From Terramyces sp. JEL0728 (lineage: Eukaryota > Chytridiomycota > Chytridiomycetes > Rhizophydiales > Terramycetaceae): a stretch of DNA of 64,000 bases. This document shows positions 1 to 64,000 of the stretch, in pieces. Location of the stretch: contig JADIIU010000059.1 of assembly GCA_027603945.1 (NCBI GenBank), positions 16,903 to 80,902 on the forward strand, in the 5' to 3' direction. How positions within the stretch are numbered: the first letter of the stretch is position 1; the number at the start of each line of letters is the position of its first letter. Made by a program: the position numbers and the translations under genes. The notes beneath the pieces were generated by a model that worked only from the letters and a program-made list of their open reading frames with translations, was not told the origin of the DNA and made no database searches.

Positions 1-1603
1 TCATCTTTGTGCAGCCCTGCATGATAAAACTCTACTTTCAAATGCTTATCTCGCAACTTTTTGGTTAGATTTTCACAATTCTTTTTCGATAAGCAATATA
101 TGATCCCCGAATCGTTTTGATAATTCAAATTAATAAACTCTACAATCGAATCTTCAACATTTTTCCCCTTTGGCCGGATTTCATAAAACAAATTTGGTCG
201 ATTGAAACTTTGTTCGAAACAAACGCAATTTCCCATTTTCAAAACTTGTTGTACATCCACTAGCGTTAAGAAAAAGTACGTTTGACTTTACTATTTGCAG
301 TTGCAGTCAAGGCAATTATAGGAATATTAGGATATAAAGACTTTAGGCAGGCTAAATCCTTGTAGTCTGGCCTAAAGTCGTGTCCCCACTGGCTGACGCA
401 GTGAGCTTCATCAATTACAAACCTTGCCAACATACCTCTGTTATATAGCCCTTTCAGTGCGTCAGAGAACTGCCTGCTTCTCATCATCATTTCAGGGGTA
501 ACATATACTAATTTTACAATAGGATTGTGCCTGTTCAATTCTAAAATTAATCGATATGGACCTGAATAAGCGAATTTCTTTTTTTTGGCATCCAAATCTC
601 CTGATATAGCCAATGCTGGTATTCCCAGCCTCACTAGGCTTTCTACTTGATCCTGGATTAAAGACAACAAAGGAGAAATAACAACACTAACTCCTTTTGT
701 TTTGCCCAAATCTGTTACTGCTGGTAGCTGATAACAAAGTGATTTCCCACCACCGGTTGGCATCAACACAAATACATCATCACCCTGAAGTGCTGCGTTA
801 ATAGCCACTTCTTGATTCACTCTAAAGTCCGTCAACCCAAAGGTATCGCGTAATATTTTATGAATGGCTGCTGTCCATGAATATACTGCTGTATCTTTCT
901 TTCTCGTTGCATTATACGTTTTCAAAGATGGGGAAGCAACTGCCTTCGTTTTTGATACAGGGGCAATTAATTCAATCTCATCATCCTTACGCAGGGGTGA
1001 ACTGGTCAGGTATATCAGTGGTATTTTCTTATCTTTTGAAATCTCCTTTACAGATGATGAATGTTTTGTCGGTTCGCAATCCCCGATGTTGTCAAAATCA
1101 AAATTGGAATAATCCAAATCTTCATCAATATAATCAAATTCATCCCGCTCATACATTCCTTTGTCTGGAAAACTTTGATTTCTATTTTCCTTTTGTTTGT
1201 TTCTGGCAGAATATTGTACATTCGTTGGCTTGGTGTCCAGGTAATCACACATTAGTCTGTCATCTTGGTTTAGACTGTGCGTTGGTTTTATTCCCCGATA
1301 TTCCCTTGCTGACTCTGTTTCCTTTGTATCGGTCACTTCTATATCTTGAAGGTATGAATAATCCAAATCATCGTCAAAGTAATCAAATTCCACATCAGCA
1401 GATCTCTGTTTGTTTCGTTCCTGCTCCAATGGCTTTATGTATCCTACAGTGTTTTTTCCCTTCAACTTGGGAATTGTCTGTTGCACAAATTTGGATGGCT
1501 TTCCTTGGTATGGTTTGAAAGTTGGATTAGTTGGTTTCTTGACGTATGTAAAAGTAGGTATATTGTTTAGTTTTTGAAGATGTTCATTCCAATTTGTTTT
1601 CAT
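1..1603 (-). CDS. RecQ-family DNA helicase (BLM/Sgs1-like), 3' end beyond the window
   Basis: ATP-dependent 3'-5' DNA helicase of the RecQ family, nuclear, acting in recombination repair. Exon 1 is 1603-280 and exon 2 runs from 259 off the left edge; the intron at 260-279 is 20 nt. The disordered N-terminus (about 240 residues) is acidic and carries the motif EFDYxDxDLDYS twice. The helicase core starts near residue 245. Walker A reads MPTGGGKSLCYQLPA with Lys near 287, and the DEAH box (398-401) is followed by the RecQ signature CVSQWGHDFRPDY. After the intron the second RecA-like domain continues with RPNLFYEI and GIIYCLSKKNCE. The RQC and HRDC domains would lie outside the window, so BLM/Sgs1 versus other RecQ subtypes cannot be decided. 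It is divergent from the SAGA gene at 1801. Confidence 0.93.
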
Positions 1604-1800
1604 GGTATTTGTCCGAAGATAATTTGGGAAAAATAATTAACTAAAGTTTCCACTTTTAACGAATCTCAATAATTTCCATTCGGAATCCTTCTACTTGCGT
1701 CGAAGCGCTATGCCAATGTAACGTTTCTTCCAAATTTCTGGAAGCGCAACTTGGATTAAGATAATGCTTGGCCAAGAAGGATCCATCTTTCTTGAATTTA

Positions 1801-2677
1801 ATGGCAACGATCAAAATGTTTCCCTTTAGTTTTACATCTCAAATGACAATTCAAGAGCAGAGAAAAAACACTCTGCAGCTAAAACAAGAACTTGCCGATC
1901 TGCTGGGAGATAGTGGAAAGGAATATTGGCAGCAACTAAGCGACTTTTTAAACAACAAATGTACAAAGCGAGCGCTGTATCAAATTTCTAACTTTAGCGA
2001 TGAAACTGCATTAGCCGTATTTACCACACCACAACAAGCCAAAATCCACAATAAACTAATTTTATGCATTCTATACAATCTCTCTCCCCACTTGCCACCG
2101 CCAGTAGGTGAAGACACTGACTTTGTGATAAAAAATCCAAACAAACGCAAACCGCATGTAATCGTATTTAAAATCAGGATTTACTAGTTGGGAGACATGT
2201 AAAGAAAATGTTCAACACCAAATCTATCCTGGCTCTGAGCCAAGATGAACGGAGCCGGATTTTAAATTTAAAAGCTCAAAAACAAGAATCAGCCCAGCAT
2301 GTATATCCTAAAGGCATTGACGGAATTCCAAAGACCTGTCAGGAAGAAGGAGACATCCCAACGCACGAGGCACTGAGAACGCGAATGAAGTATTGTTTTC
2401 TAATGCAGGTTTATCAGCGCATTTCAAGGATTGGATGGATCGTTTTCGAATGATGCCGTGTTATTGTTGAACCAAGCGCTAGATGTAATATTTGCTAATG
2501 TAGAATTACTTGAAGAATCTACTGAGCAACATGCTTCAAAAAACTCGCCCAATTTTGAACGATTCATTCCAAGACTCTGAAAATAAGAGAAAACTGGATG
2601 TCAATCACCTGAGCTTTTCAATTGAAATGACTCCTCAGAAACTTGATGCAGATCTGGTTGAGGCGATTGTTCCATAA
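1801..2677 (+). CDS. TADA1: TADA1/HFI1-like SAGA coactivator subunit
   Basis: Probable ADA1 subunit of the SAGA histone acetyltransferase coactivator complex (nucleus). Exons 1801-2157, 2178-2389, 2409-2484 and 2504-2677, with introns of 20, 19 and 19 nt; the joined product is 272 residues. The N-terminal block has the family pattern GKEYWQQLSDFLNNK...HNKLILCILYNL. A middle block (LSQDERSRI, GDIPTHEALRTRMK) precedes a histone-fold-like helix, DNYLKNLLSNML, that is only visible after splicing the third intron. The C-terminus (LSFSIEMTPQKL) fits the TADA1/HFI1 tail. The start is uncertain: ATG at 1801, 1816 or 1843. It lies 35 bp before the CZIB gene. The family call rests on motif pattern, so confidence is moderate to good. 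Confidence 0.72.
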
Positions 2678-2712
2678 TAAATTTGGCTTTGTAAATTTTC
2701 ATTTTCTTTTGG

Positions 2713-3224
2713 ATGCCAAAATATCAATTGAACTGGAAGGCAGAACTCGCAAACATCACCAACCTCAGGATCAAAAATATCGACGAATTCGAATGGGGGC
2801 TCAAACTAATGTGTACCAATTGCCATGAAGGCAACGATTCGGTTGTATCGCTGAAGGCATCAGATGAGGTAGAACAACACAACAGTAGAGGAGTAGCAAA
2901 CCTAGTGATGAAGTGCAAGTTTTGCAAAAAGGAGGGAACTCTGGATATCCAAAAGCAAACGTTGAAATCTTACTCTATCGAAAACAACAATCAATTCCAG
3001 CCACTAGTAGTAATCGAAGGAAGAGGATGGGAACCTGTTGGATGGATTTTAAAAGTAACAATGGATTAATATAGAATGGCTTTGCTGCAGAAGGAGAAGA
3101 ATCAGGAACAGCATTTGACGATATCGCACTTGATGAAGACTGGGTGGAGTATGATGAAAAGCAAGGGGAGTCTGTAGAAATCATGAATATCGCATTTAAC
3201 GTTGTCAAGGCAAAAGGGAAATAA
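2713..3224 (+). CDS. CZIB: CXXC-motif zinc-binding protein (UPF0587/CZIB family)
   Basis: Small cytosolic zinc-binding protein of the eukaryote-wide UPF0587 (DUF866) family; its biochemical role is poorly defined. Exons 2713-3054 and 3075-3224, intron 20 nt; product 163 residues, matching the usual 160. Two CXXC pairs are visible, CTNCHE and CKFCKK, as expected for a single zinc site. The conserved C-terminal block NGFAAEGEESGTAFDDI, followed by the EDWVEYDEK segment, is in frame only after removing the intron. The ATG at 2713 gives the typical short N-terminus (MPKYQLNWKAEL). It follows TADA1 by 35 bp on the same strand; no functional link is implied. Confidence 0.93.
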
Positions 3225-3417
3225 AATGAATTTCCGCGTGTTCGATATCTGCTCCTTTGGTAATCTCTAACGGGCATCTTTTGTGCTTCAAGTGGACTCT
3301 ACCTTCGTGGATGTCCATTGTTGGCATTGTCTCGTAAAAATATTGTTTACGTCAGAGCGATTTCCTTTTCATTAAGAAGCTTCTCCTTAGCATAATCCTG
3401 TTATATAATACAAAGAT

Positions 3418-6400
3418 ATGGCCAACAACGGCCCTGCGACATTGAATGGAGAACCAGAGTTACCTTCAGCATTTGGAGAGATATTTTCAAACGAGGAAAA
3501 GTTACAAACTAAATCAAAAGGAGAACCAAAAAGGAATGGCTTGCAATCACTAGCAGATACAGAAAGGTTATTTTGGAATTAAATGCAGGAAATGGAAGAA
3601 TCATGCGAGTAGAATAAAAGAGAGAACATACGATGTCAATCTGTCAACAACCAATATGCTTCCTTATGACCCATTAGCGGACGAGCATTTGCAAGACTAT
3701 TTCAATAGTCCACATACAAGGGACCACTTAATCAAGTTGGGTCTAGTATTTCATTATTGACTTTAGATTGACCAGGAAGGAAATATCATTGATGAAAAGA
3801 AATTCAAGAAAAATCAGATACAACTGGATAAAAAAGCTCACGAAGAGAAAATCTTGGGTCAGCAGCTGGAAAGAGAGCTTGACCACGATATTGAGGTAAC
3901 CATGTATTTAAGACAGGTGGTGTTGCGGATGCAAGCCAGGAAAACCACTGAAAAACGCAGTAGATTACAGCAGGTAACTCTTAATTAAATCTTTAGCCTG
4001 GCGAAGGTATCCCTGGACGCATTGCAGCCAAATACCCCGTTTCTATGCAGAAAACGGCTCTAATATATACAGCCTCAAATCCCTTGCATTCGACAGACGC
4101 AGGGGTATTGAATAGGTTAAAGGACCAGCCCCCTAGCAAGCTTGCAGCACTTGGAACCAGCAAGAAACAAGTCCTGGCCAGGTTGAAGAAAATTCGGGAA
4201 AAGAGACCTCAAACTGCACCTGTTTCTCAACACGAAAAAGCTCTTGTACTTGGCAGCAGTTCTCTAGTAGATTTATTTGAAAAAGCAAAGAAAGACTACC
4301 AAGATGGAAAGTTGAAAACTGCCAAAGAAGACTTACGTACGTTGCTCAGAAAAGTTGAGGCGAAAACTGCTGCTGGACCGTCAAAGCAAGATACTGACGA
4401 TGAAAAAAAGTCGATTAAAAAAAATACCAGATTAAAGCGTCCAAAGAGTGCAAGACCGACTAGAAACTCTGCTTTCCCTGTGTCATCGGCATTCAGCGAG
4501 TGTGACAGTGATGCGGAGGAAGAATTTGAAGAAGACGGGATTCTTGAAGACCTGGAAGAGAGTATTGATATTACTCCAAAAGACCAAAAGGTTGAAAAGA
4601 CAGAAAGTAAACCTGAAAAAATTGAAAACAAAAAGTCTCCAAAGGCTAAAGCTGACACAGATGCTGGCCCTCGTGCACAATCTAGAGCTCAGTCTGAAAT
4701 CTCCGTTTCCGAGAAATCACATAAAAAACCAGCACAAAAAAGACCCGCTACTGCAAAGCCAACTGGTGGTAATGCAAAGGTTTCAGTGCAAAGTAAGGAA
4801 GCTCCAAAGCCCTCACCAAAATCAAAAGTAGAAACTCTCCCTGAAAGAGCGGCAAAGGCACCAGCACAAACTCAAGCTGCTTCTTCAAAACCTACAGAAA
4901 ACGTGGTCACTATACCTGATATGCCAAGCTCAGCAATTTCAAAACCAGCTGCCAATGATTTTGAAAAGACTCCTGCCACCTCAAAAAGAGACATTGATGC
5001 CAGTGTGAGCTTAAAAGGAGCAGATAAAAAGGTTGAAGCGGATTACAACGACGACTTTGAGTCACCTACTACGAACAACTTGGGGGATGTGCATCCAGAG
5101 GCAGATCAACCCAAAGTGCCTGGACAAACTTCCCAAGAAAATCACAGTGAAAAATATAATGAAGATTTTATTTCAGAAAACACACCCAACGCTGTGCCTA
5201 CAGCAGAGCAACATCAACCCACCACAAAGACACAAACTTCAAGATCCAAAACAAACCTAAACGGCTCTCCCAAATCATCCATGAAGAAATCGCAAGAAAA
5301 TTTGGCAAAGAATTCAAAAAGTGCATCCAAAAATTTAAATCAGGTACCGTTAGGCGAATCGCAAAACAATGGAAACTCATCCAACAATCTCAACAAAAGC
5401 CTTTCGAATGTAGCCGGTGCTAATCGAATGTCACAAAATAATATTCCTGGTGTACAGCGCGCTCCAAGTGTAAAGTTTGCAGATGAAGTGCCGGATTCCA
5501 ATAAAGGTTTTCAATGAACTTATTTTCTAGATGTCTACCACCAAAACATTGAAGCAGACACACAAATGGATGTAAAAACAGAACCAGCCCAGAGTAGCAA
5601 CAAAAAAGAAACCAATGAAAAAAACTCTAGCCAGTATGCAGATGAATTTGAACAGGATATTTCTGGGACGGTTGAAATGGGAAATCATCAACACAATGCA
5701 ATCCCAGAATCCACATCTAATGAAAGCAGAAAAGAAAATACGACTGCCAGACCATTTAGTGCGAAAAACTCGAAAACTAATTTGAAAGAGAACACCCTTA
5801 GCGCAACTAATTTGGACAAATCTTTGGCTAGTAAAAAAAGCTCGTCAAATAATTTAAAAAATGCCAATAGTTTGAATGATCTCAATACTGCGAAAAAGTC
5901 TAATGATTCTTCATTAACTAGACAGGCTGGCAGCGAAGGAAAATTAAAAGACAGCCAGGCTTTGGCTTCTTCCAAAAAGTCCTTGAGTAAAGGTAGCAAT
6001 CAATTAAAATAGATATAGGAAACAATAATTCAAGTTCTGCCGACTTAATTCGAGCACAGAAGGTAACCCTTCCCTCCAGTGCACCAATGTCAAGGGAAGG
6101 AAGTAACCAAAATCTTTCTAGACCAAAGCCAGAATCAAATAGAACTAGTCGAACAAATTCCAAGAGTAAAGTAGCCAATGAATTCGAAAATGGAAGCAAG
6201 ATCTCTAAAAAAGAATCGCTGGGAAACTTGTCTAAGCCAACCTCAAAATCGGCAACCCCAAAAAATAGCAATTACGACTTGTCTAGAGCAAAGGACATTC
6301 CGCTTCCTGGCAGTGCACCACTTTCTAGACATGGATCAACAACCCTACATGGGGTTAAAGAAGAGATTGATGCAAGTGACGAGCTGGGATCCAAAGATAT

Positions 6401-6836
6401 CATTTACTCTTCAGTAGGCCAAGGTGAAGATGATTTGGAGCTTCCACAAAATGAAAATAAGGCAGTTGGCGAAAACAATATTGATGTGAACAAATCTCGT
6501 AGTAATTTTGGCTCGATGGACATAATAAGATCAAGCATGGAAGGAGAAAGCGATAAGTCAGAGATAGAACGTGATGGCCAAGTAAGTGCTGAAGGGACGG
6601 CAAATCCTACACAAGCAAAAAACACGGAAAACAAAAATGAAGATTCGAAATTGGTAACCAATGTACCACTTGAGCCAGTGCATACCCCAGATCAACTTCA
6701 TTCAGAGGGCGAAACTCATCATATAGTACCAAAACCAATACGAAATGTATTAGAACTTAATGATTCTACCGTGGGACGGTCCAGATCAGTTAGGAGCTCG
6801 ATTAGTAGGAAGCCAATGAAAGGTATCGCAGAGTGA
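3418..6836 (+). CDS. ERICH3-like ciliary protein, long disordered tail
   Basis: Probable cilium/flagellum-associated protein resembling ERICH3. Seven exons: 3418-3566, 3589-3745, 3767-3895, 3917-3973, 3997-5506, 5531-5992, 6013-6836; introns 22, 21, 21, 23, 24 and 20 nt; product 1095 residues. The conserved N-terminal region (residues about 60-190) contains DPLADEHLQDYF, RDHLIKLGLI and a basic helix ending ARKTTEKRSRLQQ, spread over four small exons. The rest is low complexity, rich in Ser, Asn, Lys and Glu. It carries repeated RPxSA/RPxTA-type motifs (KRPQTAP, KRPKSARP, KRPATAKP, ARPFSAK) and repeated acidic motifs (YNDDFES, YNEDFIS, YADEFEQ). The call rests on the N-terminal block; a different member of this ciliary group is possible. 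Its 3' end is 57 bp from the convergent NOP19-like gene. Confidence 0.6.
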
Positions 6837-6893
6837 GCTACTGGCCGAATAAATATATGATTATGAATAAAGATACTATACAACTGATCTTTA

Positions 6894-7359
6894 TTATTGT
6901 TTCTTTGTTCTATGTCGCTCCTTTTTCTTCTTTGAGCCATTGCTATTCTCTACTTTTTTCTTTGAATGCAGTTTCGCGACAGATCCGCGACCAGAAACAG
7001 CTCTAGTTCCGTCCCGTAATCGCTTTCTGTTAAATTTACTCTTGCGTTTCGGAAATGTAGCTGTGGGCTTCTGGGATATATGTGTCACCTTATCTGCCCA
7101 CTGCGGCTGGTATGCTTTCGCTTCATTAAAAATATCCTCCATTGTAACTGCTACCTGGTCAAACAAATGGGTGTTATCCCTATCATTCAGATTTAAATTA
7201 CTCTAACACTTCATATTCCCTTTCAGGGACAAAATACACCGATTCCTCTTCTTCAGTGATTTTCTGTGGGGCAGTGTTAAATAATCGAAATCCCTCATTG
7301 GCCGTAGCTTCCTCCTCATGCTGAATTTCCACAATTTCAAATTCAAAGTCCAGGTCCAT
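6894..7359 (-). CDS. Small basic NOP19/DUF2011-like protein
   Basis: Small protein of 147 residues, exons 7359-7202 and 7179-6894 with a 22-nt intron. The N-terminal half is acidic (EIVEIQHEEEATANEGFRLF, then EEEESVYFVPEREYE). The middle has DQVAVTMEDIFNEAKAYQP. The C-terminal third is strongly basic (KRKSKFNRKRLRDG, KKKKERHRTKKQ) and looks like a nucleolar localisation tail. The order FRLF, acidic patch, then VAVTMEDIF resembles fungal DUF2011/NOP19-type ribosome-biogenesis proteins; this is a pattern match from memory and not certain. The start codon lies only 23 bp from the divergent ZC3H14-like gene, so both must share a very short promoter. Confidence 0.6.
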
Positions 7360-7382
7360 GGAAAACTTTTTTCTTCAAAAAA

Positions 7383-8378
7383 ATGGCTCTGATCTCTAGG
7401 GAAGCACTAAACAACAAATTACGGCAATTGAATTCAGAATTTGTGGATTCTGATATGTTATTTGATTTTGTTATGGTGATGGTAGAGAACCAGAAACCAA
7501 AGGATTATATCACAGCTCAATTATTGGATCTTACAACAGAAGAAGAGGCCAAGGCGATTGGAGACTGGATATTTGAAAATTTAAACAAGCCGTCATTAGG
7601 TATGTCCATATTTATCCCAGTTCCACCTGTGAAATTGTTACAGACTGCCTTGCAACAAACTACCCAAAACGAAAATCAAGACAAGAATGATTTACGGAAC
7701 TTACTGCGGTCCGGTAAGACAGGTTCACGTTACTCAGACAGTAATGAGCGTAGATCCAATAGAAGTTCGCCATACTCTATCAAGAAAAAAGAACGGAAGG
7801 AACAGTCAGTTCCTCGATGCACATTTTTCCCAAACTGCACCAGGGAAGACTGTCAGTTCTTTCACCCAACCGAGCCATGTCCTGATGGAGAGCATTGTTC
7901 CAAAGGACCAGCTTGCAGGTATATCCACGAATCGGTGGCTGCAGTTAAATCAACTGTTGCTTGCAAATTTCAAGAACACTGTACAAACCCAAACTGTACA
8001 TTTTCCCATCCTTCACCAGCAGCATTGGCCTATACAGCCGCAGCATCTAAAGCGGCTCAGCAATGTAAATTTTATCCAAATTGTTTAAATGCATACTGCC
8101 CATTTTACCATCCACCAGCAACTGTGCAGCAGGCTGCTCAAGAAAATATACCGCAAGATCCTGCTAAACCCGCTGATCCTGCTGTTGCACAGATCCCATG
8201 CAAATACGACGCATTCTGCAAACGTCCAAACTGTCACTTTTTCCATCAGTCAAGAAACGGTCCTCCTCAATCGAAAAACATGGTATTAATTGTGGGAAAT
8301 ACATCGGCAAGAACATACGCACTGCCTGAAAATGAAGTGGAGAGAGTAGAGGTAAATAATATGGAAGTAGATTCATAA
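7383..8378 (+). CDS. ZC3H14/NAB2-type poly(A)-binding CCCH zinc-finger protein, copy 1
   Basis: Nuclear poly(A) RNA-binding protein of the ZC3H14/Nab2 family, 331 residues, intronless. A PWI-like helical N-terminal domain (residues 1-70, ending EAKAIGDWIFENL) is followed by a short basic Ser/Arg linker. Then come five CCCH fingers of the C-x5-C-x4/5-C-x3-H type: CTFFPNCTREDCQFFH, CSKGPACRYIH, CKFQEHCTNPNCTFSH, CKFYPNCLNAYCPFYH and CKYDAFCKRPNCHFFH. Five fingers match ZC3H14 rather than the seven of yeast Nab2. The C-terminus ends in a short acidic block. A second copy follows 34 bp downstream. The first finger is nearly identical in DNA and protein between copies, while the linkers have diverged. 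Confidence 0.9.
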   Translation: MALISREALNNKLRQLNSEFVDSDMLFDFVMVMVENQKPKDYITAQLLDLTTEEEAKAIGDWIFENLNKPSLGMSIFIPVPPVKLLQTALQQTTQNENQDKNDLRNLLRSGKTGSRYSDSNERRSNRSSPYSIKKKERKEQSVPRCTFFPNCTREDCQFFHPTEPCPDGEHCSKGPACRYIHESVAAVKSTVACKFQEHCTNPNCTFSHPSPAALAYTAAASKAAQQCKFYPNCLNAYCPFYHPPATVQQAAQENIPQDPAKPADPAVAQIPCKYDAFCKRPNCHFFHQSRNGPPQSKNMVLIVGNTSARTYALPENEVERVEVNNMEVDS

Positions 8379-8412
8379 TAAAAATCTCGCGTGGATCTTT
8401 TTTTTTTTAAAA

Positions 8413-9360
8413 ATGTTGAGCGAAATGAAGGAAGCTCTTTTTGATCAATTGAGAGAAATGAAGTCTGAATTTGCTGAATCGGACATGCTTGTTGATTTTG
8501 TTGGAGTGATGCTGGAAAACAACAAGCCAAGGGAATACATTAGGGATCAGTTGATGGATTTGACCACAAATGAAGAATCGCAAGTAATAACAGATTGGAT
8601 TTTCAATTACATTCAAAATAACCGAATTGGTATTCTTCATATTAATATAGAAGCTTTGGAGGACGAAAGGGGTAGGAGACGGGAAGATCGAAAAAGCTTT
8701 TCCCCTGATAGACGGTACAATCGTCGCAGATCCTATGATAGAGGGGATAGATATAAGAGAGACAGGTATGAATACAGGGACAGATCTGGTAGAAGGGGAA
8801 GACACGCTCCGTATAAGCGTGAAAAGAAAGAACTCTCAGTTCCTCGATGCACATTTTTCCCAAACTGCACCAGAGAGGACTGCAAATTCTTTCACCCGAC
8901 CGAGCCATGTCCTGAAGGTAGTGCTTGTACTAAAGGCCCTGCCTGCAGATTTATCCACCAAGTTGCACCTCCCAGCGTTTGCAAATTTGGGGCAAGCTGT
9001 ATCAATCCAAACTGTACCTTTGCACACCCCTCACCTGCTGTATTATCACTAACAAATGTGCAATGTAGATTTTACCCTAATTGCTTAAACCAATTCTGCA
9101 CCTACTATCACCCTGAACCAAGGCCACAGTCTGATGAAAGCTCTCAAAAAGCTCCTCAAACAGTACCAGATCCTATATCCATTCCATGCAAATATGATGC
9201 TTACTGCAAGCGTCCAGATTGTCATTTCTTTCATCCATCAAAAAGCAAAACTTCAAAGAATAAGGTATTGATTGTCAACTATTCAACGCACACCGCAGAT
9301 AGAATCTACGCATTACCAGAACAGCAAGCGGAGCGTGTAGTTATGGATGTTGATTCTTAA
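8413..9360 (+). CDS. ZC3H14/NAB2-type poly(A)-binding CCCH zinc-finger protein, copy 2
   Basis: Tandem paralogue of the gene at 7383, 315 residues, intronless. It has the same architecture: PWI-like N-terminus (SEVITDWIF-type helix near residue 65), linker, and five CCCH fingers in the same order. The linker differs clearly: residues about 90-140 form an Arg/Asp/Tyr-rich low-complexity tract (RRYNRRRSYDRGDRYKRDR) absent from copy 1, suggesting a different RNA-binding or condensate-forming property (inference). The C-terminus again ends in an acidic/hydrophobic tail (RVVMDVDS versus NNMEVDS), supporting duplication of the whole gene. Distance to the next gene (ERV46) is 51 bp. Confidence 0.9.
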   Translation: MLSEMKEALFDQLREMKSEFAESDMLVDFVGVMLENNKPREYIRDQLMDLTTNEESQVITDWIFNYIQNNRIGILHINIEALEDERGRRREDRKSFSPDRRYNRRRSYDRGDRYKRDRYEYRDRSGRRGRHAPYKREKKELSVPRCTFFPNCTREDCKFFHPTEPCPEGSACTKGPACRFIHQVAPPSVCKFGASCINPNCTFAHPSPAVLSLTNVQCRFYPNCLNQFCTYYHPEPRPQSDESSQKAPQTVPDPISIPCKYDAYCKRPDCHFFHPSKSKTSKNKVLIVNYSTHTADRIYALPEQQAERVVMDVDS

Positions 9361-9411
9361 TATAATTAATGGCTTTAACGTTTTTTCCTTTGCTTTTGCT
9401 GAATCAAAAAC

Positions 9412-10700
9412 ATGGATCTGAGGAGAAGAATGGTACCTCAAGTGTCATCGCCAGCAAATGAGCTTCTATCAACATTAAAAAGTTATGACGCTTATGCGAA
9501 GCCATTGGAGGATTTTAGAATTAAAACGTTAACAGGCGCATCAGGTAACATATTTTAAACTGCAGTGACTCTCGTATCGACATTTATTATATTCTTTTTG
9601 GTTCTATCTGAATTTGCAGACTGGGTTAATGTGGAAATGGTGCCGTCGTTAACAGTTGATACTTCGAGAATGGACAAGATGCAAATCAACATAGACATGA
9701 CTTTTCCAAAAATCCCATGCTTTTTACTCAGTATTGATGTTATGGATGTTGCTGGTGAGCATCAAAATGGAGCCGACCATTTAATGCACAAATCAAGGTT
9801 GGATCAAAATGGAAAACTGGTTGAAAAGAAAAAAGGAAGTATTGTCGATCTAATGTAGCTCTTGGTGACGCCAACAAGGAAATGAATGATGCCAGAAACA
9901 AAACTTTGACTCCTGGATACTGTGGAAGTTGTTACGGTGCGGTTATGCCAAATAACGGTTGTTGCAATACCTGTGATGATGTAAGATTGGCGTATCAGAA
10001 GTCGGGATGGGGGTTTGAAGACCCAGACAAATATGAACAGTGTGTACACGAAGGATATTCAAAAATGATAAAGGAGCAAGCACACGAAGGTTGTAATCTT
10101 TCGGGCTATGTCCAAGTTAGTAAAGTCCAGGGGAATTTCCATTTTGCCCCAGGTCCTTCTTTTGAAATCCAAGGTATGCATGCACACGATTTGAATGACT
10201 ATCGAAACCACAAGCAGGACTGGGATTTCACCCACACAATTAATCATTTATCCTTTGGGCAGAATGCGGGATTTACAAACCCTTTGAATGAAGTGTCAAA
10301 GAAAGCAACTGGAGGTGAATTTGAATCTAATGACAGCCTATAACACTTTCCAGTATTATGTTAAAGTGGTTTCCACCGAGTTCACATATCGAAACGGCTC
10401 TAAACTACTCACAAATCAGTTTGCGGCAACCGAACATCAAAGAGATGTTACTCCAATGTTTGGAAACATCCCGACAACCATGCCAGGTATTTGACAATAA
10501 CAATAGGTGTGTTTTTTAACTATGACATCTCACCCATGCTCATTCAATACAAGGAATATCGCAAACCATTCACTCATTTTATCACAGACTTATGCGCGAT
10601 AGTTGGCGGTGTTTTCACGGTCGCGGGGATGGTTGATGGGTTGCTGTATACTGCCGAAAAGCGGCTGTTGAATAAAGCTGAATTGGGCAAGCAAGGATAA
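9412..10700 (+). CDS. ERV46: ERV46/ERGIC3 COPII-vesicle cargo receptor
   Basis: ER-Golgi recycling receptor that works with ERV41 in COPII vesicles and retrieval. Exons 9412-9544, 9566-9838, 9859-10314, 10337-10486, 10507-10700; introns 21, 20, 22 and 20 nt; product 401 residues, close to the family norm. The short cytosolic N-terminus (DAYAKPLEDFRIKT) precedes TM1 (VTLVSTFIIFFLVL). The luminal domain has the ERV46-specific cysteine cluster (GYCGSC, GCCNTCDDV) and FQYYVKVVSTEF, in frame only after splicing. TM2 lies in HFITDLCAIVGGVFTVAGM near residue 360. The cysteine cluster distinguishes it from ERV41. Confidence 0.94.
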
Positions 10701-10803
10701 AAATAAAGAATGTTCATTAATTTTCTCTAGCGCGACTTTTGTTTATATTACATCATGTATCATTTTCATTCGCGTTAGAGTGTGTTTGTACTTGACTTTT
10801 TAG

Positions 10804-11901
10804 ATGGCAGAAAGCGGTTTTACAGAAATTAAAGATTCAGCAGCTCATAGCCCTGACAAACTCGAGGAAGGGGGTGTTCAAGACTTTGACGATGTCGAAC
10901 AAGTACCTCTGGACGAAAAATGGTCGTGGAATCCTGTCGATTGGGCCAAGGGCATTTACCATGAAATCGCTACATTCAACTTGGAAATGACTGAAAAGAA
11001 ACGAATTGTACATGGCGAACTAACTATAGCTATTAAGAGCGGTATTTGGCGAAGGACTAGTGACTTTTCTATTTCTCTTTGTTGCAATGGCGACAGCCGT
11101 GAACAACGGACGGCAAGAAGTTCCTGAAAGTTTAGTATTAAGCGCCATCGCAACAGCATTCTCAGCAGTAGCGCTCATCTACTCTTTTGCCGATGTTTCC
11201 GGTGCGCACTTTAACCCAGCAGTAACATTCGCGACAATGGTAACAGGCAAAGTGTCTGTACGCAAAGGTAAGCAAATTCTAAAGTCAGGCGTTGCTTATA
11301 TTGGAATTCAACTATTTGCTGCGGTATTCGCAACCCTGGCATTGCTGGTCGTGTTCCCAGGAGTTGGAAACAGTACAACGAGTATTCCAGCCTTTGTTGT
11401 AGTTGACTTGCATCCTGAATCGCACATAGTGAACGCATTCTTCATGGAACTAATCTTGACATTTATTTTGGTTTATGTAATCTTTGCAACTGCTTTTGAC
11501 ACAGGTACGATGTTCTTTAACAAAAGTTGATACAAAGGGCGTCAAAGTTGCAGCTGAAGATGGCGGTAAAGAACGTTCAGGAAACAACTTGACGATTTAT
11601 GTAAGTTTGATTATTAATTCTCCAGACAACCTCTGGTAATACAAAAGCAGGTTTCGCTCCTTTGGCTATTGGGTTCACACTAGGATTTTTATGCTTTATT
11701 GGAGGCACTGTATCTGGTGGAGCGTTTAATCCAGCGAGAGCATTTGGGCCAGCGTTGGTTTCAGGCCAAGGATGGAATAATCACTGGATCTACTGGGTTG
11801 GAGATTTGACTGGGGCTGCACTAGCAGGATATACCCAATCCTGCTTTGCTCACGAAGCCCAGCAATCTTCCTCCCATATTAAAACTAGTAAAGCAAAGTA
11901 A
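10804..11901 (+). CDS. Aquaporin / aquaglyceroporin (MIP family)
   Basis: Membrane channel for water and possibly glycerol. Exons 10804-11007, 11030-11267, 11289-11504, 11527-11600, 11626-11901; introns 22, 21, 22 and 25 nt; product 335 residues. The first NPA box is GAHFNPAVTF; the second is GGAFNPARAFGPAL, where Arg after NPA is the selectivity-filter Arg. Splicing the first intron restores the first helix (GEGLVTFLFLFVAMATAV). A charged N-terminal extension of about 70 residues preced the pore. The intron 11268-11288 is 21 nt with no stop, so retention would add seven residues at the pore-helix region; the spliced form matches family spacing. Substrate cannot be decided from sequence. Confidence 0.92.
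11268..11288 (+). other. Stop-free 21-nt intron in the aquaporin gene
   Basis: It begins GTAAGC and ends AAAGTCAG. It is a multiple of three with no in-frame stop, so both the spliced and the retained form keep the reading frame. Family spacing between the loop after NPA-1 and the next helix (VRK-GVAYIGIQLF) favours splicing. Confidence 0.7.
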
Positions 11902-11957
11902 CTTGCTAATATATTGATTTGTTAAAATATAAAGTTAAACCTTAATCGTGAATTTAA

Positions 11958-12383
11958 CATCAGCACATACTGCAATGTAATGGGTATATTAGGCACGAAT
12001 TCGGGAAAGAAGACCATAAAACTCCATTCTCTGGACGCCGTATTCCAAGAGAAGCAGCTATATTCCTGGACGCATATCGCCTATATTTCCTTCTACAAGT
12101 GAATGAGAATTGGTTGTGTTGAAGTGCAATTATTAAGATTTCATTCATGGCTTCCAAGCAATTTTCCCGAGCGATACCTTTCAAACCACCAACATGTATA
12201 ATAAATCATGTCAAAATTCAGCTGCAGACCTGCTTTGTTGAACTACAAATTGAGTATAACGATAATACTCTAATGATGAGATTTGTTTTTGAAATAAAGT
12301 ATTCATTAATCCAGGATTACATAAAAAACTTAGAGACAGATGAATTATCCAAATTGAATACTTGTTTAGAAAGGATAGTTTAA
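11958..12383 (+). pseudogene. Unidentified coding remnant, copy A, with an in-frame TGA
   Basis: A single reading frame is open from 11958 to 12383 except for one TGA at 12120-12122. It has no ATG upstream of the stop; the part after it has an ATG at 12147. The translated text looks protein-like (GRRIPREAAIFLDAYRLYFL; MASKQFSRAIPFKPPT; ELSKLNTCLERIV). I do not recognise the family. No 19-22 nt intron removes the TGA while keeping frame, although a 39-nt one (12099-12137) could. Either it is a broken gene or an unusual intron is present. The opposite strand also has a 75-codon ORF (12184-11960), which looks less likely. Confidence 0.4.
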
Positions 12384-13159
12384 TTTAAATCAAATGTCAA
12401 TTTCTATGACTTTTCAATGTAACAACTCTACTTTCAATATATTATTAAAGTAATCCTCATCAAATGCTACTAAAAAACCAAAATAGTAAAGAGTAAAACA
12501 CAAATTTGTAATTGTATGAAATCTCATTATACCAAACACCTAAATGTGAATCTTTTTAGCAGTAGTTGAAGTTTTTCTTAAAAAAGGTAGCTTTAGGTTA
12601 TGACAAGAGTTAATAATCAGATTCGCAATATCTACCCTTTATGCTTATTATATGTGAAATTACTTGAACAAAGACGATCGTAGCTTTGTGATGAACTACA
12701 GAATACTTGAAGTTAAATATCAATCTATATTTCAATGTAGTTATTTACATATAAAATGTATCTATTTCAATAAAGTGATATTTAGAACGTTGTTTTCTGT
12801 GATTGAATTAACTGGAGGGCAAACCATTTGATGTAATACTAATATCACTTTAAGTTTAGCGTTCGACACAAACATGCAAAATTGGATCTATATATTAAAC
12901 ATTTCAATATCTGCTAATTCCCCCAGTTATCCCAACAAAATGATCGGATTATGTCGTACAAGCTCTTCCGTTCAAATGCATGGAAATTAATAGCGCAATT
13001 TATCCTGTTCTTCCAGGTTTACTTTTATCATGAATATTCTATATCTAATCTCAGCTTGATTAAATTATAAAATCATTTTTACATTTATTACATCAATGTT
13101 TTGCATTAACGGCATTTTTGTATTTTGTACAATTAGTGGACAACTATTAGAGTGAACGA

Positions 13160-13520
13160 ACAACCTTCGACTGGGATTCCAAAGGCTGTATTTAATTTAT
13201 CAAATATTTCCTCAACACTCGTTATAAATTGTAATGTGTATTATATCGTCATCTATGCTGTTCATAATTAAATATTTGAATTTCTTTTGTGCTGGTTAAT
13301 TTCTGAAGGTGGGGTTTCGTGTTTTCTTGATTAACTGCTTCAGATTTGGTTTGTTGTTCAAGCAAAATGCCTCCACCTTATTTGGCCATTATCCATGTTG
13401 CCAGCCAAACTTTTTATTGCCTACTAAGATGTGTCAATTCCAATTGGAATGGGTGACTTTTGATGTAAAATTTAGTGATATGAATTGAATACTTGTTTGG
13501 AGAGGTTAACTATATTATTA
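13160..13520 (+). pseudogene. Unidentified coding remnant, copy B, heavily decayed
   Basis: This segment shares pieces in the same order with the remnant at 11958-12383: GIPKAVFN versus RIPREAAIF near its left end, a MPPP...IIHV stretch versus KPPT...INHV in the middle, and ELNTCLERL versus KLNTCLERI at the right end (13484 versus 12351). At DNA level the last block agrees over about 15 bases before diverging. Copy B has several stops and frame changes, so it is a pseudogene if the relationship is real. The function is unknown. Confidence 0.35.
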
Positions 13521-13770
13521 TATGATACTTATGAGTAGTTTATTGCCAAAATTATCATTCTAACGATGCTCAATATTCTAATTTCAACATAATATTTCTA
13601 ACTTGACGAACAGGATCACCTGGTAAAGTATTTGCTAACTTCTATTTGACGGGACATAAAATTTTATCTGCTGAAATCTTTCCAATTAATACCTTTAATT
13701 TTAATCTGTAAATATATTCTAAAATTGTATTTTAATTTAATTTGTATGTGAGGAATGAAATAACTTAATT

Positions 13771-14724
13771 TCAAAGGGATCGAAACATGTTGGTGGTAGA
13801 TTCATAAACCAAAAAAGTGATACAAGTACCAGGTAATACCCTTATCATATTTACACCAAGCCCTTTATAAAATCCAAACACTCCTTCATTTCTAGATTAA
13901 TCAAAATTACTTGGATATTGTCACACAAGATTGCCAAACACCAGCATATTCTCGTAGAACATACTTTGATTCAATTTGCATCCTCGCTTTAACCAATTGA
14001 TATGGATATGTGCAAAGAGTTGCAAATAATTTTGAGGCACTAGCTACACCGATTGTCCCAACAGGATTCTAACAGTTAACTATTTTGTACTGAATCTAGA
14101 GGATAAGATTTTTTCAGTTCCTCGTATGTCATGAATTGAATGGCTCCATGCGATACTCCAAACAAAGCTGGAACTATCTATATTAACCATAAATACCCCA
14201 CGATAAAGACCGCGAATTCCTTCATTCCGGTAAAGTTTCCAGAGTCCATCTTGGGTTAGATAGTATATACCTAAAACACCTTTGTAGGCAGTGGCATCGG
14301 AGGGTGACTGAGTAAATATTCTTGTTTTGACAACCCAGATCGGGTTTGTAGCCAAAGAAGTGAGAGCGCCTGGTGTTACTTACGTGCTACCTGCTCCGGC
14401 GGATGCTGTCAGATGTTCAAAAGGCGAAAGCTTTGTTCTTTCAGTGGTTCTATAAAAGTCTTTCAAGTGAGAGTACCAAAAAAAGTACAATCCCCAGGAC
14501 ACAGTTGACCCAACAAAATTGGGGGACAGTCCTCTATAGAAGCCCCTAATTCCTTCTTTTTTTTTAATATCAGAAAATATTTTCAACAAACCGAAATTTG
14601 AATTTTCTTTTACTTGCATTTTTGTTTTTAAGATGTCGAATGGATGCATGAGCAAGGTAGAGGAAGCGCCTGCAAGAAATCCGGATAATGCTTGGTCAGT
14701 CGATTGGCTTCCTGTGAGCCCCAT
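13771..14724 (-). CDS. Mitochondrial carrier, FAD/folate (FLX1-like) type
   Basis: Mitochondrial inner-membrane solute carrier (SLC25), 290 residues with the standard three repeats. Exons from the start: 14724-14391, 14369-14197, 14177-14091, 14068-13911, 13891-13771; introns 21, 19, 22 and 19 nt. Repeat 1 has LLMHPFDILKTKMQV, repeat 2 ATNPIWVVKTRIFTQ and repeat 3 TYPYQLVKARMQ. The IWVVKTR and YPYQLVKARMQ signatures and SHGAIQFMTYEELK are typical of the FLX1/SLC25A32 group that moves FAD or folate; substrate assignment is inference. Two of its exons lie in sequence with no long ORF and appear only after removing the tiny introns. The ATG at 14724 is 25 bp from the divergent DUF2470 gene. Confidence 0.88.
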
Positions 14725-14749
14725 TTTTGAATTTGCTTCTTTTTTTGCA

Positions 14750-15493
14750 ATGATCTCTGAAGAAGAATTTAAGGAAATCCTAGAAGAGTATAACGCCAAA
14801 CCCAATGTTTTGATTCTATTCTGCAGATATTTTGGTAATGCAAAGTCTGCAATTGGAGCTGTAATGTCTGATATTGATTCGAAAGGTTCGTTCCCAAACT
14901 CAGTTTAGGATGTACTCTGGAATATGTTGAAAGAACTGACCAGGGTTTGCAGAGAAAGGAAGTAACGGTTCAATTCGGTGGTCAGCAAGCCCAAACAGTG
15001 AATCAATTATATCAGAAACTGCAAAGTCTCGTAAAAGAGGCAGAGGGCGGAATGAGACTGGTGGATGATGAATTAATCTTAGAATCAGGAAGTAGATAAA
15101 ACTTATGTCCCACCCGGACGTAAATCCAACGTATTAACATTGTATGAAGGTCCGGCTCAGTTGGAAATAATTTTAATAGTTATATGGTGGACCACGCTCT
15201 TGGTTTTAGCATTTGTTCCTTTCCCAGAACCGTTAAATTTATTGTTTGATCAATATATCGGCAGATCAAGTGTGGTTAACACGCTAATCGCGCTGTGTAC
15301 GGTAAATGTTGGTCTGGCATTGACTGTCGGTGGACTGTGTGTATATGCAGAATTCCCGTTAGAAATAATCTCAAAATGGATATTCATGACTCTGTTATTC
15401 GGGTTTTTGGCTGTTTCCAAAGTGGTGAAGATTGCATACAAAAGGCGAGAACAGCTAGATGCAGCAGACGATATTGGCTACAGTAGTAAATAA
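14750..15493 (+). CDS. DUF2470-like N-terminal domain fused to a three-helix membrane region
   Basis: 232 residues, exons 14750-14885, 14909-15060 and 15083-15493; introns 23 and 22 nt. The N-terminus (residues 1-60: EEYNAKPNVLILFCRYF, GAVMSDIDSKGCTLEYV) resembles the DUF2470 fold found beside heme/FMN-binding domains. A hydrophilic linker contains a small coiled helix (QLYQKLQSLVKEAEGG). The C-terminal half has three predicted membrane segments (IILIVIWWTTLLVLAFV, VNTLIALCTVNVGLALTVGG, WIFMTLLFGFLAV) and a basic tail. Function is unknown; a heme-related ER or mitochondrial membrane role is only a guess. The stop is 7 bp from the stop of the convergent CARNMT1 gene. Confidence 0.78.
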
Positions 15494-15500
15494 ATGGATA

Positions 15501-16574
15501 TTAATTTTTATTCAAAATCGCCTTGAAAAAGTAGTTGTGATAAACGTAGTGCATCATTGATTCTCTGCAAGCTGAATAGGTTGAATCCACATACGATTCG
15601 GTTTGTATTAAGAATCCATAGGCTGAAACAAGTTCTTTGAATTCTTCCAAAGTATATTCGAACGCATTATCAGAACCTTCAAAGTGGTACAGCAGCGGTC
15701 CTAGATTTATCCAAGTTCCACCGTTTTTCAGACAGAATTTCAGCACTTTTAAATAATCCAACAAGTTTTTCGCTGTGTCTACAAAGTAGCAAGTGACAAC
15801 TACATCCCATTTAGATTCTTGGTGTAGCTCGGAATATACCTCTGTGAAATCACCGGCAACCATAGAGAAATCTGCAGTTTTTGGGAATGAATCGTAAATT
15901 TGGACATCTGGAAATGTAACCAATTTGGTTTGTATCTGTGCTGAGGGCATGTTGCTGAATTGATGAATGTAGGGATAGATCTCTGCTGAGTTAGGTTTCT
16001 CGATTTGATTCAAGATAAAATTAGAAGTAAGCAGCTAAGGATTAGCAATGAGTACCATGAAAAATGAAAATTCGTTTCCTTGACAGGAAAACCCTCTCTG
16101 CACGATTTCAAATACCAACCTGCCCAGTCCAGCACCTGGGCATAACACTTTTATCGCACCTCTATTTTCTATTAAAGTATCCTTGTAAACTGATTCCAAC
16201 ATATGCAGTATTGGGATGTACGTTTGGTTTCTTTCCTGTTCCCCATCAGCACTCCAATCCCTGACAATTTGCTTGAGTGTTGAGCGGACTTTGTCATGAT
16301 CCTGTTCCGATATTGGATCCAATTGAATACCATCTTGCTTTTCGATAAAGACAGGATGCTCTTCAATAATGCGGTGAAATAAAAATGAATTAATGTTGAT
16401 GCACTCAAAATGGTTTGTTAACCGGTCAATTAATTGTTGCTTCAAGTGAGTTGGAATTGAATCCAAGCTTTTGATCTTGTGGTTGAGGATGGTATTTGAA
16501 TGCTTACGATAACCAGCAAATGCTTCAACGACTTTGTGGAAATGTTTTTGCTCCTCATTCTGCTCTGTGGTCAT
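15501..16574 (-). CDS. CARNMT1: Carnosine N-methyltransferase-like (N2227/UPF0586) protein
   Basis: SAM-dependent methyltransferase of the CARNMT1 family, which N-methylates the imidazole of histidine-containing dipeptides and protein histidines. Exons 16574-16056 and 16034-15501, intron 21 nt; 350 residues. The helical N-terminus (FAGYRKHSN...) leads to the SAM-binding loop VLCPGAGLGRLVFEI, then NEFSFFMLLTSNFILNQIE, continuous only after splicing. Further family landmarks are VVTCYFVDTAKNLLDYL and GGTWINLGPLLYHFEG. Length and order fit the family well. The substrate in this organism is inferred. Confidence 0.92.
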
Positions 16575-16747
16575 TTATGGTGGAATTTTTTCTCAACAAA
16601 ATGGGAAAATTTCGAGCCGTCAATTATTTAAAATATTTTCCCTTGGTAATAGTATTCCAAGTTACCTTTTGGTCCACTTTTGTTTGATGAAACACAAATC
16701 GGTGTGGCTGATTTAGTTGATTTTTCAAGCAAAAATCTTTACAAAAA

Positions 16748-17877
16748 ATGCTAGTTATAGAAAGACAAATTCAAGAAGAAGACGGCCAATCACACTGTTC
16801 AATGGAATCCGCAGTACCACAAGTTGACCTCACGATTAATCCCGAATTTCTCCTAAAGGATAGTCAAATTGTTGTCAACGCACTCTTCCCAGAGTGGAAT
16901 GAAGACGATTTGGTTCTCTCAGTTTGCACTAATGGAATTACAAATAAACTTGTAAAAGCAACCCACAAGGAAACCCACGATGTTATTTTAATCAGAACTT
17001 ATGGTCGTGGAAGCAGTGTTTTGATTAACCGCCCCCAAGAAATCCTTGTAAGCGGAAATTAATATTAGAATATAGTTGCTTTATCAGAAGCGGGTTTATG
17101 TCCTCCGTTACATGGTCGTTTCAACAATGGGATAGTTTATGGCTATGTAGCTGGCGACGTATATTCAGTAAAGGATATGGGCAATCCGCACCGGTCCGGG
17201 TTGGTTGCTAGAACAATGGCAAAATGGCATAACAGCTTGAAGGATATGAATTCTAAACCAGGTCTCTTTACGACTATGTGGAAATGGATCAACTCTGTTC
17301 CCCAAACCTACAGTAACTCTGCCAAGCAACAAAGCTTTAAGGAATCTGGCTTTACTCTTAATCAACTTCGAGAAGAATTACTTGAATTGCAATCGCACCT
17401 TGAAAAATTAGAATCCCCGGTTGTCTTTTGTCATAATGATTTGTTGTCGGGCAATTTAATTTATAATTCCGAACAAGGTACTATCCTATTAAGTTAGATT
17501 CGTGCGCATTTATTGATTATGAATATGGCTGTCCAAACTACCGCGGCTTTGACATTGGCAACCACTTTTGTGAATTTGGCGGGTTTGATTGCGACTGGAC
17601 CAAATACCCAGACGAAGCTTTCCAAAAGGCTTGGTTAAAGGAATACCTGAGTGCCAAAGGTGAAGGGGTTGTCGGCGATGCCAAATTAGATGCGGTTTAT
17701 AGAGAAGTGTTGGCATTCTCGTTGGCAGCCCACTTCTTTTGGTCTCTCTGGGCATTGGTAAGCGTATCCTGACCATAGATTCAAGCTGAAATTAGTGATA
17801 TTGATTTTGACTATATTGAATATGCAGTAATGAGATTGCAAGAGTACTACAGAAGAAAAGACGAATGGTTGATGTAA
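16748..17877 (+). CDS. Ethanolamine kinase, tandem copy 1
   Basis: Cytosolic kinase that phosphorylates ethanolamine (or choline), first step of the CDP-ethanolamine route to phosphatidylethanolamine. Exons 16748-17047, 17069-17477, 17498-17757, 17779-17877; introns 21, 20 and 21 nt; 355 residues. Visible motifs: TNGITNKLVKA (ATP-binding region), ILIRTYGRG, LCPPLHGRFNNGIVYGYV, the catalytic loop FCHNDLLSGNLIYN, and FIDYEYGCPNYRGFDIGNHF with the metal-binding Asp. IDYEY...AFDIGNHF-like sequence favours ethanolamine over choline kinase. A second copy starts 365 bp downstream on the same strand. Confidence 0.92.
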
Positions 17878-18242
17878 CTTTAATATACTTTTAATTGAAC
17901 TATCACGCTATGATAAGCGCCGGAATTCAGCATCTTTCTTGCCCCAGATTTGAACGCTAGTAGGCGCTCAGACAACCTGTTTTGCTAGCGACAATCATTT
18001 AAGACGCTTAAGAGATTCAGCATGTCCGAACCTGTCGATTTGCTAACAGAGCCAACTATCATAAGGATTGAATTGGTACGATAATAGTAATATCGATCGT
18101 GCGCAATGGGCTACTCGACATCCCTTTTTCATACCCTAGACATAGTATTCTGGAGCACTTTCCCTTTAGTGCCTCATTGGCTATTCCTTATGTAATCAGC
18201 GGTCTATTTTAAAATAAAAATGCACGTGACAATATTGGGACA
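17878..18242. promoter_or_regulatory. Intergenic region between the two ethanolamine kinases, with an E-box
   Basis: 365 bp. A perfect E-box CACGTG lies at 18223-18228, 14 bp before the start codon of copy 2. A short ORF at 18022-18084 (MSEPVDLLTEPTIIRIEL...) has no clean intron continuation and I do not call it a gene. Nothing else is recognisable. Confidence 0.35.
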
Positions 18243-19418
18243 ATGGAGAATTCAAGATTTTTCACAAAAATGATGGAGAAGGAAAAAATCCAGGATGATG
18301 ATCAGCTATCCAGCTATTCCACAGAAGCTGACTTGGCGCATTTTGATTTAACTATCAATCCCGAATTCTTGCTCAAGGATACGCAAATTGTAGTTAATGC
18401 GTTCTTCTCTGATTGGACTGAAAATGATATTAAACTATCTCGCTGCACCGATGGAACTACAAATCAGCTTGTTAAAGCTACTCACAAAGAAACCAAGCAA
18501 TCTATCCTTATCCGTACATATGGAAGAGGAACGTCAGTTCTTATAGATAGAAACCAAGAAATTTTGGTAATACTGGACTAATGTAGAATATAAGAGCATT
18601 GTCCCTTGAGGGATTATGTCCGCCATTATACGGTAGCTTCAATAATGGTATAGTGTATGGATACGTCGATGGGCTAGTATATACAATTAAAGGTAACTAG
18701 TCATCTAACAAGACATGCTGGATGGCAAGAAAAGCAAATTGATAGCCAAAGCAGTTGCTAAATGGCACAATAGCATGGCCGTTCCAAATGCAAAGCCGCA
18801 ATTATTCACCACCATGTGGAAGTGGGCAAATGCTGTTCCCCAGACTTATAGTAACTCTTCAAAACAAGAAAGACTCAAAAAATCTGGATACAATTTGAAT
18901 TTGTTGCGAGAAGAATTAGTTGAGCTGCAATCTCACTTGGAAAAACTTGAATCGCCAGTCGTATTTTGCCATAACGACCTTAACGCTGCTAATTTGATTT
19001 ACAACCCAGAAAAAGGTAAGCTTCTTTAATTTTAGATTGTTGCTCGCTTATTGATTACGAATATGGATGCCATAGCTATAGAGGGTTTGACATTGGAAAC
19101 TTTTTCTGCGAATTTGGGGGAATCGAATGTGATTTTACAAAATACCCAAATGAGCAGATACAGAAAGAATGGATAAAAGAGTATCTGAAAGAAAAAGATG
19201 GACAGGATATTATTTCTGACAATGAATTACACACGATATACAGAGAAGTGTTGGCCTTCTCGCTTGCGTCCCACTTTTTCTGGTCTCTCTGGGCATTGGT
19301 AAGTTTATCCTGACCATAGATTCAAGCGGAAATTAGTGTTATTGATTTTGATTATATTGGATATGCATTGAAGCGCTTGGACGAGTACTATGCTAGGAAG
19401 GAGGAATGGTTAGCATAA
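18243..19418 (+). CDS. Ethanolamine kinase, tandem copy 2
   Basis: Paralogue of the gene at 16748, 364 residues. Exons 18243-18566, 18587-18692, 18713-19015, 19036-19298, 19320-19418; introns 20, 20, 20 and 21 nt. It has the same motifs: CTDGTTNQLVKA, ILIRTYGRG, LCPPLYGSFNNGIVYGYV, FCHNDLNAANLIYN, IDYEYGCHSYRGFDIGNFF. It has one intron (18693-18712) that copy 1 lacks, inside the sequence IKDM; the other three sit at identical positions. The last intron and flanking coding DNA are much more alike between copies than the rest. The catalytic loop differs (HNDLNAAN versus HNDLLSGN), so activity or preference may differ (inference). Confidence 0.92.
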
Positions 19419-19555
19419 GCTGTTTCATAATAATAAATATAGATTTGCCGACTCCAGTGGATGCTCACAGAAAGATCTAGTCTGATTCCCTATATATTAG
19501 TAATTCTGAGTCATCGTGCGTTTTAGTTAAAACCTGAAAACACGAGCACATTTTC

Positions 19556-20591
19556 ATGCCAAACAACCAATTACACAAGACGTTAACAGATTACAAATGT
19601 GCAGATCTCATCAACCCGGAATCTTCTCTATTCCAGCATATTTCCCACTATGGTGCAGTGCCAGCAAAGCCAATCACTTTGGGTTCGAGCATATCTGTCC
19701 GAGAAGCTTGCCATACCCTAGCAACCAGCAGGATCACTTCTGCACCTATTCTTGATGGATCGCAACTGATTGGTAATTATATTGTAACAAAGGTCAACTA
19801 GATTACTTTGACTTGGTTTTGTATCTTTTGCAAGCACTAAACAACATTACGCTAGCGAATATGGATGAACCAGAATGGACTGTCAAAGATATTCTCTCCC
19901 ATGTAATCACAACCAGCGACCCTCTTTCCAGTTTAACAACCCACAAGAAGCTGGTTGGTATCCAGCAAGATGCTCCTTTATTGGATGTGCTTGACGAGTT
20001 TATTCGATCAAAATGCCACCGATTAGCTGTATTTGACGGTGCGGCATTTAATGGAGTAGTTTCCCAAAGCTCATTAGTAGCGCTTGTGGTCCATAAATTT
20101 GGCCTCAAGAAGGAAAAAGGAGTTGAATGGGATTTGGGCAACAAATCCATCAAGGAATTAGGGGTAATACGAAAGAATGTCATTTTCGTGAATGAAAAGA
20201 ACACTGTCATTGATGCATTGTATCGCATGCACGTCCATCAAATTTCCTCAGTCGCTATTATTGAAAATGGAGTTGTAATTGCTTGTTAAATTAGTTGCGA
20301 GGATCCATTGGTTTATCAGACATCAAGCTAATTCTTGCAGAGCCAAACGGAGTAAAACTGTTGACAAACTCCTGCAAGCAATTCTTCCAAGAAATCCGAA
20401 AAAAACAAAGTTTGGACCATGCAGAAGACACTCGTGTCCCAAACTATGTCGTTGGACCAGAAACTACTCTAATTTTTGCAATGGAGAAAATGATTGCTAC
20501 TCACAGTCACAGAGTCTGGGTAGTTGAAAATCACGACAAAGTTGTTGGCTTACTGTCCATTTCTGATTGCATTCCTTTGCTTCGTTCATAA
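19556..20591 (+). CDS. Four-CBS-domain protein, AMPK-gamma/SNF4-like
   Basis: Adenine-nucleotide-sensing type protein with two CBS pairs (Bateman modules), 331 residues. Exons 19556-19772, 19793-20274, 20295-20591; both introns 20 nt. CBS-like repeats are seen as VREACHTLATSRITSAPI with LIGQLDYFDLVLYLL, LLDVLDEFIRSKCHRLAVF, VIDALYRMHVHQISSVAI with RGSIGLSDIKLIL, and AMEKMIATHSHRVWVV with VGLLSISDCIPLL. It may be the gamma subunit of SNF1/AMPK or a related stand-alone CBS protein; the usual AMPK-gamma basic residues cannot be checked confidently here. Its end is 36 bp from the convergent small gene. Confidence 0.82.
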
Positions 20592-20627
20592 TAAAGGCTT
20601 GATTAAAATGCGAATTATATATTCATT

Positions 20628-20877
20628 TTAGACATAATCAAATCGTTTCTCCCATAACCCGGCCCTCTCGGTCTCTGCTGTGATTTCCCTTTCTTTAGTC
20701 TAAAAAATTTCATCAATGGTTAGTAAAGGATACCTTTAGTTTTTGAACCAATCCTTGACTTTTCCTAGAGTACTTTGGGAGAATATATGAAGGAAGCTTT
20801 TGGAAATGGGTTGCGTATTTGGCTCCTCTTACAATAATTTGTGGTTGAAATGTCAGGCTGCCAAGTATTCCAAACAT
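20628..20877 (-). CDS. Small basic protein, mitochondrial-looking, unknown
   Basis: 71 residues from exons 20877-20734 and 20699-20628. The N-terminus (MFGILGSLTFQPQIIVRGAK) looks like a mitochondrial presequence; the rest is basic (PKYSRKSQGLVQKLK) and ends TAETERAGLWEKRFDYV. It may be a mitochondrial ribosomal or assembly protein, but I do not recognise it. The 34-nt intron (20700-20733) is longer than almost all others; it begins GTATCC, has CTAAC in the middle and ends in a T-run plus AG. An alternative acceptor seven bases further on would give a different basic C-terminus (KSQQRPRGPGYGRNDL). The start lies 27 bp from the divergent SNF2 gene. Confidence 0.5.
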
Positions 20878-20904
20878 TTTTGTTGAAAAAAAATTAAAGA
20901 TCAA

Positions 20905-23478
20905 ATGTTTTCGTCACCAAACAATAAACCAATTATCATTATACCAGAAACGCCGATCGTAGAAACCAAAAAGATCGCAAAGCCTAATAGAGTCCCTCTA
21001 TTTGCAGAATATGAGCAATCGCTAATTTCCGCTTCGAAATTATTTGAGGATGTGTATGGAGATTCAGACGTGCCCAAAAGAGATGCTGATATCCTCAATA
21101 CCTCATCCAAAAAAAATACAACAGTGCACGATGGAGAAGACGAAAACATATTTTTGTTAACAGATTACAACTTCAAGTGCAAGGACACGCAGCAAGGAAG
21201 CTCTTCAGATGTGATCTTTGTCGACGACCAAATCGCCCAGATTGATTCAGACAAAGAGGTCCCAAAGAAACGGAGGAAGCTTGTCCGCAAAGATCAATTG
21301 AAATCTCAAGAAAGCCAAGGAATTTCCAGCAGTGTAAAATCAACACCTGAAGAGAAAGACGATATTGAAATTATTGAAGAGATATCAAAAGTCAGTGTTG
21401 TTCAAGACAGCGATGAAGACCAAATCAATGAGCATATTGGAAGTATAATCACCAAGCTGCTAAATACAGAAAGTTTGGCAAATATCCAGGAGTCATTACT
21501 ATGCAGTGAATCGCAGGCACAGTATATCATCAATCATAGACCTCAAAATAGTTATCTGGATTGGCTGGAAGTAACGGATAAAGGGGTGAAAAAGCTAATT
21601 ACTAAACATTATACCAAGCTGATTGAGTTTCAGAGTGTTGAAGATATCTTTATTCACTGTGACGATGTCAGTCAAGAGATCAGTGGGATTTTGGAGTCTT
21701 GGAATGCAAAGACCTCTGCTTCCAAGTACCCTTGCTTGCAGGCACAACCTGATTTTGTCACAAAAGAGTTTAGTTTATTTTCCTATCAATTAATAGGAGT
21801 TAGTTGGTTGTACTTGCTTTATACGAAAGGTTTAGGTGGTATCCTCGCTGGTAATCAATTGCTAATCCAGGTTGATTCGTTTTAATTTAGATGAAATGGG
21901 ACTAGGAAAAAGTTGTCAAATCGTTACATTTCTAGGGCTACTTAAATCCAAAGGCGAAGGTGGTTTGAATTTAATTATTGTCCCTGCAACTGTTTTGGGT
22001 ATGTGTCGGCTAATTAAGATAACTGGGTTAGAGAGCTCAATATGTGGGTTCCTACGTTAAATGTGATCGCTTATACCGGAGACCAGAACGAGCGGAGAGA
22101 CTGGCAATTGTATATTATGGAAAATCAGGATCTTGATGTAATAGTAACGACTTACAATCAAGCGTCGGGAACTATGGATAGAAGATTTTTGCGGTCTCTC
22201 AAATGTAAAACTTTAATCTTGGATGAAGGACGTAACTTTTGCTAATATAGATATGATCAAGAATTCGTCATCTCAGAGGGCAGTCCATTTAAAAAATTTG
22301 AATATTCCATTCAGATTGCTATTAACTGGCACTCCACTTCAAAACAACCTGAAAGAATTACTTGCGCTCCTTACTTTTATCATGCCAGAATTGTTTGGAC
22401 CATGTTTTGATCAGTTGTCGATAATATTTGATGACCAAAAGAGTAAATCGTACAGGGACGTGATTTCCAAGCTCCAAATTGAAAGGGCAAAGAAAATGAT
22501 GTCGCCATTTATACTTCAGAGACTTAAACAAGATGTACAGAGCAGCTTACCCCCCAAAATCCATAAAACAGAGTATTGTATACGTAATTCTGTTCAAACT
22601 GAAATGTATGAGGTAAATTTCTTGTTGACGATAGAGAGTATTGCGATCTTCCAAGGATTCCTGTCAGAAATTGTCAAACGTGCTGATGGAATTGCGCAAG
22701 TTATCAAACCATCAGCTGCTGCTTAGGCATCATTATCAAGACAATACACTGAAGGCTATAGCGAAAACTCTCATGTCTGTAATTATTTATAACGATAGGA
22801 AATTGATTTCTTTGATAGTAACGAAGTTTATATCTTTGAAGATCTGCAAGTGATGAATGATTTTGAAATACACAAGCTATGTCGCAAATATTTGAAAACC
22901 AAAAAGTACCAACTCGACGAAAACCACTGGATGGATTCTGGCAAGATTTCCTGCTTGTCAGAACTGTTGAAAACTTTGAAAAGACAAGGGGATAGGGTTT
23001 TATTATTCAGCCAGTTTGTAATTATGTTGGATATCTTGGAACTGGTTCTGGATACTCTTGGGATCAAATTCCTTCGGCTAGATGGATCGACCCCGAGTGG
23101 AGACCGCATACAGCTAATTGACAGTTACAACAAGACTCCAGAAATCACTGTGTTTTTACTGTCTACAAAGGCGTGTGGTCTCGGAATCAATCTGACTTCG
23201 GCCAATGTTGTCATTCTTTATGATATGGATTTCAACCCACATAACGATATACAAGTAAGTCTTTTTAATCCCAGGCCGAAGATCGAGCACACAGACTTGG
23301 ACAGACTAGACCCGTCACCATTTACAGATTGATTTTGAAAGATACAGTTGAAGAGCATATTTTGAACCTAGTAAATTCCAAGCTGTTGCTGAACGGGAAA
23401 CTTAAAGAAAAGGATTCGTCAAAGCTGATTGAGTCTGGGCTGATGGATATTATCCAACATGATATTGAAAATATATAA
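20905..23478 (+). CDS. FUN30: SNF2-family chromatin remodeller, Fun30/SMARCAD1-like
   Basis: Nuclear ATP-dependent nucleosome remodeller, 810 residues. Exons 20905-21850, 21891-21998, 22019-22231, 22251-22612, 22635-22778, 22799-23254, 23275-23478; introns 40, 20, 19, 22, 20 and 20 nt. The N-terminus (1-290) is acidic and disordered with SUMO-interaction-like runs ([17 protein letters not shown]). The ATPase has [24 protein letters not shown] (Lys near 322), the DEGH box (420-423) and [11 protein letters not shown]. The helicase C lobe has [31 protein letters not shown], and [15 protein letters not shown] (743-757), completed across the last junction. DEGH and overall order favour Fun30/SMARCAD1; CUE domains are not evident. 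Confidence 0.93.
21851..21890 (+). other. 40-nt intron made of two perfect 20-nt intron units in tandem
   Basis: The intron that joins the first and second exons of the SNF2 gene reads as GTAATC...CTAATCCAG (21851-21870) followed at once by GTTGATT...TTTAATTTAG (21871-21890). Each half has the length, GT start, branch-like TAAT and AG end of the ordinary introns in this window. The junction AG|GT could act as a recursive splice site with a zero-length exon. Removing all 40 nt restores the Walker A segment ADEMGLGKS. Confidence 0.75.
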
Positions 23479-23532
23479 TATAACTAATAATACCGATCGA
23501 TTAGCATCTATTCTGCTACGAGATCTTCAACA

Positions 23533-23637
23533 ATGGAATCGAGAGCTAAAGCAAAGGAGTACTTGCCTTTGAAATATACAAGGTACCAAGTAATATTTTT
23601 GGTTTTCATCTTTGCAGCTTTCGAAATAGTACAGTAA
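23533..23637 (+). CDS. Possible small membrane protein (uncertain)
   Basis: An ATG at 23533 opens 34 codons with a basic start (MESRAKAKEYLPLKYTRY) and a hydrophobic helix (VIFLVFIFAAFEIV). After the stop the same frame resumes with YPLALGDEIGKTVGH up to 23693, which suggests a further exon, but no acceptable 19-25 nt intron joins them. It could be a real small membrane protein with an intron I cannot place, or chance. No family recognised. Confidence 0.25.
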   Translation: MESRAKAKEYLPLKYTRYQVIFLVFIFAAFEIVQ

Positions 23638-23731
23638 ATATACCATATTTATCCACTTGCTCTCGGTGACGAGATTGGTAAAACTGTGGGACACTAATTA
23701 AAAACTAACATAAACTTTATCAAGTAAATAG

Positions 23732-24340
23732 CTATGCAAAAATATATGCAAATCCCATCAACACAAAGCCAAGGATTCCAGAAACGCTGATGGTTTCGCC
23801 GGCATTCTGGCTACTAGATCCAGTGCCAGATCCGGTAGTTCCATTTGATGAGCCAGTAGTCCCGTTAGTAGAGCCAGTGGTTCCATTAGCACTGGTGGCA
23901 TTCGGTACTACAGCTGCTCCAATCTGACCAAGAACCGACGACTCGCCAGCATTGTCAGTACCGCACGAGTATTTAGCGTGGCAATTTGCACTGCAGGTTG
24001 CAATGTTTTGAGACCCAACGCAAGCATTTACACAGTTTAGATCTTCAGCTTGGCATTCATAGAATTGAACAGGCATCGCATGAAAGTTGAGGGTTGGTGC
24101 AACGCCTTTAGGAAGCGGTAGACCGGTTTTTGGATCTACTACTGCACCATTTGATGGATTGCATTGGCATTGAAAGAACATTGTATTTGGATCACAACTA
24201 TTTGCTAATACTGAAGTAAAACAAGATACCGAGCAATAGGACAGTTGTAAGGCACAGATTCCTTGTTTCGTAACCATATCTTGTTGAGGTAGTGGGTTAA
24301 TGGCATTTACCGCTGCAAGTAAAGTTAAAATTGTTGCCAT
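23732..24340 (-). CDS. GPI-anchored cysteine-rich secreted protein, DUF7707-like (fungal)
   Basis: Predicted cell-surface protein of 202 residues, intronless. A short signal peptide (MATILTLLAAVNA) precedes a domain with about twelve cysteines arranged as CALQLSYCSVSC, NSCDPNTMFFQCQC, YECQAEDLNCVNAC, ATCSANC and YSC, the pattern of fungal DUF7707 proteins. A Ser/Thr/Asn/Gly-rich stalk holds three tandem copies of NGTTGS (each an N-glycosylation sequon). A hydrophobic C-terminus (ISVSGILGFVLMGFAYIFA) after a small-residue stretch fits a GPI-anchor signal. It probably sits in the cell wall or cyst wall. The frame extends upstream without an ATG, so 24340 is the start. It is the strongest fungal marker here. 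Confidence 0.8.
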   Translation of the reverse strand: MATILTLLAAVNAINPLPQQDMVTKQGICALQLSYCSVSCFTSVLANSCDPNTMFFQCQCNPSNGAVVDPKTGLPLPKGVAPTLNFHAMPVQFYECQAEDLNCVNACVGSQNIATCSANCHAKYSCGTDNAGESSVLGQIGAAVVPNATSANGTTGSTNGTTGSSNGTTGSGTGSSSQNAGETISVSGILGFVLMGFAYIFA

Positions 24341-24595
24341 TTGGGAGAAAATTAAAAAATTAACACAATGGAAACTCAGCAACGAACAATTGCAAGTGAT
24401 ATTGGTTTATGCAAATTAATTTATTTAACTTAATTAAACTGGCTAATTTAAAGATAAACGGGATCGAAAGCAATTGTGTTGAACAATCAGATCTAGATTA
24501 AATGCCGTAGATTCAGTCTAAATAATGAAATAAATATCCAACTGCTGTTATTTAGTATTTCTGGACATTAATTTCCCACACTTTTCTTGATCTCT

Positions 24596-25891
24596 ATGAT
24601 TACCAGAAAGCGAAATTCGAAAAAAAGAAAGAATGAAATCAGTGCTTCATGGTATGTGGGATACGCCGAAGATGAAGAGTCGGTAGCAGCGATCATGAAG
24701 AAATTCAAAGAGCTGGAAGATTTTCAGAACGAATCAAATATCAAAGAGGAAGATGGACTAACCACGGAGCAATTGGAGGAGGTATTCAAAAGAACATCTG
24801 CATTTACATTAAAGTCTGCTCGGTTGGATGAAGAATACAATGCGCTTGAAATATTTAGATATGAGAATGGGATCGATGAGGAATGGAACGAAGAAGAGTA
24901 ATCTCCATGTAATTTAGCGACTACCAAATCGCAGATGATGCATTTTGGGATTCATTGCTAGGTCAAAAACCCAAAGGAAAGAGAAAGAAGGAAAAGTCAG
25001 AGAAAGTTGAAAAAGAGAAACCAAGCTTATTAGCAAAATACAAAGTAATGTCTGTTCAAGTGCAAGACCGCACTGGAAATTACTTTTGTTTAAAGAAGCG
25101 TGTCCAGATTGCTGATCCTAATCTTCCAACATATATCAGAATACCTGCTGCCCCACTGTCTCGATCTTGGGCGAGGATAATCCAGCAAAAAAAAGAAAAC
25201 ACGCTGCTAAATCATCGTTTAATACATGCAAACATTTTGGAGTATGACTTTGAACAGCTTGGAGACGATTTTCAAGGTAACTGTTGCTTATTCAGCGGTT
25301 TACATGGATCCACCTATTATTCTAGAAGATGAAATACAAAGCCAAGGCCGAATTACCGTTGAGCAATTCGTAAACTTTACTAAATTAGCAAAATTTGAAT
25401 CTTTCCCAGTTGGTTAAATCAGGGTTTCTGTTTATATGGGTAGAAAAGGAACTCTATGTAAGCTCAACTTAACCAAGGCAAAAGTGATTAAAGTAACAGA
25501 AAAATGGGGGTTTCGGTATGTTGAAAATATCGCTTGGGTTAAAAAGAATTTGAATAACACGATTGCTGTTCAGCCCTCTAAATACTTTAATAAGAGCAAA
25601 TCTACTTGTTTGATTTTCAGGAAGGCAATTTATATTTAATCTAGGAGGGCGAATTGGAGCTGCGACATCAGAGAAACCCAGATGTGGAGTTTGATTTCAT
25701 TAAACCACCTGCTAATGGTAACTTGTACTCACCTAGACTATCTGAACGAAAGAAAACCAAAGTTTATCTACTCGATCATTGAAACACTGCTGCCTACCGC
25801 TCTAGCTGGCGAAAAACCAAAACTATTGGAGCTGTGGGCAAGGCAAGGAAGTGAGAGGAATCACTGGACTACAGTTGTGAATATACCGTAA
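24596..25891 (+). CDS. MT-A70 family protein, METTL14/KAR4/MTA9-like, probably non-catalytic
   Basis: 392 residues, exons 24596-24897, 24918-25276, 25296-25369, 25389-25457, 25478-25624, 25645-25717, 25737-25891; introns 20, 19, 19, 20, 20 and 19 nt. The N-terminus is acidic and basic-rich (KGKRKKEKSEKVEKEK). The methyltransferase domain reads AVYMDPPIIL where catalytic members have DPPW, then GFLFIWVEKELY, EKWGFRYVENIAWVKKN, NKSKSTCLIFRK, ELRHQRNPDVEFDF and PKLLELWARQGSERNHW. The order matches METTL14-type partners of m6A or DNA-6mA methyltransferases. The missing Trp suggests a structural or nucleic-acid-binding subunit (inference). The first six introns are needed to see the family. The stop is 8 bp from the convergent NDC80 stop. 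Confidence 0.82.
25625..25644 (+). other. 20-nt GC-AG intron
   Basis: The intron reads GCAATTTATATTTAATCTAG, after AGGAAG. No GT donor nearby restores frame; removing it joins CLIFRK to EGELELRHQRN, as the family requires. Its 3' half (TTAATCTAG) equals that of several GT-AG introns in this window, so it is an ordinary intron with a GC donor. Confidence 0.75.
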
Positions 25892-25899
25892 AAAATTTA

Positions 25900-27745
25900 T
25901 TATAATTCAATAGCTGTCAAGTTATCTAGTTCTTCTTGACACTGTTTTTCAAATTCATTCAAACTATGCGAAACATGCTGTTCAAATGAAAATGAAACCG
26001 TAAGAGACTTTATGACTTGGGCCATCAACTGTTCTCGCTGTGCGTTGAGGGTTTTAAAGGTCTCTTGATATTTCTTGCTTGCTACTTGTAGTTTTTGCTG
26101 CGAAGAGTACATTACTTGGTGAGCTTCCTTTTTCAATTGTTGGATTTCTCTCTCCATATTTTCCATCTCTTTCGTAGTGTTCATTAAGCCATTACCGATT
26201 TGTTCTTTTTCTTGATTGTATCTGTCACTCAATAAATGGATCTTTGATTCGATACTTTGAATCTCTTCCCTCTTTTTGATAACATTCCAGTTAAATGAAT
26301 CCAGTTTTTCGGATAGTGCAATGCACTCATCGGTGATTTTAAAGAATGCATTCTTGTAGCTTTCAATCAGGACAAACAATGATGGCTTTGTTAAAAGTCA
26401 AACTACCTTGACCTGCTTTCTTAAGTTAATAGAGACCATAGCATCAACTTTGGATTGCTGAACATCAATCTTTAATTCTTGGGATAGGGCAGAGAATTTT
26501 GGATTGGATCGCCCCAATAAATCCAGTTTGTACAGCAATGAATTGAATTTTTCACAACTCCTTTCCAAAGAATCCATCTTTTTCTGAACAGCGATTTCCT
26601 TGTTCCAGACTGCTTTGTTAATATCATCCAACTGAACGCTTAGCTTTTGCAAGTTCTTTGACAGTTGATCGCGTTCAGCATTCATTCGGTCAACGTCAGT
26701 AGGAGATAATTCTTGGGCATCTACTGTTGCATTCAAATGAGCTCTTTCCGAGGTCAGGTTCTTTACAGTTTCCTCTACAGTCAAGAAAAGTTACCAGAAG
26801 CTTCAAATTCTTGCTGCAAGAATAGCACAGACTCATACAACTTTTGCTTTTTGGCTTCAATATGAGCAATATAGTTTTGAAATTTCTCTTTGTCGGACAG
26901 CAGCAAACCTTCTTCGCGTTCAAGGAGAGTGAGCGGAGATTCGCTCTTTCTTAGAGTGTTCCATTCCTTTTCCAAAATTTCGTATTCCTTGTTAAGCTTT
27001 TCAATGTCTTTCTTGTTCTTTTCATCTTTACGCTCAAAGTTCTCGAGTAAAGTGCGATCAATGATATCCAAATCATTTGCGCCTGACAACCATAACGAAT
27101 ATGCTTTCGTAAGGTATTCGAAAAACATTTTTTCAGCCTGTTCATTTTCATTGAGATCGCTGCTGTCCTCATCTAGATGATCTACACATAAAATCAACTC
27201 CATCTGCATTAATAATAATTACCATCCAAATTAACATTGCTAAAAGAGTAGGCCAAGCATGAAGCGAGCCAACTGTAAATAAATTTGATTTGGAAATTTG
27301 ATCTGCGAACGGATATCTTAATCCTTTCAAAATAACAGGAACTTCCTCTTCGAATTTCTTTTGAAATTCAAAATAAGGATCTAATTGCGCATACAAGAAT
27401 TTGAAAATCGTTTGGAAATCTTTTGAAGTTGGCGGGGTTAATGTTTTTGGAGAAACAGGATGTGGATATCCAGAATTTACAAGAAAAGTGATTAAACGAT
27501 TGATAGCGTTTGCTTGCCACCTATATCAGAGCTGATTACTTTTTGTCTTTGATCGGACGTGGATCCTTTGCTATTTGAGGAGTATTCATCGATAGAGACT
27601 GTCTCCCATAAATACTTTGACGGCCAGTAATCGAGGAGCGCAATCCCATTGTTGCTCGTCTGTCTAGCCCGTTGATATTCAAGCCTGCGAAAGAGTCTGC
27701 CAGCTGGTTCCTTGCTTTAGCTGGAGCGAGTGATTGTCTGGACAT
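25900..27745 (-). CDS. NDC80: NDC80/HEC1 kinetochore subunit
   Basis: Outer-kinetochore microtubule-binding subunit of the NDC80 complex, 588 residues. Exons from the start: 27745-27540, 27520-27223, 27203-26795, 26774-26407, 26385-25900; introns 19, 19, 20 and 21 nt. The basic, Ser/Thr-rich N-tail has GRQSIYGRQS repeats, likely Aurora targets (inference). It leads into DPRPIKDKKWQANAINRLI, typical of NDC80, and the calponin-homology domain (LVNSGYPHPVSPK, FLYAQLDPYF, LRYPFADQISKS, HAWPTLLAMLIWM). The remaining 400 residues are heptad-rich coiled coil. Length and order are canonical. Confidence 0.94.
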
Positions 27746-27962
27746 TATTTTTGGACAAATGAAATTTGAAATCGAGAAATAAAAACCACACCACATACCC
27801 TGGAACTGCACTGATGGCTAGTTTATGTGGTGTGTATAATTACAGTAAGGATGAGGTCTACTTTGCCAGTCTAATCCGAGCTTAGGATTCCCGATCTAGG
27901 GAACTTGAGTTAAATTAAGTTTATTAATTCATCCAAGTAGCTTGAATTTTTTCCAGTAAAAA

Positions 27963-28628
27963 ATGGAAGATGAGTTTGCAAAACCCTTACTCCCAGTAGC
28001 GCAAAAAGCACCTCAGAGAATCCCTCAATCAGGGGAAGAATATCTTGCTCAAGTAAGACAGCAAGCGCAGAAAATACCGGATTGGACATCTTCCAAAACA
28101 GAAATCCTTGGAAAGACAAACTCAATTTTAAACAACCCCAGAGAATTATTTCAACAGTCCAACAATCCACACAAGATACCAGCAGAGCATTGTCCCTCGC
28201 CAGGTTGGATCAATGAGAGAATACAGGATTTTAAGAAGCTACGCCAGTTACTTTCCACATTCCCAAAGGGCTTAAAACCAAGCATAAAAAATGCTAACCA
28301 AGAATGGAAAAAACTAATGTACAATGCCAACAAACAACCTTCAATTAGGGCTATTTCTGCGCTGGATCAAAATAGAACAATCAAGCTCCTGGAATGCCAT
28401 TACCAGTGGTATTCAAATTATCAGAAAAATATGGATCAGTGGATATACGCCTTGCTGTTGCGGTGTGATAATCTGCTGGAAGCAGGCGATATCCATACCC
28501 TTCGAAGGTTGTGTGCGAAAATTAAAGAGCGAAGATTTGGCTTGGAATATGGAAACGAATTTATCGGTTGTACGCTTTTAATTGCAATTATTGCAGATTT
28601 CTTTGGGCAGAAAGACTTGGCTGATTAA
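27963..28628 (+). CDS. GEMIN2: Gemin2/SIP1/Brr1-like SMN-complex protein
   Basis: Component of the SMN machinery that loads Sm rings on snRNAs (cytoplasm and nucleus); 221 residues, intronless and shorter than the 280-residue human form. Landmarks are the N-terminal RIPQSGEEYLAQVRQQA, a central helical domain, CHYQWYSNYQ, and QWIYALLLRCDNLLEAGDIHTLRRLCAKIKE split over two helices. The last helix (CTLLIAIIADFFGQKDLAD) is typical. It shares a 217-bp divergent promoter region with NDC80. An snRNP-assembly factor fits an intron-rich genome, but nothing links it directly to the short introns. Confidence 0.85.
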   Translation: MEDEFAKPLLPVAQKAPQRIPQSGEEYLAQVRQQAQKIPDWTSSKTEILGKTNSILNNPRELFQQSNNPHKIPAEHCPSPGWINERIQDFKKLRQLLSTFPKGLKPSIKNANQEWKKLMYNANKQPSIRAISALDQNRTIKLLECHYQWYSNYQKNMDQWIYALLLRCDNLLEAGDIHTLRRLCAKIKERRFGLEYGNEFIGCTLLIAIIADFFGQKDLAD

Positions 28629-28695
28629 TAAAGAACTCTTTTATAATCCTTTGTGTTATTTCTGATCATTGGGTCAGCGGCAAGTTTAATTTACC

Positions 28696-29136
28696 ATGCA
28701 ATCTCTTCGACGTCTCTCTACACTTCGGCCATTCCATCTAGCATTTCCAGTAAAGGATCTTGAAAGAGCAAGACACTTTTACAAGAATGTAATGAAATGT
28801 CCGCAAGGCCGAGAATCTCTGGATTGGATCGATTTCGATTTCTTTGGACACCAAATAGTCTGCCATAAATCACCAAATACCAAACCAGAATCTAGAAACC
28901 ACGTCGACGGACACCACGTACCAATTCCGCATTTTGGAGTTGTATTGGAATGGGACAAGTTTCATGAATTGGCACAAAACATCAAAGATGGTGGAGTCAA
29001 GTTTGAAATTGAACCTTACTTGAGGTTTGAAGGGAAACCAGGAGAACAAGTAACAATGTTCTTTTACGATTCCGAGGGAAATGCGCTGGAATTCAAGGCA
29101 TTTAAACACGACTCAATGTTGTTTGAAACTCAATAA
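28696..29136 (+). CDS. VOC/glyoxalase-fold protein, bacterial type
   Basis: Metal-binding vicinal-oxygen-chelate protein of 146 residues, intronless. Two beta-alpha-beta-beta-beta modules: PFHLAFPVKDLERARHFYKN with a ligand His, then PHFGVVLEWDKFHELA with a second His, and DSEGNALEFKAF with the ligand Glu. A short N-terminal extension (MQSLRRLSTLRP) may be a mitochondrial presequence. The closest relatives I recall are the bacterial proteins containing DGHHVPIPHFG and EPGEQ-type motifs, so bacterial origin is plausible. Reaction unknown. Confidence 0.85.
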   Translation: MQSLRRLSTLRPFHLAFPVKDLERARHFYKNVMKCPQGRESLDWIDFDFFGHQIVCHKSPNTKPESRNHVDGHHVPIPHFGVVLEWDKFHELAQNIKDGGVKFEIEPYLRFEGKPGEQVTMFFYDSEGNALEFKAFKHDSMLFETQ

Positions 29137-29352
29137 ATAATTGTTGATTTCGAGTAGCGAGTTGCTGCTTGTAACATTGTCCTGAGCCATTCGGCAACTC
29201 TTTCGTAGCTTCACTCGTCAAATTCAGAGAACAAGCCCAAATTAATAATACCCACGCCTTGGAACCTACTGGGATGGCGATATTGCATGCGTCATAGAAG
29301 ATAGTGATGGAACTAGCTGTCTGGCAAAAGGGATATTTATTGAAGATTTAAT

Positions 29353-30306
29353 TTAAAAGATGAAATCAGAAAACATGTCCTGATCATCTTCAGGAATTGG
29401 GCTTGGAGTTTTATGGTCTAAAGAAAACAGAGAGGGGAGGGGATTATCCAACAGCTGCATCAAGTTATTTTGTGCAGCTGTTGGAGGGGAATTGTCATTT
29501 ACAGAAAAAGCTTGTTGGAATTTTGCCCATTGAGCGCCAAAATCCATTGGTTGGCAGGTAACTTCCTCCTCTTTTACATCTGGCATTGCTGGGAATTGTG
29601 ATGGCTGGTCATAATAAATTGCGCCTGGATTGTTCATTGCAAGCGGATAGTAGGGAGACTGGATAGCCATTTGAGGTCGTTGATCCAGTGTCATTTGTGG
29701 CATTTGATTAATCTGAGGAGCTGCCATTTGCGGTTGAACCATTTGCGGTTGAGTACCATGAAGTGGAACAAGCATTTGCGGCTGAGTATTGAAAAGAGGT
29801 GTGTTGTTAAACAAGTTGTTGCACACTGATTCAGATTCCTTTGGGCTTGCAGATCCCGCTGTTGGTTTTGGTCTGAACTGCGCAGACAAATGCCCTTCAA
29901 CCTTACTTTTTTGGTATTTATTTTGGAACCAAATATCGATGCTCTTTACTGAAATTCCAACTTGTTCTGATAGACTAGTCAATATTTGTTCAGCTGGCTG
30001 GGGGTTCGTTTGATAAGCTTCGTTTAAAATAGAAAGGGTAGCTTCCTTTTTGGACGCCAAAGACTCCAAAGCAGATCTATTTTCCTCCAATTTCAACTTT
30101 TGCCTTCGGTTTTGAAACCAAATTTGGATAGAACGGGAAGAAAGTCCAACGATTTGGGAAAGCATCTCTCTGTAAGCAGCGCATGGCATAGGATCAAGAG
30201 TATATGCTTCCTGCAGAATTGCTAGTTGCTGAATAGAAGTGCGCGGTCTACGTTTTCGAGGCTGTGTTGGTGCAGAGTTATGAATTTGATGTGAAAGACT
30301 ATACAT
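29353..30306 (-). CDS. Transcription factor with two homeodomains
   Basis: Nuclear DNA-binding protein of 317 residues, intronless. Homeodomain 1 (about residues 18-77) starts RKRRPRTSIQQLAILQEAY and ends IQIWFQNRRQKLKLEENR, with the canonical recognition helix including Asn51 and Arg53. Homeodomain 2 (about 85-140) reads KKEATLSILNEAYQTNPQP...IDIWFQNKYQKSK: it keeps WFQN but lacks the basic N-terminal arm and the RRxK core. The C-terminal half is Gln/Met/Pro-rich (repeats like MVQPQM and MLVPLHGTQPQ), ending in an acidic PIPEDDQDMFSDFIF that could be an activation domain. It lies convergent to the VOC gene. Confidence 0.9.
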   Translation of the reverse strand: MYSLSHQIHNSAPTQPRKRRPRTSIQQLAILQEAYTLDPMPCAAYREMLSQIVGLSSRSIQIWFQNRRQKLKLEENRSALESLASKKEATLSILNEAYQTNPQPAEQILTSLSEQVGISVKSIDIWFQNKYQKSKVEGHLSAQFRPKPTAGSASPKESESVCNNLFNNTPLFNTQPQMLVPLHGTQPQMVQPQMAAPQINQMPQMTLDQRPQMAIQSPYYPLAMNNPGAIYYDQPSQFPAMPDVKEEEVTCQPMDFGAQWAKFQQAFSVNDNSPPTAAQNNLMQLLDNPLPSLFSLDHKTPSPIPEDDQDMFSDFIF

Positions 30307-30719
30307 GCCTCCGAGATGACTGAAAATTTTTCAAAATTTTTCGATTTGAACAGCGATCACGCACAGAGCGGCCCATCCACTTTTTACGCCCCTGCATCCT
30401 TAGGATACCAAAACGGGACTAATGAAAAAACAAGGGCACTTGAGATAGTGTGATAAGCTCAGTTGAATCTATTATGCGAAACTTTGTATCGGCCGCAAAT
30501 GCTGTGGTAGACGTAATCTGTCCGTAAATCCAGTATTTGGATTGGATTCACAAAAACGCTCAATCTGGCCAAGTCGGACGTGGCCCAAGTCACACAAGCG
30601 TTGAACAAAAGTTCACGTTTGCAAAGATGTACGAGGACTGTTCCTTATCAAGTCATATCTGGCCAGAAGAAATACACACATAAATCAAGTATATTAAGAT
30701 ATAATGCCGCTAGATCTTA
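30307..30719. other. Gene-free stretch upstream of the homeodomain gene
   Basis: 413 bp between the PARN stop codon and the homeodomain start, presumably the homeodomain promoter plus the PARN 3' end. No ORF, tRNA or clear motif was recognised; base composition is less AT-rich than the 12-13 kb region. Confidence 0.5.
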
Positions 30720-32413
30720 CTAACTTATGATGCAGTTAGACCTCGTCTCAGTAACGCCTTCATTTTCAGATTCCTTGCGAGGTTTTTTCTTTGCTGGTTC
30801 AGTTTCCAAGTGATCTGCACTTCGTTTAGTCGAAATTTCATCCTGGTAAACTTCGAGTTTGAATTTGGAAGACTTTTTAGTCTTTCTGGAGCATATTTCC
30901 AGTGCTTTAGGTACTTTTGCCAAATCCTTGACAACTACCAAGCAGCTTTGATCATCGATCCATTTGACAGTCACAGAGCCCAGATCTTGCAGATTTTCTT
31001 GGATATCCTGAAACTTCCAAGCAATAGGGAAACCGGATAATTTAAAGACGTTTTTTGTTATTGCCTTTTCTGTAATTAGCTAAAAGAACCTTCTGGACCT
31101 TCAATATTCACAAAAGGGATATTGGAATACATTAAATAGACTCTGTTGACAAACTTTGACAAGGATGCACTGTTCAAATCTAATTGCTGGCTCTTTTCAG
31201 ATTTGAACGAACAAAACTTTAAAAAGCAATATCCAGTAATGTAGGCGTCATATCCGGCTTCATGCTGGCTGTCGGATTCCTGATACTTTGTGAATTCTCT
31301 TCCACAAGCTAGCGTTAATTAACAGCTTACTAATATAAGGGAATCGGTAAGAGCCTGCTCTGGCTGCATCGTATAGCTTTTCCAACGCGGTATTGCTTAC
31401 TGACCCATCCAGTTCGGTGGAGCAATGGGTAATGTATTTTGTGTCATAAATTTTCGGAAATTCTTGGTGCAAGGCTTTCTTGAAATCTTCATAAGCAGGA
31501 GGAAGTCTTTTGATAAAGTGGTGATATATATAGCAGATATCTAAAAACAAATTGTGGCCAACAATTGGAGCTTTCTTTTGGGCGATGGCGTCCACCACTT
31601 TTCTAAATCCGACCAATACGTCTATTTCAGTCTAAATTAGCTCCAATTACTCTCTGGCTGGCCAATTTTGATTTTACATTGGCCAGGAATGAGTCTCGTT
31701 CTTCTACAGTTCTTTTTGAAATTTCAACACAAGTTCGCTTAGAGCTACATGCCAAAAATCCATTATAGCTGGATTAATAATAAATTACGCTCTTCCCACT
31801 GCTTGATGAATCACCCTCTTATGTGCAGAAGATGGGGTTTTTATCGCAAAAATTTTATCGGTACCGTTCTGCATGAAATCATTAATGTTTAAGAGAGATT
31901 CTTGAACATAATCATAGAGGTTATGATCTTTTTCTAGTGGTGCATCATAGTTGATCACATCCAGCTTTTCGAGAATTCTTTCCTCATCCTGTCTATTCAG
32001 GTAGGGCACACCTACATCAATAACAAAGAACCCTTTGTCCACTTTTGAATATCAAAGTTATTTTGCAATAGGAATTCCAAACATGATAATTGCACCTGAA
32101 AAGTCCGATCTAAACCAAATTGTTTGGATCCAGTTTTTGGAAATACATAGATATTGTATGGATGGCACACATACATGTTTTGCTTGTGATCATACTTGAA
32201 AATCCCAAGCCCGACCTGCATTGGAAGGAATTGCGAAGCTACAGTGGAGATTTTTTGATACCGCTCCTCGATGCTGTCCATCATATCATTCCTAACTGCA
32301 TTTCCTAGCCCCAATCCTGAAAACTCTGTGTCAAACGAAATGAATTCGGCTTCTTCAATGTCTTGAAGTATGTGTGGCAGCAGCACTTCAAAATTGTCAC
32401 CTCGCACTTCCAT
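30720..32413 (-). CDS. PARN: PARN poly(A)-specific 3' exoribonuclease
   Basis: DEDD-family deadenylase, 530 residues. Exons from the start: 32413-32032, 32011-31789, 31768-31651, 31631-31331, 31308-31090, 31069-30720; introns 20, 20, 19, 22 and 20 nt. SFDTEFSGL holds the first catalytic pair, Asp28 and Glu30, the same numbers as in human PARN. GVPYLNRQDEE, HQAVGRAYNGF and APIVGHNLFLDICYIYHHF (third Asp) follow. The DSQHEAGYDAYITGY segment supplies His and the fourth Asp, and is restored only after splicing. A C-terminal RRM-like domain (FKLSGFPIAWKF, VKWIDDQSCLVVV) and a basic tail (AKKKPRKE) complete the family layout. Divergent from dynein (185 bp). Confidence 0.95.
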
Positions 32414-32598
32414 TAAAACCAAAAAAAATTAAAAAGGAAAAAAAGATTGGGATAATTAAGCTTTGAATATCTAAAGTTCATCGAGTCATATTCATCACGA
32501 AGTAGTGATGTCATCAACGCGAAATAACTTGAGGAGGAGTTAAAAAAGTTTACAACTCTCCCGCTTCAAATAGATGTTTGAAAAAATTAACCGTAGAT

Positions 32599-35500
32599 AT
32601 GTCTGAAGAAAAAAAGGGAGACAAGAAGGACGAAGAAGCCGTTGTCGTACCTGTCGACGCCAGAGTAATGTGGTTCGAAGACAAGGTATGCGCGGCCCTC
32701 AAAGTCAAATCGGATAAATTTAAGAAAATGACAGTGAATGGAGAATATGTGTATTTTAAGCTTGATGTTAGGGATATCATTTATCAATTCCTTGACAAGG
32801 AACCAAACACAATCCTATTCTATTTAAACCAAAAGGAAGAAATCGTTCCAGCAGTTAAATTTCCCTCTCAGATGAAGAGGAAAGCTATCTATTACCTCAA
32901 AAGAAGATTAGGCGCGCAGATAACTGAGAAACTCGAACAAGAGCTGATTTTGGGCGACCTGTCTGCAAATCCTTTAGAGTTTTTGTCGGCACTGCTCGAG
33001 GAAGTATATCTACCAATCCTCACCAATACAAAGAACTTGGAAAGCTGGCCAGAAGTAGTAGCAAGTGACGTCTTGAGACATTTTCATATGTTAAATGGTG
33101 CCGTATATGTGATTTCAGGAAAAGCCAAGGTAACTATCATCTAAGCTCAGGGTAAAACGATGCTACCCCTTCCACATGGTGCTAAACTCAACGCTGAGAA
33201 CGATAAAAGCCTACTGCACACACTTGAAACCGCAGTCATTGACTGGACCCATCAAATCAAGGAAGTTATCAAGAGCAGCTCAGCAACTCCTTTAGAAGAA
33301 GGACTAAATCCTGGACCAATGGTTGAAATTGACTTTTGGACCGCAAAAGCCGCCAATTTAAAATCTATTCACCAACAGTTGACGGATCAAAAAATTCAAA
33401 AGATCTCGCAAGTACTGAAAGCAAGCAACAGTACCTATTACCCTGCCTTCCAACTGATCTTTGACGAGGTTGTATTTGGTAAATGCTGATTCATTTTAGC
33501 TTTGGAAGAAGCCAGTGATATCAGCACATTCTTGAAAGCTCTACGACCAAAGATCGAGTCAGTAGAAGGGGTAAACGAATTCATTGAATTGGCCCAGATA
33601 TTCCCAGGATTAATGAAAACCATATTATTGATCTGGAAATGTTCAAAGCACTACAATACACCTACTAGATTGGCTGTATTGCTACAAGAAATCGGCAACG
33701 ACATTATTGACGCAGCAAGAAACCACATCCAGCCTGCCGAGTTATTTACCAGTGAGCCAGAAGAAGCGGCCGAGAGATTACGTGTAGTTTTGAAAGTCTG
33801 CAATGCTTTTAAAGCTACCTACTTTGAATTTAAAGCACAAACTGCACACACTGCAAGACCATGGAACTTTGATTCAAAGCTAGTGTTTTCGCGGCTTGAC
33901 ACTTTTTTGATCCGTGTTCAGCAAATCCTTGACCTGTTTGACACTATCATGGAATTTAACAGACTGGAAAAGATTGAAATTGGCGGCACCAAGGTAATAT
34001 CAACATAACCCCAGGGCAAAATCCTCAGTTCTCAAGTTGCACAGATTTTTACCGAATTTACATCCGCTTTGCGACAATTCGCTGGGATCAAGTATGATAT
34101 TTTGGATATTGCTTCTCCAGAGTTTACCGTTGACAACAGCAAATTCAAAGAACTCATCACAGACTTGGATAAACGCATCAGTACTATTTTGAATCAAGCA
34201 TTTGATGACTGCTCGGGCTTGTACTCGTGCTTCAGACTGCTAGAATCATTTGGAGGCTTATTAAACCGCCCAAACATTATATGCGACTTTGAACAAAAGT
34301 ATTTTGAACTCTTGCGTATCTATTCAAAAGATTTAGAAGACGTAAGCATCATCTTTGTTCGAAACAAAGAAAATTGCCCAATTCATTACAATATGGCACC
34401 TGTAACTGGCGCCGTTGCATGGGTCCATGAATTGAAAGATCGAATTGGAAAAGCAATGGAAAAATTGAAAACCGTACTGCCTCTTTAATTGTAGCTGAAT
34501 CATTCTGTTATGCAATCGGAAGAAGCTGCTGTTGTCAAAACAAAATACAATGAAATTTATGCAGCGTTAGAATCGTATGAACAATCAATCTTTTCCAAAT
34601 GGAGTGCGTCTATTACCGACGAATCTGAGGCTAATTTACAAAAACCAATTTTGATTCGGGCTGGCGGTTTGCTCCAAGTCAATTTCGATCCAAAAGTTGT
34701 CGCACTTCTTCGAGAAGTCAAATATTTTGGAGCTCTTACTGTACAGCCCCCAGAAGCAGCTGTAGATATTTATTCTAAATCTGAAACTTTTAGAAAGTAC
34801 ATCTTTTCCCTGGATAATATTTCAAACACTTACAATTCTATCATTAAAGGCGTGCTCGATGTCGAACGGCCTTTAATTCAAAGGAAAGTTGATGAAATTG
34901 ACTCTCAAATAGAAATTGGGATGACTCAGTTAAACTGGAAGTCTCCAGATATCGATAGCTATATCGATAAAATATCTTCTTCTGTAGGCAACCTTTCATC
35001 TATTTTACAAGTCATGAAGAACAATCTCAATCAAATCAACAAAATGCTCAAGCAATGGTCTGCCAATCCTTTGATTGAGCGCAAAGATGGCAAAAAGCTT
35101 CTTAATCTGGATGAAAAGGAAGCAAAACTTGCTGCTGCTTCAGAAATTATCAAGAAAGACGGCCAATCCCTTCTTCAATTGGTATTGCAAACTCGAACTA
35201 CAGTGGAAGCCGAGGAAGAATCCGAGGCATGGCTAAACTACCGAGAATTTATTGACGGTATCGTAAAGAAGGGATTCCGCGCTGTCATCAAAACAAGTTT
35301 GGATTTCATCTATCAAAACATAGACAAAGAGAGAGTCAGCGATTTTGGTCCTCTTATTGAAGCAAAATTGGAGCTGGAGCACGAAACGCTTACTTTCACG
35401 CCTTCCATGGATGAAGACGCTCCAGGATCCCTCAAGATGATAGTTGAAGATTTGATCGAGGACATTTTCACCGTGTCATCATTGATGCCTCGTGTTGCCC

Positions 35501-38500
35501 CTCTTGAAATCAAAGCAAAGGCAAAGCCAACAACCGCTGATTCTAACGACGAACACCATAAAGATGATAAAAATGATAAGGCAATGGAGGAATTCGCCAA
35601 CTCTACCTATTTGGCCGAAATGCGCCAGGATGAGACATTGGATAATCTTCGCGTTGGTATTGTTGAAAGGGTTTCAGTCATTATTGAAAACTGCCTTCAG
35701 TTCAAAGAAGGATTTGATCAATACTCTTACTTGTGGACCGAAAACCGCCAACAGTATATGAAAACCTTTTTGGCTCCACCAAAGAATTTAGATGAACCTG
35801 AAAAGGAACCCGAAACGCAAGCACCAAGTGTTCAACTGGAGAAATTTGAATCCGAAATTCGTAAATTTGAAGCCATACACAAAACTGTAATGGCGTTTGA
35901 TCCCGAAGTTGTATTTAATGGCTGGTTCAGAGTAGATGTTCGTCCATTTAAGCAAGCCCTTAATGTTACTGTCAAGAAATGGAGTTTCACTTTGACAAAA
36001 TACCTATTCGATGATACCATAAGCACGTTGAATGAATTAAGCCAATTCACCAAGGAAAACAAAAATGGGCTGAATGTCAAAATTGATGAAGGAGACTATG
36101 ATGGGTTGATTGGCGCGATGGGGCTACTGCACGCAATTAAACATAGACAAAACGCAATCGACACAATGTTCGAGCCTCTTCGAAAAACTGTCAATCTTCT
36201 TCGTCAATTTGGTGTTGAGTTTGACGAAAGCATTCACAAGTTGCTAAACGATCTTCCAGAACAATGGTCCGATGTAAAGAAGCTTTCTGTTTCCATCAAA
36301 GATCAGGTAGCACCTCTGCAAGCAAAAGAAGTGGATGTTTTGCAGCAAAAGTGCAACAGATTTGACATGAAAAACCACAACTTCCGCGAAGAGTTTAGAA
36401 AAAAAGCGCCATTTAAATTTGAAATTGGCCCTGCAACCGCTTACACATTGATTGATACGAATCATTTTGATGTTGTGGCTATGGAAACCGAAGCAATTGC
36501 TTTGAAAAAGTCTTGCGAACTGTTTGAACTTGCAGTCCCAACTTACCGACAACTGTCCGACTGCAGAAGAGATATTAGTATGCTCAAATCCATTTGGGAC
36601 ATTGTTGGTTTGGTAACATTCATGTTCGGCCAATGGAAAACGACACTGTGGACTGAAATTGACACAGATGCAATGGAAAATAGGTGCAGAGAACTGTCAA
36701 AAGAGCTACGAAAAATGGACAAGGAAATCAAAGGCTGGGATGTTTACACTGGTCTTGACCAAACTGTTAAAGATATGGTTACAAGTTTGCGAGCTGTTGG
36801 AGAGCTTAGAAGCAATGCAATTCGAGAACGTCATTGGAAGCAATTGATGAAAACCACTGGCGTTACCTTTGTTTTGACAAAAGACATGAAGTTCCAAGAT
36901 CTCTTGAGTCTCCAATTGCACAAATTTGAAGATGATGTAAAAGTTATTGTAGACAGGGCTACCAAAGAATTAGCCATGGAAAAGGTTTTGAACGATTTAG
37001 ACAAAACTTGGTCTGCTATGGAATTTACGTATGAAGCGCACGAAGCAGCAAAGACTGTCCTACTGAGAAGCTCCGAAGAATTAATCGAAACCCTCGAAGA
37101 TAACCAAGTAATGCTACAAACAATGATGACATCTAAATACGTCGCACACTTTGAAGAACAGATTACAAAATGGCAAATAGCATTGTCCACCGTCGACTCT
37201 GTAATTGTTTTGTGGTTAGAAGTTCAACAAACATGGTCGCACTTGGAAAATATTTTCATTGGTTCAGAAGACATTAGAGTGCAGCTGCCAGAAGACTCAA
37301 AGAGATTTGATGGAATCGATGCTGACTACAAGGTTTTGATGAAGGAGGCACAAAAAATACCAAACTGCGTCAAATGTTGTACCAGAGAAGGGCTGTATGA
37401 TCAACTAGAACATTTGCAAGGGCAACTTGCTCTCTGCGAAAAATCATTGGCTGAATATCTTGAAACCAAACGACTGGCATTCCCACGTTTCTATTTCGTA
37501 TCCGCTTCTGATCTGTTGGATATTCTCGCAAAAGGAAACCAGCCGTTGGCTGTAGCCGAACATCTCCCAAAATTATTTGACAACATTGCTAGACTAGAGT
37601 TTTCAAAGAGTGCAAATGGAGAGCCAACTAAAAGCGCGATTGGTATGTATTCCCTGCAAGAAGAATATGTAGAGTTTAAAGATCCATGTGATTGTACCGG
37701 GGCTGTCGAAAATTGGTTGAACAGATTGATCAAATGCATGCGAGACACTTTGCGAAACCTACTAGGAGAATCTGTTGCATCATACGAAGAAAAACCAAGA
37801 GAGCAGTGGATTTTCGACTTCCCAGCTCAGATTGTACTTGCAGGGTCTCAAATTTGGTGGACCACCGAAGTCAATGCCGCATTTGCAAGATTGGAAGAAG
37901 GTTATGAAAACTCTTTGAAGGACTACTACAAGAAACAAGTCAATCAGCTAACTGCTCTTATTGGATTGATTCAAGGGGAACTGAAGAGAGGAGACCGTCA
38001 AATGATCATGTCTCTGTGTACTTTGGATGTTCACGCCAGAGATATGGTAACCAAACTAATTGTGGAAAAAGCTGAAAATTCGCAGTGTTTTACCTGGCAA
38101 TCCCAGTTAAGATTGAGATGGGATGATGTACAAGAAAATGACTGCTTTATTAACATCTGTGATGCGGTTTTCCGTTACAACTACGAATACCTGGGAAATA
38201 CTCCACGTTTGGTCATTACTGCCCTCACCGACAGATGTTACATTACGCTTACACAGTCTCTTCACTTAATTATGGGTGGTGCTCCTGCTGGGCCTGCTGG
38301 AACCGGTAAGACTGAGACAGTAAAGGATTTGGGTAAAGCGTTGGCTATCATGGTTTACGTTTTCAATTGTTCAGAGCAAATGGATTATAAATCTATCGGA
38401 AACATCTTCAAAGGTCTCGCACAATCTGGTACCTGGGGCTGCTTCGACGAATTCAATAGAATTGCTGTCGAAGTGCTTTCGGTCGTAGCTACACAAGTAA

Positions 38501-41500
38501 AATCTATTCAAGATGCCCTCCGAGCGAAAAAGAAGAGATTTATCTTCCAAGGAGAGGAAATTGGTATAGTCCGTACTGTGGGTGAATGGATTACCATGAA
38601 TCCAGGTAAAATGTGATTAAAAACTAGGTTATGCCGGCAGAACAGAATTGCCAGAAAACATCAAGGCACTATTCAGACCATGTTCCATGTGTGTGCCCAA
38701 CTTGGAGTTAATCTGCGAAATTATGTTGATGGCCGAAGGATTCATAGAAGCAAGCTCCCTTGCAAGGAAATTCAACACCTTGTACAAACTAAATAGAGAA
38801 TTGTTGTCCAAGCAAGATCATTATGACTGGGGTCTAAGGGCCATCAAATCTGTACTAGTCGTCGCAGGCAGTTTGAAACGCCAAGATCCAAACGTGCCAG
38901 AAGAACATGTCCTCATGAGAGCGCTTCGTGATTTCAACTTGCCAAAAATCGTTACGGACGACTTGCAAGTTTTCCACGGTCTAATTGGTGATCTGTTCCC
39001 AAAATGCGAAGTTGCAAGAAAAAGGGACGAAAAACTTGAAACAGAAATCAAAAAGGCTACAGTTGAAAGTGGACTTCAGGCTGAAGAAATATTTGTGCTA
39101 AAAGTTGTGCAGCTAGAGGAACTGCTTGCTGTCAGACATTGTGTATTCATTATTGGCAACAGCGGCACCGGCAAATCGCAAATTTGGAAGATCTTGTGCA
39201 AAACATATCAAAATATGGGCAGAAAATGTACTGCTTGGGATCTAAATCCAAAGGCAGTCAGCACTGATGACCTTTATGGCTGTATCAACCCGGCTACCAG
39301 AGAATGGAAGGACGGGCTTTTCTCCTCCATCTTAAGAGAAATGGCTAGCGCACAAGGCACAGACCCCAAGTGGATGATCCTTGACGGTGATATTGATCCA
39401 AACTGGATTGAAAGTTTGAACACGGTCATGGATGACAACAAGATGTTGACGCTTGCTTCTAACGAACGTATTCCAGTCAAACCGCACATGCGTTTGATTT
39501 TCGAAATTGCAAACTTAAAATACGCTACACCAGCTACAGTTTCTAGAGCTGGTATACTATATTTAAATACCACCGATCTAGGATGGAACCCATACGTTCA
39601 ATCTTGGCTAGAAAAGCGTGAAGATGCTGCTGAAAAGACCAATTTATCTGTTCTGTTTGACAGATATGTGAACCCATGCCTGGATGTTCTAAGATCTGGA
39701 AAGTTTAAAATGGCGTTTGTTGAAGAATTTTCAATGGTTATGGCGCTTTGTAATATCCTTGAAGGTTTGTTGACACCTCAAAATACTCCAAAAGGATGCG
39801 AAAAAGAGTGGTTTGAAATCTATTTTGTGTTCTCAGCTGTATGGGCATTTGGCGGATGCATCTACCAAGACCAGCTTGTCGATCACAGAAATGAATTCAG
39901 CAAATGGTGGAACAATGAATTTAAAGTAGTAAAATTCCCACCAAGCGGAACAATCTTTGACTACTATATCGAACAAGAAACCAAAAGATTTGTTCCTTGG
40001 ACAGACAGAGTACCAGTTTTTGAATTTGACTCGGAGGTTCCACTTCAAGCAGTGCTAGTCCACACTCCTGAAACCACAAGATTAAGATACTTTATCGATT
40101 TGCTTGCTGATAATGGAAAGCCTGTGTTGCTTATTGGTAGCGCAGGTGGTGGGAAAACCGTGTTAATGCAAGACAAGCTGAATTCATATGGTGACGACAA
40201 GCTATGCATCAATGTTCCATTCAACTTCTATACAACTTCGACTTCGTTACAGCTTGTTCTTGAAAAACCACTTGAAAAGAAGGCCGGTAAGAACTATGGG
40301 CCGCCTGGCAATAGAAAAATTATTTACTTCTTGGATGATCTTAATATGCCCGAAGTCGACAAGTACGGTACTGCAAGTCCCCATACCCTTTTGAGACAGC
40401 ATCTGGATTATCGCCATTGGTACGACAGACAAAAACTGACTCTCAAAGAAATCCACAACTGCCAATACGTCGCGTGTATGAATCCAACTGCTGGTTCCTT
40501 TGTAATAGATACAAGATTACAAAGACACTTTGCCTCATTCGTAGTCAATTTCCCAGGCGTTGACTCTTTGCAAAGCATTTACCTGCAAATATTGAACGGG
40601 CACTTGCGCTCCTTTACCCCTTCAGTCCAAAAGATAAGCGAACGAGTTGTTGCAGCAGCTCTTTCTTTGCACAAAAAAGTGACATCTACCTTCCTACCAA
40701 CTGCAATCAAGTTCCATTATGTATTTAACTTGCGTGACCTCAGTAACATCTTCCAAGGAATCCTATTTTCATCCAAAGAAAAAATCAAGGACAATATCGA
40801 GTTTGTCCGATTATTACTTCACGAAAGTACGAGAACTTATGGGGACAAGTTGGTGGATGAAAGCGACCGTGTGATGTTGCTGAAAGTCCAAGAGGAAATT
40901 ATCAAGAAAAGCTTTGATGACATGGACCAGACAGCAATTAAACAAGAGCCAATTCTTTTCACCCACTTTTGCAACGGTATGGGCGAGCCAAAGTACGGTG
41001 CGGTGAAAGACTGGGTAGTTCTGAAAAAGCTTCTGGACGAAGCTCAAACGCAGTATGAAGAATCCAACGCTGCAATGGGACTGGTTCTATTCGAAGATGC
41101 CATGAGCCACATTTGCAGAATCAACAGGATCTTAGAATCTCCAAGAGGAAATGCGCTACTAGTTGGGGTTGGTGGTAGCGGTAAACAATCACTTTCGAGA
41201 ATGGCGGCCTTTATTTCGGGGATGGAGGTCTTCCAAATCACTTTAAAGAAAGGATATTCTGTTGCAGATTTGAAAGTAGATTTGGCAGCTCTATATGTAA
41301 AAACTGGCCAAAAAAAGCAGTCAATCATGTTCTTGTTGACCGACTCGCAGATTGCAGACGAGAAGTTCCTAGTTCTTATAAATGATTTGCTGGCGTCTGG
41401 CAACATCCCAGGTCTCTTCCCAGATGAAGATGTGGATAACATTATTTCATCAATGCGCGGGGAGGCAAAAACATTAGGTCTACAAGATACCCGAGAAATA

Positions 41501-44500
41501 TGTTGGGATATTTTCATTAGATTTGTCAGAAAGAACCTCAAAGTAGTATTGTGCTTTTCTCCTGTCGGAAATGCTCTGAGATCCCGATGCAGAAAGTTCC
41601 CAGCAATTGTCAATTGCACAATCATTGATTGGTTCCAAGAATGGCCCGAAGAAGCGCTGACTTCTGTTGCAAATCGATTTATAGCACCATTTGAACTAGT
41701 ACCAGACAAGCTGAAGGTTCCAGTTACCAAGTTTATGTCTTTTGCGCATATTGGGGTAAATACAGTGTCCAAAAAGTACTTGGCAAATGAAAAACGGTAC
41801 AACTACACAACTCCAAAGTCATTCCTAGCGCTGATTTCAATCTATCAAGACATGCTCGAAAAGAAGGCTCTCGAGCTGACAAAGAGTATGGACCGTTTAG
41901 AAAACGGTTTGACCAAATTGCAGGCTACAGCAGGACAAGTAGATGACCTGAAGGCAAAGTTGGCAACTCAAGAAGTAGAATTGAAAGCAAAGAACGAAGA
42001 AGCCAATCTGTTGATTGAAAGAGTCGCGGTTGATACTGAAAGGGTCAACAAAGAGAAGGCGATTGCAGCAGGTGAAGAAATCAAAGTTGATTTGGTGACC
42101 AAAGAAGTCGGAGAGAAACGTGCGTCTTGTGAAAAAGATTTGGCAGCTGCTGAACCTGCGTTGGCAGCCGCAGCGGCAGCGTTGAATACCCTCAACAAAG
42201 CCAACTTGACAGAATTAAAATCTTTTGGTTCCCCTTCAGATGAAGTCAAGAATGTCACAGCAGCTGTTATGGTTTTGCTCAGCCCTGCCGGTAAAATAGC
42301 AAAGGACAGAAGTTGGAAAGCGTCCAAGAATATGATGGCAAAAGTAGATTCTTTCTTGGATCAGCTGATCAACTTTGACAAAGAAAATATTGACGCATCC
42401 AACTTGGAAGCAATCAAGCCATATTTAGCTGACCCTAACTTTAACGAAAACTTTATTAGGAGCAAATCTTCTGCTGCTGCGTCACTTTGTGCTTGGGTGG
42501 TCAACATTGTTATGTTCTATCACGTTTTCTGTGATGTAGAGCCAAAGAGAAAGTCTCTTGAAGCTGCAAACGCTGAATTAGCCTCCTCACAAGCGAGACT
42601 TAAGGAAATTCAAGGCAAGATCACTGATTTAGACAACAATCTTGCAGATCTCAAGGCCAAGTTCGAGAAGGCTACGGCAGATAAGCTGCGTTGTGAAGAA
42701 GAAGCCCAAAGCACCCAAGTTACAATTGAATTGGCCAACAGACTAGTCAACGGATTGGCATCTGAAAAGGTTCGTTGGAGTGAAGCAGTAGCCAAATTCA
42801 AAGAACAAGAAAAAACGCTTGCTGGTGATGTTTTGCTATCGGCCGCATTCGTTTCGTATGTTGGCGGTTTCACCAAAAGATATAGAGAAGAAATGATTGA
42901 AAACTGGTTCAAGTATTTGAAAGATGAAAACAATCCATTTAAAATACCACTATCAGATAACCTGGACCCGCTTAATATTATGACAAATGCCGCGGAAATT
43001 GCCAGATGGAATAATGAAGGTCTGCCTACAGACAGAGTATCCTTGGAAAATGCAACTATGGTAACCAGCTGTAAGCGATGGCCATTAATTATTGATCCTC
43101 AGCTACAAGGTGTTACCTGGATTAAAAATCGGGAAGGCAGCAAACTAAAGACTGTGAGACTTGGAGCAAAAGGATACTTGGATGCCATAGAAAAAGCAGT
43201 GTCGTCCGGCGATGTAGTTTTGATTGAAGATATCGCTGAATCGATCGATGCTGTGCTAAATCCTTTACTTGGCCGTGAAACTATCAAAAAGGGAAGATAT
43301 ATCAAAATGGGGGATAAGGAAGTAGAATATGATCCATCTTTCAGATTAATCTTGCAGACAAGATTGGCAAACCCCCACTATCCACCAGAAATTCAAGCAC
43401 AAACAACGCTGATCAATTTCACTGTGACATTGCTCGGTTTGGAGGATCAACTGCTTGCCGACGTTGTGAACATTGAAAGACCTGATTTGGAGAAAACCAA
43501 GGCTGAATTGACAAAGCAACAAAATGAATTCAAAATTAGATTACTGGAACTAGAAGATGCCTTGCTCTCTAGACTCTCTGCAGCCGAAGGAAATTTCCTT
43601 GGCGACACTGCCTTGGTTGAAAACTTGGAAATTACTAAAGTCACCGCAATTGATATTGAACAGAAAGTGGAAGAGGCAAAGAAAACTGAAAAGAAAATCA
43701 ACGAAACTAGAGAACTGTACCGACCTGTAGCTGCTAGATCTTCTCTTTTGTACTTTTTACTCAATGACTTGTGGCAGATCCACCCAATGTATCAATACTC
43801 ACTTAATGCATTCAAAGTAGTGTTTAAAAATGCAATCAACAGGGCAGAATCGTCTGAAGAATTGAAGGAAAGAGTGCGCAACCTAATCGACTCTATTACC
43901 TACATGGTATTTGTATATACCACAAGAGGGCTGTTTGAAAGGGACAAGCTCATTTTCACTGCGCAGATGACCTTCCAAATCCTGCTTGCTGCGCAGGACA
44001 TTGACTTTGTTGAACTTGATTTCTTGCTGAGAGGTCCGCGTATGATTGGCGTGGTCAGCACATTGGATTGGCTATCTCAGGTTTCTTGGGGTATGATCAA
44101 ATCGCTCTCAAATCTTGAAGTGTTTAGAACACTGGCATCCGACATTGAAGGCTCTTCGAAACAATGGAAAAAGTACTGTGAAAATGAGATTCCAGAAAAC
44201 GAAAAATTACCACAGGTATCTAAAAACTCACAATAGGAATGGAAAAACAAGAACCCTCTTCAAAAGATGTGTATTCTAAGATGTCTAAGACCCGACAGAA
44301 TGACCTACGCAGTAAAGAACTTTATCGGACTAAAAATGGGAGACAGATACATTATGTCTGCTCGGGTGCCAATTGCGCAAAGTTTCTTGGAATCTGGCCC
44401 AGCTACGCCAATCTTCTTTATTTTGTCTCCTGGTGTAGACCCAGTCAAAGAAGTGGAACTGCTAGGTAAATCGCATGGTGTATCGGAAGACTTGGGCAAT

Positions 44501-46174
44501 TTCCACAACGTATCTCTTGGACAAGGACAGGAAGTTATTGCAGAACAAAAGCTAGAGATTGCATACAAGAATGGCGGATGGGTGATGCTGGAAAATATCC
44601 ACTTGGTTGCAAAATGGCTGCCAATTTTGGAAAAGAAATTGGAAGCTTTATCTGTTGGGGCAAACCCTTCCTTCAGAGTTTTCCTTTCAGCCGAGCCTGC
44701 AGGCGATCCTGCGTACCATATTATTCCAATCTCCATTCTTCAAGCTTCTATTAAGATAACCAACGAGCCTCCAACGGGAATGCAGGCAAATATCCACAGA
44801 GCTCTGGATAACTTTACTCAAGAGAGCATAGAAAGATGCTCAAAGGATGCTGAATTTAGAACCATCCTGTTTGCTTTATGCTATTTCCATGCTGTAGTGC
44901 TTGAAAGACGAAAGTTTGGCACTCAGGGTTGGAACAAAGGTTATCCATTTAGCACTGGCGATTTGATGATTTCAACAGATGTGCTCTACAACTACCTGGA
45001 AACCTTCTCTAAAGTGCCCTGGACCGATTTGCGATATATGTTTGGAGAAATTATGTATGGAGGCCATATCTCTGATGACTGGGATAGAATTTTATGTTCG
45101 AGTTACCTGGATGTGTATATTAGAGAGGAGATGCTTGAAGGAGGTTTCGAATTAGCTCCTGGGTTTGCCGCCCCTCCAACGTCAGACTACAAAGACTACC
45201 ATAGGTACATTGACGAAAATCTGCCACCAGAATCTCCAAACTTGTACGGCTTGCATCCAAATGCAGAAATCGGCGTCCTTTCCAAGATGGCAGATAAAAT
45301 GTTCAAAACAATTTTGGAAATGCAGCCTGGTGACACGTCTGGTGGTGGAGGTGCATCAAAGGAAGAAAAAGTGAAGGCATTCCTGGACGAAATCATGGAA
45401 AAATTGCCAGACAGCTTTAATGTGCAAGAATTAATGGCAAGAGTCGAAGAAAGAACTCCGTATATATCTGTTGCCCTGCAAGAATGTGATAGAATGAGCA
45501 TGCTGACATCGGAAATTAGAAGGTCTTTGAAGGAACTAGAGTTGGGATTGAAAGGTGATTTGACAATCTCTGAAAATATGGAAATGCTGATGAACTCGCT
45601 ATTCATGAATGAAATCCCAGCAAGATGGGACAAACTGGCGTATCCATCCATGCAACCACTCGGTGCTTGGTACGGAGATTTGCTCCAGAGAATTAGAGAG
45701 CTAGAACAATGGGTTGCAGAGTTTGCCCTTCCTTCCGTGGTATGGATGCCTGGTTTATTCAATCCCCAATCCTTCTTGACTGCTATTATGCAGACCACTG
45801 CTCGTAAGAACGAATGGCCGTTGGATCGAATGGTTCTCACTGTCGATGTAATGAAGAAAGCCAAAGACGAATTTTCTGGGGCTCCAAGAGAAGGTGCATA
45901 CATCCATGGTCTATTTATGGAAGGAGCAAGGTGGGATACCGGTACTGGAATGATCCAAGAATCTCTATTGAAGGAATTAACCCCTTCGATGCCAGTCATA
46001 TATATTAAAGCGATCCCAGTGGACAAACGCGATATGAAAGGAGTGTATGAGTGCCCAGTATATAGAACTAGACAAAGAGGTCCAACGTTTGTATGGACGT
46101 TTAACTTGAAAACAAAAGAACGGCCACAGAAATGGACATTGGCTGGTGTATGTCTGCTATGTTCTGCAGAGTAA
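32599..46174 (+). CDS. Axonemal outer-arm dynein heavy chain, beta (DNAH9/11/17) type
   Basis: Flagellar motor, 4482 residues, the expected full length. Exons 32599-33129, 33151-33478, 33500-33993, 34015-34473, 34495-38605, 38628-44215, 44237-46174; introns 21, 21, 21, 21, 22 and 21 nt, clustered at the 5' end. P-loops: AAA1 GPAGTGKT (1870-1877), AAA2 GNSGTGKS (2151-2158), AAA3 GSAGGGKT (2478-2485), AAA4 GVGGSGKQ (2821-2828). AAA1 continues [20 protein letters not shown] and CFDEFNRI, the axonemal rather than cytoplasmic pattern. The stalk coiled coils flank the microtubule-binding domain (around 41860-42750). All key motifs are intact. It shows the organism builds a motile flagellum with outer arms. 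Confidence 0.97.
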
Positions 46175-46218
46175 TAAATAGCAAGTTATTTTAATGAATA
46201 TTTATTTACACTTTAGAG

Positions 46219-48886
46219 TTAATAGTAAGCCCTATCCGGTTTGAATTTGACGACGTCTTTTTTGTTTCCAAAGATAAGCTTGCCAAGTGGATCCATTACC
46301 GTGCGTCTATCTTCCCCATACCGTATTTTGCATAAATCCCAACTGTCTTGGTCAAAACATGGGTTGTAGGTTTTGGAAACAAATTCAGAAATACTTTCCA
46401 GGTTTTCTTTTCCGGGATGCAATAGGTTTGAAAGCTTTCGAAGCAATAGGTCGCTTGCAAGGTTTAATTTGACCAGATCAATTGTGATCAATAGGATAGC
46501 AAATACTATGCAGAATGCCGAAATCAGTATCGTAGTAATTTTTAACCCAATATTGATATTTAGGATTTCTGCAGTGTCAATATTCATTGTCGGTACAATT
46601 ACATCCTCGGTATAAAATTGATTAGCTACCCCCATAATTATCATAGAGATCGGCAGCAGTAACATGTCGCTAAAATATTCATCGTCGATAACGCTTCCTG
46701 GGTTGGGGAAGAGGGACGCATCAGAAACAAAATTCTTGTTGATTGTAATACTCGCGTTGGAGAATATCGGGTAGGTCAAACTATACAGTATATCGCTTCT
46801 AAGCGGGTCATTCACGCAGCAAGAGGCTAGATAATAGCAACTTGAAGCGTTTACTGGATTTATCGATGTAATTTCTGTTTTCTTTGCGTTTGTAACCAAA
46901 TCCGTGCTGTAAAATGTCATCACTTCGGCACTGACTGCTCTCAAGTAAATTTCACATCTTCTAGTTACCATATCGGGAGACGCTTCAGATTGGCCAGTTA
47001 GGAACATTTTTGCAATGACCGTGTTTAATCCGTATTGATACTTGTCTGTTTGAATCAGGATATTTGAGGTAGAGGCTGTCGGTGTGTAGAGTGTCATACA
47101 CGAGATACTGATTGCAATTACATCTTGAACTTGACTTATCAGGTAATGTTCCGAAGGCATCCCAAGCTCTGTTTGAAAATAAGAAATGGGCACAAATTTC
47201 CAGTCATCTTCACCAGAGAAGAATACGCAATCTGCACACGAAGACATTCCACCTAAGCCAAATAGGATAGCGTTGTTTGGATCTTCAGTGAGAGTCAAAT
47301 TTGCAAGTGTCATTGGTAACGCCTTTCCTTTCCCGTTTACATCCGGTGTTGAAACCCCTTCGACGGTTATAGAAAGTTCTGATGCAATCAAGCACGCGTA
47401 AAACATGAGCGCTAGAGATTAACAAAGCAAAACCTGCGTTTCTTAGAGTCGCATTGTGGCCGCTTCCTTTTGTTGTTTCCCAAATATCCCTGACGACAGC
47501 TGTTCCATTGAACACTTTATGCATGCATTCCAAATACGCATGTCTTTGATTAACAAATGTTGCCGCATGCAACGCAAATAAACCGGTTAGTACAATCGCT
47601 ATTTTAAACATTAAACCATATAAAAAGTTGAAAAATACAATTTGGTCAATGTACAGCAATACAATTGCTAACGCCCCAAATGGAACCATAGAGAATAGCA
47701 TCAACAAGCTCTCCATTTTGTAAGTTACTCTTTCCAAATACACTTCAATGAATTTTTCCTTGCTTTTCAGGAAATATCTAATTATGGGATTGACAGATTT
47801 TCCTTTTGAAAGTTCCATTTCTGATTCCGCTTTTGCCAATGCAAGCAATTTAGATGCTTTATCTTTTGCATCTGCTTTTGGAACCATTATTTCATCATCA
47901 ATGTCCATTACATCGTTTGACAATACCGCTGGCGTTACTGCATTTTTCGTACTAAAAGGTCGAGATTCTGGCCTTGTTTTTGAAGACTGGCTAGGACTAG
48001 CTATTATTAAATTATTTTTACTAGTGCTTGCCCCAGGTGACCATTGAACGGCACTAGTTCTTGGGAATGGCACACGGTGTTCATCAGCAGGGTTTAAATC
48101 TGATGAATGAGAACCCTGCTTTGAAATCGTAGCATCAATTTGACCTTTGGAATCAATTTTCAATTTGTTGCCAGGGTCTGCGGTGGAAGATTCGCTCTGT
48201 AGATTTGAATTGCTGGGAATAGTTTCCAATACCAGAGGAACAGTGACTGGCGCTACTATAGCATTTTCGCCAGAATTACTTTTGAATAAACTTGTCCTTC
48301 GTTTTGGTACTTCTGGTTCTGGGGAGTCCAGGATTTTAATTTGGTTAGTGCTGGCACTTTTTTGAATCGTCAAAGCCTTTGGCATAGACAAGAGCAAATC
48401 CTTTATGCCTACATTTTCTGACCTTCCTCTACTCAATTTGGATTTCTCTGCTTCCTGTATTGATTGAACGTGTACTGTTTGGTCCCAACGGATCGAAGAT
48501 CGACGGTTTGTAATTATCGGAACAGGAGCTGGAGGCTCTTCATCATCAGACGAAGAGGATTCCGAGCTATCTGACTCTTCTTTTTTCAACGGCACAATTA
48601 TTATCTCTGGAACCAGATCATCCTCTTCATCTTCTTCAATTTCCGCCGAGAGTTTCTTTACCACTGTGGGCAAAGAAGATTCGTTGGAGGGGTTAGTGAG
48701 CGTAATTATAGGCGGTGTTCTATTACTAGGCAGCTCTGTGTCAGTCTCAGTTTCTTCTGGTAATATTTGGTTGCTATTTCCTCTAGCTGGCGTTGAAGGT
48801 TCGCTCAAACTTTGCCTTTGCGATCCAGATAGCCAGCCAAAGCTTGTCCTCCTGCTCTTTGACGAGCTGCGTCCTGTGCTGTCCAT
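46219..48886 (-). CDS. Large multi-pass membrane protein with disordered N-terminus, unknown
   Basis: 881 residues from exons 48886-47434 and 47411-46219, intron 22 nt. The first 370 residues are Ser/Pro-rich and disordered with Arg-Arg-x-Ser sites (KSRRTSFGW, PKRRTSLF, TNRRSSIRW) that look like basophilic-kinase targets such as PKA (inference). Then come two adjacent membrane helices (FSMVPFGALAIVLLYI, LMFKIAIVLTGLFALHAA), a third after the splice junction (LMFYACLIASELSI), a large extracytosolic domain of about 250 residues with several cysteines, a fourth helix (KITTILISAFCIVFAILLITI) and a short cytosolic tail. I do not recognise the family. The stop is 44 bp from the convergent dynein stop. 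Confidence 0.8.
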
Positions 48887-49037
48887 TAAATTTGACGGGT
48901 GACGTGAATTGAAATTACAACTTTGCAAGCTACGCTAGACCATCATCTATGATATATTAACTGCAAAGATTTAACAATCTTTGTAGATGGGACTTTCTAT
49001 AAATTCCTGCTATTCAAAAAATAGATTGATCGATTTA

Positions 49038-51747
49038 TTAAATCCAAGCTTCTCTGATCACCTTTCTTTCAGAGTAGTGGCGAGCTGCAATAATACCTCC
49101 AACGAGCGCAACAATGCTAAGAACGAGTTGAGCATAGGAAAAGTCATCCTTGAGTCTATCAAACATCTTGCTTGGCATTCTTTTAGTTAAAAATAAGTCT
49201 GTTCCGTAGGACAATACCAAACTAGTACTTTCGAGCAGTGTCTCCTTGGAAATAATTGTATTTGGATTGATAATCTGCAGGTCATAGGATAAAGTGTCTT
49301 TAGGGTTAGTGGCTATGACTGGGTGATACGGATAGAGCTGTTCTTCTTTGTCGTAGGAGGTAGGTGTATGCTTTGGTCGTCTTGGGTCAAGAACTCTTCT
49401 GCTTGCACCAAGTAAAGATCCTTGTTCCAATCCAAATATTACTTCTCTAGAAGTAATACCAGCCAAAGTGCGTGTAACTCCTAATGAGGAGATAGAGTGA
49501 GGAGAAATAAAGGTTTGCGAGATATAGGAAAAGCTAGTGTTGTGGAATGAGGAAAACGTAGGACTATAGTTAAAGGTACTTACCTAGTAGCACGAACATT
49601 GGGTTTTGCACTCTCATACAATTCTAGTACAGCAACCTCATAGTGCTTGGAGTTAATGCCCAGAGTCCCGTTCTTTGCTTTTGCTGGGCCATGATTCCAA
49701 TAAGTGTAAACGATAAAGTTTTCGCAAAACAACAGATGCATATCATTTTGCAAATCCCCTGCGCCAAATGTAGTGATTTTATGATGCAGTACTCCCGAAA
49801 CAGTATCTAGCAAATAAAGAAAAGTGGTTAAAGTGCTTTTGGTTTCGGCATAAGACAAAATAGCAACGAGATTTGGATTGAGGTATTTGTACAAGACGGA
49901 TCTATCTCCAAGAACTCGTCCTAAAGAGGCTACAGCGTTAAAATCTGCCTTTGCAACAGACACGATTTTTTCGTTTGATGGTAAAGAGAATGACCAGGTT
50001 CTAATAGTTGAAAAAGCGGTATCCAATTTGCCATTGCCAACAAAGCCCTCAAGAGTGTTGCCTTCTTGGTGGAAAAAGTACAACGAAGAAGCAGATTTGG
50101 CAAATTCCTCACGAGTAGCTTTTGTATCTGGGGTAATCAAAAGCTACATTAACTTTGCGAGTACCTGATTGTTTTCCAATAAAAATGCAAACACTGCAAC
50201 ATTAGTGTCCTTTTCAACTATATTTGTGCGAATTGTCTTTTTCACTTTATCTTTGATTTTGAAGCTTGCCGTTTGCAAGTTACCAAATAATCTTCCGGTT
50301 AGGGCATCGATTTGGATATAAATTGTTTCCTTTTCCTTTTTCCCGATAATGCTGACAACTGGAGGAGTGTCAACTCTGTAGTCTCTGCTCAAGAACACCT
50401 GGCTAGGGGTAAAGTCAAGATATTCTTGCCATGCAATTTCACCATTTGTAGTATCAATGCCGTAAGCTTTGTTTTTCTTTGTAATGAACACGGCAATTTT
50501 TTGAAAGCCGTTCAGATCACCAATAGTTTCAATAGACTTGGTCGTAAGATGTCTCTTGATGCGTGCAAAGTAGTTTTCAAGGATGGAGTTGGCTCCTGGT
50601 AATTCAATTTCCTTTGCGTGGTCGTCAACCGGCAAATCCACCATGATTGCGCCTGCAGGATAAGCTAAACTTTCTTCTAGCGTCCATTTCAGGTTTTTTT
50701 CAAAGTAATGCAACGACCCGTCATTGGTAGTAACAAACAATTTTGGAGAGTGCCCTTCTCGAGTGTGTTTGTATTCGAGCCATACCTAAATAAGTAACTT
50801 TATACCTTGTCGATATTTCCATACTTGCTTGAATCAATTTCAAACTTGTGCTCCTGATCGCTTTCAACAACGACTTGGTTACCTTGTTGATAGACGGCCG
50901 AAATGATTTCTTGGCTGCCATATTTGCTGTAGGCGTATTTCTTTATATTTTTAGAGTGCTTTTGAATAACCTGCGCTTTAAAATCATCATTGATAGTAAC
51001 AATAACGCTCTTGGTTCCTTGTTCCAATGCAAATCTGCTTCCGCCTTTAATTTGAACTGGTTTATATTGCTCATAACCAGGTATTAATTTTGACAATTCA
51101 ACCACTGCGCCAGCTCCCAATTTCACCACCTTGAGTTCATTTTCTTTCCATACTAAATAATCAGACTCTTTGTTTTGGATATAAACCAAATCTTGAACAC
51201 GAGTACCATGGAAATCAGTTTTTTGTATTTTGCCTTGGATTACAACTAAATTACCGTTGACGACCTTTCCAACTACTAATTCAGTATTAGTTCCATAAAC
51301 AAACAACCCATCTCTGAAAGCAATCCCCAAACAAGTAAAGTCCAAAGGAATAGCGTACTGAATGGCACCTTCCTTGAGTTTGTAAACTGTGTTTGGATTG
51401 TACAAATACACGGTGTCGCCTTCAACAATAAAATCCTTTGCTGCAACAGGAATTTCATTAATCAAAAACAAATCCTGATCGTGTATATAAAAATTTGAAT
51501 CCGTGAGTGTGTAAATGAGGACGTTAGTAATTGTCTTTACGACATTACTTGTTAATTCGATGCGCTGCAGAATTTCGTTTTGGTTCAAGGCGGCAATGAT
51601 GTTCTTGTCTGTAGATACTATAGTCGATTGGTGTAAACGATTGATTGAAACAGGAGTACCAATGTGTTTCTGGTGCCAATCCAGCACGCCAGCATCCTTT
51701 TCATATAAACCAAAAATGCCCACGATTAACAGGAACAATTTCACCAT
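49038..51747 (-). CDS. EMC1: EMC1, ER membrane protein complex subunit 1
   Basis: Luminal scaffold of the ER membrane insertase EMC, 882 residues. Exons from the start: 51747-50806, 50785-50165, 50143-49584, 49563-49038; introns 20, 21 and 20 nt. A signal peptide (MVKLFLLIVGIFGLYEKDAG) leads to DWHQKHIG, as expected. Beta-propeller-like PQQ strands fill the first half. The conserved C-terminal DUF1620 region is recognisable: SLGVTRTLAGITSREV, GASRRVLDPRRP, EEQLYPYHPVI. It is followed by a single membrane helix (LVLSIVALVGGIIAA). The segment between 49500 and 49563 is coding only after splicing. All parts fit EMC1. Confidence 0.94.
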
Positions 51748-52483
51748 TCAAGATTGCTTTTTGAAAATCTGAAAATTTTGAATGCTATTGTGCTGGAATA
51801 CAGATGAATTCAGTGCATTGGAAACTTTATTAACATCTTTTGTTTGAAGATTAATAATATCCGCTGCCTCAGTTGTAGGGAGCTTGCAGCTGTATAATCT
51901 TCAGTAGCGTCTTGTAATTCAGGATTTAATCAGATTAGAGCAGCGAACCATAGTATTTCAAATCAGTTGAAAACGATAATCGGAACCTGGCTTTATTTGT
52001 AAGCTGTTGCCTTATAAATTAATACAAACTCCATAAAGACGGACCGCTTGAACAGTAAAGTTTTTACTATGCGTCCAAAGTCTAGACCCTAAGAAAGAGT
52101 AACTTATACCGCCGAGTTATGCTTAAGGTCTTGATTCCGCCCGTACAGGCATCAAGACAGTGCAACCCACACACCATTGCACAAAGCATGGCTGCAATCT
52201 CTTTGCTTACGTAACAAGCAATCTTGTTCATTACATAATCGAGATAATTTCAACGGCTAATCACGCAGATAGGTAGCACAGACTATCGGGCGGGCGAATA
52301 ATTTTTTTTGCATGATGGTATTGTTGTACTTTGATCAATAGCATGACTGGTAACCACACCGACAATGTTGAAACACTTTTACCCTATCTTAAACCCAAAA
52401 CACTTTGATTTCCTTTTTAGCTGTTTGGTTATTGCGCCACTTTGCGAGATAAATCAGATTTCCCACTAAAATTCTTTGCAAAA
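51748..52483. other. 736-bp divergent intergenic region EMC1 / OPI3
   Basis: The longest gene-free stretch outside the 12-13.8 kb region. It separates two divergent start codons and is richer in G+C in its middle part (52060-52300) than typical spacers here. I saw no ORF of interest, tRNA or snRNA signature. A run of T (52310-52318) is present. A non-coding RNA or an extended promoter is possible but unsupported. Confidence 0.4.
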
Positions 52484-53199
52484 ATGGACCAGCAACTACT
52501 CTTTCTTAAAAACATTTTCAATGAAACCAATATCCAATTAATGAACGCAACTTACACTTCGTTGATCCAAGAGTCACAACAGGCCTTCCATGCCATCAAT
52601 TGGCAAACTCCGTCTTTCTGGATATCTGTTGGTACCGTTGTTTTGTCACCATTGTACTGGAACGTAGTAGCTAGAAACGAGTACAAGAACAAGACATTGA
52701 CCAAGCTATTCGGAACAAAGGAATTAGCTTGTTGGTTCTTTAGTGCCAGTGTCTTTATTTTAGGTTTATGCAGAGATTATTGCTTCACTCTTGCCATCAA
52801 AGATCAACCCCATGGCCCTGAAGCTTTCCCATTCTTGGCTCTGCCTGCTGTCGTTGCTTTTGGCTACATTATCTCCACCATTGGCTCAATGTTTGTTTTC
52901 TTTTCAATGAAAGGATTAGGAGTCCATGGAACTTATTTGGGTGATTATTTTGGAATCTTGAAAACAGAAAGAGTAACTGGATTTCCATTTAATGTCGTTG
53001 AACGTAATTTCTTGCTAACGTAGACCCTATGTATTATGGAAGCACCATGTGTTTCTTGGGAACCGCTATTTGGTACGCTTCTCCTATTGGAGTGTTTTTA
53101 TCTGCTTGGGTATTGATTGTTTATTTGATTGCTGGGGTTGGATTTGAAGAAGAATTCACAAACAAGATTTACTCTAATGCTCAAAAGAAGACTGCATAA
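52484..53199 (+). CDS. OPI3: Phospholipid N-methyltransferase, OPI3/PEMT type
   Basis: ER membrane enzyme that methylates phosphatidylethanolamine derivatives to phosphatidylcholine. Exons 52484-53003 and 53024-53199, intron 20 nt; 231 residues. Four membrane segments are visible. The SAM-binding signature region GVHGTYLGDYFGI is followed by NVVEHPMYYGSTMCFLGTA, with the EHPMYxGS motif completed exactly across the splice junction, and the C-terminal EEEF. The N-terminus contains two sequons. With the two ethanolamine kinases at 16.7-19.4 kb the window covers two steps of PE/PC synthesis. Confidence 0.95.
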
Positions 53200-53410
53200 A
53201 ATATATTCCTTTTTATTCACAAAAGTGCCATGTGGTTTTAAATGTATTTAATGACTGTGATACCGCAAACGTTAATGTCCTCGGCAAGTGGATTTCTCCT
53301 ACCAGATTAATCCCTGACCGGATTCCTTGCCAGTCGATTTGGCCAGATTCCGCTACCCACTTGTTGTTTGTGTCACTCGCAATACACGTTCAACTTTTTC
53401 TAAAGCAATC

Positions 53411-55356
53411 ATGGACAGCTATGAAAAAGCAATAGATTCCTGGAAAACAGTAAATTTGACAGACCTGCAAAAACAATTGGATGTTCAATCCCTAGCTGTA
53501 TTCCAAACTCAATCTTCCTCTCTTGAATCAAGAAAAAAACTAGCTGACCAAACCAGAGGTGCATTTTACTAATACAGAATTCAAGAAAATACCTAGCCCT
53601 GACCAAGTCCAAATTAAATCGCTTTTAAAAGAATACCAAAATGAAATCGACAGCATCAACAAGCGATCAAAGAATGCTGAATCGGCTTTTCTAAACTTGT
53701 ACAAAGTAAATATTGTTTATACAGGTGTTTGCTGAAGTTGCCGATCCATATCCGATCTTACTGGAATTGAAAAACAACTCTGAACAGAAAAATCAGCTGG
53801 AAGAATTAAAGAATGAAAATCGAAAGTTGTACAAGCAGATGGATGATTTGAATGACAAATTAGCAAATGATAAAAAGAATGAATCGCAAATTACAGAGTT
53901 GAAGCAACAAGTGAATCAATACGAGCTACTAGTAAATTTAGCTAATGTAGTTGGAAGCCAGAGTAAACGAAAAAGTAGCGGAATTGACAATGGAGCTGAA
54001 GGGTGAATTTGACGAGAGAATTAAAATTTACAAGGAAAGGTATTCACTATTGACATAGCGAACACTCATTGAATAGACAGCTCAGTCATTTAAAGGATCA
54101 AATGACTTCGCTAAAGTCAAACCAGGAATTGAATTCCACCATGAATGCAGACCATTACAATGAAGATTTGGCATTAAAACTAGCAGATATGGATATTTTA
54201 CAACTTGATTTGGAAAAAGCAAACGCAAAGAACGGCACTCTGCAAAAACAAATTGTAAATAGCTGTAATATTAGATTGTACTCAAGAATGAAATTCAAAA
54301 ACTGTCAAATCAATCTGTTCTCAAAGAGACTGAGAAGGATGTGGACAATTACAAGAACCAAATTCAAGAATTGGAATCACAGATCCACTCTATTGAAAAG
54401 ACCAACAAGCACGACCAGGAAGTTTATAAAGTCAAGGTTGTTGAGTTGGAGAGACAAGTTGCAACAAAACAGGTTGAAATCAAGCAAAAAGAGACTTTGT
54501 TGGAAGAGTATTCTGACTATGAGGAAATCAAGCGGGAATTGGAAATTATGAAAGGTTTGTACAATTAATTCAGGTGTCGAGATTGAACAAACCGATGATA
54601 ATTTACCGCTAGAAAGAATGTTGCTGGATAAAAACAAGAAGCTAGAAAATGAAAATATATCTCTAAAGAATGAATTATCCAATGTCAACGATTCATTAGA
54701 GAAAACCAAAGATCTGCATTCTAAATTACAATTTGAAACAAAGCAAAAATCAAGTCTGATTGCAAAGTTGGAATCCGATATCCATAGATTGAACGAACGC
54801 ACACCGCATTCGCCAAACGAACATCTGGAGCAACTAATGTCTGATTTCAATCCAACCAAACCCAAAAATGACAGCTCAATAATTCCAATCCTTACTTCTC
54901 AAAGGGACCGATACAGACAGCGCTACGAAGAGTCGCAGTTGGAAACCAGGTCACTAAATCAAAAGATTTCAACGCTATCTGACCAGATCAATTCTTTAAA
55001 ACAAGATAATATTTCGCTGTACGAAAAGTTAAAGTATCAAGAATCGTATGTCATTGACGTTGATGTCAACAAGTACAAGAACATGTACGAAGAGCGTATA
55101 GATCCTTTCCAGCAATTCAAGCAGAAAGAAACAAAGAGAGCCAGCAACCTCAACACTCTGGAACAAATTGCGCTGGAATTCACTAAACTATTGGTTGGAA
55201 ACAAGTATAGCAGAGTCATATTTGTAGTTTATGCCGCTATGCTGCATTTGCTTGTTTTTGTTTCTCTTTGGGAACTGATGGCGATCGAAAGCTGTAAAGG
55301 TATTCGCTATTAACCTAGTTTACGCATTAAAAGGTCCAAATCGCCCTGATACATAA
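53411..55356 (+). CDS. COY1: CASP/COY1 Golgi coiled-coil protein
   Basis: Golgi-membrane golgin related to the CUX1 splice product CASP, 603 residues. Eight exons: 53411-53558, 53578-53705, 53725-53931, 53951-54039, 54059-54254, 54275-54554, 54574-55299, 55319-55356; introns 19, 19, 19, 19, 20, 19 and 19 nt. The N-terminal hallmark WKTVNLTDLQKQLDVQ and LLKEYQNEIDSINKRSKNAE are present. Long coiled coils follow (residues 100-450), then the CASP-C segment (ILTSQRDRYRQRYEE, YVIDVDVNKYKNMYEE) and a C-terminal tail-anchor helix (IFVVYAAMLHLLVFVSLWELM). The last exon is short (KVYALKGPNRPDT); without the last intron the protein would end five residues after the helix. Confidence 0.94.
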
Positions 55357-55598
55357 TTAATATATTGTTTTTCATTTCAACGTGGTATTGTATCTATTGG
55401 GACTGATTGTTGCGATCCCCACCGAGTATTTTTCCATTCGCAGAATCGGCAACCCGTACCACACATTCGTAAAGCAGTCGGCTGATTGATCTTTTGGCAA
55501 AAAAAAATAAACTTGTGCTTGAACAATCAGCTTTGTTTACACGCGTTTCACGTGAGTTAAAGTAATGACGTATCCGCAACATTTTTAGATTTTACTAA
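55357..55598 (+). promoter_or_regulatory. PKA upstream region with E-box and CRE-like sites
   Basis: 242-bp spacer. Close to the PKA start codon lie ACGCGT (55541-55546), CACGTG (55549-55554) and TGACGTA (55566-55572), a compact cluster matching MCB-, E-box- and CRE/ATF-type sites in other fungi. The arrangement is seen directly; function is inference. A 62-codon antisense ORF here is not supported. Confidence 0.35.
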
Positions 55599-56780
55599 AT
55601 GTCATCCACAGCTAAAGTACCGGCTGTAACAGAATCACTATCGAAACTTAATGTGGATCCAAAAACCTCACCAGTCGCCGCCCCAAACCCTGCAGCAAAT
55701 GTAGCTAAACCCGCTACACAAGCAGCACCACAATCCACACCAGCAGCTCAATTACCACCTCCAAAAGGAGTGAAAGAAAAAATAAAAAAGCTCAAAATAG
55801 AAGATTTAGAAATTAGAAACACCCTGGGAACTGGTTCGTTTGGTCGCGTACATTTAGTAAAGTACAAACCAACCGGAAAGCATTATGCTATGAAAGTATT
55901 GAAAAAAGCGGAAATCATAAAGTTACGCCAAGTAGAACACACGATGAATGAAAAAAACATATTAGAACAATTGGATTTTCCATTCTTGGTGAAAATTCTA
56001 GGAACCTTTCAGGATTCAAACAACTTGTATTTGGTCCTAGAGTATGTCCAGGGTGGTGAATTATTCACGTATCTGAGAAAAAGTGGGGTAAGAGTTTGTT
56101 AATTTAGCGATTCCCAAACCACGTCGCTAGATTCTATGCAGCAGAAGTTGTGATGGCATTTGAATATTTGCATGGAAAAGATATCATTTATCGTGATTTA
56201 AAGCCTGAAAACTTGCTGATTGACCATCTCGGACACATCAAAATAACAGATTTTGGGTTTGCCAAATTTGTCCCAGATGTAACATGGACTCTGTGTGGAA
56301 CTCCAGATTACTTGGCACCAGAGATTATTCAATCAAAAGGTTACGGCAGAGCCGTTGATTGGTGGGCACTTGGCATCCTTATTTATGAAGTAGCCAATAT
56401 TTAAACGCTAGATGATTGCTGGACACCCACCATTCTATGACGAGGATCATTTTAAATTATATGAAAAAATTCTAGGCTGTAAATTAAGATTTCCCTCGCA
56501 CTTTGATCCACTAGCTAAAGATTTGGTCAAAAGACTGCTATCTCCGGACCTTTCAAAGCGCTTTGGCAACTTGAAAGATGGCGTACAAGATATTAAGCAT
56601 CACAAGTGGTTTGCAGGCGTCGATTGGGATAAATTAAAGAATTTGGAAATTCCATCGCCATACGTTCCAAAACTGAGCCATGAAGGAGATACAAGTAACT
56701 TTGATGTATATCCCGAAGATCACGAACCTTACGGAGCTACTGGACCTGATCCTCATCGTGAGCGTTTCAAAGACTTCTAA
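55599..56780 (+). CDS. cAMP-dependent protein kinase catalytic subunit
   Basis: AGC-family Ser/Thr kinase, 379 residues. Exons 55599-56087, 56108-56389, 56412-56780; introns 20 and 22 nt. An Ala/Pro-rich N-terminal extension (1-60) precedes the kinase core: [13 protein letters not shown] (Lys99), [16 protein letters not shown], the activation loop [15 protein letters not shown] with the phosphorylatable Thr, and [19 protein letters not shown] completed across the second intron. The C-tail ends FKDF, the hydrophobic motif typical of PKA. It is regulated by cAMP through regulatory subunits not in this window. Stop 58 bp from the convergent SEC1 stop. Confidence 0.95.
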
Positions 56781-56838
56781 ATAAAGATAACGTGGGTATA
56801 ATTATTCCAATAACAATTCTATATTCTACTAAACAAAA

Positions 56839-59035
56839 TCATTTTTTCTTTGAAAACAAGCTCTTCTTTTCCTTTTCCTCTTTGGGTTCTACTGGACTCG
56901 TTAGTGCAGGCGATTGTGTTGGTAATGCTGGGGTATCAGTTTTATGAAGTTCTTTTAGGACATCCAAAAACTGTATTGGGTTATATACAAAGGTAGAGCC
57001 TAGATTATTTTCGAGTTACCCATGAAAATTTCACGTTGCGATTCTTTAGATAACTCGTAACAACTTCTGACTTCAGAATATGTGAGCCCTCCCAAGCAGA
57101 ACAATATAATCCTCGAGCCGTTTCTTCTCCAATCGACTACTTCTTTAGATACCTCCTTAGTATTTTGCTTGACTCGCGCTCTCCCTGCCCAAGAGGCTCT
57201 TGTTGTTCTCAAAGAGTTTGGGTAGTTGGGATCTGGCGGTACAATGCCATTGGATGTGAATTTGAACATTTTTAGTGTATTGCTTGCGATACCAAGTTCT
57301 TCAGGTCTTGGCTCTTTTATCCATGGAACTATTTCTTTTTGGACGCTGTTATTGATTTGGTCCTAGAATTAGACAGGCGATACTTCCACTAACCGCTTTA
57401 CAATCGGAACGTATCTGCTTAGATCATATGGCATTGAGTCGTCCTTTTTGTTGCGCTTCTTTCTTTCTTGTTTGTAGCTGCCCCAATACGAGTATCGCCC
57501 CTGATTTTAGACATGCATACCTTTTCTTTTTCCTTTTTCCCATTTGAGCTCAATTTGACGTCAAAAAGTGATAAGTTATTGATGCCCTGCGAATCTTCTG
57601 GTGATACTTTTGCAGTTGCGAGCAAGCGCTGTCTTTCCATATCCTGTATACCATTCATCGAAATAATATACACAATCAGCGCTCTTAATTTGTCATTTAG
57701 AGTGGTATTTTTGTTGTCAAGGACTGGAATAAGATCCAACATTGCGTTCTTTAGGGATTTGCCGTCTGCTGTTTCGCCGGTTGCTAAATCTTGCTGGACT
57801 GATGCAACCAAATCAAGACATCTCCTTTCAAACAGCACTTTGCATTCCTGTGCAACGTTTATGTGAATAGAGAACTTTTGTTAGTCGGCTCTTACTTTGG
57901 ATTTCAATGCCTGAAATTGGGGGAGAGAGCTCAGCGTGTCTTTCATCTGTTTAAGCGCATCAATTCCTTGTAAACTAGTTTAGCTTAATCTCACCTTGAA
58001 GTATTCCCCAGAGCCGCTCCGGCAGCTTTGTTTTCACTCAAGAATTTTTGGAAATTATTCAAAATATAATCGACTGCTTCTGCAAAGTGCCAATGCCTAA
58101 TCAATATCCAAATTGCATCTGTTTCATCCAAAGTAATGTACATTGGAAGCGGTGTAAAATAGTTTGGATGGGTCAGAGTCAAGTTTGGATCCCTGCATTA
58201 ACAAAAAATACGGCTGTTTGGAACGATCTCCACATATCAAATCGTTCATCATGGCTTGATAAGTAAATTCATGCAAGAATGGAGCCATCATATCGAATGT
58301 TCTGTCGATGAGAATCAATATTGTTTTCCGATGATCTGAAGGCGGTGGAAAGTCTGGATCGCTTTTTTCTAGTTGGTCCAAATCATTTTGCAGCATCTGG
58401 CCTAATTTGTATGCAAGACTCTCCTTATTTTCATTAGGATCGTAACATCGGATGAATGGAGAGTCTCCGAGAGTAATCAGCAGCGATAAAAGCTACTATT
58501 AACCTTTCTGGCACCTTTTTCGATATTTTTGATAATTCTGCCATTTGCTGAGCCGTGCCTGTTGGATTGTACAGCGGAAAGAGAGATAAGGGCATGTCAA
58601 AGGAAAAGATTTGTTCTTCCATAGCTACATTAAGTTAGGTTGTACCCATGAAATCCACATTCATTTCCTTCAGTGATTTGATGAATTTCGATATTCCTGA
58701 TTTTTTGATCTTGTCAAATAATGGCTCGTCCAATCCTGAAATGAAAAAAATGTGAGCTGCCAAGTAACACGGCTTTTCTTGTTTGAAATCTGCAATGATT
58801 CTGTCTATGGTTTTCGAGGTTGGTGTCACGAAATAGATTGCTTCATAATTTGGATACGGCTGTCTCTTTTGCGACATATCCTCGATAACTACATTATTCA
58901 TCGGGTACCGGTAACGTTTTCTTGTAGAATATCGTGACTCTTGCATATTGTATTTAGTAACTTTGCAGAGTTGCCGTCGACTACAAGCAACTTCCATTTT
59001 GCAGCAGGTTGAACCGCTTTAATCATATCATCCAT
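56839..59035 (-). CDS. SEC1: SEC1/Munc18-type SNARE regulator
   Basis: SM-family protein binding syntaxin/SNARE complexes in exocytosis, 670 residues. Ten exons from the start: 59035-58909, 58888-58646, 58624-58515, 58492-58212, 58192-57995, 57974-57896, 57874-57521, 57500-57384, 57362-57020, 56999-56839; introns 20, 21, 22, 19, 20, 21, 20, 21 and 20 nt. Landmarks are WKLLVVDGNSAKLLN, RRQPYPNYEAIYFVTPT (with K in place of the first R), LIDRTFDMMAPFLHEFTYQAM, KGRYSYWGSY, YVPIVKRLVE and IILFCLGGLTYSEVRSCYEL. The plasma-membrane Sec1/STXBP class is favoured over SLY1, VPS33 or VPS45 by the MMAPFLHEFTYQAM block. A basic, Pro-rich C-tail is extra. Confidence 0.93.
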
Positions 59036-59159
59036 GACTTCTACATTTTAACCGTGAGATACTTTTCCTGAGTAAATCTTTGAGCGATATGACTGTCATG
59101 GTGAAATGTAAAATACGAAAATACTCGCGCGTTTTCAACTTGGAAGAATAACATTGTCT

Positions 59160-61109
59160 TTATTTAGAAACAGGAACTGCCGCAATTCCAACGTCGCCAA
59201 TATCAGTTCTCACACGCTTCTTTACTGGACTGAGCGCTGAACTGCCGATCCAGATCCAGCATGTGTGAGACTCGCCTTTCAACTGAGCGCTTGTTTCGCG
59301 AATATTGCTATTCTTGCATACTTCCTTTGCAACTTTTTTCCATACACGTTTTCTAGCCGAATCATCTAAATACCAAATCAATCGTCCTGCAGAATCGTGC
59401 TCACTTTCCAAGTCAGATGCCATTCTGGGTAAAAAGTGATCACATAGCTGAGTGACTGAGAGTCCTGGAATAGGATGTTTATGGCTGTTAGCATGGTATA
59501 GATCATATTCGGCATGGATGGCAGACAATACATCCTGGACTAAAAACCCAGCTACTTTTCCTTCATGTACTCCAGACTGGTACGCCGAATAAGAAAACAG
59601 ACAAATTCCAAGCGCAAGGGCTATGGTAACTAGTTGTACGGAATACTGTAGGATGAAATTCCACAAGGCAATTTTAATCCTGCAAGACGTAGAAAGGATT
59701 GGAGGGTTAATTGATGAAAAAATACGGTTTTGAGAGGTAAATTCATCAACAATGCTCCTGACGGGGTTATCTTCAGTGACTAGTCTATTCAAAACCATAT
59801 TCCAATATTCCTCAAATGTAGCCGAATCCCACCTGTTCCCCACTAGCACTTTTACTTCTTCCTTTGCCAATGAGGCTGGAATACCCAGTACTTTTTTTTT
59901 TCTAGAGATAACAAATCTATGCTCTGGCTTCACAACATTTCCGCAAGTCACGCTTCCAACATATTCCCTAACAATTGTATCCAGAACCTGAATCAAATGA
60001 TCAATCTGCCTCTTTTTCTTGGATTCTAAAAGTATCTTGGTAGAATCTAAAGTGCAGGTTGGTTGGTTGAGCGGGAATGGAATTAATGGACTCGGAATCA
60101 AATTGCTAATATATGGATGCTTTAATTTGTAGTCATTCGAAGTGCATCCAACAATATTTCTACCATCACATAGAGAGTTGGAAGGGCAGCTCAAACATCC
60201 AGGAACAAATCTGTACACCCTTGGGTAATCCTTTGTAGAGTCACAATATTTCAAATTCGGATAGTCTGCAATAGCCCAATGGACAACGAATGCCAAAAAT
60301 ACAGGCAGAGCGTAAAAAACTGGCCAGATATTTGTGCGTTTCTTTCTTTTCTTTAGCTTTTCTTGAATTATATCAGCCTTTGATTTTGACGTGGATTTTG
60401 GAGCCATTTTCAGCGGAGTTACAGGCAACTCTTTAAGAGGCACCTCTTTTATTTCGTATTCATCTACAATAGACTTGATTGTCTTGCGCGGTGATTTTCT
60501 TGGAGTCTTTTTTGCTGGAGGCGATGTTTTTTCGTTGATAATTTCGTTAAGGGTTGTTGGAGTTTTCGGGGAATCGCTAAATTTGGGAGTCGTTTTCGCA
60601 AATTGGATATCCAGCGAATCTTTATCAAGCTTAATCTTTGGGGATTGAAATGGATTTTCGTTGGAAAACACTGACCCATCTTCTGCAATAACAGATCTTT
60701 TTTTCCTCGGAGTTGAAGTGATTGGAGAATTAGTTGTTGGATTATCCTCAGTTTTCTTCAATGGAGTGTTTTCCTGGTTCAAATTTTCTTTCGGTTCGTC
60801 AGCATGTTCGTCTGCCTTGGGCAAGCGTCGGGGGCTATTTCTACTACAATTAGATCAACAGTACGCTCGCGGAGACAAGAAACCTTTTGGCTGTTTTTTA
60901 GTCGATAATTTCAATTCGTCTGAATGTCTTTTTCGCATGTACGCCAAATGCTCCAAGCACAAATCAATGTACACTTGCTTCTTTTCTCTTTTCGTTGGAA
61001 GATCGACATCGTATGTTGCCAGCAATTTGATTAGTGCTGAAACATTCAGTTGTTGCGGGTCAAAGTTCGGTTTTGTGAAATCCGTTAGATCGTTTTCTGA
61101 CTCGGACAT
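59160..61109 (-). CDS. HEH/Src1/MAN1-type inner nuclear membrane protein
   Basis: Inner nuclear membrane protein, 642 residues, exons 61109-60865 and 60843-59160, intron 21 nt. The N-terminal helix-extension-helix domain (LNVSALIKLLATYDVDLPT...) resembles SAP/LEM-like HEH modules. A long linker has repeated SP/TP sites (STPRKKRS, SPKTPT, PRKSPRK), likely CDK sites, and basic nuclear-localisation clusters. Two membrane helices (IWPVFYALPVFLAFVVHWAI, YSVQLVTIALALGICLFSY) flank a luminal domain with five cysteines. The C-terminal MSC (Man1-Src1) winged helix includes SVTQLCDHFLP and RKRVWKKVAKEVC. The layout matches yeast Heh1/Src1. Confidence 0.9.
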
Positions 61110-61126
61110 GAAAAATTCAAATAGAT

Positions 61127-62352
61127 TTATTGCTTTAATAGACCTTCCACATGAAGGAAAGTGGATCTAAAATCGGCTTGCAGGTCTTCAAAATCTTCCA
61201 GTCCGATGCTGACTCTGCACAGTGTTGGGCTAATTTTTGGGTCTTGAAGCGTTCTCCATTCAATGAGGGATTCCACACCTCCTAATGAAGTGGCATTAGC
61301 AACCAATCGGAGGTTGCTGCAAATAAGACGGGCATGGTGTAGAGTTTTAAACTATGTCAGGATAAGCTACCTCAACAGACAAAACGCAAGCCCATCCTTT
61401 GCCTTGTCTTTTGGCGGCTTCATGTCCAGGATGAGCTGGGAGGGACGCATGCCATACTTTGCCAACCACATCCAAACACGGTTCGCTCTTAGAAGACAAC
61501 CATTGTGCTAATCTGGCAGCAGTTTCAGATTGCTGCATTACACGCACTTTAAGAGTTCTATTGTTATGCGGCATTCACCTCAGACTTCTTAGCAACAGCC
61601 AAGCTTCCATATTTCCCATTACAGAGCCCAAGAAGTGTCTTTGAACAATCAACTCATCTCTAACTTTCGGATCTTTGGTAATCAACACACCACCCAACAA
61701 ATCAGAGTGTCCACCAAGCGATTTTGTACTGCTGTGCATTACAATATCGGCTCCGTGCTCCAGTGTATACTGAATTGGCGGAGGTGCAAAGGTTGCATCC
61801 ACAGCAAGGATTACACCTTCTGGTTTCTTGGAGGAAAAGTAGCTCAAATCAGACACTTCACCTCTAGGATTTTGTGGCTAGATTAATGATATTTACAGAA
61901 TCAAAGTAAATCATATCCCCTTTTGATAATTTCCCCAGAAAATCACCGCCTTCAAGATATAAGATCTGCACATCTCTATTCTGGGTGTACAGCTTGATTG
62001 AATTATGAGATCCGTGATAGCCTTCCTTGTTCATCAGAATGCGTTTAGGCTGGAAATATTGAAACAATGCAAAGATTGACGCAAGGCCGGATGAATAGGT
62101 GACTGCATAGCCCTTTTCCAATGCCCCTAATACCGACTCGACTCTATCCCTAGTGTCAGTAGACATTCTCGAATACACATGGTGTTCTGTGGGTTGAAAA
62201 TCAGTATCCATCCATCCTCTTTTTTGGGCCGCGATTTCATTTGTTCCTTCCGGATATTTATACGTGGTAGAAACATGTAACGGGGCCGAGATATCCGCAG
62301 CAGATGATTTGTCTGCATGAATCGCAAGGGTAGAGAAATTAAAATCGTTCAT
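61127..62352 (-). CDS. Cys/Met-metabolism PLP-dependent enzyme (cystathionine gamma-synthase/lyase family)
   Basis: PLP-dependent trans-sulfuration-type enzyme, 388 residues, normal length. Exons from the start: 62352-61897, 61877-61579, 61557-61371, 61351-61127; introns 19, 21 and 19 nt. Motifs include HVYSRMSTDTRDRVE, VTYSSGLASIFALFQ, YFDSPQNPRGEV (completed after the first intron), AVDATFAPPP, and HSSTKSLGGHSDLLGG with the Schiff-base Lys. The C-terminus has SLGGVESLIEW. Which reaction (gamma-lyase, beta-lyase, gamma-synthase) cannot be set from sequence alone. It ends 17 bp before the HEH gene start. Confidence 0.92.
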
Positions 62353-62751
62353 CTCGAAATTTGCAGTGAAAAATTCAAAATGTGAGTCATGGACAGTGCG
62401 GACTAGCTTGCAAATGGCAATGCACTCTACTATTGAAGTGCGGTAATAGTTTCTTCCTTGTAGGTGATGTTATATAATGCATTAGTATAGAGAGCAAATA
62501 CAACGGTTAGGTTATATGGCTCATCCGATAAGGGACTATAACAGCTGCCTTGTATGGAATTCAAGAAATTCTACGCAAACTATTACGCCCGACTTGAAAG
62601 CAGCGCATTCCGCCTTTGGCATTTTGATCTGGTATGGTGGAATGGGCTGAGATCGGATACTCTCTGCCTTGTTCGGCTACATTCGGAACACGGTTTTCGG
62701 GGCTACCTCTCACCATAAACTCTAAAAAATTCAGAAAAAAAGTGTAGAATC
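62353..62751. other. Divergent spacer, PLP enzyme / DOMON-b561
   Basis: 399 bp between two divergent start codons. No ORF, RNA gene or repeat was recognised. It presumably holds both promoters. Confidence 0.5.
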
Positions 62752-64000
62752 ATGAAAGAACTATTCCTCTTCTTGATACAAATAGTGCGGGCCCAAGTAC
62801 TATCTGGCACACCATACGGTTACTCGTTCAAGAACCAGCTAAATCTATTTCAGGATTCCACATACAACTATTCTCTGTATTGGGGTGTTACCTCGGGAAA
62901 TCAATTGATTGTACAGCTATCCTTGAATTCTACTTTTCCTATTGTTTCCTCTTGGATTGGCGTCGGCTTTGGTCCAGCTATGCGACAGTCACAAATGATC
63001 GTGTGCAAAGGGACTAATGGTAAAGTTACGTTACAGGAACACGTACCAAGTTCAGAGTATCTGGCACCTGCGGTATATGAAGGATCTTGGGCTGCTGTTG
63101 GCCTTTCGGGCAACGCTAGCGGATATTCTCACAATTGCATTTTTCAAAGACCATTTTCCCCCAATGATTCGTTTCATGGCAATCTAGATCCGTACAATCC
63201 TATAGGAATGATCTGGGCGTTCAATCCCTCGACTGGCATTAATTGGTATGGAGCTCCATTTACCTTTCACAGTCCTCAACATCGCGGAGCGTTCCAGATC
63301 AACTTTGCTACCGGTCAAGTTGAGAGTGCCAGCGTGCCTAACTTTACCCTGAAGCAAATTCATGGATTTACAATGATGTTTGTTTGGGTATTTGTCTTTC
63401 CGGCCGGTGCTTTCTACGCCAGATACTTTCGTTCGGTTCCTGGATGGTTGGTCGTCAAAATATCAGCCCAATTTACTGGAATTGTGCTTGTTATGATTGC
63501 AATGGTAATCATAGTCGCCTCTGTTGTTGTTTATGGAGCGGGATGCACTATATCAGGAACAATCATCTTGTCGTGTTTGGTCGTTCAGATTTCTCTTGGG
63601 ATTTTATCTCGCCTTGGACTACAAATGGAATCGTTGGCAGATAACCGAACCAATTTCAAGCTTTTCCATAAGTGTTCTGGATATATTATTATGAGTGCTG
63701 GCGTGGTGCAATGTTCCTATGGGCTGCGTGTGCTTTATCCTATAGAAGAGCCAAGAGAGATCTGGCCTTGGATCATTTATATTTCGCTTATCTGTATAGT
63801 CACACTCTCATATATTACTGCCGAAGTATTGCGGCTATCCCGCTTTGAATACAATGACTTGGGATATCAAAAAGTTCCGACTAGCATGATTGATGCAAGA
63901 TTGCAGAACCGTGCAAAGCGCAGTCCTGAAGCAATTGTTCCAGTGGGAAAATTGAATTTTACTTGGGAATCGTTGGATAAATGTGTCAACGCTGGCAAGA
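62752..64000 (+). CDS. DOMON - cytochrome b561 membrane reductase, 3' end beyond the window
   Basis: Transmembrane electron-transfer protein, 416 codons in the window and still open. A signal peptide (MKELFLFLIQIVRAQ) is followed by a DOMON heme domain (residues 20-200; SSWIGVGFGPAM, MIWAFNPSTGINWYG) with several sequons. A cytochrome b561 core follows with five or six helices: IHGFTMMFVWVFVFPAGAFY carries the first heme His, LFHKCSGYIIMSAGVVQCSYG another, and HxxG-type spacing is kept. The last visible residues (LNFTWESLDKCVNAGK) look like the start of a cytochrome b5-like domain (inference). A likely role is plasma-membrane ferric or quinone reduction. Confidence 0.87.
   Translation, partial: MKELFLFLIQIVRAQVLSGTPYGYSFKNQLNLFQDSTYNYSLYWGVTSGNQLIVQLSLNSTFPIVSSWIGVGFGPAMRQSQMIVCKGTNGKVTLQEHVPSSEYLAPAVYEGSWAAVGLSGNASGYSHNCIFQRPFSPNDSFHGNLDPYNPIGMIWAFNPSTGINWYGAPFTFHSPQHRGAFQINFATGQVESASVPNFTLKQIHGFTMMFVWVFVFPAGAFYARYFRSVPGWLVVKISAQFTGIVLVMIAMVIIVASVVVYGAGCTISGTIILSCLVVQISLGILSRLGLQMESLADNRTNFKLFHKCSGYIIMSAGVVQCSYGLRVLYPIEEPREIWPWIIYISLICIVTLSYITAEVLRLSRFEYNDLGYQKVPTSMIDARLQNRAKRSPEAIVPVGKLNFTWESLDKCVNAGK

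Follow-up and report, generated by a model that had tools for sequence, protein, structure and literature searches.

The short-intron pattern in the examined stretches of the Terramyces sp. JEL0728 genome is real. Judged from sequence, nearly all recognisable introns of this cultured fungus appear to be 19–22 nt long, which is near the shortest known, and we are highly confident that they are genuine U2-type spliceosomal introns cut to near their working parts by a steric floor combined with deletion pressure. An earlier sequence-only reading of the window (the whole stretch of 64,000 nt that was analysed) had taken such segments for spliceosomal introns of a fungus. Both assignments hold, as the host is Terramyces, a member of the Chytridiomycota, and the segments combine a length peak specific to GT..AG with an anchored branch motif.

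Introns and genes of the window

The final window models, in which GC donors were permitted and introns were capped at 30 nt (and which because of this cap are no test of length), place 88 introns in 26 of the 31 genes modelled. Eighty-four introns are 19–22 nt long (21, 33, 18, and 12 at 19, 20, 21, and 22 nt, respectively) and four are 23–25 nt long; one of the 20-nt introns is of the GC-AG kind. They span positions 260–61896, the same end points as were given in the sequence-only reading. That reading had counted 91 introns in 27 genes (20, 31, 21, and 13 at 19, 20, 21, and 22 nt, four at 23–25 nt, and one each of 34 and 40 nt). Its 34-nt intron was not found in the final window models, and its 40-nt intron (21851–21890) reads as two abutting 20-nt introns. 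One of the 88, at 8352–8370, has no branch motif and probably fuses two neighbouring CCCH genes. The features of the window are:

260–279, minus strand: first intron, 20 nt, in a DEAD-helicase gene (DEAD domain match) that we take to be of RecQ type
9412–10700, plus strand: ERGIC/COPII vesicle protein gene, 4 introns (21, 20, 22, 20 nt); spliced protein matches Pfam PF07970 (8.8e-84) and PF13850 (1.2e-30)
13771–14724, minus strand: mitochondrial carrier gene, 4 introns (21, 19, 22, 19 nt); Pfam PF00153 in three stretches (1e-68)
20905–23478, plus strand: SMARCAD1/Fun30 helicase gene, 7 introns (20, 20, 20, 19, 22, 20, 20 nt); Boothiomyces P0013 is 75% identical over 100% and gap-free at 7 of 7 junctions
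21851–21870, plus strand: first abutting intron, 20 nt, in the SMARCAD1/Fun30 gene, called by the flat-prior finder
21871–21890, plus strand: second abutting intron, 20 nt, with a zero-length exon between it and 21851–21870
24596–25891, plus strand: MT-A70 methyltransferase gene, presumably METTL14-like, 6 introns; Pfam PF05063 (3.9e-18, profile positions 1–169 of 172)
25625–25644, plus strand: 20-nt GC-AG intron in the MT-A70 gene (final model)
25900–27745, minus strand: gene for which we assume the name NDC80-like, 4 introns (19, 19, 20, 21 nt; final model)
30720–32413, minus strand: PARN poly(A) ribonuclease gene, 5 introns (20, 20, 19, 22, 20 nt); PDB 3d45, Boothiomyces P0002
32599–46174, plus strand: dynein heavy chain gene, 6 introns (21, 21, 21, 21, 22, 21 nt); Pfam dynein domains on three exons
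49038–51747, minus strand: EMC1 gene, 3 introns (20, 21, 20 nt); Pfam EMC1_C (2.4e-64)
53411–55356, plus strand: CASP/CUX1 golgin gene, 7 introns (six of 19 and one of 20 nt); Pfam CASP_C (4.2e-42, scored for a previous version of the model that had a 32-nt intron and lacked the final residues)
55599–56780, plus strand: protein kinase gene, presumably PKA-like, 2 introns (20, 22 nt); Pfam Pkinase (1.2e-73)
56839–59035, minus strand: Sec1/Munc18 gene, 9 introns (20, 21, 22, 19, 20, 21, 20, 21, 20 nt); Boothiomyces P0133 is 92% identical and gap-free at 9 of 9 junctions
61127–62352, minus strand: Cys/Met metabolism PLP enzyme gene, 3 introns (19, 21, 19 nt); Pfam PF01053 (8–379 of 388 aa, 1.6e-74)
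61878–61896, minus strand: last intron, 19 nt (final model)

All ten spliced proteins submitted to Pfam returned a family match. Taking both 20-nt introns out of 21851–21890 gives LADEMGLGK, with 13 of 13 residues around the junction the same in Boothiomyces, and removal of the 22-nt intron at 56390–56411 in the protein kinase gene joins LLIYE to MIAGHPPF.

Length of the introns

GTA..YAG pairs spaced 19, 20, 21, and 22 nt apart number 64, 59, 65, and 49 compared to 29, 31, 32, and 29 in Markov shuffles, i.e., an excess of about 2-fold, and at other spacings the excess is up to about 1.6-fold. Introns were called with a Viterbi gene finder that took its codon usage from ten long ORFs and used a flat intron-length prior (10–200) and GT..AG alone as splice rule. 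In the window this finder placed 29 of 52 introns at 19–22 nt, none at 14–18 nt, and four at 23–30 nt. Ten control dinucleotide pairs gave 1–4 introns at 19–22 nt among 38–52, and the length peak was limited to GT..AG among the eleven pairs tried. The same finder was applied to a wider sample of 264 kb, consisting of the window and 20 stretches of 10 kb from elsewhere in the assembly. Here 111 of 221 introns, window included, were 19–22 nt long, and the length distribution first described for the window recurs across the other 20 stretches. Other lengths were represented by six introns at 14–18 nt (all of them shorter than 17 nt), eight at 23–26 nt, 27 at 27–60 nt, and 65 above 60 nt, with a detection that is biased against lengths of 3n. 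Four control pairs gave 6–11 introns at 19–22 nt among 171–184. Calls outside the peak number 110 for GT..AG compared to 165–177 for the controls, and because they are fewer than in the controls they look like background. The sample has the hallmark of an ultra-short-intron genome, i.e., nearly all introns lie within a few nt of each other in the range of about 15–25 nt.

It is extremely improbable that the short segments are a gene-modelling artefact, i.e., chance GT..AG gaps that keep reading frames open. The control pairs do yield some segments of this length, and about 5–10% of the calls may for that reason be spurious, but the excess over controls is about tenfold and refutes such an origin for the bulk of the introns. 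In addition, the branch motif played no part in the calling, and a close relative aligns gap-free (see below).

With an intron ceiling of 400 nt, 76 introns above 60 nt were kept in the 264 kb, at a log-likelihood of 9189 compared to 8822 for the capped model. The gene count was 124 compared to 166 under the cap, as expected if long introns merge neighbouring genes. Raising the gene-start penalty alone produced long inter-gene "introns", and it was this observation that prompted us to compare models with and without the cap. Eight window introns exceeded 24 nt in one earlier model. All eight took a short reading under the cap, and for three of them (40, 99, and 158 nt) the relatives back the short reading, individual inspection having covered window cases. 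Rare longer introns may occur in the Terramyces genome.

Splice signals

Most introns consist of three signals: a GTA start, a TRA branch motif with its A 13–15 nt downstream, and an AG, as (T/C)AG, 5–6 nt later. The class consensus is GTAA(T)(T) at the 5' end and (C/T)TAA(C/T) at the branch. Besides these signals the introns contain just a few nt of filler, and a polypyrimidine tract would not fit beyond the branch site. The branch A lies 5–6 nt from the end in 89 of the 111 introns called without a splice-site model, compared to about 12 for shuffled interiors, and this figure is not circular. It does so in 266 of 348 final introns compared to 94 of 752 equal-length GTA..YAG decoys, and is found at intron position 14–16 in 295 of the 348, figures that are partly circular because the motif was built into the model. 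The TRA motif is absent in 25 of the 348, and 57 more have it at a distance other than 5–6 nt from the end.

The introns have the marks of the U2 type, i.e., GT-AG or GC-AG ends and, upstream of the AG, a branch motif matching U2 snRNA. U12-type introns start with ATATCCTT or GTATCCTT and have the branch TCCTTAAC; the consensus of the whole intron set, compared at class level, is not of this kind. Removal without a spliceosome, by an endonuclease-ligase route or by translational bypass, is scarcely credible. The GT/GC..AG ends, the branch motif at a fixed distance and a U2 snRNA with a matching recognition sequence all speak against it, and no point in its support was found.

For U2-type introns of this size, U1 and then U6 would read the GTAAYT end, SF1 together with an ordinary U2 snRNA would recognise the branch motif, and the 3' end would be whichever AG comes first after the branch. 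The lower length bound would be steric, with about 13 nt from the 5' splice site to the branch A and about 4 nt from there to the end. Deletion pressure, perhaps assisted by a spliceosome tuned to a fixed spacing, would drive introns to this floor and produce the sharp upper bound.

Comparison with relatives and the deposited annotation

Twelve homologues, of 241 proteins fetched, were used in a junction test that covered 21 junctions in three genes. Boothiomyces macroporosus aligned gap-free across 20 of the 21, with 7–13 of 13 residues around the junction identical. Among all relatives 78 of 88 junction-by-relative comparisons were without a gap. Gaps occurred at one Boothiomyces junction and, among the remaining 67 comparisons, in nine; the identity around the junction was as low as 1 of 13 in distant relatives. 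The sequence-only reading had conserved motifs restored at every junction; this is borne out in those 78 comparisons, at the 21 junctions covered rather than at all. In two Boothiomyces proteins there is a 7-residue insert exactly where Terramyces has an intron, and these inserts may be read as retained 21-nt introns.

Some of the short introns are already in the deposited Terramyces annotation, while at some sites (in P0001 and P0134) it has longer introns, as would be the case if the short segments were pieces of longer introns with their true borders elsewhere. With the longer introns, however, 9 and 39 residues are lost that are present in the aligned Boothiomyces proteins, and the Sec1/Munc18 model with short introns encodes 670 aa, exactly the length of Boothiomyces P0133. 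We consider the longer borders very unlikely. The three deposited Terramyces proteins that were compared are fused, truncated or without an exon. In practical terms standard gene annotation fails here, and the gene content of Terramyces and related genomes may therefore be misjudged.

Spliceosomal components

It had been proposed that the U2 snRNP, SF1, and U2AF genes be inspected for losses; U2 snRNA, SF1, and U2AF65 are all present. The U2 snRNA gene scores 140 bits and has an intact GUAGUA recognition sequence, and SF1-HH is above cut-off in two exons of SF1. The large subunit U2AF65 matches with an E of 3.5e-74 and 251.7 bits compared to a whole-protein cut-off of 310.3, its gene being split by introns and its model open. 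Isy1 and Cwc25 are also present. Cwc25 has an ordinary-looking N-terminus, which starts with MGGGDLNLKKSW and has Trp at 12, 24, and 71. The start of Isy1 looks unusual, provided that its gene model is correct; a single 65-nt intron was rejected there as it meets a stop codon, and an arrangement of three introns with exons of 1 and 3 nt is unproven. No credible gene for U1 or U6 snRNA was found in the assembly, and U6 matches on L029 and L030 were rejected, as they map to a protein-coding gene, where they overlap with the tiny intron.

It is conceivable, if somewhat less than evenly probable, that the spliceosome itself is the ruler, accepting about 13–15 nt from the 5' splice site to the branch A and unable to remove longer introns. 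The lengths would then reflect a changed machine and not deletion pressure, which makes this a variant of the preferred explanation rather than its opposite. It would agree with the sharp upper edge (12 introns at 22 nt, 2 at 23, and 1 at 24 among the 221 flat-prior calls), with the occurrence of extra sequence as two complete abutting introns (20 + 20 nt in the window, 20 + 19 nt in L012), with the Isy1 start if modelled correctly, and with a statement in excerpts of one report that nucleomorph introns above 20 nt splice worse (PMC5014332). On the other hand the same edge is obtainable from deletion pressure alone, the five components SF1, U2AF65, Isy1, Cwc25, and U2 snRNA are all there, with an ordinary start of Cwc25, and genuine longer introns may exist outside the window.

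It is tempting to join these elements, and we give an even chance to the following reading. In a fungal lineage comprising Terramyces and at least Boothiomyces, the introns of an intron-dense genome (about 20,000 of them, extrapolated) would independently have shrunk to nearly the minimal size, whereas SF1, U2AF65, and a strong branch site in an anchored position would have been retained. The lineage would break the reported rule that branch signals are lost where introns are short. Both internal spacings would be fixed with the spliceosome as ruler, and abutting introns, in which AG is directly followed by GT, would be spliced successively, i.e., by recursive splicing over a zero-length exon.

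Comparison with known tiny-intron systems

Among the matches listed, from literature that is mainly open-licence, no fungal genome described with such introns was found, as the sequence-only reading had supposed. The nucleomorph of the chlorarachniophyte Bigelowiella natans has many introns in a narrow range of 18–21 nt (excerpts of PMC10245619). Its 5' sites are mostly GT(A), and a signature at the branch point is not reported in the excerpted text (PMC2483917). Terramyces introns are likewise numerous and narrow in size range, but they belong to a fungus and not to a relict endosymbiont nucleus, and have a clear branch motif. The heterotrich ciliate Stentor coeruleus has a single narrow class of 15–16 nt with the branch A at 10–11 and no strong consensus, and its Cwc25 plug and Isy1 N-terminus are said to be diverged (excerpts of PMC9505925). 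Terramyces also has one narrow class and a fixed branch A position, although here the A is at 14–16 with a consensus and Cwc25 starts MGGGDLNLKKSW with its three Trp. In Mikrocytos mackini 224 introns of 16–17 nt are very uniform with conserved sequence (excerpts of PMC10245619). Both organisms are uniform in this respect, but Mikrocytos is an obligate parasite with a reduced spliceosome, of which 17–19 proteins have been identified.

Paramecium and Nyctotherus have ultra-short introns exclusively (excerpts of PMC5014332), of about 25 nt, unlike the 19–22 nt of Terramyces, and the excerpted text of PMC2483917 reports no branch-point signature for Paramecium. The introns of Cryptococcus neoformans average 56 nt, and those below 40 nt form a small group that is poorly spliced in that species. 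In Yarrowia, Giardia, and Trichomonas the branch point is a fixed short distance from the AG and there is no 3' polypyrimidine tract (excerpts of PMC2483917); these are treated as intron-poor, in contrast to Terramyces with its approximately 2.35 introns per gene model. Degenerate splice sites and lack of a branch signature are described for Paramecium, B. natans, and dicyemids in parts of the same source (PMC2483917), as a correlate of tiny introns and not a definition. Terramyces, with its anchored T[A/G]A motif, contradicts the reported view that tiny introns go together with loss of the branch signal. A fungus that keeps U2 snRNA, SF1, and U2AF65 joins the few lineages with near-minimal introns, and offers a way to ask how a 5' splice site and a branch site only about 13 nt apart are read. 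Tiny introns are known from nucleomorphs, heterotrich ciliates, and mikrocytids; what is new is their presence in a fungus, in an intron-dense genome and with an anchored branch site.

Intron lengths

The preference for introns of 19–22 nt appears when no length is favored in advance. A Viterbi gene finder, in which the coding model was the codon usage of ten long open reading frames of the window, introns of 10–200 nt were of equal cost and GT..AG was the sole splice rule, called 52 introns in the window; 29 were 19–22 nt long, none 14–18 nt and four 23–30 nt. Identical runs with ten other dinucleotide pairs gave 38–52 segments, of which just 1–4 fell at 19–22 nt. In 264 kb, i.e., the window and 20 stretches of 10 kb elsewhere in the assembly (L009–L028), 111 of 221 calls were at 19, 20, 21, and 22 nt (24, 54, 21, and 12, respectively). 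There were none at 17 or 18 nt, six at 14–16 nt, two at 23 nt, one at 24 nt, 27 at 27–60 nt and 65 above 60 nt. Four control pairs yielded 6–11 segments at 19–22 nt among 171–184, and as the 110 off-peak GT..AG calls are fewer than the off-peak control segments (165–177), the former look like background. When the splice model was learned and length stayed flat up to 400 nt, the 19–22 nt class made up 225 of 326 introns. GTA..YAG pairs were about 2-fold over shuffled sequence at spacings of 19–22 nt, and up to about 1.6-fold at other spacings.

Gene models and longer calls

The sequence-only reading had assigned 91 introns to 27 genes, almost all of them 19–22 nt long. The length class stood, and the final models place 88 introns in 26 of 31 predicted genes. 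These models relied on a data-trained splice model, permitted GC donors and limited introns to 30 nt, and because of this limit they are a reconstruction and no test of length. They hold 21, 33, 18, and 12 window introns at 19, 20, 21, and 22 nt, and four at 23–25 nt. In the other 200 kb 264 of 288 introns were 19–22 nt long (348 of 376 overall). Terramyces is intron-dense, with 2.35 introns per gene model and 1.8 per kb of coding sequence.

Features of the window are as follows:
7383–8378 and 8413–9360, two Nab2-type CCCH zinc finger genes, adjacent in tandem
8352–8370, one of the 88 introns, which probably fuses two separate CCCH genes
16748–17877 and 18243–19418, neighbouring, similar choline kinase-like genes (Pfam on the second gene only)
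21851–21890, two abutting introns of 20 nt each
25625–25644, a 20-nt GC-AG intron of the MT-A70 gene, with branch motif TTAAT

ARAGORN with its bacterial setting found no tRNA genes in the 264 kb.

Allowing introns to 400 nt gave 76 introns above 60 nt in the 264 kb and a score of 9189 vs. 8822 for the capped model, with the gene number reduced from 166 to 124 through merging. All eight window introns above 24 nt from an earlier gene-finder run could be read as short introns under the cap. The 158-nt gap in Sec1 resolves into a 20-nt intron, an exon and a 21-nt intron, the hidden 39-residue exon occurring in Boothiomyces; the 40-nt and 99-nt gaps of SMARCAD1, taken as short introns, give a gap-free alignment, and introns of 19, 20, 20 (GC-AG), and 19 nt in the second half of the MT-A70 gene allow 169 of 172 Pfam domain positions to be matched. 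The resolution of long calls one by one covered the window, and rare longer introns may occur outside it.

Support from homologues

Terramyces belongs to the Rhizophydiales (Chytridiomycota). The PARN, SMARCAD1, and Sec1 models were compared with 12 homologues, and gaps were sought within 6 residues of each junction. A conserved motif had been said to be restored at every junction; within the 21 junctions of these three genes, 20 were without gap relative to Boothiomyces macroporosus, with 7–13 of 13 flanking residues identical. Counting every relative, 78 of the 88 comparisons lacked a gap, identity falling to 1 of 13 in distant ones. The single B. macroporosus exception (deposited protein P0002) has seven additional residues, GKYRFTV, precisely at a Terramyces phase-1 intron site, and SMARCAD1 of Boothiomyces sp. 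JEL0866 (P0014) carries the seven-residue insert GKRNLIR, likewise at a Terramyces intron site. Judged from their protein letters, both look like retained 21-nt introns (GT..AG for GKYRFTV).

All ten spliced proteins submitted to Pfam matched a family, the CASP protein being from an earlier, slightly cut model, and the PARN model is 98% identical to the deposited HDV01_006157 of Terramyces sp. JEL0728. Deposited Terramyces proteins already use some of these short introns. Among them P0001 is fused with a downstream homeobox gene, P0015 diverges from our model at the fifth SMARCAD1 intron, and P0134 is without a start and one exon.

Intron anatomy and tandem introns

Among the 111 introns called without any splice-site model, +3 was A in 88%, +4 was A in 53% and +6 was T in 57%. 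In 89 of the 111, the last T[A/G]A upstream of the terminal three bases had its A 5 or 6 nt before the intron end, compared with about 12 when interiors were shuffled. In the 348 final-model introns of 19–22 nt this distance was found in 266, vs. 94 of 752 length-matched GTA..YAG decoys, and the motif was absent in 25. Counted from the intron start, the branch A occupies position 14, 15, or 16 in 295 of the 348; for most introns both spacings are therefore bounded on either side, and length varies by 1–2 nt in each.

Removal of both introns at 21851–21890 yields the helicase motif LADEMGLGK, and stretch L012 has a second abutting pair (20 and 19 nt, 39 nt together). In each, two complete tiny introns meet at AG|GT around an exon of zero length, as found for 2 of 226 internal exons. 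The pairs resemble recursive splicing in these features, which suggests stepwise removal, short of proof.

Splicing machinery

Loss of U2 snRNP, SF1, or U2AF genes had been proposed as something to look for; the genome encodes U2 snRNA (140 bits, branch-recognition sequence intact), SF1, and the U2AF large subunit. The incomplete SF1 model itself contains a 19-nt intron and that of the U2AF subunit introns of 20, 20, 19, and 19 nt. In the 15.0 Mb genome, Rfam models and U6 core patterns found no U1 and no credible U6 snRNA gene, while U2 was clear; this may reflect an assembly gap, splitting of the U6 gene, or divergence. Isy1 and Cwc25 genes are both present.

L042 (a further stretch of the assembly), 1495–2061, minus strand: Isy1 model with a low-confidence start, which seems to require three tiny introns with exons of just 1 and 3 nt between them

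The motif usual at the Isy1 N terminus was not seen in this model. Cwc25 models with identical predicted proteins and the same 20-nt intron occur on contigs C30 and C33 (L045 and L046), and may represent a duplicated region or uncollapsed haplotypes.

The signals, the spacings, and the genes for U2 snRNA, SF1, and U2AF65 are established from the sequence. It is inferred that the 5′ end is read by U1/U6, that the branch motif pairs with U2 and that the first AG is chosen as the 3′ end. The length floor is probably steric, and the ceiling probably results from deletion pressure or from a spliceosome tuned to the spacing.

Comparison with known systems

Titles and abstract openings among the matches listed mention no such introns in a fungus; the genome paper (Amses et al., 2022, PNAS) may do so. 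Introns are 18–21 nt in chlorarachniophyte nucleomorphs and 16–17 nt in mikrocytids (PMC10245619), and 15–16 nt in Stentor, where the Cwc25 plug is reported to be distinct (PMC9505925); the start of Terramyces Cwc25 in contrast retains Trp 12, 24, and 71. According to a 2008 survey (PMC2483917), 5′ sites are weak and a branch signature is missing in short-intron lineages, whereas signals are strong in intron-poor ones. Terramyces, being intron-dense with tiny introns and an anchored branch site, combines features in a way that lies outside this scheme.
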